A stretch of DNA of 36,620 bases from Candidatus Iainarchaeum sp. GTDB taxonomy: Archaea > Iainarchaeota > Iainarchaeia > Iainarchaeales > DTGL01. The first letter of the stretch is position 1. Each line of letters starts with the position of its first letter. The position numbers and the translations under genes were made by a program. The notes under the pieces are model-generated. The model saw nothing but the letters and a program-made list of their open reading frames with translations, made no database searches and was not told the DNA's origin. The DNA is taken from contig JAFCFP010000003.1 of assembly GCA_017608575.1 (NCBI GenBank), positions 1 through 36,620 on the forward strand, read 5' to 3'. Below, in pieces: positions 1-36,620 of this stretch.

Positions 1-95
1 AGTTCATCATGTTCGCCTGCCCCGATTCCGAGAACATAACCGTTTTTAACAAACCGTTCTACAAATCCTTCAATAAATGCTTCACCTAAAGCCAT
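1..95 (-). CDS. N-terminal fragment of an unidentified protein, truncated by window edge (MALGEAFIEGFVERFVKNGYVLGIGAGEHDE...)
   Basis: Open frame from ATG (cat at 93-95) to the window edge; upstream sequence is AT-rich and TATA-like. Too short to assign. Confidence 0.5.
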   Translation of the reverse strand, partial: MALGEAFIEGFVERFVKNGYVLGIGAGEHDE

Positions 96-154
96 GCTGA
101 AATATAATTAGTTTAACGGTTTTTAAGAGTATTGCTTTGCGGCATTGCCAAAAA

Positions 155-241
155 GCTCCATCCGGGATTTGAACCCGGGACCCCTACCTTTTCAGCTAAA
201 AAAGATACCAAGGTAGTGCGCTACCGCTGCGCCAATGGAGC
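155..241 (-). tRNA. tRNA-Thr(GGT) with a 16-nt intron at 37/38 (intron about 190-205)
   Basis: Minus strand: acceptor GCTCCAT/ATGGAGC, D-arm GCGC..GCGC, anticodon stem CTACC/GGTAG, T-arm CCGGG-TTCAAAT-CCCGG. Removing 16 nt gives a 7-nt loop TTGGTAA. Relaxed BHB: central helix TTGG/CTGA, bulges TAT and AAA. Confidence 0.88.
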
Positions 242-273
242 ATTCAATTAATCCAATCAACCATGAAAAGATT

Positions 274-1533
274 TTAATCCTTAACCAGTTCTTTTAATTT
301 TTCAATTTCGGAAAATTTTAATTCTTCTTGCTTTCCTGAATTCATTTCCTTTAAAGTGAATTTTTTCTCTTTGAGTTCTTTTTCGCCAAGAATTACAGCA
401 AAGGGAATGCCTTTCTTGTTCACATACTCCAAGTTTTTGGAAATGCTTCTCTTCATTAAATCAATTTCAGTGTTTATTCCCATAGCGCGCATTTTTTGGG
501 CTAATTTAAGCGCTTCACTTAATGCACTGCCAATTGGAACAATAAAAACCCTGGTTTCTCCGCATAATTGCATTTTATCTCCAGCAACATCCAACAGTCT
601 CTCCACACCAAAAGAAATTCCAACAGCTGGTGTTTTTTTGGCATTGAACAATTCAACAAGTTTATCATATCGTCCTCCACCGCCAATACTTGGCCCATTA
701 GAGCATTTCACCTCAAAAACAAGACCCGTGTAATAGGCAAGCCCTCTCGCAAGACTCAAATCAAGCTTTACATATTTCTCCAATCCAAGGCCTTTAAGCA
801 AGTTGAAAAATTCAACAACCTCTTCAACAACCCCAATGTTGCCTTTCATTGAACGGATTTTTTCCCTGGCTTTTTCAAGCGAGTTTTCTTTAACAAAGGA
901 AATGATTTCAGTGCTGATTTTTGATTTTTTGAATTCATTCATTACTTGCTTCCATCCAATCTTTTCGGATTTGTCAAGCAACCTAAAACACTCACTGACC
1001 TTGCTTTTTTTTACACTGCATGCAAGTGCTAATTCCTCCAAGAGAGCGCGGGAATTAATTGTTATGTAGAAGTTTATTTTTAGTTTTTGCATTATTTCCA
1101 CTGCTATTGCTATTAATTCAAGTTCGCTTAAAATTGATTCCGAGCCAACAATGTCAATGTCTGCCTGAGTGAATTCCCTGTAACGTTTTGCCTGCGGCCT
1201 ATCATACCTGTACACCCGCCCAATCTGATAGCGCTTGAATGGCAACGCGATTTCCCTGTTTGTTGCTATAACGCGTGCAAGCGGCACGGTCAAATCAAAC
1301 CGCAATCCAAGCTTTCTTCCGCTCTTATCCTCAAAACTGTAAATTTCCTTTTCTATTTCCTCGTCTGAAGAACCCTTTGCCGTTAAAAGTGCAAGCTCTT
1401 CCACTATTGGTGTTTCCATTGGCATGAATCCGTATTTTTCAAACACTTTTCTGCACAACTCTTCTATGAATTTCTTCTTCCTCGCACGCTCTGGCAAAAA
1501 ATCCTGCATGCCCCGAACTCTGGCAACATTCAT
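274..1533 (-). CDS. hisS: Histidyl-tRNA synthetase
   Basis: Class II HisRS sequence: RGMQDFLPERA, RFDLTVPLAR, GRVYRYDRPQAKRYREFTQADIDIVG, LARGLAYYTGLVFE, GGGGRYDKL. Start taken as ATG at 1533, preceded by GGAGG; the track's TTG start at 1548 lies only 2 nt from the tRNA-His 3' end. Confidence 0.96.
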   Translation of the reverse strand: MNVARVRGMQDFLPERARKKKFIEELCRKVFEKYGFMPMETPIVEELALLTAKGSSDEEIEKEIYSFEDKSGRKLGLRFDLTVPLARVIATNREIALPFKRYQIGRVYRYDRPQAKRYREFTQADIDIVGSESILSELELIAIAVEIMQKLKINFYITINSRALLEELALACSVKKSKVSECFRLLDKSEKIGWKQVMNEFKKSKISTEIISFVKENSLEKAREKIRSMKGNIGVVEEVVEFFNLLKGLGLEKYVKLDLSLARGLAYYTGLVFEVKCSNGPSIGGGGRYDKLVELFNAKKTPAVGISFGVERLLDVAGDKMQLCGETRVFIVPIGSALSEALKLAQKMRAMGINTEIDLMKRSISKNLEYVNKKGIPFAVILGEKELKEKKFTLKEMNSGKQEELKFSEIEKLKELVKD

Positions 1534-1549
1534 CAACAAAACCTCCAAG

Positions 1550-1622
1550 GGCCGCGGCCGGGACTCGAACCCGATCCTAAGGCTCCACAGGCCTCAATGC
1601 TAGCCATTACACCACCGCAGCC
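1550..1622 (-). tRNA. tRNA-His(GTG), G-1 encoded, no intron
   Basis: Acceptor GCTGCGG/CCGCGGC with genomic G-1 opposite C73, anticodon loop CTGTGGA, stem GAGGC/GCCTT, T-arm TCGGG-TTCGAGT-CCCGG. Confidence 0.93.
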
Positions 1623-1689
1623 ATTTTTTGCAGAGCAAGGGCTATCCAAACAAGAAAAAGCCTCAACGCAAATGAAGTAAATCGCCCAT

Positions 1690-1714
1690 TTTGCTCACTT
1701 AAAAAATGAGCAAA
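1690..1714. repeat. 8-bp perfect inverted repeat (hairpin) in intergenic region
   Basis: tttgctca-cttaaaaaa-tgagcaaa, 9-nt loop. Confidence 0.6.
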
Positions 1715-1800
1715 GCAATCCTTTTAATTGTTTTCATTTCCTGCAGACGTTGTATTGCGCCAAACAAACTTATTTTATACACATTGTTTCCATTGCTTTT

Positions 1801-1938
1801 ATGGACTCAGTTAAAAAAGCAGACATAAAAAAAATACTTGGCTCTGCAACAAGTTTGAGTCATGAACAACAAGTGTACAAAATTCACAGGCATAAAAACG
1901 TTTTAAAAAAAGGATTAAAGGAAAGAAAATTCAACTAA
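1801..1938 (+). CDS. Possible 45-aa basic small protein (MDSVKKADIKKILGSATSLSHEQQVYKIHRHKNVLKKGLKERKFN)
   Basis: Internal ATG of track ORF 1750-1938; TATA-like cttattttatac about 25-30 nt upstream. Overlaps the trkA 3' end by 8 nt. Confidence 0.45.
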   Translation: MDSVKKADIKKILGSATSLSHEQQVYKIHRHKNVLKKGLKERKFN

Positions 1939-2593
1939 TTATTTTTCTAACAGAATCAGCAACTTCCCTTTTTGCAAGAATCAATACCTTTGAGCCAACC
2001 CTTATAACGCTTTCAGGGTCTGGAATAACCAGATTATTATCCTCATATAATGCAACAATTGATGAACCGCTTGGATTCTCTATTTCTTTCACTTTCTTTC
2101 CAGCTATCTTGCTTTTTTCCGTTACCTCTATTTCCATTATTTCAGCTGCTCCGCGTGAAATGAACGCCAAATCCAGTACCTCTGGTTTTGTTATTAATTC
2201 AGCAATATAGCCAGCAGCCGCTGCCTCTGGGTGAATCACAATATCAATGCCAAGCTTTTTCAACACATTTTCATCATATTCAACTTTTCCAAGCCGTGCA
2301 GCTACTTGTTTTGCTCCAAGCTCTTTTGCCAAAAGCGATACAACCATATTTGTTTCATCCTGCCTTGTAATTGCAACCAAGGCATCGCATTCTCTCACAC
2401 CGGCTTTTTCAAGCGTTTTTCCTTCAGTGGCATCGCCCTGTGTTGCCACTACATCCAATTCAGAACTGATTCTTTCACACACTTTTTGGTCTTTGTCAAC
2501 CACAACAACGTCATGGTTTTCATCAATTAACAATTGGGTCAAATAATAACCCAAATCACCGCCACCAACAATAATTATGTACAACCAAAACAA
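1931..2593 (-). CDS. trkA: Trk-type potassium uptake regulatory subunit TrkA (RCK_N + RCK_C)
   Basis: N-terminal Rossmann YIIIVGGGDLGYYLTQLL, VVVVDKD, GDATEGKTLEKAGVRECDALVAITRQDETN; C-terminal TrkA_C-like region. Upstream of it lies trkH. Confidence 0.92.
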   Translation of the reverse strand: MFWLYIIIVGGGDLGYYLTQLLIDENHDVVVVDKDQKVCERISSELDVVATQGDATEGKTLEKAGVRECDALVAITRQDETNMVVSLLAKELGAKQVAARLGKVEYDENVLKKLGIDIVIHPEAAAAGYIAELITKPEVLDLAFISRGAAEIMEIEVTEKSKIAGKKVKEIENPSGSSIVALYEDNNLVIPDPESVIRVGSKVLILAKREVADSVRKIIS

Positions 2594-2657
2594 CTCCTTT
2601 TTTTTTAATTAAATGCATTTTTTCGAATCTACTATATTGAGGTATCTTGTTTTTATA

Positions 2658-4133
2658 TTATTTTCTTTTCTTTCTCACAAAGTAAATTGCCAAACCAAAC
2701 AAGCTGAACACTGGAATTATTTCAAGCCTTCCAATCCACATGTTAAAAATAAGCATTATTTTTGAAGCCAAAGGCATTGTTGCATCAGTGAAGCCTGTTG
2801 AAATTCCGGCATTGCTTTGAGCTGAAACAACTTCAAACACTGCATTGGAAATAGTTGCACCATCAAATGTCAAAACCATTACACCCAATGCAATAAAAAA
2901 TGCATACAATAAAATGAAAAATGTTATTTCCCTTATCTGCTCGTTTTTTATTTCTCGCCCGTCAAATCTTTTTGCAAAAAAAGAGTTTTTTGGCAACAGT
3001 GTTTCTTTTATCTTCCAGTAAACTCCTTTAACAAATATAATAAACCTGCTTATTTTTATGCCGCCAGCAGTTGAACCAGCTGAACCACCTACAAACATTG
3101 CAAGTATTAACACAAGTTTTACAAATTCATCCCATTGCGCTATTATTGTATTTGACACCAATTCAAATCCACCGCATGTGAGGGCGGAAATTAAATGGAA
3201 TATTCCGTTTTCTATTCCAAGCTTTGGCACAACCATTAAACTTGAAAGAAATGAAAGAAACAAGAGCATTCGCGTTTCAGCATCCCTAAAATATGCCCTG
3301 AAATCCTTTCTTTTAAAAAACAAATAATGCACTGAAAAACTTATTGCTCCAAGCATCATTATTACAATAAGAGAAATATCCACCCAATAATTATGCTTTC
3401 CAATTGCATTCCAGTAATGGTTTTCCACAGCAAGCCCTTCAGGAGTCAAACTCATTCCAGTAGTACTAATTGCACTCATGCTGTAATTAACCGATTCAAA
3501 TGGAGTCATTCCACTTGCCCAAAGCAGAAAAACCCCAATTCCAGTGAGCAATACATAAACCCACCAAATTTGCATTACTGAATTCTTCAAATTAGGAGTC
3601 AAGCGTTCTTCTCTGCCTTCAGCAATTATTAGTTTTGAAGCACGCGTATAAGCAGTAAACACTCCCACCATTGCAAGAACAATTATTCCAATTCCGCCAA
3701 TCCAACTCAAAAGCGAACGCCAAAAAAGCAGGCTTTTAGGCATTAAATTAAGCTGTGCTTTCATTACACTCAAACCAGTAGTAGTCAAAGCAGACATTGC
3801 TTCAAACACGGCATTTACAAAACTTGAATTCTGAATAAAAACAAAAGGCAATGCAGCAAAAGCAGTGAACAAAAGCCACGAAATTGCAGTAATTAAAAAA
3901 GCATGTTTCATTTGAGTGTCCATTTTATTACTAAAAACACTTCTTAGAATAAAACCACTCAAGAAAACAATCGCTGAACTAAAAACATAATACACTACAA
4001 TCCGGGTCAGGCTTTCCATGTAAAACAACGAAATAATGCACGGCACAAGAAAAAGAACCGAAGAATACTCCAATATTGTTCCAATGTCACGCATTACAAT
4101 TTTCAAATCACTGTAACCCAATCTTACAAACAT
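2658..4133 (-). CDS. trkH: Trk-type potassium uptake transmembrane subunit TrkH
   Basis: Polytopic protein with TrkH pore-loop signatures ([40 protein letters not shown]) and [15 protein letters not shown]. Start [10 protein letters not shown] preferred to the track start at 4157. Confidence 0.93.
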
Positions 4134-4254
4134 TTTTTCACCATTCACGCAAGACAAGCATTAAAATTAGTTCATTTGAATTAAAAAGGCTTTTGTCAGC
4201 CTTTTTTTCAATAGCTGTGGAAAGATTTTTATACAACGAATGTATTCTATTTGC

Positions 4255-5142
4255 ATGGAATCAATGCTTTGGAATAAATTCAGGAACAGGTGCCCCTTTT
4301 ACTATAAATGCATTCAAGCATGGAAATCAAAACTAAAACCGAAAAAAGAACACTGGCTTCTTGCCATTTTTTACCTTTTATTAATGCTTGGAATTAAATC
4401 GATTTTTTCCAATTTGCCCCTGGTCAATTTGTTTAATTCATTTTTAGGGCTTGTGCCCTTGCTTTTAATAGCTCTTTTCTATTTCTTTGTTTACAGGTAT
4501 TTGAAAATTAAAAGGCTTTCCGATTTTCTGCCTTTTGCAAACGCTGTGATAATGCTTTTTTTTAGTGGTTTTTTGATTGTTTTGCTTTTTGTGCCCTTTG
4601 ACTTTTTTAGTTTTGGATTAAGTGGCAAAATTCTTTATGCACTAATTACCGCAATAGGATTATATCTTGGATTGATTTTTAGTGGAATGGGCTTAATGGC
4701 AATTTTTATTAAAAACTTCAAAGTCTCTTTTTTGAAAAAAACCCTTGCCTTTGGACTAATTTGCCTTTTAATTACTCCTCTAATTTCAAGCATTGTTGAC
4801 AATTTGGTTCTTTTTACATTGGAAAAACAATGGCTTTCAATTCTAGAGCATTGGTTTTTTTACATTTTTAATGCCAGTGGAGTGATTCTTCTCATAACAT
4901 TTTTTCTCCTGTCTTCTTTTGTTTTTTACTTCAAAGAAAATGAAAGAAAGCATGCTTTTATTATTGCCCTTATTTTTCTTTTTTTGAGCTCTTTTTCTAA
5001 TTATTTCTTTATGTTTCTTTCAGGGAACTCCTTAGCATTAAAAGTAAGTGAAGCATTTTTATGGATTAAGTTATCCAAGCCAATTTCCTTTGCATTGGTT
5101 TTCTTCATTTTCTCCATTTTCTCCAAGTCACGTTCCCCTTAA
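4255..5142 (+). CDS. Polytopic integral membrane protein of unknown function
   Basis: Roughly 295-aa hydrophobic ORF; TATA-like tttttata about 25-30 nt before ATG at 4255 suggests a leaderless transcript. Track start is 4240. Confidence 0.75.
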   Translation: MESMLWNKFRNRCPFYYKCIQAWKSKLKPKKEHWLLAIFYLLLMLGIKSIFSNLPLVNLFNSFLGLVPLLLIALFYFFVYRYLKIKRLSDFLPFANAVIMLFFSGFLIVLLFVPFDFFSFGLSGKILYALITAIGLYLGLIFSGMGLMAIFIKNFKVSFLKKTLAFGLICLLITPLISSIVDNLVLFTLEKQWLSILEHWFFYIFNASGVILLITFFLLSSFVFYFKENERKHAFIIALIFLFLSSFSNYFFMFLSGNSLALKVSEAFLWIKLSKPISFALVFFIFSIFSKSRSP

Positions 5143-5231
5143 TGTACACCTTTACAAGCCTTTTTTTTTCAACAAAAATTTAATGCTGTGTAAGGTATTT
5201 GAACCAGCATTAGAACCCGCGGTTAAATTTA

Positions 5232-5498
5232 TTAGAACAATTTTGAAAAGTCATCATAGACATTTTTTCTGTGGCCAATAAACAGCACAATAACTTTCTG
5301 CTCTTTACTATCTATCTCATAAATCACCCTGTAATCCCCAATTCTTACCCTCCAAAAGTTTGAATATCTAAGATGTTTGCCTCTTTCTTCAGGGAACTGT
5401 TTTAATTCAGCTATTTTATTTTTGATTCTTTTTTGAATTTGGGTTTCCAATTTTTCAAAAGCATTTTTTGCTTTTTGATGAAAGAAGATTTTATACAT
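5232..5498 (-). CDS. RelE/ParE-family toxin
   Basis: MYKIFFHQKAKNAFEKLETQIQKRIKNKIAEL...LRYSNFWRVRIGDYRVIYEID...VIVLFIGHRKNVYDD has the typical RelE/ParE ending. Directly abuts an upstream RHH gene. Confidence 0.88.
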   Translation of the reverse strand: MYKIFFHQKAKNAFEKLETQIQKRIKNKIAELKQFPEERGKHLRYSNFWRVRIGDYRVIYEIDSKEQKVIVLFIGHRKNVYDDFSKLF

Positions 5499-5717
5499 CT
5501 AAATTTCCTCAAATGGAATAAGTGTTTCTGGCTTCTCTCTGGCTTCTCTGCTTCTCTTCACAAGCATCTTATAAAATGCTCTGGTTTTCTCTTTTTCCTC
5601 ATATAGTGCAATAATGGTTTTTATAGCGTCGCTTCTACTTTTAAACCTGCCTTCATTTACCCATTTATCTAATTCTTTTACTGTTTCTTTTGGAACTCTC
5701 AATTGAACTTGAACCAT
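5499..5717 (-). CDS. Ribbon-helix-helix (CopG/ParD-like) antitoxin
   Basis: MVQVQLRVPKETVKELDKWVNEGRFKSRSDAIKTII is an RHH signature; first gene of the toxin-antitoxin pair. Confidence 0.87.
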   Translation of the reverse strand: MVQVQLRVPKETVKELDKWVNEGRFKSRSDAIKTIIALYEEKEKTRAFYKMLVKRSREAREKPETLIPFEEI

Positions 5718-5726
5718 AGTAATCAC

Positions 5727-5746
5727 TGTAAACATTATTGTTTACA
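5727..5746. promoter_or_regulatory. Palindromic operator candidate upstream of the RHH antitoxin
   Basis: TGTAAAC-ATTATT-GTTTACA (7-bp arms), between a TATA-like box (ttataaat, about 5750-5758) and the antitoxin ATG at 5717. Confidence 0.65.
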
Positions 5747-5882
5747 TTATTTATAAATTTATTGTTTTCAGGAATTCCCACAAAAAGCTAAAAAGTGCTA
5801 AATCTGAAATTATTGGCTTTTGATTAGCTGAATCCTTTGAATTTCCGCCCCCACTTTCTAATTCCAATTGCGCAACGTTAGT

Positions 5883-5965
5883 GCAGGAGGGAGGATTCGA
5901 ACCCCCGAAGGCACTAAGCCATACGGCCCTGAACCGTACCCCTTTGGCCGCTTGGGTACTCCTGC
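5883..5965 (-). tRNA. tRNA-Leu(CAG)
   Basis: Acceptor GCAGGAG/CTCCTGC, anticodon stem/loop TACGG-TTCAGGG-CCGTA, long variable arm TGGCTTAGTGCCTTC, T-loop TTCGAAT. Confidence 0.93.
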
Positions 5966-5992
5966 TGTTTTAATGCTTTTATTAAAAATTTT

Positions 5993-6448
5993 TCAAAACA
6001 TTTCTTTTAAAATTCTTTCAATTTCTTTTTTTGAATAGCCTTCTTCTTCCATTATTGCACGCATTTCCCTTTTTGAATATTTTTGAGCACGCTTTCTGAG
6101 AGCCTTTTGAACCTCTCTAATGAATCTTTTCCTTTTTCTTTTTTCCCAAATGCTTTCCTCTTCTTTTTTTTCAATTTCTTTCAATTCCTTAAGTATTCCA
6201 TCAAGTTCATTTTGAGCCCTTAAAACCTGGTATTTGTATTCTTGTTCTGTTAAATGCCTTTTAAAGTATTCAAATTTTATTCTTTCCAACAATCTTTCAA
6301 GTTCATTTCTTTTCCTGTCAAGTTTTCTATACTTTCTAGAATGCGTAGTTGTTTCATTGGCTTTTCTCATTAAAACATATGCAAGTATTGCAATAATTAC
6401 TGCAAGCAATGCAATCAATGCAAAATAAACTGCTTTAAATGGATTCAT
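5993..6448 (-). CDS. Small membrane-anchored coiled-coil protein, unknown function
   Basis: N-terminal TM (AVYFALIALLAVIIAILAYVLM), long charged helix, C-terminal YSKREMRAIMEEEGYSKKEIERILKEMF. Confidence 0.75.
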   Translation of the reverse strand: MNPFKAVYFALIALLAVIIAILAYVLMRKANETTTHSRKYRKLDRKRNELERLLERIKFEYFKRHLTEQEYKYQVLRAQNELDGILKELKEIEKKEEESIWEKRKRKRFIREVQKALRKRAQKYSKREMRAIMEEEGYSKKEIERILKEMF

Positions 6449-6469
6449 TTTTTTTGCACCATTTTAATT

Positions 6470-6634
6470 GACCCCGCCGGGATTTGAACCCGGGTCAATA
6501 GCTGATTGCAAGCAACACTCTTTTAACTCATTCAACCTTTTTTAATCTTTTTTTGTTTGGGTCTTTTGTAGGATTTCTTTTGAAGAAAGGGCTCTCCGCA
6601 AGCTATTATGCTATCCGGACTACACCACGGGGTC
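6470..6634 (-). tRNA. tRNA-Arg(GCG) with a 92-nt intron at 37/38 (exons 6634-6596 and 6503-6470; intron 6595-6504)
   Basis: Acceptor GACCCCG/CGGGGTC, T-arm CCGGG-TTCAAAT-CCCGG, anticodon stem ATAGC/GCTAT, spliced loop TTGCGGA. Canonical BHB: central helix TTGC/GCAA, 3-nt bulges GGA and TCA, inner helix GAGC/GCTT. Confidence 0.93.
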
Positions 6635-6679
6635 TTATATTGCACAATTAAACTATTTACTGAAACCCTTTTTAATCCA

Positions 6680-7636
6680 TTACAGTGCCTTTCTTAAAAC
6701 AATGGCATAAACAATGGCGAGAGGCCTTAAAATAAGGTTTCCCAGCATGAACACGATTGAAAGCAATCCAAAGGGATAAATCAAGAAAAACAGGTTTTTA
6801 AAAACCGAGTAATATGGAATCCTTTCAGACAGCAGTTCTCCAAAATCAATTGAACTTGTTTTATTGTTAACTACATTCATTGCTTTGTCAGCGTATTCCT
6901 TTGAATTAATGTATTTGCTGAGTTTATCCATGTAGGCAATGTATTCCATTACTTCTTTGTCTTCTGTTTTAAACCTTAAAGCCTGAAAGTTAGGATCATT
7001 CATTATTTGTTTAAGAAATTCTCTTTGAACATTAATATTGTTCATTGCAATCATGTTTCCAATTCCATTAACATTGCTTTCATTTTCCTGAATCCCCCCG
7101 AGAAGAGCATTCTCCATTCTTGCAATGTGCTCTTCTTGTGCTGGATAAATGGTTAAAACGCCGGCAACAAAAAAGCCCAAGCCAAGCACAACTGTGAATT
7201 TTCGCAGTCCTTCACTGTAAGCCTTTATTCTTGCAAACCTTCCCTTTTCGCCTATTTTCCTTGAGGTTATTTCGGCCATTACAAGCAATGCAATAACATA
7301 AAAAATTCCCACAATAACATAATCTTTAATGACTTCTAGCAATAACACTGAAAGGCTTATTCCGGTTATTGCGCCCAGCACTGAAACAATTCTCAACTCC
7401 ATTCTTCCAATTTTTTCAGCAAAAGCACACAGCAAGGCAAGAGACAATGGCATTAAAAAAATAAAAACAAAAAAGTTAGGGGAAAAAAGTTTTTGTTGAA
7501 TTAAGGAAAAGGAATAACTGAACAAGTCATTCCAAGTAATGCCAACCAATGCAAAAGAATAACACCACAAAATAGTGGACAAAACCAATGCAATGAATAA
7601 AATGATTTCACTTTTTGTTATCCTTATTGATTCCAT
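6680..7636 (-). CDS. Polytopic membrane protein of unknown function
   Basis: 318 aa, several TM segments plus a soluble loop; starts 4 nt after the map stop codon, so probably co-transcribed. Confidence 0.8.
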   Translation of the reverse strand: MESIRITKSEIILFIALVLSTILWCYSFALVGITWNDLFSYSFSLIQQKLFSPNFFVFIFLMPLSLALLCAFAEKIGRMELRIVSVLGAITGISLSVLLLEVIKDYVIVGIFYVIALLVMAEITSRKIGEKGRFARIKAYSEGLRKFTVVLGLGFFVAGVLTIYPAQEEHIARMENALLGGIQENESNVNGIGNMIAMNNINVQREFLKQIMNDPNFQALRFKTEDKEVMEYIAYMDKLSKYINSKEYADKAMNVVNNKTSSIDFGELLSERIPYYSVFKNLFFLIYPFGLLSIVFMLGNLILRPLAIVYAIVLRKAL

Positions 7637-7640
7637 GTTG

Positions 7641-8546
7641 TTAACCTTTTTGCACCAACTTAATTATTTTGTTTTCAGTCTTTATAAAACTATTCTCTGC
7701 TTGTGCAACAACTGCATTTTTTTTCTCCCTTAAAATAGGGAACGATTTTATTACCTTTTCTTTGAGCAATTGCTTTAAGCCGATTTTTAAGGCAAAATCA
7801 CTCATTTTAAGTTCTCGATGCAACCATCTCTCTGCAAAAGGAAGTGTTTTGTAGTTCTCTGATGCAAATTCCAAAATCTTTCGCGCATAAGCATTCCTGA
7901 CAGGGCGCGGTTCCTCTATTTGAAAAATTCCAGACTTTAATGCTTCTCTTACAAAACCATCTCCATTGGAAGCAAATGGTTCAATTGCATAAGCCTTTCC
8001 GTTTTCAAACCTCCTGTTGTCCTGGCTTTTTATATTTGGAATGCTTGGAGGAGCATGTTGTTCGAATGGAGCAAGACCGTGTCCTGTGAGGTTTTGAATT
8101 GGCTTAAAGCCCTTTGAAGAAATCACTGCTTCTATTTCCTGTCCTATTTCTCCAAGCGTTGGGTTTTTGTCAAGCAAATCAAATGCTTTTTCCAATGCAA
8201 GTTCTGTTGCTTTTATTAATTCATTCCATTTCCCTGAATGGTTTATTGTGAATGAAGCATCAGCTACTCTGCCATCCACATGCGTTCCAATGTCAACCTT
8301 TAACACATCCTCTTCATTGAGTTCAATTGAATCATTCCAGTCAGGGGTTTGGTGGGCTGCGTTCTCATTCAAACTCAAGTTAACAGGAAAAGCGCAAGAA
8401 GCGCCTTTTTTAAGTATGAATTCTTCTATTTTTTCAACTGCTTCAAACAAGTTGCAGTTTGGCTGCAGTTCTTTTCTGGCGAATTGCTGCGCTTCCCATA
8501 GAATGCGGCCAGCTTTCACATATTTTTCAATTTCTTCTTTTTCCAT
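7641..8546 (-). CDS. map: Methionine aminopeptidase, type II (archaeal)
   Basis: FPVNLSLNENAAHQTPDWND, VLKVDIGTHVDGRVADASFT, LTGHGLAPFEQHAPPSIPN, YAIEPFASNGDG. Confidence 0.95.
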   Translation of the reverse strand: MEKEEIEKYVKAGRILWEAQQFARKELQPNCNLFEAVEKIEEFILKKGASCAFPVNLSLNENAAHQTPDWNDSIELNEEDVLKVDIGTHVDGRVADASFTINHSGKWNELIKATELALEKAFDLLDKNPTLGEIGQEIEAVISSKGFKPIQNLTGHGLAPFEQHAPPSIPNIKSQDNRRFENGKAYAIEPFASNGDGFVREALKSGIFQIEEPRPVRNAYARKILEFASENYKTLPFAERWLHRELKMSDFALKIGLKQLLKEKVIKSFPILREKKNAVVAQAENSFIKTENKIIKLVQKG

Positions 8547-8561
8547 TTTTTCCCTCCTTTT

Positions 8562-10970
8562 TCACATAAAAGAATTAAGCGATGACTGTTTTCCTCCCTC
8601 GATTAAGTCTTCCTCGCTGTAGCCAAGTTCGGCAATAATCCTAATCACAGCCGGAATAACTTGGTGCTTAATGTAATATTCAGCATCATAGTTTCCTTCG
8701 GCAACATATTCCTCCAATTGCGCTTTACCGCTAATGCTTTTCCCGCTTCTTGTAACAATATAACCAATAATTGAGCCTTCTCCTAGCGGTTTTCCTTTTG
8801 CAATTGCCTTTTTTGCAGCAGCAATGTGCGGTCCAATGGATTCATATTTTGCAATAGGTTTTTTTATTTGCGTTAAAATAACCAGTTTTCTTTTCTCCAT
8901 TTTTCCACTCTTTAATTTTTTTATTGTTTCGCGGACTATTTGCACTGCCTTGGCTGGATTGCCCTCACTGAGCACTGCTTCAATTACTTTTCTCTGGGTT
9001 TCCTTTGCTATAAGTGCCCAGTCTCTTCTCACATACTCAAAGCCCACAATTTTAAGGTTGCCGTTAAAATCAATCAGTGCATACCGCTTTTTTGCGGCTT
9101 CCTTTCCGCTTTTTTTAGTGACAAAAATGCCACGCTTGAAAAAGCCCTCAAGTTCAAGATTCATTACCCCGGGCAACTCAGAGTTAATTTTTTCCACAAA
9201 TTCTTTAACGTCTGTTTGTGTTTTTCCCTTTGGAATTTTTATAAACGCTGAATCAGTGTCTCCATAAATTGTTTCAAAGCCCTCTTCTTCAGCTCGCTCA
9301 CTAACCCATTTAACATACTTCCTCGACCAAGCGGTTACTGCCCTAGCGCAATCTCTGTTATACCACCTGAACCTTGGAAAAGCCAGTGTGCCATAAGACG
9401 AGTTAAGAATTATTTTAAGGGAATACTGCCTTGCATAAACAAGGTTAAATTCACGGCTTCCCTTTTTTAATTTTTTCAAGCTGTCCTTCAATTCCTTTCT
9501 TTTATGGAATATTTCTTCAATGTTCGCTGACAAAAAACCCTTTCTTTTAATGCAAAAGTGCTGCCCTTCAGGTGAAACATTTTTTTCACATTCCTTGTGA
9601 TTGCAGTTGACCGTGTCAGGACTGATGTTGTGCGAAATAATAATAGTTGGATGCAGTGAAGTAAAGTCCAGCACTGCAAGATTTTCATGCAGTCCGGGTT
9701 TTGGTTCACGCACATAACCGCCCTTGATTGGCTGCATTATTCTCATTCTCACTTTTTCTTCAGAAGGCTTGTTTGGAATGAGCACTCCTTGAGCGAATGC
9801 TTTTTTTATGAGGAATGCTTCCACCAGTATTCCGGCACCACTCCTTGTAACATCAAAAGGTGTTTGATTCACGAGTTTTCCAATTTCTACAAACAAAGGC
9901 AAATACTCTTTTGCGATTCTGAGTGCTACCTCTGAATCCAGCTTGTTATACTCAGCAAGCCTTTCAAGCCCTTTGCCTGAATGCCATATTTCGTTTATTT
10001 CACTTGCATGGATTTTTTCCTTTTTTTCTCCAAAAAGCTGTTTGTCTACAGCCTCCAAATCCATTTTTACAAGGTTCACTATGCCAAATCTGTTAAGAAT
10101 CTGCACTATTTGAAAAGAATCAATGTGTTGCCTGCCCTTTATTTTAACAGCGTTATCCATGCCTTTTCTTTTCACTGTTATGCCAGAGCCATCAACGCCG
10201 ATTTCCACTTTTAAGCCAAGCCTTTTTGCCCTTTCCTTGATATATGGAAAATCAAAATTGTCACCATTGTATGTTACAACAATGTCCAGTTCGCGTATTC
10301 TTTCAATCAAGCGCTCTATTAATTCCTTTTCATCCCTTACAAGCACTGCATATTTTTTTTCAATTTTTTTAGTGCAAAAAACCACTGATTTTTTTCCATT
10401 AGTAAAGGAAGCCATTATAATTGGGTCCTTTGATGGATCTGAAAAGGTCAATCCTGAAAGCGTTTCAATATCAAAAGCTCCTGCTTTTAATTCCTGCAAG
10501 CCATCCCCGCAAACCCTTATAGAACGCAGTTCACTGCCTTCAAATTCAACTTCCACTTCACTCATTGGCTGCAGGTCTCGGTCAATGAGGTAGCGTTTTG
10601 TAAAAGGAATGTCATATTCTCTTTTTTCCTCGTAATAAGGGAGTTCTTTTATGCGATTTCGCATTTCCTTAACTTCCTTTGTTGAATTAAAAAAAAGCTT
10701 CAAAACCTCGCGTGGCTCTTTCTCAGGGCTCAACTTTTTTTTAACCACTTCAACTCGTGTTACCTTCACTCCGTAAAAGTCCTCTTCCATTATTTTTTTT
10801 GCCGCTTCTCTGGCATTTCCGGAAACAACCAAGTAAAAGTAGGGCTCAAAACTTGGATCCCTTAACACAAGAGTTTTTTTCTTTGTTTTAATAAAAAGCC
10901 TTATAATGGATTTTTCCTCCATTAAATAATCAATGTCAAGCAAAATACCGCGAGCTTTCTCCACAGCCAT
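8562..10970 (-). CDS. polB: Family B DNA polymerase with 3'-5' exonuclease motifs
   Basis: ExoI AFDIETLSG, ExoII TYNGDNFDFPYIKERA, ExoIII YNKLDSEVA, motif A LDFTSLHPTIII, motif B KIILNSSYGTLAF, motif C YGDTDSAFI. C-terminus KQSSLNSFM resembles a PIP box. Start MAVEKARG at 10970 preferred. Confidence 0.95.
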   Translation of the reverse strand: MAVEKARGILLDIDYLMEEKSIIRLFIKTKKKTLVLRDPSFEPYFYLVVSGNAREAAKKIMEEDFYGVKVTRVEVVKKKLSPEKEPREVLKLFFNSTKEVKEMRNRIKELPYYEEKREYDIPFTKRYLIDRDLQPMSEVEVEFEGSELRSIRVCGDGLQELKAGAFDIETLSGLTFSDPSKDPIIMASFTNGKKSVVFCTKKIEKKYAVLVRDEKELIERLIERIRELDIVVTYNGDNFDFPYIKERAKRLGLKVEIGVDGSGITVKRKGMDNAVKIKGRQHIDSFQIVQILNRFGIVNLVKMDLEAVDKQLFGEKKEKIHASEINEIWHSGKGLERLAEYNKLDSEVALRIAKEYLPLFVEIGKLVNQTPFDVTRSGAGILVEAFLIKKAFAQGVLIPNKPSEEKVRMRIMQPIKGGYVREPKPGLHENLAVLDFTSLHPTIIISHNISPDTVNCNHKECEKNVSPEGQHFCIKRKGFLSANIEEIFHKRKELKDSLKKLKKGSREFNLVYARQYSLKIILNSSYGTLAFPRFRWYNRDCARAVTAWSRKYVKWVSERAEEEGFETIYGDTDSAFIKIPKGKTQTDVKEFVEKINSELPGVMNLELEGFFKRGIFVTKKSGKEAAKKRYALIDFNGNLKIVGFEYVRRDWALIAKETQRKVIEAVLSEGNPAKAVQIVRETIKKLKSGKMEKRKLVILTQIKKPIAKYESIGPHIAAAKKAIAKGKPLGEGSIIGYIVTRSGKSISGKAQLEEYVAEGNYDAEYYIKHQVIPAVIRIIAELGYSEEDLIEGGKQSSLNSFM

Positions 10971-11110
10971 AAAACCATTAAAAGAGCAAAACAATTAATA
11001 AGAAAACGAATCAGTTGCTTGAATCCCTTAAAACACCCTGAAAAACCGAAAGAATATTAAATCCCTTTGGCTTAATTATTTCACTTATTTGTGTGCAAGA
11101 GCTGTTTAAA

Positions 11111-11605
11111 ATGGAAGAACGCTTGAGTAGAAGGGAAAGCAGGCGAGAAATGCGTGAAAGAACCTATCGTGTACAACCCAGACCGCACACCAGGACAAGC
11201 TCTGAAGTGCTTTTGGCTCAACTGAGGGAAGACATAAAAGCATTGAACAGTGCGGTTTCAATCATTTCCCAAAAAATGAAACATTTAACGCGAAATGAAA
11301 AGATTTTAGGACGCAATTTAATTGTCTTAAACAAAAAAATAAAAGAATTGAGCGAGCGTTCTTTTGGCTCTGAAATGTCAGAAGAAACAGAAAAAAAACT
11401 AAACGAATTAACGCTTAAATTGCAGGACATGGAAGCACAATTGGGTGAACTTCGCTCTGAACTGTCCTATCTTAAAAACAATTCCATTTCAATGGAAAAA
11501 TTCAAGGAATTGCAGTTCATTGTTCAATCCATTAATCCAACAGAGCTTGCAACAATAGAGCAAGTAAAAGAAATGCTTTCAGAAAACAAAAAGAAAAAAG
11601 AATAA
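11111..11605 (+). CDS. Basic/coiled-coil protein, unknown function
   Basis: Arg-rich N-terminus (MEERLSRRESRREMRERTYR) followed by heptad-like helices; track ORF begins at 11093. Confidence 0.65.
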   Translation: MEERLSRRESRREMRERTYRVQPRPHTRTSSEVLLAQLREDIKALNSAVSIISQKMKHLTRNEKILGRNLIVLNKKIKELSERSFGSEMSEETEKKLNELTLKLQDMEAQLGELRSELSYLKNNSISMEKFKELQFIVQSINPTELATIEQVKEMLSENKKKKE

Positions 11606-11608
11606 GAG

Positions 11609-13117
11609 TTAAAACGCCTTGCTTAAAGGCGGTCTCACCAAAACACGGTAATATTTTCTATCAGTCATTTGTATGCCGACATCGTTTCTTATTATAACAC
11701 TCAGCATTGCTCTTGTGTTATCCTTCAATTCTTTTGAAACATCAACGCTTTCAGGAGCACTCATTGCAAGCCCGACTCCGTATTTTCTCATTTCAAGTAA
11801 TTCAGTGGCTATAAGCTGGTTTATATGTTTTGCTCTGACCCTTGGAACCACTTTTTCCGCTGAGGGAATGAAGGCAAAAACCTTTAATGCTTCACTTATT
11901 CCCTTTTCTTGGAAATAAATTTTAAGGCTGCGGAAAAGCGAAAGCAATGCAATCATTACCTGTGTTTCATCCCTGCCTTCGCAGTTAATAAGGGCAGCCC
12001 TTCCAAGCCTGTGGTTCCAGTCCCTAACTATTTCTTCAATGTTGTTCTCTCCACCAAAAAAATCCGGGTAAATGCTGTCAATAAGCCTCAAAAACCTTAT
12101 AACGCGGTTTTTTTTAAAATTGGTTATGTTCTCTGTTAATGGCAAGGCATCAACAACTTTTATTGCATCAAAAACACTTGAATGTTTCCCTGACTTTAAT
12201 ATTGCTTCGAGTATTTTTTCCTCCTCTGCTGAGGAAAAGCCAAAGAGTTCAACCAATGATTTTGCGTCAAGAAGGTTGAGGTCTGCTTTAATGTCTTTTC
12301 CAATTGAAAAAGTTCTTGTCGGAAAGCCAACAGGTTCTATTTTTACCTTGAACTCTTGCAATTTTTCTCTTTCCTCGTTTGGATAATTGAGATTTTTGAA
12401 TGAATTGTTCCAGTCAACCACTATTGTTGGAATATTTGAAAGCAAAGCGCTTTCAATCAGTATGTGCATTAAGAGTTTTCTGTCTTTTTCCTCACCACCA
12501 TACACAATTGTTCTGTCAAACAATGAAATTGGTTCTCTTGAAACAAGTCCCTTTTTTGTGAGGCCAAAAATTATTTCTCCACAGGAAACACTTTCAGGAA
12601 CAACTACAGTTTTTGTTTCAACAGGCATTGCTCTGGCTTTTGGTGAAACAAGCAATCCAATCAAAGGCATTGAAAAGAATGCTTCAATTTCCTTGCTTGA
12701 ACATTGTTCGAGCTCAAGGAGTTCAACATCGTATGCCCTGCTTACTTGGGTGACCATTTGGGAAAAAGACCTAATTCTTTCAAGCAATGAATCTGTTTCC
12801 TGGGAGAACTCCTCTTCGTTGTATTTTGCATAAGTAATGCCCGAATCAATTAAAAAGAACTTGAATGTTTCCTCTTTTTCGTGCTTTTCAACCAACAAGG
12901 CATTTTTTGGCAGGGTTTCAATAAAGTTCTCAAGCGCTCCACGGCAATAAAACACCTTGAATATTTCAACCAGTACGCCGATTCTTCGCCCGCCTTCTTT
13001 TTCAAAAACAAGTGCAAGGATAAGGCTTTCAGGATTAGTGTAAACCTCCACTTCATGTCCTTCGATTTCCCCTGAAAAGAAAAGCCTCCAAGGGCCTTCC
13101 CTTACCTTTAATTCCAT
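11609..13117 (-). CDS. HerA/FtsK-like (DUF87-type) protein with degenerate Walker motifs
   Basis: HerA-like layout by eye: TIVYGGEEKDRKLLMHILIESALLSNIPTIVVDWNNSF at the P-loop position, VFAFIPSAEKVV at the Walker B position, ATELLEMRKYGVGLAMSAPESVDVSKELKDNTRAMLSVIIRNDVGIQ like the HerA RKYG region. Confidence 0.6.
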   Translation of the reverse strand: MELKVREGPWRLFFSGEIEGHEVEVYTNPESLILALVFEKEGGRRIGVLVEIFKVFYCRGALENFIETLPKNALLVEKHEKEETFKFFLIDSGITYAKYNEEEFSQETDSLLERIRSFSQMVTQVSRAYDVELLELEQCSSKEIEAFFSMPLIGLLVSPKARAMPVETKTVVVPESVSCGEIIFGLTKKGLVSREPISLFDRTIVYGGEEKDRKLLMHILIESALLSNIPTIVVDWNNSFKNLNYPNEEREKLQEFKVKIEPVGFPTRTFSIGKDIKADLNLLDAKSLVELFGFSSAEEEKILEAILKSGKHSSVFDAIKVVDALPLTENITNFKKNRVIRFLRLIDSIYPDFFGGENNIEEIVRDWNHRLGRAALINCEGRDETQVMIALLSLFRSLKIYFQEKGISEALKVFAFIPSAEKVVPRVRAKHINQLIATELLEMRKYGVGLAMSAPESVDVSKELKDNTRAMLSVIIRNDVGIQMTDRKYYRVLVRPPLSKAF

Positions 13118-13258
13118 TACATTACACCCAGTGTCAATAACAAGATGTTTTTTGGTATTTTAAACCTATTCTCTGTTAATTTCAGTAGAAGGGATAAATG
13201 AAACTATTTTAAATAATATCACCAAATATTTAAGTGAAGCTTTTGTTCAGGCGGTTCC

Positions 13259-13930
13259 ATGGTAAACGAAGAAGTAATACTTGAAACAATTAAAAAAATG
13301 AAAGATTCAGGAATAGAGGATTCAATAATAATAAATACACTCAAAGACGTCGGCTTAAGTGAAAAACAGGCAAGTGAATACCTTAAAAAAATTTCCACTT
13401 CAAGCACCCAAGATGAAGCTAAAAGAGAAGAAGCTCTTGTACAGGAAAAACCCGAAACCAAAACAGAGCCAGAAGAAAGTGAAACGCCGCCAGAAAAACC
13501 TGAACAACCAGAGGAATCACAGGAAGCTGAGGAAAGTGAAGAAACACCAGTTGAACCAGAAGAACTGATTGAAAGCGCTTTGGAAGAACCAGAGCCAATT
13601 GAAAAAGAACATGAAAAAATTGCTGAAAAAAAAGCTGAAAAAATAAAAGAACACCTGGAAAAAGACCTTGAAGAACGTGCCCTCAAGGAAACAGCAACAC
13701 AGATTCAACTCGAAGAGCACACAGGCAAACTGGATGAAGTCAGCAAAAAAGTAAGCGAAATATCACAAAAAGTAAATACAACCGAAACAATGCAGGAACT
13801 TAAAGCAATTAGTTCATCGCTTGCAATTCTGCGTGCTGAAATAGAGGAAACAAAAGCCCTTGCCTCGGCAACGCGTTCCCTAATGGAAAAAATACTTGAA
13901 ACCGATAGAAAAATCCTGTCAAAGCTGTGA
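13259..13930 (+). CDS. Acidic linker plus coiled-coil protein with N-terminal helical motif
   Basis: MVNEEVILETIKKMKDSGIEDSIIINTLKDVGLSEKQASEYLKKI, then Glu/Pro-rich linker, then coiled coil. TATA-like aaatatttaag about 25-30 nt upstream. Confidence 0.75.
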   Translation: MVNEEVILETIKKMKDSGIEDSIIINTLKDVGLSEKQASEYLKKISTSSTQDEAKREEALVQEKPETKTEPEESETPPEKPEQPEESQEAEESEETPVEPEELIESALEEPEPIEKEHEKIAEKKAEKIKEHLEKDLEERALKETATQIQLEEHTGKLDEVSKKVSEISQKVNTTETMQELKAISSSLAILRAEIEETKALASATRSLMEKILETDRKILSKL

Positions 13931-13936
13931 CGCAAT

Positions 13937-14278
13937 TCACTTGAACAATTCAAAGAATTTGTCAATTAATTTCTGTGAACTGTTTCCCAAATTCTTTGGA
14001 AGATTGCGTGAACTCCAAGCCCAGCTTGACTGCCATATTTGTTCTGATGCCTTTTTGCCGGTTTCATTCAATGCTTCCTGAAATAGCGTTGCCGGCGGGT
14101 GCTGTGGTTCAGCTTTGGCCAAGTCACTGTGAATTCCTTTTGCAATCCTTTTCCCATTCAACAAAATCCAAAAAAGCATTGCAATAATTCCCAAAACAAA
14201 AAGCATTGAACCAATTGTTTCATTTAAAAAAAAATAAACAGCAATGGAAAAAAGAAGAAAAAAAGCAAGTGCCTTCAT
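13937..14278 (-). CDS. Small membrane protein (two N-terminal TM segments, amphipathic C-terminus)
   Basis: 113 aa, 9 nt after the preceding gene of the minus-strand block. Confidence 0.7.
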   Translation of the reverse strand: MKALAFFLLFSIAVYFFLNETIGSMLFVLGIIAMLFWILLNGKRIAKGIHSDLAKAEPQHPPATLFQEALNETGKKASEQIWQSSWAWSSRNLPKNLGNSSQKLIDKFFELFK

Positions 14279-14287
14279 TTTCCAGCC

Positions 14288-14596
14288 TCACATTTCGCCC
14301 ATCATTCCGCCAAGGTCTGGTGCATAATACTCTGGCTGTTGTGGCTGTGGTTTCATTCCAATAATTATTGCAAGAATGACAAGTCCAAAAAGAATTAATG
14401 GAAGAAGCATTTTTATGTCATTCCAGTTATTAAACATGAACAATACTGCAACAAGAACTATGAGTACTATTGCAACACTAAAAGAACGCATTGAAAGAAT
14501 TAGCAGTATCACTGTTCCAAAAACAAGCCAGTTTTGTTCAAATTGAAAAGCCAGTAAAATAAAAATAATGGCAATTATTAATGTAAAAGTATCCAT
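14288..14596 (-). CDS. Small multi-TM protein, family copy 4
   Basis: MDTFTLIIAIIF...LSMRSFSVAIVLIVLVAVLFMFNNWNDIKMLLPLILFGL...; tail PQPQQPEYYAPDLGGMMGEM. Confidence 0.72.
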   Translation of the reverse strand: MDTFTLIIAIIFILLAFQFEQNWLVFGTVILLILSMRSFSVAIVLIVLVAVLFMFNNWNDIKMLLPLILFGLVILAIIIGMKPQPQQPEYYAPDLGGMMGEM

Positions 14597-14604
14597 TCAA
14601 ACCA

Positions 14605-14868
14605 CTAATACCTCAAATAATCCGGTTTTTTGTCTCCTTCCGGGATTTTTTCAAACATTCCCCTGAAAAAGAATGCAAAAAGGAACAATACAACAGGAAT
14701 CCATACAAGGAAAGGATACTGGTAAAAAGTCAAATACACTACTATGACAGCAAACAAGACAGCAAGCGTTACTGATCCAAGCTGCCTTTTTGCCCAAGCA
14801 AAAAGCCACACTAAATAAAACAATGAAAGCACTATCCAAAGGTTTGTCCACATATCTGCTTCAAACAT
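14605..14868 (-). CDS. Small multi-TM protein, family copy 3
   Basis: MFEADMWTNLWIVLSLFYLVWLFAWAKRQLGSVTLAVLFAVIVVYLTFYQYPFLVWIPVVLFLFAFFF. Confidence 0.72.
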   Translation of the reverse strand: MFEADMWTNLWIVLSLFYLVWLFAWAKRQLGSVTLAVLFAVIVVYLTFYQYPFLVWIPVVLFLFAFFFRGMFEKIPEGDKKPDYLRY

Positions 14869-14912
14869 TACCGCACCTATTCATTGTTCTTTTAAAGTTA
14901 ATAAATTCTTTT

Positions 14913-15239
14913 CTATCCCCTTCGCATGGTTACACTCAAACCCCAGATTACTACACTTAGGAACTGGAAAGCCAGCAATACATAAAAGAAAACAAACAAT
15001 GAAGAGGTAAGATAAGCGTGCTTTATCACAAGCAAATACACAAGAGCAGCTGTTATGATTAAGGTTAGTGGAGAATTTCCAAGATAGCCTTTTACTGTCA
15101 TGTAAACCATTAATGCAAGAAACACCCTCATTAAAAGATTTCCAGCGGGAAAGAGATACATTACAACTGGTGGAATAAGTGCAAGGATAAAAAATGCCCC
15201 GATTATTAGAATGAAAAGAGGTGTTCCGCGTTCATTCAT
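14913..15239 (-). CDS. Small multi-TM protein, family copy 2
   Basis: MNERGTPLFILIIGAFF...VKGYLGNSPLTLIITAALVYLLVIKHAYLTSSLFVFFYVLLAF. Confidence 0.75.
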   Translation of the reverse strand: MNERGTPLFILIIGAFFILALIPPVVMYLFPAGNLLMRVFLALMVYMTVKGYLGNSPLTLIITAALVYLLVIKHAYLTSSLFVFFYVLLAFQFLSVVIWGLSVTMRRG

Positions 15240-15243
15240 TCAA

Positions 15244-15672
15244 TCACCTTCCCATTGGCCTTTTTGGTTTTTGTTGCATTGTCCTTTGCTGCATTCCGCG
15301 TGGAACATTTGCGCCTTGGGCTTTTGCTTTGAGCATTGCCTGTTGTCGCATCATTAAGTCAACACCCGAGCTAACAGGCTGTGCTTCAGTTGGCTCTCCA
15401 CCCATTTGGCTTACAAAGAAGAAATCAATAAGAATGCCGCTTATTCCAAGGGTTAAAAGAGTGTAAAGGACAAAAATGCCGCCAAAAAACTTCCAGTAAT
15501 CAAAGAGCACAAACCATCCAAAGCCAACAATTAATGCAACAGAAAGCGGGCTTTTTCCAAGATGCGCCCATACAAACGAAACAATTGTAAGCAATGCAAA
15601 AATCTTCAAAGCCAGATTCAAGTCAGCAAACAATTCTCCAAAAAACAATGGAAATAATGTTATTTCAATCAT
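15244..15672 (-). CDS. Small multi-TM protein, family copy 1, with basic Gln/Met-rich tail
   Basis: ...FVWAHLGKSPLSVALIVGFGWFVLFDYWKFFGGIFVLYTLLTLGISG; tail MMRQQAMLKAKAQGANVPRGMQQRTMQQKPKRPMGR. Start 4 nt upstream of the next gene's region (stop 15244 / start 15239). Confidence 0.77.
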   Translation of the reverse strand: MIEITLFPLFFGELFADLNLALKIFALLTIVSFVWAHLGKSPLSVALIVGFGWFVLFDYWKFFGGIFVLYTLLTLGISGILIDFFFVSQMGGEPTEAQPVSSGVDLMMRQQAMLKAKAQGANVPRGMQQRTMQQKPKRPMGR

Positions 15673-15703
15673 TGCTTCACTTCCACTAAAAAACTATTGA
15701 ATT

Positions 15704-15716
15704 CTTTATTTAAATT
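15704..15716 (-). promoter_or_regulatory. Possible internal promoter (TATA-like) for the small-TM-protein genes
   Basis: Minus strand AATTTAAATAAAG in the 56-nt gap after giant gene A, about 35 nt before the ATG at 15672. Confidence 0.4.
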
Positions 15717-15728
15717 AGTTTGCTTTGC

Positions 15729-18700
15729 TCAGGAAGAGCCAATGCACTCTTCTCCGGCTTTAAGGCTCTTGCTGAAATCCTCAATTCCGCCAGCATAATC
15801 CAGTTCAGCGGGATTCCACCAGTAAAGGCTTTTTGAACCGGAATTTGAAACACAGATTTTTTCATCTTCAACCAGTGAGAAAAGGCTTTCAATAGAATCA
15901 ATATGGCTCAAAACGCTTTGGTCATTCCACTCCATGCCCTTTATTCCAGATAATTGTATTTCACTGCTTTCCTTACCATCAGGCAAAACAAACACTGCAT
16001 TTGGCGTTTCTAACTTTAAAATAATTTTTTTGTTCACTGGCGTGAAAAACAAATTGCTCAAATAAATCGTGCCGTTTTTGAAGGCAGAAGGCCACTCCAA
16101 GTAATAAGAATTATTCGAAAAACCATCCGGTGAATAGTAAAACACTTCGCTTATTGGTTCAGCCGAGAAATCCAAGCATTGCCCCAAGCCAGTCCAAAAC
16201 GCGAGAGCGCTTCCGGCTTTTATTGGCTCTGCTTCCTCAAAGAGCCTGTATTCAACCCTGAAAGGCCGGCTTGTTTTCACATGGGTGAATTTCATTATAA
16301 CAGGCGTTGCATAACCCGGCGAGAACTCAAAGCGAGCATTGTCACCGGTTTTTTCAACTGCAAACACTGTTCCGCGTGTTTCCATTTTGCTGTTAATTTT
16401 GCTTACGCTTTGCTCAATTGAAGTACTTATTTCACTCAAGGCATTGGAGTTCGCTATTTTTTCAAGGGCAATTCCTTTCTCTCCGCCTATGAGTTTTATT
16501 GCCTCGCCTTCAGGCAAGAAGTCAACTCCATAGCCTTGTCTTCCGTTTTCTGTTTTAACACCAACTAATCCATCAAACGGGATGTAATAAAAAATTGAAT
16601 TAGGGCTTGGCTCTTTGAGTTTGTAGAGTTCAACTTCAATGTTTGCATCAGGTTTGCCGTTTTCAAAGAAACTCCACTGTTTGTCGAAATCAATGCCAAT
16701 GAACACTTCATAGGTTCCGGGAGAGCTTAAGGAAATGCTTTCAGTGTATTTTTCTTTAATGGAAATCCTTTTGCCTTCAAAGAATTCTGACAATTCATCG
16801 CTTCCTCCAGCAAACCAATCAGGGGTTTCAAAGAATTGTCCTGAAGAATAATACTGTGCAAAGTCCTCCAAAAAATCTTCATTAAACGAATCCCTTTCAA
16901 GCAATGCCTTGAAATCAAAAAGCTTTCTCAAAAACTGCATTTTTTCCTCCCTTGTTTGGCCAGGCCAATTACTTGGAAACTGTGCATTTGCTGTAACAAA
17001 TTCTTTCCAGTTTGGAATATCCCTGTTAATAAAATAGTCAATTATTGGGTGGCCTTCCATTTTTTTGGTTGAATATTTGAGCCAGCACTGCTGCGATGAA
17101 TTGCTTACAACAAAGTAAATTGTTGCAACTCCTTGGTCTTCATCAATTGAAGCGCTTTCAACAAAAGCGCTTGCAGTGTAAAAAGAAACACCGCTTTCAT
17201 TCAAATCCGGAAAACTGCATTCAACAGTGTAGCTTTTCTTTGAACCAATTACCGGCGTTGAAACAAGGCACTCATTTGAGTAATTATTTGGGCCTGAAAG
17301 AGTGATTTTTACATCAGCATAAGCGGTTTCCGGTGAATCGTTTTTTACAAGCGCTCTTATTGTTGCATTTTGCTGTTTTACTTCAAAGTTAATGTTTTTA
17401 ACACCGATTTTTCCGTTTTCAACTTCCCTGTCACTTTTGTCCCTGCCGTGCTCTTCAATAAATTTTTGAATTTCAACTTCTGCTGGATCCAGTGGACATG
17501 AAAAATAATAATTGTTTTCTGCAAAGAATTCGTCCAGCATGTGAATCCTTTTGCTCAATGCAATACTGAACTGTGTTGCATCGCAATAAAACGCTTCTGG
17601 GTTGTCAGCATCACAGCTGTTCCATGCAATTGCCGAGTCATCCCAGCTCCAGGAAAGCTTGATTCTGGGCAATGCATTTTTGCCAGTATAGCCAACCCTT
17701 GAACCCATCAAGCAAGGAATTGCCTCTTTTGGGGCAGGAATTGCAACATCATTCAAATCAAAAGAGCTGCCAGTAACCAATTTCAAGTGGAATTTTTGGG
17801 AATACTCACTTGAATCAGTATCAGGCACATTAAACGGGCCAAATTCAGCACTGTTCATTGAAACAATTGGCTTTATATGCAATGGATCACCATGAATGTG
17901 TTCCGGCAACTTAACCGTTAAAATGCCATATTCTGGCAATGGATCTTCTACATGGGAATTATTTACAATAGTTAACGCGCTCACTTCTTTTTTCTCTGAC
18001 AAAATTTTCTCCATTTTTGAATTGTTTAATTCAATGGAAAAATTGCTCAGAGAAATTCCCGCTGTAGCTTCTTCCAGCCGCATTACATAATCTTGGAGTG
18101 GAAATGACTGCTTTTCAATCTGGCACTCAGGTCCAAAAATATATGAAGCAGATTGAAATACTGCTGAGGCGCCGGCCATCACTGCAGCACAAGCAGTCAT
18201 TGTAAAAATATTTCCGGTTGCAGAACAAGCTGCAAAACCGCTTCCTGCAGCTGTCAGCACGTTTCCAAAGTATTCCTGCATGGAAAATTTATTTTTGGCC
18301 ATTTCATTCATGACAATGTTCCAATGGCATTCCTTGGGAGGGTTTTCTGGATGCTTGCATTCAGTGCAATAATTTGCCCTCACTTGCACTTCCTCTGACA
18401 AATTGGAATTGGTTATTTCAATTGAATCCTTCCAATTGGTTTCTTTTGAAACCACTGCTTCATAACGGCTCAATGAAAGGAAATCTCCCTCGCTTGGCTC
18501 AACCAAAACATCAACAATTCCAACAAGCTTAAACTGCCCGTTTTTTGTACGCACGTGCACTGTAATGCCATACAAGCCAGGAATTTCCTTCCTGTAAACA
18601 CTAATGCTTTTCTCACTCTGCGATTCACTTAATTCAAACTCTTTTGGTGTTACACCAATGCCTCCCTCAGTGTTGCCACTGCATTCGCTGTCACCACGGC

Positions 18701-21700
18701 ATAATTCAACAAACAATTGCACTGGACCACATTCTTTTGATGAAACCAAAAAATCAGTGCTTTCCTCGCTACCCTCAATTTTCACTGCCTGGGTTGGCAG
18801 TTTAAGGCATTCATCCAGATTAATAATGCTTATTTCACTGTTAATTGCTGCAGAGAAATCATTATTCACTTGCACCAAGCCGTCTTTTGAAAACGCTTCT
18901 CCATCAAACCAGACAGTGAACTTGGCGGTTTTCCCCAAATAACCGGTTTTTGGAGTAAATGAAAGAACCGCATTATATGTTCCATATTCGCTTGATTTGA
19001 ATTCCTCGAAGAGTTTTACTTTTTTGCCCGGCCTTAAAACCTCGCTTGCCGAAATACCGCTTGGACTCGTAACAGTCAATTCAACAATTCCCGAAATGCT
19101 TGAATCCCATTCAATTCCAGCCAGAAGAGATTCAAGGTTTACAGGGCGAGAGGCTTGCTCGCATGCATTGACTATTTCAAACTCGGTTGAAGCGCGGTTT
19201 TTTGTTGTAATGGTTTTCCATTCAGGCACTGTTGCGCCGTCCAAATAAATGCAGGGCGCATTATCGGGCATTCCCGCAGTTGAAATGTTAACCAAAAGCG
19301 GAATTTCTGAAGAATACTCAACGTTCCTTTCACTGCCTTCAAAAACAATAACAATCTTCATTTCAAGTGACTTGGATGCTTTCAACAAATCACTGGCTTC
19401 AGGCGAAAGCACTGTTTTTGCAATCTGCAATTCAATTGAATCCAGCGCATTAATCTCTTTCTCTGAATTCAGCATTGAAAAGGAATTCATTGCATCCAAG
19501 TCAAGCAAGCCCTTGCTGTTCCCCAAAATACCGATTTCCTTTATTTTAATATTCATTCCAGAAAGGTTTTCAATTTCAACTGCAAATGTTTCGCTTCTTT
19601 TAATGCCCGGATTGAGTGACGATTCCAAAAGAGAAGGCGTAATTTTTACAATTTCGGTTGTTATTTCCCTTTCAATCTTTTCCGGCGAAAAACCGGCTTT
19701 TTCCGCTTCAACAACCAGTTTTGTTCCAGGCGGTGAAGCAGGCAATTCAATTGAAGCAATTCCAAGCGAATTGGTGTGTTGTATCCAGACATGGCTCTCT
19801 GTGCCGGGAATCCTTCTGGTGAACCTCACTAGCACATTCTCTAATGGTTCTCCTGCAGAATTTTTAACCATTGCATCAATCGGTGTTTTCACAAAAGCAG
19901 GAATTAATTCAGGCGAGGCATCAAGGTAGAGTTTTTCAGCCGAAACAACACCAAAGTCAACCACTTTTTCAAGGGCAATTTTTCCATCAGCCACAAGCAA
20001 TATTTTAAACTGTGAATCCTTTACTTCAACAGGTTGAAAAATCAATTCAATTTCAATCTCTTTGTTCTGTGAAAAATCACCCAAGTCTTCAAGCAATATT
20101 TCATTATTCACTGCTTTCACTTCAATTGTTTGCCCTGAAGCGTTCCTCAAAACCGCTTTCTCAATCCTTAAAATGTTTTCTTTCAAGCCATCAAATTCAT
20201 TCACAATCAAAACCCTGCTTTCGCTGTAAGCACGGGGAGAATTATTCAAAAGAACAAAAGAATAATTATAATCGGAAAAAACCGTTGTAACAAATGGTTT
20301 TTCCAAAAAAAGCCTGTCCTTTTCACTGAAAAGCCATTCACCTGTAATGCAGAAATCCCCTTCACAAGCTGGAGCGCTTCCCTCAAAAAAAACAAGCGAA
20401 TTTGCCTCTGCATAAAGCCCTTCTTTTGATGGAGCATTTTCTTTTTCCCCCAAAACAGCATCAAATGGCTCCCTGTAATATTTGCCGTCCTTTACAGCAT
20501 AAGCCCTATAATGTAGTGAAAGCCGTGTTTTTGGAAGTGTTGTTTGCCTGACTACAAATTCAACAGAAACCCTGAATGATTCCCTTAAAGGATTAATCCA
20601 TTCAATGCTCGCCCATTTGGCTCTACCGCTTGAAAGAATCTCGCGCTTTAAGCCATTTGACGAATCAAATGTTTCACCCAAAATAATTGAATCAATTCCG
20701 GAAGCATTAATGCTGTTTATAAAAAGCGGATCGCTTGCCATGTTTGCTTTGTCACCGGTTCTCACATGAAATCCTATTTTGTCAAACTCCCGTGCATGCG
20801 GCATTGCAACAACAAAAACCGCGTTGTACTTCTTTCCAGCCAAAAGCAATTCCTGCTTTTTACCGTTTTGATAAATGCCTTCAAAAAAAACCATTGGTTT
20901 TTTTCTGAGAGACCTTTGCCTCATTTCCCCTATTACCTCAAAAGAAGTATCAGGCCAGAGCTGTATTTCCTCGCTTTGAAAACTCATATACGCTGGATTC
21001 TCAAAAACAACAAACACTCTTTCATCTGCTTTAAGTGAGTAAAACTTTTCACCTGACACCATTGGAATCTTTCCACTCAGGCTTTGCCCCCTTGAATTGA
21101 ACACTTCAATTTCAGTATTTGGAACAAGTTCTTTGTCTTCATTCAATGCCTTGATGTGCAAAGTGCAGTCTCCAATTACAAGTCTCACAGTAAACTCATT
21201 CAATCCAGCAGGATTAATCAATGAAGAATCCTCAACAGAACCACCGCTTGCCGGGTATTTCACTGCGAATGGAAAAACGCTTCTTTCAATTCTGCCAAGG
21301 GAAAAAAAAGCATAGCCATTAACATCAGTGAATTTGTAGTTTTCCCTGCCATTCAATTCCACAATTCCCTCAGTGTCAGAAAACCTGAACATTACTTTTG
21401 CATTCTCCACCGGCTCATTGTCTTCATCAAGTACTCTTACAATTGTCCTGCCGCTATTTTCCTCGGTTATTTTTTCAAGCATTATTTGAATTTCAGAGTT
21501 AATGTCGGAAACAACAACGCTTTTAGCAAAATAGCCCTCTCCAATGCCGCCTTCCTTTTTTGCTACAATCATGAAAGGACCAGCGTTTTTCACTTTGAAT
21601 TCAACCGTGCTCGCATTCAAGCCAGTGTTCTTTTCTTCAATGAACAAGTCATTCAAATCCTTCAATTTAACTGTTGCGTTTTTTATTCTCGTGCCCGTAG

Positions 21701-22691
21701 CTTTATCCAAAACAACAACCTTTATTGAGCCAATTGTTTTTGGATTCATTTCAATGCTTATTTCGTTCGCCCTGCTGGCTTTAACTTCAACAAAAAGCAC
21801 TCTAGCAGTAGCAAACTCGCTGGTTGGGTCTCCAACAAGCACATTATAAAAAGCAGGCACCAAGTCAGGGAATTCCACTTTTCCGTGGCCATTAGAATAA
21901 GCTTCATTGCTGTAAGAATCGCTTTCAATCCTCACCAAAAAATTTTTCTCCCTCAACAGTTGCCCGGATTCATCAACAATTTTAACCACAAGAGAGCCTT
22001 TCACTGGCTCTTTCTCTTTAAGCCTTAACACTTTTTCGGTTTCACCCTCTCTAAAGCTTGCCAGTGACGGTCTATAGTCAGGGTCTTCAACCCTTACACT
22101 CATAAGCCCGCAGTTAAGAGGCAACAAAACCTCAATTATTCCATCCATGTCTTCGTCAAATTCCCTCCAAGGAGAAATTGCCTTGTTTTCGCATTCAATT
22201 CTTGCCACAATTCGTTTGCCGGTAACAAGCCCCTTTGAATCCTCAAACAAAATGGTCCTCTTCTCTTCAAACCGCTGGGTTTTTTTGAGCTGGAATAATT
22301 CAAGTGAATCAGTAGATCCAACAAAAACAGTGAACTCTGCTTTTTGGAATCCTTTCTTTTCAACAAAAAACCTGACTTTGCTTTTTGCAGGCACTTTTAT
22401 TTCCAAAAGGCCTTCACTGTTTGTTTTAGCTGAATTTTGAGGCAGACTATTAACACTGTATTTAACAATTGTATTGGAAACAGCACTGCCATTTTCATCT
22501 TCAAGTTTAACAGTCAATGAAACAGTTTTTTCTCCTTTAGGCCAAGGAATCAAAAAAATAAAAAAAGCACACAAAGCCAAAGCAACAAATATTGCAAAAG
22601 CAATCCTTTTCCAGCCAACCCTTTCAGCAACTCCAAGAAACGAATCAACAACAGCAAAATAAAGCTCTCTGAGGTTATCACCTAAAGGCAT
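15729..22691 (-). CDS. Giant membrane-anchored Ig/carboxypeptidase-regulatory-like repeat surface protein (paralog A, 2320 aa)
   Basis: N-terminal tail LRELYFAVVDSF, single TM (IAFAIFVALALCAFFIFLIPW), repeats such as SIKVVVLDKATGTRIKNATVKLKD, domains shared with the two neighbouring giants, C-terminal CVSNSGSKSLYWWNP. Confidence 0.88.
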   Translation of the reverse strand: MPLGDNLRELYFAVVDSFLGVAERVGWKRIAFAIFVALALCAFFIFLIPWPKGEKTVSLTVKLEDENGSAVSNTIVKYSVNSLPQNSAKTNSEGLLEIKVPAKSKVRFFVEKKGFQKAEFTVFVGSTDSLELFQLKKTQRFEEKRTILFEDSKGLVTGKRIVARIECENKAISPWREFDEDMDGIIEVLLPLNCGLMSVRVEDPDYRPSLASFREGETEKVLRLKEKEPVKGSLVVKIVDESGQLLREKNFLVRIESDSYSNEAYSNGHGKVEFPDLVPAFYNVLVGDPTSEFATARVLFVEVKASRANEISIEMNPKTIGSIKVVVLDKATGTRIKNATVKLKDLNDLFIEEKNTGLNASTVEFKVKNAGPFMIVAKKEGGIGEGYFAKSVVVSDINSEIQIMLEKITEENSGRTIVRVLDEDNEPVENAKVMFRFSDTEGIVELNGRENYKFTDVNGYAFFSLGRIERSVFPFAVKYPASGGSVEDSSLINPAGLNEFTVRLVIGDCTLHIKALNEDKELVPNTEIEVFNSRGQSLSGKIPMVSGEKFYSLKADERVFVVFENPAYMSFQSEEIQLWPDTSFEVIGEMRQRSLRKKPMVFFEGIYQNGKKQELLLAGKKYNAVFVVAMPHAREFDKIGFHVRTGDKANMASDPLFINSINASGIDSIILGETFDSSNGLKREILSSGRAKWASIEWINPLRESFRVSVEFVVRQTTLPKTRLSLHYRAYAVKDGKYYREPFDAVLGEKENAPSKEGLYAEANSLVFFEGSAPACEGDFCITGEWLFSEKDRLFLEKPFVTTVFSDYNYSFVLLNNSPRAYSESRVLIVNEFDGLKENILRIEKAVLRNASGQTIEVKAVNNEILLEDLGDFSQNKEIEIELIFQPVEVKDSQFKILLVADGKIALEKVVDFGVVSAEKLYLDASPELIPAFVKTPIDAMVKNSAGEPLENVLVRFTRRIPGTESHVWIQHTNSLGIASIELPASPPGTKLVVEAEKAGFSPEKIEREITTEIVKITPSLLESSLNPGIKRSETFAVEIENLSGMNIKIKEIGILGNSKGLLDLDAMNSFSMLNSEKEINALDSIELQIAKTVLSPEASDLLKASKSLEMKIVIVFEGSERNVEYSSEIPLLVNISTAGMPDNAPCIYLDGATVPEWKTITTKNRASTEFEIVNACEQASRPVNLESLLAGIEWDSSISGIVELTVTSPSGISASEVLRPGKKVKLFEEFKSSEYGTYNAVLSFTPKTGYLGKTAKFTVWFDGEAFSKDGLVQVNNDFSAAINSEISIINLDECLKLPTQAVKIEGSEESTDFLVSSKECGPVQLFVELCRGDSECSGNTEGGIGVTPKEFELSESQSEKSISVYRKEIPGLYGITVHVRTKNGQFKLVGIVDVLVEPSEGDFLSLSRYEAVVSKETNWKDSIEITNSNLSEEVQVRANYCTECKHPENPPKECHWNIVMNEMAKNKFSMQEYFGNVLTAAGSGFAACSATGNIFTMTACAAVMAGASAVFQSASYIFGPECQIEKQSFPLQDYVMRLEEATAGISLSNFSIELNNSKMEKILSEKKEVSALTIVNNSHVEDPLPEYGILTVKLPEHIHGDPLHIKPIVSMNSAEFGPFNVPDTDSSEYSQKFHLKLVTGSSFDLNDVAIPAPKEAIPCLMGSRVGYTGKNALPRIKLSWSWDDSAIAWNSCDADNPEAFYCDATQFSIALSKRIHMLDEFFAENNYYFSCPLDPAEVEIQKFIEEHGRDKSDREVENGKIGVKNINFEVKQQNATIRALVKNDSPETAYADVKITLSGPNNYSNECLVSTPVIGSKKSYTVECSFPDLNESGVSFYTASAFVESASIDEDQGVATIYFVVSNSSQQCWLKYSTKKMEGHPIIDYFINRDIPNWKEFVTANAQFPSNWPGQTREEKMQFLRKLFDFKALLERDSFNEDFLEDFAQYYSSGQFFETPDWFAGGSDELSEFFEGKRISIKEKYTESISLSSPGTYEVFIGIDFDKQWSFFENGKPDANIEVELYKLKEPSPNSIFYYIPFDGLVGVKTENGRQGYGVDFLPEGEAIKLIGGEKGIALEKIANSNALSEISTSIEQSVSKINSKMETRGTVFAVEKTGDNARFEFSPGYATPVIMKFTHVKTSRPFRVEYRLFEEAEPIKAGSALAFWTGLGQCLDFSAEPISEVFYYSPDGFSNNSYYLEWPSAFKNGTIYLSNLFFTPVNKKIILKLETPNAVFVLPDGKESSEIQLSGIKGMEWNDQSVLSHIDSIESLFSLVEDEKICVSNSGSKSLYWWNPAELDYAGGIEDFSKSLKAGEECIGSS
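16525..16592. repeat. Near-identical DNA segment shared with 23550-23617
   Basis: 43 bp identical (actccatagccttgtcttccgttttctgttttaacaccaacta), about 66/68 matches over the full segment. Confidence 0.9.
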
Positions 22692-22720
22692 GCCATTCCC
22701 ATTATTCAGTTTTTTTTCTT

Positions 22721-25700
22721 CTATTCTTCAGTGAAAGGCGCAATGCATTGCTGTGGAACGCTCTCCATTGTCTGTCCCAAAGTATTCTCCAAAACCTTTT
22801 CAGGGTTCCAGAAAAATGTTGTCCTTACCTCATTTCCATAGCCTGTAACGCAAACCTCTCCGGCTTCCACGAGTTGAAGAATGCTTTCAATTGATTCAAT
22901 GTTCTGTGAAACTATGCCGTTCAAGTAAACTTGGTTTGTGGCATTAGAAGACGGAGAAATAAAACTCATTGAATCCATTCCCTCAACCGCTTTAAGTATT
23001 GATTCGCTTTCAAGCGGAGTGAAAAACATTGTTTTCAGGAACACGTTTCCCTTTCTTTTAATATTGCACCATTCAAGTCCATAACTGGAAGTGGAAAAAG
23101 ATCCAGCGCATTCGGTCATGCCGACGCCGCCATGCAGGTCAGGTGTTTCCTGGTATGTTTCAGTCATTTCATTGTCTTCAAAATCATAGCAATGCTTTCC
23201 AATGCCAGTCCAAGTGGTAAGATAGCTTCCAACTTGCTGGGGTTCTCCGTCAACAGTAACGCTGTAAAAAGCAAATGCTTTGTCTGACTTGCCGCCGCTA
23301 ACTTTAAGGATTATTGGAGTTGCCTTGCTTGGGCTTAAATTAATTGTTGTTTCCTCCAAGTCAGGGTTTCTCACAACATCCAGTATTACGCCTCTCCTTG
23401 TATTGTTCAGTGTGCGGAAGTCATCAATTCTGTTGGTGTAAACCCATCCGCCTTGCACTGGTGATGAATGAGCAATAGTGCTTGAATAAATCAACTGTGA
23501 TGGATCATTGTTTATTTTAAGCGTTGCCGGGGATTCCTCCCTGAAATTGACTCCATAGCCTTGTCTTCCGTTTTCTGTTTTAACACCAACTAGTCCATCA
23601 AACGGCATGTAATAAAATGGCGAATTCGGCCTTGGAGTGTCAAGCCTGCTTAATTCAACCTCAATTGTTGCATTCGGCTCGCCTTCCCTGAAAAGACTCC
23701 AAGAGTCATCCTTGTACACAATGTCAATATTCACTTGGTATTTTCCCTCTGGAATAAAGTTGTTTCTTTCAATGAAATACGACTTAAAGGACATTAAATC
23801 ATTGTTGGTAAAATACTGTGACAAACCGCCTCCTTCAGTGGAATAATAAGCAGGCGTTCCAAAGAAATCATTCTCGCAGAATTCATCGAAATCATTGCGG
23901 AAATCCTTTGTATAGCCATCTCTTATAAGCAATGCCTTGAAGTTCGAAAGCTTCATTGCCTCCTCCAATGCTGCATTGCCGGGGTTTGCTTTAAGGAAAT
24001 CACTGAGCCTTGAAGTAGAATAAGGCTCACAAACCCTGAAAGCATTTGATGAACTGCCAACGTTAAGCTTTGCATTCAACGAATCATTGCCTGTGTCCAA
24101 GTTTTTGCATTCTTCGGTGCAAGTATTCAGCAATGGATTAATTGAAACATTAACAGAGTAAAGCCCTTCTCCAAGGTTTTCAAAAGAGCATTCAGCAGTG
24201 CTCCTGCTAATCAAATCAATTGAAAGCACTCCATCAGGGCATTCAACAACTGAACCATCTGATTCTTTGACCAGTTGTATAATGGTTTCCACTTGCATTT
24301 CCTTGTTGTTATTGCTTTCAATAGTTGCAATAACCTTTGCCTTCTTTCCATCTTTTTCCACTTTGACGCGTGTTATTGCAACATCTTCTTCTCTGTCACT
24401 CAATGCCTGTGAAACATCTTCAAGCACGCCGCTTTCAGATGGGCAAGTGAAAGTCTTTCCTGCAAGCAATTCATCAATGCGGTGAATCTTCTTCAAGAGT
24501 TCAATGGAAAACTGTGTTGCGTCACAATACGTTTCACCAGCGCCTTCGTCACAAGTGTCCATTGAAATTGCGTTCCAGTTCCATTTAAGCAATATTTTTG
24601 GCATTGCTTCAGCGCCTGTTTTTCCAATTCTTGTCCCAATCTTGCAGCTTTCACCGGGAATGTTAACCGGTTCTGGTTCCTCTGGCTTGTATGAATTGAA
24701 CTGCAAGTGGAATTTTTGGAAATACTTGTCAGCGCTTTTTACTGTTAAATTGCTTCCATCTGCAGCAAATGATTCGGCTTCCTCCTGGCTGTAACCTGTT
24801 TCTTCACAGTTGTCAAACACATTAACAGCATCCCAAAGAGAATTCAATACATCCCACACATTTGAAATCTCCTCGCTTCCACCCGGAGCATAAGTTGTTT
24901 CATAGTCTCTCCTCTCTCCTTCCACTTTAAGAATTCTGTAAATAGGGCTCACTGGATTCTCCTGTGTTACTCCGCCGGAGTTCTGGAATATTATTTCTGT
25001 TTCTTTTCTTCCAAATTCGAGCCCTTCAGTTTTCTCTGTTTTCTCGTTGCTCATTTCAATGCTTATGCCTGGGGCATCGCGGTCCTCGCGCCCGCTTGGA
25101 TACAGTATTCTCAAAGCAGTGATTGCAAGATCGTCTGCCACAACATCAAATGTAATTGTTCCCGCATTCTGAACAACCAAGTAATTGTAAGCAGAGCCAG
25201 CAACCCATCCAACAAGTAATCCTTCCCACATATTGTCAACATTGATTATGTTGCCAAGGCTTTCAGCCAATGGCCCGAGCACTGAGCCAACATCGATTCC
25301 TGCAAATGCCATAAGACCAGTTCTACTGCCAAAAACAGGCCTTTCTTTTGCCATGATTCCGGTTGGAACACAAGTGCCGCCAACACAACAATTATCCGTG
25401 TCAAGCGCTTTCACCATTGGAATTACACTCCAAGTGCAAGTCTGACCGCAAGTCTTTTTCTCGCATTGGCCGGCATCACATGGCACTCCACCCATTTCAC
25501 TGCATGTGAGCAATTCATTGCTGCCTTCACTTTGATCTGTTGGGTTTTCTGAAGGCGGGATCACTTCACTGCCACCTGTACCAGTTTCAGGGCTTGCCTC
25601 TTCACTGCTTGTTTCAGGGCTAGGGCTTGGCTCAATTGCTGGCTCGTTAACTGTTTCGTTACTTGGATTTGAAGTATTTGCTGTGTTTGTGCTAGTTGCA

Positions 25701-28700
25701 GGTGTTTCTGTTTCAATTTTGGTGCAGGTTCCCTTGCAACAACGCGAGGTGTTTGAAGCGCTTATTAATGGCTCAGAGCACTCATAGCCCTTTGGGCACT
25801 TTATGCCGCCTTTTTCTTCACAGGATGGACCAATTGCATAAAACGGTCTGCCAAGAGATACTGCCTGCATGCCGCCATAAACAAGCCCAATTATTCCAGT
25901 AACAAAACCACTCCTTATTGCCTTGCATAAATTCTTTTCATTGAATTTTACTGTTCCTGAAACCCTTTTGCTTGGACAACTGTTTATTATTTTTCCAACA
26001 TCAAATCCATCATATGGGTTATTCGGATCATCGTAAATATCGTATTCATAACGGTTTAATTTAATGCAGCCCTCTGTGGGCTCTATTAGCACTCTTATAA
26101 GTTTTGCAACTTCAAATTCGTTCTTTCCAGCTGCCCTGAATTTAACATAAATTGGATACTGTCCCGGAATTCTTTCCTCTGAAAGCACTGTGACAGTGTG
26201 AGAGTCATTGCTTCCCATTGTTATTTCCTTGCTTCCCACATTCAATTCCGAAATTATTCTCAAATCAACCTTTCCACCGCAGTCACCAGTGCTTATTTCA
26301 AAAGAGCCTTCCTCGTTTGGTTTTAATTTAATGAGGTCTTTGCTGAACCTCAAGCAAGAGTCCAGTGACACAACGGTTATTTCAACATCAATTGAATCCT
26401 GAAGCAATTGTTCTCCTGAAGCGGTTGGATTTTTTGCCTGCACCACAATTGTGGCTTTTGCGGTTCCAAAATTGCCTCCATCTGGAATGAATGAAAGCAA
26501 TGCAGGCAATGATTCTTCCTTTCCAATGCTTTTCCTGATTATTTTGAAAAAACTTGGTCTTATTTCAAGGGAGTTTTCACCCTTAATGCCTATTTTGAAT
26601 TCACCCAAGTGATTGCTATTCCATTCAATTTTAGCGCTTAAATCCTGCAATTCAATCGGCTTTCCGTTCACAGTGCAATTGTTTGAAATTGTCACATCTG
26701 CATTCCTTGGAGAAACCTCGGTTGCGTCCTTCCAGGAATGCTTGCTCAAAGAAAAACAAGCAGTATCATCAACTTCTCCGCCAAGTCCAATAACAACACT
26801 CAATGGCCTTTCAATAATCCATGTTTTTCCCGAAGAAAAAACCCTTGCAGTGAATTTTCCCTTAAGGGTTTTTGTTTCCTTTACCGATTTGCCGAAATCA
26901 GTAAGGAACATTTTGAGGGAAATATTCTTTGAGCTGTTTGCTGGAATGTTTTCTCCAGCATACTCGGAGTAAAGCCATTGGCCTGTTTTTTCAGTATCAA
27001 TTAATCCTTCAAAGTCTCCAGTAACATCCAACAACTCTATTTTTAGGTCAAGGCTCGTTTTGTTCCTTAAAAGAACATTCAGGCTTTTTTCAGGAGAGGT
27101 TTGTGCATTCAATGTAATGTTCAAATTAGATGGTTCAACTTCTAAAATCTGGTCGTCCACTGAAAGCGTTTTCTCAAAAGGCATATAGTTTGCTTTTTGC
27201 ACGACAAGCGAAAGTTTTTCTCCCGGAGTGAGCACTGGCATGATAACATCAGCAATTCCAAAGAATGTAGTGGTTTCATTTCCAAGCACTGAACCAAAGC
27301 GGTCCACTACTTTAACCGAAGCACCCTCTATTTCAAGCTCGCTTGCCTTGTCAAGTACTTTCACTGTCAGGGTTTGTTCTACCCCGCTTGGCAACAATCC
27401 AATGTCTTCAACATATTCTCCATCTTTTTTAAATTTAACACTCAACTCGTTTGCTGCAGCGCTGTCAATCACTATTTCTTTTTCAAACACAATGCTGTAA
27501 CGGGAATGCACCTGAATCAAGAGCGATGAAGAAATTGCCGATTTTGGAGTGAAATAAATTGTTCCTGAAACATCCTTGCTTGGAGTTAGGTCTCCTATTT
27601 CCACCCAGTCAAGAATGGAAGAGTTAGCATTTCCTTCAATTTTGTCACCCTGAGGGCCAATTATTTGGTATTCTCCAATCAGTATTGCTGAATCCTTTGT
27701 CAAAACACGGATTTTTGCATTGTCAAATATATCGCTTTCAAATGGACTGTCATTCAATATTTTAAAAGACAACTTGTATTGTTTTCCAACAATTGCTCCG
27801 AATGAATCCGATACAGGTTGCATTATTTCATCTTCAATGTCCAAAATGCTTCCAGCAAAACACCACTTGTCAGTGCAAAGTGTTTCAATTCCAACTTGGA
27901 ACAGCTTGACATCAGTGTTTGCATACAACTCTCTTTCTGTTTCAGTTGATCCAAGCGAGTTATCTTCCGGGTCTCTTACAATCTCTCCATTGTCTGTTTC
28001 AGCCCATGCCCTCCAATAAATTGGCACTTGTTGCCCCTGTTTGGTTATATCCTTTACCTTTATTTTTACCTCAACGTCAAATTTTCCACTGTTGAATTTT
28101 CCCCATTTGAAATTAATCCATTTAGCTCCGTCAGCTGTTTTAAACCTTGAATCAAAATCAAAGCCTTCATCCGGGTTATAAGAAGTGCCTTTTGAAATTA
28201 TTGGAGCAGCTGGTGCATTATAGCCTTTAATGAAAACCATGTCCTTTTCCATCGTGTTTTCCTTTCCAGTGCGCACATGCAATCCAATGAATTTATAATC
28301 CTTGTTTTCAGGGATTCTTATCTGGAATTTTGCAGTGTATTCTTGACCAGCTCCAAGGATTGTTGCCTTTTGGTTTCCCTTAAAAAGCCCCAAGAATTTT
28401 GCCTTCATTTCACCGCTTATTATTTTTGGTTCAAGCATTACTTCAATTTCCTTTGTTGAATTGGCTGGAATTTTAACAGAACTCGAAGTATAATCAGTAT
28501 AACCATCCTTTGAAACTACAACAAACACTTCTTCTCCGGCTTTTTCAGTGAATTCAATCCAACCGTTTTCATCCTGCACTGGCATTGGGCCCTTTAAGAG
28601 CTTGTTGTCGACTGCCCTTTTGAGTGCAACATCCGCAAAAGGCAATGGTTGCATTTCATCATCGAGCACCCTAACGCGGAGTTTTCCATTTGGAATAGTC

Positions 28701-30229
28701 ATGCTCACATTATAAACAACCTTTTGGGATTCCCTGCGTATAAATTTCTTTTTATCACTCCATCCGCTCACGCTGCCCTTGAATGCAAAAACCATGTATG
28801 TTCCGGTTTCAACGCCTTTGAATTCAGCTTCACCGTTAATATCAGTAAGCAAGTTTTTGAATCCTACTGCATAGCCGTGTTCATCATAAAGTCCAACAGT
28901 TGCGTGTTCTATTCCTCGGCCTGTTTCATCAATTACTCTTGCTAAAAGAATTCCCCCACAGTCGCCAGTGTACTTTTTTATTTTCACTTCAATTATTTCA
29001 TTGCTTTTTCTCACATTTTCCAGTCTTTGAATGCAGTAATCCTCATGGTTTACTATTAAAATATAGCCAATGTCTTCATGAATATTAAATTCCACTACGC
29101 CGTTTTGCGGTGTTTCCTTGTAGAATACTTGCTGGTTGCCTTTCTTGAATGTAACTCCAGCATTCTTCACTGGTCTGTTTGTGCGTTCATCAATTACCCT
29201 TACTTTAATGCTTCCAATAACCCTTTCCTCCAATTCCAGTTCTGTTCTCACCGTTCCTTTTGCCTCCAAGTCAAATGGAAGTGATTCTTTAACACTGAAT
29301 CGCTGGGTTGCAAGGCTTCTCACAAAGTATTTTCCGGGAGAAACAGTAAATTCAACCTGCCCTGTTGTAGTATTCTGGCTGTCGACTCTAATGCCGTCAG
29401 CCGAGCCAGTGTCCTTGTAAAGATAAACAGTTAATTCTTCGCCGGTAATCAATTCACCGTGTGATTTAAGTGAAACAATTATTTTGCCTCTTTCATCCTC
29501 TGCCTCTGAAAGAAAAATTGTTCCATTATTGGTTACTTCCTCTGAAAGCTTTTTTTCATAGCCCGCAGCGGAAACATTAACCTTCAAATGCCCACAGTTC
29601 TTTGGAACAGCCACTTCCACTGTACCGTTTTCAGAGAATATTCCCGCAGGGTTTTCAGCGTCTTCATTAGAGCACTGGAATTCAATCCACGCCCTGTCAA
29701 TTGGCTGGAAAAGCTTTTCGTCCATTATTTTGAACTTGACATACTCAAATGCCTTTTCTTCCACCAATTCCACTACTTTTTCAAACACTGGCTTGTTTAA
29801 AACAAACGAGCCCTCAAATGGCTTTGGAGAATAACCTTCTTTTTCAATGGAAATATACACCCTGCTTCCCAGGGGGATTTTTATTTTCTCTGTTTTGCCG
29901 TCCTCCGCAGTCAATAGGAATTTTTTAATGGTACCAGCTTCAAGGTCAACTCCAATGCCCTTTAATGGATTTCCCTGCTGGTCTTTAACCATTACCACGA
30001 GTTCAGATGTGGCAGTTGGAAGAGGCCCCTGTGTAAGAACAAACATCAAGCCAAGAGCAATTAAAACAAAAACCACAAGCAAAAGCAATGCAAAGGAGGG
30101 CACAACACTGTCAATTTTATCCACTATCTTGTAAAGTATGCGTGAATTAATCCTGTCAATTAACCTATAATACCTGTCCTCCAGGTGGAAGTACAGGTCC
30201 CTTGCAGAATCAACAATTCCCATTTTCAT
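22721..30229 (-). CDS. Giant membrane-anchored Ig/carboxypeptidase-regulatory-like repeat surface protein (paralog B, 2502 aa)
   Basis: N-terminal tail ARDLYFHLEDRYYRLIDR, TM (FALLLLVVFVLIALGLMFVL), repeats such as SIKVRVIDERTNRPVKNAGVTFKKG, Cys-rich modules with Ser/Thr/Pro/Glu-rich linker, C-terminal CVTGYGNEVRTTFFWNP. Confidence 0.88.
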   Translation of the reverse strand: MKMGIVDSARDLYFHLEDRYYRLIDRINSRILYKIVDKIDSVVPSFALLLLVVFVLIALGLMFVLTQGPLPTATSELVVMVKDQQGNPLKGIGVDLEAGTIKKFLLTAEDGKTEKIKIPLGSRVYISIEKEGYSPKPFEGSFVLNKPVFEKVVELVEEKAFEYVKFKIMDEKLFQPIDRAWIEFQCSNEDAENPAGIFSENGTVEVAVPKNCGHLKVNVSAAGYEKKLSEEVTNNGTIFLSEAEDERGKIIVSLKSHGELITGEELTVYLYKDTGSADGIRVDSQNTTTGQVEFTVSPGKYFVRSLATQRFSVKESLPFDLEAKGTVRTELELEERVIGSIKVRVIDERTNRPVKNAGVTFKKGNQQVFYKETPQNGVVEFNIHEDIGYILIVNHEDYCIQRLENVRKSNEIIEVKIKKYTGDCGGILLARVIDETGRGIEHATVGLYDEHGYAVGFKNLLTDINGEAEFKGVETGTYMVFAFKGSVSGWSDKKKFIRRESQKVVYNVSMTIPNGKLRVRVLDDEMQPLPFADVALKRAVDNKLLKGPMPVQDENGWIEFTEKAGEEVFVVVSKDGYTDYTSSSVKIPANSTKEIEVMLEPKIISGEMKAKFLGLFKGNQKATILGAGQEYTAKFQIRIPENKDYKFIGLHVRTGKENTMEKDMVFIKGYNAPAAPIISKGTSYNPDEGFDFDSRFKTADGAKWINFKWGKFNSGKFDVEVKIKVKDITKQGQQVPIYWRAWAETDNGEIVRDPEDNSLGSTETERELYANTDVKLFQVGIETLCTDKWCFAGSILDIEDEIMQPVSDSFGAIVGKQYKLSFKILNDSPFESDIFDNAKIRVLTKDSAILIGEYQIIGPQGDKIEGNANSSILDWVEIGDLTPSKDVSGTIYFTPKSAISSSLLIQVHSRYSIVFEKEIVIDSAAANELSVKFKKDGEYVEDIGLLPSGVEQTLTVKVLDKASELEIEGASVKVVDRFGSVLGNETTTFFGIADVIMPVLTPGEKLSLVVQKANYMPFEKTLSVDDQILEVEPSNLNITLNAQTSPEKSLNVLLRNKTSLDLKIELLDVTGDFEGLIDTEKTGQWLYSEYAGENIPANSSKNISLKMFLTDFGKSVKETKTLKGKFTARVFSSGKTWIIERPLSVVIGLGGEVDDTACFSLSKHSWKDATEVSPRNADVTISNNCTVNGKPIELQDLSAKIEWNSNHLGEFKIGIKGENSLEIRPSFFKIIRKSIGKEESLPALLSFIPDGGNFGTAKATIVVQAKNPTASGEQLLQDSIDVEITVVSLDSCLRFSKDLIKLKPNEEGSFEISTGDCGGKVDLRIISELNVGSKEITMGSNDSHTVTVLSEERIPGQYPIYVKFRAAGKNEFEVAKLIRVLIEPTEGCIKLNRYEYDIYDDPNNPYDGFDVGKIINSCPSKRVSGTVKFNEKNLCKAIRSGFVTGIIGLVYGGMQAVSLGRPFYAIGPSCEEKGGIKCPKGYECSEPLISASNTSRCCKGTCTKIETETPATSTNTANTSNPSNETVNEPAIEPSPSPETSSEEASPETGTGGSEVIPPSENPTDQSEGSNELLTCSEMGGVPCDAGQCEKKTCGQTCTWSVIPMVKALDTDNCCVGGTCVPTGIMAKERPVFGSRTGLMAFAGIDVGSVLGPLAESLGNIINVDNMWEGLLVGWVAGSAYNYLVVQNAGTITFDVVADDLAITALRILYPSGREDRDAPGISIEMSNEKTEKTEGLEFGRKETEIIFQNSGGVTQENPVSPIYRILKVEGERRDYETTYAPGGSEEISNVWDVLNSLWDAVNVFDNCEETGYSQEEAESFAADGSNLTVKSADKYFQKFHLQFNSYKPEEPEPVNIPGESCKIGTRIGKTGAEAMPKILLKWNWNAISMDTCDEGAGETYCDATQFSIELLKKIHRIDELLAGKTFTCPSESGVLEDVSQALSDREEDVAITRVKVEKDGKKAKVIATIESNNNKEMQVETIIQLVKESDGSVVECPDGVLSIDLISRSTAECSFENLGEGLYSVNVSINPLLNTCTEECKNLDTGNDSLNAKLNVGSSSNAFRVCEPYSTSRLSDFLKANPGNAALEEAMKLSNFKALLIRDGYTKDFRNDFDEFCENDFFGTPAYYSTEGGGLSQYFTNNDLMSFKSYFIERNNFIPEGKYQVNIDIVYKDDSWSLFREGEPNATIEVELSRLDTPRPNSPFYYMPFDGLVGVKTENGRQGYGVNFREESPATLKINNDPSQLIYSSTIAHSSPVQGGWVYTNRIDDFRTLNNTRRGVILDVVRNPDLEETTINLSPSKATPIILKVSGGKSDKAFAFYSVTVDGEPQQVGSYLTTWTGIGKHCYDFEDNEMTETYQETPDLHGGVGMTECAGSFSTSSYGLEWCNIKRKGNVFLKTMFFTPLESESILKAVEGMDSMSFISPSSNATNQVYLNGIVSQNIESIESILQLVEAGEVCVTGYGNEVRTTFFWNPEKVLENTLGQTMESVPQQCIAPFTEE
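23550..23617. repeat. Near-identical DNA segment shared with 16525-16592
   Basis: See partner copy; encodes MPFDGLVGVKTENGRQGYGV. Confidence 0.9.
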
Positions 30230-30294
30230 TACCCCGACTCATTTTTTTTAATCCTACCCATTTATTTATTGCTTCTTTACTTTATTAAACGTTT

Positions 30295-33200
30295 TTACGG
30301 CTTCAAATCCTCCAATATTTGTGGATTCCACCATAGCACAAGTTTTCCATTGTCCGGTTTAACGCAGACTTCGCTGCTTTTAATTCCCTGCACAAAGAAC
30401 TTAAATGACGGTGGCTTAAAATTGTCAGCTGAAACATTAATGAAAACCGCTCCGCCGGAGATCCCCTTAACTTTATCAGTGCTTCCAATCCTGCCATCAA
30501 ATGTTTTTGCCTTTATTTGCGTTTCTTCCTCTGCGCACACTAATTCGAGTGGCAAATCAACAGCTTTTCTTTCAAAAGGCATGAAAGCCAAAGCAATCCA
30601 TTTGCCGGGTTCTTGCATTTTTACTTTTGCCATTTTTCTTTGCCCAACCCATTCAGAGCAAAACTCATAATTTGAACCATCATATGTTCCAAGCGAATCG
30701 GTTTCCTTTTTATCCTCTCCAATCCACCAAGTGAACAATTTTTGTGCATTTCCATAAAATTCATCAAATTTTCTGTCAAAGCGGTAAAAGACAGTGTTCT
30801 CCAAGCCGTCATTCCATGACAACTCCAATCCAACAGGTAGTGAAGGCAAGTACTTTATTGCCTTATTCTCCAAATCAATTTCCATTACTTTGCCTGGGCT
30901 TTCCATTGAACCTTGCAGTTCCGGGAATCCATCCACAAAGTTAATCTCCATTTTAGTCTTTCCGGATGCAACACTGTTTTCCGGAACAGTCTTCAATGCA
31001 GCATGCCCATTGGCTTGAGCCGAATCATAAAAGTAATAAATTTCCTTGTCACTGTTCTTTTCAAACACTACTCCATAATCTACATCGCTTTCCTCTGAAG
31101 CAAGCAATCCCTCGCTGGCATCAAATGGCAAATAAAAGAAGGGATTTTTTGCATAGTTTTCATTCAATTCATTAATCCCTTTATCCAATGCCAGTTTTAT
31201 TTTGTACGACTTAACCTTTATTCTGTCACCATCAATAAAAACAGTTGGCGTAACCTTGAAATAATACTTTCCGGTTTGCACTTCAGTGCCCAGCGCATTA
31301 GAGAATTCGGAAGTGCTTTCATCAAACGAGGCATAATTCTCAAACTCCAATTCAGAGGAATCCAAATCAAACGAATAGTTTCCATAATCAATGAAGTTTT
31401 CCACAAAGTTCGGGGAATAATTATCACTTATAAGGAACGCGCTGTTAATTGCAGTAGTGTGGTTGTCAATGCATTCACTGCAATCAGCCAATTCATTCAA
31501 TTCAGTTGCCTTCCCAATCACGAGCTCTTTTGTTGCATCGCTTAAATTATTCTTGTTAATCACTCCAACCTTGAATTCAATGCCAGAATAAAGCTTTTTG
31601 ACAAAATCAAGCCATTGCCCTCTTGAATGTTTTTTGGTTGTAAAATTTGAAAACTGGATTGAAAAGCCGTCTTCGTTTTCCGGAGCAAGAGCAATTGAAA
31701 CAAGGCCCTTGTGCAATTCCTTAAAGTCATTAAATGCAATAACCCAAGCGCCCAAATCCATATTCTGCTTGAATATTGCCTTATCACTGCCCACCAATTC
31801 AGTCCAAACCTCGTTGTCATTAATGCTTCTCGTAATGCCCACAATGTTTTCCGCTCCAAAATCGCTTCCATAGCATTCAATGAATTCTGCCTCAATGCCT
31901 TCAAGCGAAGAAGTTGGATTGCCTGTGGATGAAATTAATTCCTCAAGTGTGTGCTTTAAGGCGGAAGCATTAGAGCAATCTTTTTTCACTGGCTCAAGCA
32001 ACGAGTCATTGTCTTTCATAAAGAACAGGAATTCCCTGCCGGTTTTTTCCTCTTTAATGGTTGTCTGCTTTTTTGAAAACCTGAAAAGGTTGCCGGGCTC
32101 CGGCACAAAGCCGTTTTTGAGCACTCTGGCATATTCAGGGAATTGGTTTATTTTTTTCACTGTTTCCTGCACTCTTGCAATTTTATGCCTCAATGAAAGC
32201 ATGAATTGCACGCCATCACAATAATAGCCAGTACTGCCAGAAACAACACATGAATTCTCTCCAAAGTCATCCTCTTTCCAAGAAAAAGCCAAGTGATTAA
32301 AACCATAATCGTTGAAGGCTTTTTCACCTGTTTCATCCTCAGTGCAAGGGCTAAAGCCAGCGAATGTTTCAGCGCCCTCAGGCCTCAGCACTTTAACAGT
32401 TGAATGGTTTTTCTCAGAACAATCCCATTTATCGCAGGCAATTGCGACACATTCATATTCCTGCCCTGTTCTCGTCAGAGTGCTTTTCAATGAAAGTGAA
32501 TTCTGTGAACCCTTTGAATGAGCAATAACCCTTCCATTATGCAACCAATTAATATCATAAGAAAGCCTGTCTCCTTCCGGGTCAACCGCTTTTGCAGTGC
32601 ACACAATGTCATTCTCTGTAAGCGGTTTTACTGGTTCAATTGTCAGCTCTGGTGCGCTTGGAGGGAGATTCTCTTTTGGCTTTCTTTCAGACAACCAATT
32701 CCACCACTTTGAAAAATCGTAAGGCACTTGGAATGAAACCTGCCTTGGAGCAAAGCTCTGCATTGCTGAATCTGGTAGCCTGTAAGGAATGAAAACAACT
32801 CCAGGGGAAGTAACTGAAAAATTGTTAACAATAATATTTCCCAGTTTTCCAAGCTCCATTGCGCTGTCAAAATCGTCAAAGTCTTCCTTTATTTTCTCCT
32901 TCAAATTGAAAGAAAATTCCATTACCTCAATTGTTTGGTTTTCTGACACCTTTACAGTGTGCGGTGGCATTGCATAAAAGTTTTCAATAAGCGGGCATTG
33001 TTCTTTTTGCTCGCCATTGCTTTGCGGCGAATAACACACAAAGTTTTGCGGTGAAAGCATTTCAAGCCTGAAACCATAATCATAACAGCGATTGAAGACT
33101 GTGCCCTTTGTTTTAAAAATTCCGAAAAAATTCGGCTTGAAAACAGTGGGTTCAATTGAAGGCATGCATTTCTGCATTAATTCATCCAAATTCACTACTT

Positions 33201-36200
33201 GCACATCAACCGATCCTATAAATTCAAAGTCATCCTTTGAAGAAAGCGTTCTCGCATTCACTCCCATGGAATAAGAACCGCTTTTTACACCGGCTTCAAC
33301 TCTGACATTTGAGCTTTTCCTTGGATTCAGCTCAATGGATTCCTTGTCCACAGAGAGTCCATCAGGCACATCAATGCTTATTTCAATAGTTTCATTGCAC
33401 TCGTTTTTAAGCTTGAATGAAGCGCTGCTGTTCGAAGACCACTGCGTCGCGGCTTCACTGCCTGAACTTGAACTCCAGCCATTCACTCCATAAAAGTTTT
33501 GAGGAGCAGAACCATACATTGAATAATCCCCAACACCGCTTGGATAGGTTGAAAACCCATATGGCTGGTATGGCTGCGAGGAATAGAAATAATTGCTTCC
33601 AAGAGCCCAGCCCAGATTGCTTGGCTGGGTTTTAATTTTTAATGGTTCAGTGGCTTCAATTTTAACGCATTTTGAAAGATTGCTCAAAGAAATGGTTGTT
33701 GAAATTCTTGCTTCAACTGATTCAGTTCCATTAAACGAATTGTGCTTTGCCCTTAAAACAACAGCTGGCATTGAATCAGCGCTTTTAATTGTTTTATTGG
33801 GCGAAAAAGAAACAAGCAGTGCTCCATTGAAGTTTCCCTTTAACTCTGGAGCAAGTAGAACGAATTCAGTGCCAAGCTCTTTTTCCTGTGCCTTTAAGTC
33901 ACTGCTTGAAACAAAAAAAGAGCCAACAGAATTATCAGCGCCCCAATCAATTCCTGCTTCCAAATCCCGCAATGAAACACTCTTGCCGTCAGCACTGCAA
34001 GCGTTTTTGAGTTTTACGCTTAGTTTTTTCTCTTCCCCGCCTGAAACAATCTCCCAAGAAACAGGTTCCACCAAAAGACAGTCCAGTGAATCAAGTTCCC
34101 CGCCAAGCAGAATTCTCACCCTCACAGGCACCTTGCTGAACCAGGTTTTGCCTGTTTTGCTGTTTGAAAGATAAAAGCCAATGCTTCCATGCAATATTTT
34201 TGTTTCGGTTAAATTCTTTCCCTTGTCAGTCAGCTTTGCAGTCAACTGAACAGGCAGTGATTCATTCAATGGCAGTTCCAATCCAATGAGTTTTTCAATT
34301 CCCCTAATTGAAACAAGTCCTGAAAGGGAATCGCTTATGCTCACGCCGGCAATTTCAAGCTTTACGGCAGTATCATTCAATAACTCCAAGTCAATCTGCT
34401 TGAAGTTCCTTTCATCAACCATTAAATCAAAATTAACCCTTTCTGGCTTTATGCTGATGATATCCTCGCTTATTTTAATAGTTTTTTTCAGTGTTCTATA
34501 ACCGTTCTTTTTCACTTCCACTTTTAATTCAGAACCAGCATTGGGTGCTTCAAGTTCAAATGCAAACACTCCAGAACTGTCTGTTGTTCCTTGCACCAAT
34601 TCATTTCCATTAAGGGAAAGCCTTACAAAAGCATTTGGTATTGCCTCGCCATCAACTGTTAAAACCTTGAACAATAACTGGTTGTCAATAAACGGCACAA
34701 CCTGTTTGGGGACAATTTCAAGTTTCAATTCTTCTCCGGCTCTTACATTCACTTTAACTGTTTTTGTGAAGTCATTTCCAGATTCATTTGAAAGCGATAT
34801 TTCAATCTGGTTGACTCCTTCTTTAATGGTTTCAAATTCAACGCTTGCAGAGATCGTGAGGTCCTGCGAAAGATTACCAATCTCTTTCAAAAATTCACTT
34901 GAATTTGCACTGCCCTCAATCTTTCTTCCAGTTGCATCAAATATCTTGTAATTTTTAAACAAAATGCCCTTTTCAGGGTTCTTTATGCTGAGAAACGCGT
35001 TTTTAAGTGTTCCGGCTGAAGAACGGTTAATGCGTAATCCAAGCGCATACTGGCTTGAAACATTAGCCGGAAAAGAATCAATTACAGCGCTCTTCAATCC
35101 TGTTTCCATGTCTTCAATGAAAACAATTGAGCAATAGCCCTCACTGCAGAGATTTGTTTGCCCGACAGTAAAAGACCTGTCATATGTTTTGGCATACAAG
35201 CCCTGTTTTTTTGGGCTTGAAGCATTATTTCCAAGCACTGCATCAATTGGATCCCTTTCATATCTGGCATTAACACCATAACCTCGGTAACTAATCTTTG
35301 TTTCCTCACCCATTGCCGCATTGTCTCTAATTTGTATTTCCACTAGCGCATTAAAAACACCCTTTGATGGCAAATGGTTTTTTCCCGGTTGGAATTCAAT
35401 TTCAGCCCATTTGGTGCTGCCAGTGCTTGTCCTGTCAGCACTGCTGCCCATTGGCGGAGAAAAAGTGGAGCCAGTTTTAATGCTTCCAACAGTGGAAATG
35501 CTCCTAATAAAAACAATGTCTTCTTCAACAGAGTTTGTTTTTCCCTCTTCGCTGTTGCCAGTGAGAACAAACAAACCGGCTTTTTCATAGCTTCTTGGTA
35601 ATACTACTTGCAGTAATGCTTTGTATGTTTCTCCTGCAGAAACGAAGTCACGCACTTCTTCGCCGTTAAGCGTCAGCTTCATTTTTGTTTCAATTTTTCC
35701 GGTTTCTCGCATTAATTCAGCTGTAATTTCCTTGGTTGAATTGTGCACTGGTACAACAGGAATTGAAGTAAACGGAAGGAAGCCATCTGCTTCGATTACA
35801 AAGAAAGCCTTTCGGTCAATTCTCACTGAAAACAATGCAGTGCCATCACTTGAGGTTTTCTTCTCTCCAATTTTTGCACCGCTAAAGGCATCAAATGCCT
35901 TGACTGTTGCATTTTGGACGCTTTGTCCTGAATCAAGCACTTTTACTGAAATGCTGCCTTCGCCTATAACCATTGTAACAGAAACGTTTACAAGTTCTCT
36001 TTCCTTGACAGTGAAATCATTGCTTGACACGCCGTCAAAGCCGTTCTTTGAACAGTACACATAATACTTTCCAGCTTCAATTGAGGGAAATTCAGCCATT
36101 CCATCCAAGCCAGTTATTGCTTCATAGCCAGTGAACTCTCCACTGGACAATTTTAATTCAACTTTTGCGTTTTCAACAGGTTTTCCCTTTTTGTCAACAA

Positions 36201-36620
36201 CACTTACACTGATTGCGCCGCCGTTTTGCGAGGTTTGTTCTTTTAATGTTATTTCAAAGAACTCCTCTTGTGGTAAAACCTCAGCTCTTGCCTTGAAAAA
36301 CCCTGGTTTGTCAACCACAATATCGTAAAGTGTCTGTGGTGGAACATTAAAAGTGTATTCTCCCGATTCATTTGTGTTGCCTGAGTATTCAGCAATTGAT
36401 TCATTCTTCCTGTAAAGCTTTAAGCCAGCGTTTTTAACTGGTGTTCCCGTTGAATCCACAACCCTTATGTTTATTTTTTCTCTGGCAGCTTTCTCCATTT
36501 TTATGTTAAATGTAATGCTGTCGTTTTCATTCAATGTTTTTTTCTGAGTGGTAATGTCCTGGTATTCTGTTGTATCCATTACCTTCAAATAATAATCTCC
36601 AACAGGAACATCTTTGAACA
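30295..36620 (-). CDS. Giant Ig/carboxypeptidase-regulatory-like repeat surface protein (paralog C), truncated by window edge
   Basis: Frame stays open past the track start to the window end (FKDVPVGDYYLKVMDTTEYQ...). Same middle domain (ISYRGYGVNARYERDPIDAVLGNN...KKQGLYAKT) and C-terminal CVKPDNGKLVLWWNPQ. Confidence 0.87.
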   Translation of the reverse strand, partial: FKDVPVGDYYLKVMDTTEYQDITTQKKTLNENDSITFNIKMEKAAREKINIRVVDSTGTPVKNAGLKLYRKNESIAEYSGNTNESGEYTFNVPPQTLYDIVVDKPGFFKARAEVLPQEEFFEITLKEQTSQNGGAISVSVVDKKGKPVENAKVELKLSSGEFTGYEAITGLDGMAEFPSIEAGKYYVYCSKNGFDGVSSNDFTVKERELVNVSVTMVIGEGSISVKVLDSGQSVQNATVKAFDAFSGAKIGEKKTSSDGTALFSVRIDRKAFFVIEADGFLPFTSIPVVPVHNSTKEITAELMRETGKIETKMKLTLNGEEVRDFVSAGETYKALLQVVLPRSYEKAGLFVLTGNSEEGKTNSVEEDIVFIRSISTVGSIKTGSTFSPPMGSSADRTSTGSTKWAEIEFQPGKNHLPSKGVFNALVEIQIRDNAAMGEETKISYRGYGVNARYERDPIDAVLGNNASSPKKQGLYAKTYDRSFTVGQTNLCSEGYCSIVFIEDMETGLKSAVIDSFPANVSSQYALGLRINRSSAGTLKNAFLSIKNPEKGILFKNYKIFDATGRKIEGSANSSEFLKEIGNLSQDLTISASVEFETIKEGVNQIEISLSNESGNDFTKTVKVNVRAGEELKLEIVPKQVVPFIDNQLLFKVLTVDGEAIPNAFVRLSLNGNELVQGTTDSSGVFAFELEAPNAGSELKVEVKKNGYRTLKKTIKISEDIISIKPERVNFDLMVDERNFKQIDLELLNDTAVKLEIAGVSISDSLSGLVSIRGIEKLIGLELPLNESLPVQLTAKLTDKGKNLTETKILHGSIGFYLSNSKTGKTWFSKVPVRVRILLGGELDSLDCLLVEPVSWEIVSGGEEKKLSVKLKNACSADGKSVSLRDLEAGIDWGADNSVGSFFVSSSDLKAQEKELGTEFVLLAPELKGNFNGALLVSFSPNKTIKSADSMPAVVLRAKHNSFNGTESVEARISTTISLSNLSKCVKIEATEPLKIKTQPSNLGWALGSNYFYSSQPYQPYGFSTYPSGVGDYSMYGSAPQNFYGVNGWSSSSGSEAATQWSSNSSASFKLKNECNETIEISIDVPDGLSVDKESIELNPRKSSNVRVEAGVKSGSYSMGVNARTLSSKDDFEFIGSVDVQVVNLDELMQKCMPSIEPTVFKPNFFGIFKTKGTVFNRCYDYGFRLEMLSPQNFVCYSPQSNGEQKEQCPLIENFYAMPPHTVKVSENQTIEVMEFSFNLKEKIKEDFDDFDSAMELGKLGNIIVNNFSVTSPGVVFIPYRLPDSAMQSFAPRQVSFQVPYDFSKWWNWLSERKPKENLPPSAPELTIEPVKPLTENDIVCTAKAVDPEGDRLSYDINWLHNGRVIAHSKGSQNSLSLKSTLTRTGQEYECVAIACDKWDCSEKNHSTVKVLRPEGAETFAGFSPCTEDETGEKAFNDYGFNHLAFSWKEDDFGENSCVVSGSTGYYCDGVQFMLSLRHKIARVQETVKKINQFPEYARVLKNGFVPEPGNLFRFSKKQTTIKEEKTGREFLFFMKDNDSLLEPVKKDCSNASALKHTLEELISSTGNPTSSLEGIEAEFIECYGSDFGAENIVGITRSINDNEVWTELVGSDKAIFKQNMDLGAWVIAFNDFKELHKGLVSIALAPENEDGFSIQFSNFTTKKHSRGQWLDFVKKLYSGIEFKVGVINKNNLSDATKELVIGKATELNELADCSECIDNHTTAINSAFLISDNYSPNFVENFIDYGNYSFDLDSSELEFENYASFDESTSEFSNALGTEVQTGKYYFKVTPTVFIDGDRIKVKSYKIKLALDKGINELNENYAKNPFFYLPFDASEGLLASEESDVDYGVVFEKNSDKEIYYFYDSAQANGHAALKTVPENSVASGKTKMEINFVDGFPELQGSMESPGKVMEIDLENKAIKYLPSLPVGLELSWNDGLENTVFYRFDRKFDEFYGNAQKLFTWWIGEDKKETDSLGTYDGSNYEFCSEWVGQRKMAKVKMQEPGKWIALAFMPFERKAVDLPLELVCAEEETQIKAKTFDGRIGSTDKVKGISGGAVFINVSADNFKPPSFKFFVQGIKSSEVCVKPDNGKLVLWWNPQILEDLKP

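Follow-up and report, generated by a model that had tools for sequence, protein, structure and literature searches.

Among the most closely comparable systems are the giant Ig-like "SPEARE" surface proteins of nanohaloarchaea, which have fused or adjacent VirB4/TraG ATPases and were proposed to act as secretion straws (PMC10266531). The SPEARE are single proteins of 8,880–9,409 amino acids with a Sec signal, WD40 propellers, and a C-terminal transmembrane (TM) segment and VirB4/TraG ATPase (PMC10266531). A predicted archaeal secretion complex, arCOG01314/arCOG02884, is defined by a DUF4350 protein, a MoxR ATPase, and vWA proteins (PMC5898192).

The window (the whole stretch of 36,620 nucleotides analyzed here) comes from a Diapherotrites archaeon of the same order as AR10 (CP010424.1). 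It is the downstream part of a Diapherotrites locus of roughly 50 kb, the existence of which is well supported, and a literature search found no paper describing this four-giant arrangement. The locus is read here, with a probability of about 45%, as an apparatus for surface contact that is linked to type IV filaments and, in some lineages, cuts bacterial walls.

Organization of the Locus

Eight consecutive ORFs occupy the minus strand at 13937–36618, with intergenic distances of 9, 8, 44, 4, 56, 29, and 65 nt, in agreement with the block of eight genes and gaps of 4–65 nt given in the original prediction. The three giants it counted are those of the window (2,320, 2,502, and at least 2,107 amino acids), but the whole locus has four, the window comprising three-quarters of the four-giant gene cluster. 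The block runs on beyond the window edge, onto contigs C76 and C58 of the same genome. C76 carries the fourth giant (2,804 amino acids), a 556-amino acid pilin-like protein, and the archaeosortase. The T2SSE ATPase gene is split, with one part on C76, divergent from the archaeosortase side, and the remainder on C58 together with T2SSF. One arm of the locus consists of six prepilin-like genes, the T2SSF platform, and the T2SSE ATPase; the opposite, divergent arm runs through the archaeosortase, giant A, a 550-amino acid pilin-like protein, giants B, C, and D, and the small membrane proteins TM1–TM5.

Architecture of the Giants

The giants are 2,300–3,400 amino acids long and are anchored at the N terminus. 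Giant D (15729–22691, minus strand; 2,320 amino acids) consists of an N-terminal TM, an Ig-like array, and a conserved C-terminal module, with an internal Gly/Ala-rich hydrophobic segment (residues ∼1471–1525) found at the same position in all 14 orthologues examined. Giant C (22721–30229, minus strand; 2,502 amino acids) has an N-terminal juxtamembrane motif with one TM at about residues 47–66, followed by an Ig-like array, a core of 830 residues (590–1419) that is common to giants B and D and partly to A, a variable, Cys-rich linker, and a conserved C-terminal module of 675 amino acids containing a CARDB-like Ig subdomain. Giant B (30295–36618, minus strand) is a CarboxypepD_reg/Big_1/bMG3/MG4 Ig-like array with an expected full length of about 2,350 amino acids. 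It has no start in the window and is therefore 5′-open, cut by the contig edge, so that the single anchor previously ascribed to every giant lies outside the window in this case; C76 terminates in a matching anchored giant N terminus of 241 amino acids (L113:11947-12671).

The three giants of the window are mutually homologous (27–36% identity), and giants A–D form reciprocal orthologue groups that fall into separate clades in a tree of the core, except for long-branch sequences from G009 and G026. On sequence grounds, A–D are four ancient orthologue groups. The term repeat protein holds for these polypeptides in the sense of tandem Ig-like folds and not in that of sequence repeats, and both domain matches and a structure model support the view that they are Ig arrays anchored at the surface and resembling stalks or adhesins. 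Each has an N terminus of ∼45 amino acids followed by an internal TM, with no prepilin signal of the kind that would mark a filament subunit, and a domain search of giant A and of the three giants in the window detected no ATPase domain. Membership of the alpha-2-macroglobulin family was considered, as Pfam returned isolated MG3/MG4-like Ig matches, with no complete architecture including a thioester domain. It was rejected because the core matches generic Ig strings: a structure search with the core returned many Ig-string proteins, none of the best 50 matches exceeding a query TM-score of 0.19. For most of the C-terminal module, PDB-sequence and Foldseek searches gave no identification, and its bulk yielded no structural match pointing to function.

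The tip of giant A is variable between lineages. Murein-hydrolase domains are found on giant A in three families (G018, G020, and G008), and a murein-hydrolase enzyme gene adjoins giant A in AR10, where it encodes an Amidase_3/glucosaminidase protein, and in G018. Of the genomes examined, only four have such domains at the locus, and the window's own genome yielded none; an hhalign test of the idea that every giant A tip is a degenerate lysozyme fold gave a probability of 23%. The murein-hydrolase tips suggest that in some lineages the partners are bacteria rather than archaea. A bolder version, in which the locus is an undescribed, phylum-wide Diapherotrites machine of four giant Ig stalks and a type IV-filament-type motor, with a variable tip, murein hydrolases included, breaching the walls of bacteria that serve as hosts or prey, appears rather unlikely; if true, it would mean that some DPANN archaea exploit bacteria.

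Small Membrane Proteins and Flanking Genes

The five small membrane proteins were confirmed, each with two to four hydrophobic helices, and all are encoded on the minus strand. TM1 (15244–15672; 142 amino acids, three TMs) lies directly 3′ of giant D, followed by its paralogue TM2 (14913–15239; 108 amino acids, four TMs) and by TM3 (14605–14868; 87 amino acids, three TMs), a paralogue of both, so that TM1–TM3 constitute a single family. TM4 (14288–14596; 102 amino acids, three TMs), a conserved family with a Pro/Gly/Met-rich C-terminal tail, and TM5 (13937–14278; 113 amino acids, two TMs), with an amphipathic C-terminal tail, belong to separate families. A known but unrelated complex was considered as the source of these proteins; none of the five matches any known family in Pfam or NCBIfam. 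Identities such as an NMN transporter or M50B were dismissed, the matches being sub-threshold. The small membrane proteins may anchor or export the giants.

Beyond TM5 lie three conserved neighbors whose membership of the locus is uncertain, namely the convergent coiled-coil protein p224 (13259–13930, plus strand), a HerA/DUF87-like protein (11609–13117, minus strand), and the coiled-coil protein p171 (11093–11605, plus strand). The HerA-like gene is retained in a sister order too, and nanohaloarchaeal giants are fused to or adjoin VirB4/TraG ATPases (PMC10266531), both of which would fit a SPEARE-like host-subjugation channel with giants that bind the host cell and a HerA/VirB4-like neighbor that powers secretion. 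Such a channel is nevertheless very unlikely, as no GK[ST] Walker A motif appears in the consensus of the HerA-like family, the giants have no VirB4 fusion, and their anchor position and size differ from those of SPEARE.

Type IV-filament Machinery and Archaeosortase

The earlier statement that no known secretion ATPase is present is true of the window but not of the locus, as a T2SSE ATPase, T2SSF, and pilins are encoded divergently at its other end. The ATPase (from G018) matches PF00437 (4.3e-18), as expected of a type IV pilus-like ATPase, and its best NCBIfam matches are FlaI (1.5e-42), TadA (1e-37), and BasE (2e-19), with scores below every equivalog cut-off. The adjoining T2SSF protein (PF00482, 6.9e-6; 775 amino acids, many TMs) has the features of the platform. 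Six predicted prepilin-like ORFs have K/R-G type N termini (KGQ, KGF, and SGQ type, read from sequence) and no family match in Pfam or NCBIfam, and the 490-amino acid AR10 homologue of the 550-amino acid pilin-like protein gave a weak match to the ComGF minor pilin.

The archaeosortase scores 30.6 bits against TIGR04178 (cut-off 23), placing it among the archaeosortases/exosortases, and its Cys/Arg/His triad is intact, with Cys104, Arg146, and His166 invariant in 14 sequences. It lies within 13 kb of the ATPase on one contig in 32 genomes. In eight relatives, the window's own genome not among them, a protein of ∼1,500 amino acids beside the pilin operon ends in NLPSLPE, a TM, and a basic tail, with no NLPSLPE matches outside the C terminus. 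Judged by this terminus, the protein is likely the archaeosortase substrate. The locus brings the archaeosortase and its probable substrate together with a motor of the pilus type.

Conservation across Relatives

Giants were detected in 55 of 57 relatives and TM1 in 51 of 57. As the original prediction required, synteny is conserved: giant D followed by TM1–TM2 is kept in 20 loci, usually with TM3–TM5 next, and the order of the locus recurs in about 20 families, which argues that the block is more than chance. A sister order has a two-giant version (G091), and in G080 one giant adjoins the same machinery. In G009 the ATPase lies about 440 kb from the giants, the best archaeosortase match is weak and at another site, and TM3–TM5 were not found in the stretch of genome retrieved. 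Matches labeled Chloroflexi, Thaumarchaeota, Falkowbacteria, and Micrarchaeota look like mislabeled MAGs.

Conserved order extends to the housekeeping genes PolB and M24, and sometimes HisRS, so that co-location alone is no proof of co-function, and independent adhesins, pili, a sortase, and membrane proteins could have been kept together by slow rearrangement. This is distinctly unlikely, given that order is kept in about 20 families and a sister order while the flanks outside M24 and the NLPSLPE gene decay. In G001, TM3–TM5, p224, the HerA-like gene, and p171 are inverted as a single block, TM3–TM5 accompanying the HerA-like gene and not the giants, and in the incomplete genome G010 the giants, TM1, and the specific ATPase are jointly undetected.

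The near-universal presence of the giants within the order would also suit a role in the cell envelope, as an S-layer-like or periplasm-spanning four-subunit scaffold to which the pilus operon is a mere neighbor and for which the archaeosortase, the NLPSLPE protein, and the small membrane proteins serve envelope biogenesis. Ig/CARDB/CarboxypepD-type folds also occur in S-layer proteins, SbsB being among the matches, and the archaeosortase association and anchored N termini point the same way. However, four distinct anchored subunits of 2,300–3,400 amino acids, a hypervariable murein-hydrolase tip on giant A, and the hydrophobic segments of giant D are atypical of lattice proteins, and in sister orders the pilus operon and archaeosortase still adjoin the giants. 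An envelope role is considered somewhat unlikely.

Proposed Function

To our knowledge, neither the partners of Diapherotrites nor the means by which most DPANN archaea contact partner cells have been established. At about 4–5% of the genome, near-universal in its order and traceable to sister orders, the locus is a strong candidate for partner-cell interaction. Collectively, these data suggest a function as a surface contact apparatus, in which the giants would be inserted co-translationally and held by TM1–TM5 as a membrane base. Together they would make up a long, heteromeric stalk or adhesin that reaches other cells and that the pilin machine either moves or serves as a core for assembly. 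Counting against this model, in which the interaction of giants with pilins is putative, are the absence of prepilin signals from the giants and the distant ATPase of G009. Giant A would be the variable-tip subunit, with murein cut in some lineages by its tip or by a neighboring secreted enzyme, and giants D and A may insert their hydrophobic Gly/Ala segments into a membrane upon contact. The archaeosortase would tether the separate NLPSLPE-CTERM surface protein of ∼1,500 amino acids.

Comparison with Known Systems

The locus resembles the arCOG01314/arCOG02884 complex in its Ig-like surface proteins clustered with small multi-TM proteins, and no DUF4350, MoxR, or vWA family was found among the proteins scanned at the Diapherotrites locus. 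With archaeosortase/exosortase-CTERM systems (TIGR04178) it shares the catalytic triad and a candidate substrate with a tripartite NLPSLPE-TM-basic C terminus, although no NCBIfam CTERM model matched and the giants themselves lack a sorting signal. SPEARE (PMC10266531) is likewise from DPANN archaea and combines an enormous membrane-anchored Ig array, a secretion-type ATPase gene nearby, and proposed host contact. The large anchored Ig-like array is present here and the C-terminal TM and VirB4/TraG ATPase domain are absent, the locus having four N-terminally anchored paralogues, T2SSE/T2SSF, an archaeosortase, and no VirB4 fusion. The archaeal type IV pilus family (archaellum FlaI/FlaJ, bindosome Bas, and Tad) has T2SSE and T2SSF in common with the locus, which also encodes multiple predicted prepilin-like proteins. 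The locus differs from that family in that its machinery is linked to an archaeosortase, to the five small membrane proteins, and to giant Ig proteins, four in number.

Organization of the giant-protein locus

The window comprises the left part or the whole of contig C2, in a genome of 1.10 Mb and 90 contigs. ORF calls bore out the predicted run of eight minus-strand reading frames with gaps of 4–65 nt, in which three giants (30295–36618, 22721–30229, and 15729–22691) are followed on the same strand by genes for five small hydrophobic proteins (TM1–TM5). The giants are homologous to one another at 27–36% identity. The single anchor ascribed to each cannot be seen in the first, as its ORF is 5′-open at the contig edge.

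The original prediction also found no secretion ATPase, which holds for the window but not for the locus. The N terminus of a T2SSE ATPase was located on the minus strand of contig C76 of the same genome, divergent from a 213-aa archaeosortase-like protein, with the remainder of the ATPase and T2SSF on contig C58. From the archaeosortase onward, C76 encodes a 2,804-aa giant (giant A), a 556-aa protein and, at the contig end, the anchored N terminus (241 aa) of another giant. In well-assembled relatives the locus is contiguous, with six prepilin-like genes, T2SSF and T2SSE preceding the divergent archaeosortase, and the order continues through giant A, a pilin-like 550-aa protein, giant B (then a 4-TM protein), giants C and D, TM1–TM5, the coiled-coil protein p224, a HerA-like gene, a second coiled-coil protein (p171), PolB, and M24. 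Thus, the apparent lack of a secretion ATPase is a contig-boundary effect.

Elsewhere in the window, a RelE-like toxin beside a ribbon-helix-helix-like antitoxin was read from the sequence at 5232–5735; a tRNA at 154–241 was found by Rfam and missed by ARAGORN, and a tRNA-Leu at 5881–5965 was called by ARAGORN and not reported by Rfam.

Conservation of the locus

A profile scan of species genomes with the giant C-terminal module matched almost exclusively Candidatus Diapherotrites and archaeal MAGs, including GW2011_AR10 (CP010424.1); the few matches under other taxon labels look like misnamed MAGs. Giants were matched in 55 and TM1 in 51 of 57 relatives, and within the class (92 genomes) the giant core was matched in 82 and the C-terminal module in 77. 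Counted from match coordinates, the archaeosortase and the specific ATPase lie <13 kb apart on one contig in 32 genomes. Sister-order members gave weak matches, to the core only. G091, from a sister order, has the entire arrangement with two giants; in G080, the archaeosortase, the ATPase, T2SSF, and genes for small TM proteins accompany a single giant.

Giants A–D form reciprocal orthologue groups and separate clades in the core tree, with support of 93 (A), 91 (B), and 99 for 22 of 24 sequences in each of C and D, the exceptions being long branches from G009 and G026. G009 is also the main structural exception, with additional genes between giant D and TM1, no TM3–TM5 found in the stretch examined, and the ATPase ∼440 kb away. 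The loci compared are mostly from MAGs, and the synteny partly reflects slow rearrangement, because PolB and M24 are retained too.

Giant D is tandemly duplicated, giving one giant more, in three families (L225 in G023, L228 in G026, and L232 in G042). Two genomes carry lineage-specific cargo close to the TM genes, as additional genes (L088:16390–18756 in G024 and L095:2712–5015 in G037) for an M64-like metallopeptidase and for a protein with a Lon-C domain.

Architecture of the giants

Complete giants consist of a juxtamembrane segment, typically with an FYxxLExKYY-type motif, one N-terminal TM, and an array of Ig-like domains (CarboxypepD_reg, Big_1, bMG3, and MG4). An 830-aa core common to B, C, and D, and partly to A, is predicted to form a string of β-sandwiches (pLDDT 87.8, pTM 0.49), for which Foldseek returned only generic multi-Ig chains (query TM-score ≤0.19). 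Giant C carries a conserved 675-aa C-terminal module with a confident predicted fold (pLDDT 88.2, pTM 0.75), whose matches to solved structures are limited to a CARDB-like Ig subdomain of ∼120 residues, with nothing further among viral structures. Gly/Ala-rich hydrophobic segments occur near residue 1500 of giant D (14 of 14 orthologues) and near 2040–2370 of giant A (9 of 9), the latter being conserved to approximately residue 2100 and hypervariable beyond.

The C-terminal module is reused outside the locus, on proteins of ∼300–860 aa in the same genome (L114, G000:C1:4027–9929; L115, G000:C75), some with short N-terminal hydrophobic segments preceding it.

Archaeosortase, candidate substrate, and motor

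The archaeosortase, a 4-TM protein, passes TIGR04178, and its Cys104, Arg146, and His166 are invariant in 14 sequences. On the far side of the pilin operon, a secreted protein of ∼1,500 aa ends in N/SLPSLPE, a TM, and a basic tail in eight genomes (NLPLFPQ in the sister order); the motif had zero matches away from the C terminus in 59,387 residues. This protein is a likely archaeosortase substrate, and the giants have no such tripartite ending. The motor falls within the type IV filament superfamily.

Homologues of the ATPase contain long in-frame insertions at a recurrent site (query residues 489–495 in G016, G030, G031, G032, and G034; 550–552 in G045), giving open frames of 959–1,835 aa; these are probably inteins.

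Murein hydrolases

Giant A ends in glucosaminidase and Amidase_2 domains in G018 (1.7e-28), in NlpC/P60 (2.7e-6), Amidase_3 (1.4e-19), and glucosaminidase (9.4e-10) in G020, and in glucosaminidase in G008; giant A of the present genome gave no murein-hydrolase domain match. A degenerate lysozyme fold is a possible reading of its tip, with an hhalign probability of 23%. Between archaeosortase and giant A, GW2011_AR10 encodes a separate 1,016-aa Amidase_3 and glucosaminidase protein, and G018 an 803-aa glucosaminidase protein. Few genomes of the order carry such families (Amidase_3 in 4, Amidase_2 in 3, and Glucosaminidase in 11 of 57), and 5 of 16 distinct proteins map to the giant locus, which occupies roughly 5% of a genome. 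Bacteria-killing peptidoglycan hydrolases are known from archaea, in an account that does not mention Diapherotrites (PMC12352652).

Another Diapherotrites MAG encodes a 1,766-aa protein (L220, G021:C4:1281–6578) with M23 peptidase, GH3, Amidase_3, and CBM domains, from which it is predicted to be a multi-enzyme murein degrader.

A possible contact apparatus and known systems

Beyond gene content, order, anchors, domains, and catalytic motifs, which are observed, we propose a contact apparatus, at slightly below even odds (roughly 0.45). TM1–TM5 would form a base for the giants, which the pilin motor could assemble or move, with giant A distal; the hydrophobic segments may insert into membranes, and the partners would be cells, possibly bacterial in some lineages.

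No account of the locus was found in literature on Diapherotrites giant or surface proteins, archaeosortase, type IV pili, and peptidoglycan, searched with thin coverage of subscription journals. One review (PMC6393860) depicts pilus islands in DPANN archaea that contain TadC together with "specific surface proteins". The locus is similar to the SPEARE giants in architecture and proposed role, although the giants described here lack the features that define SPEARE.
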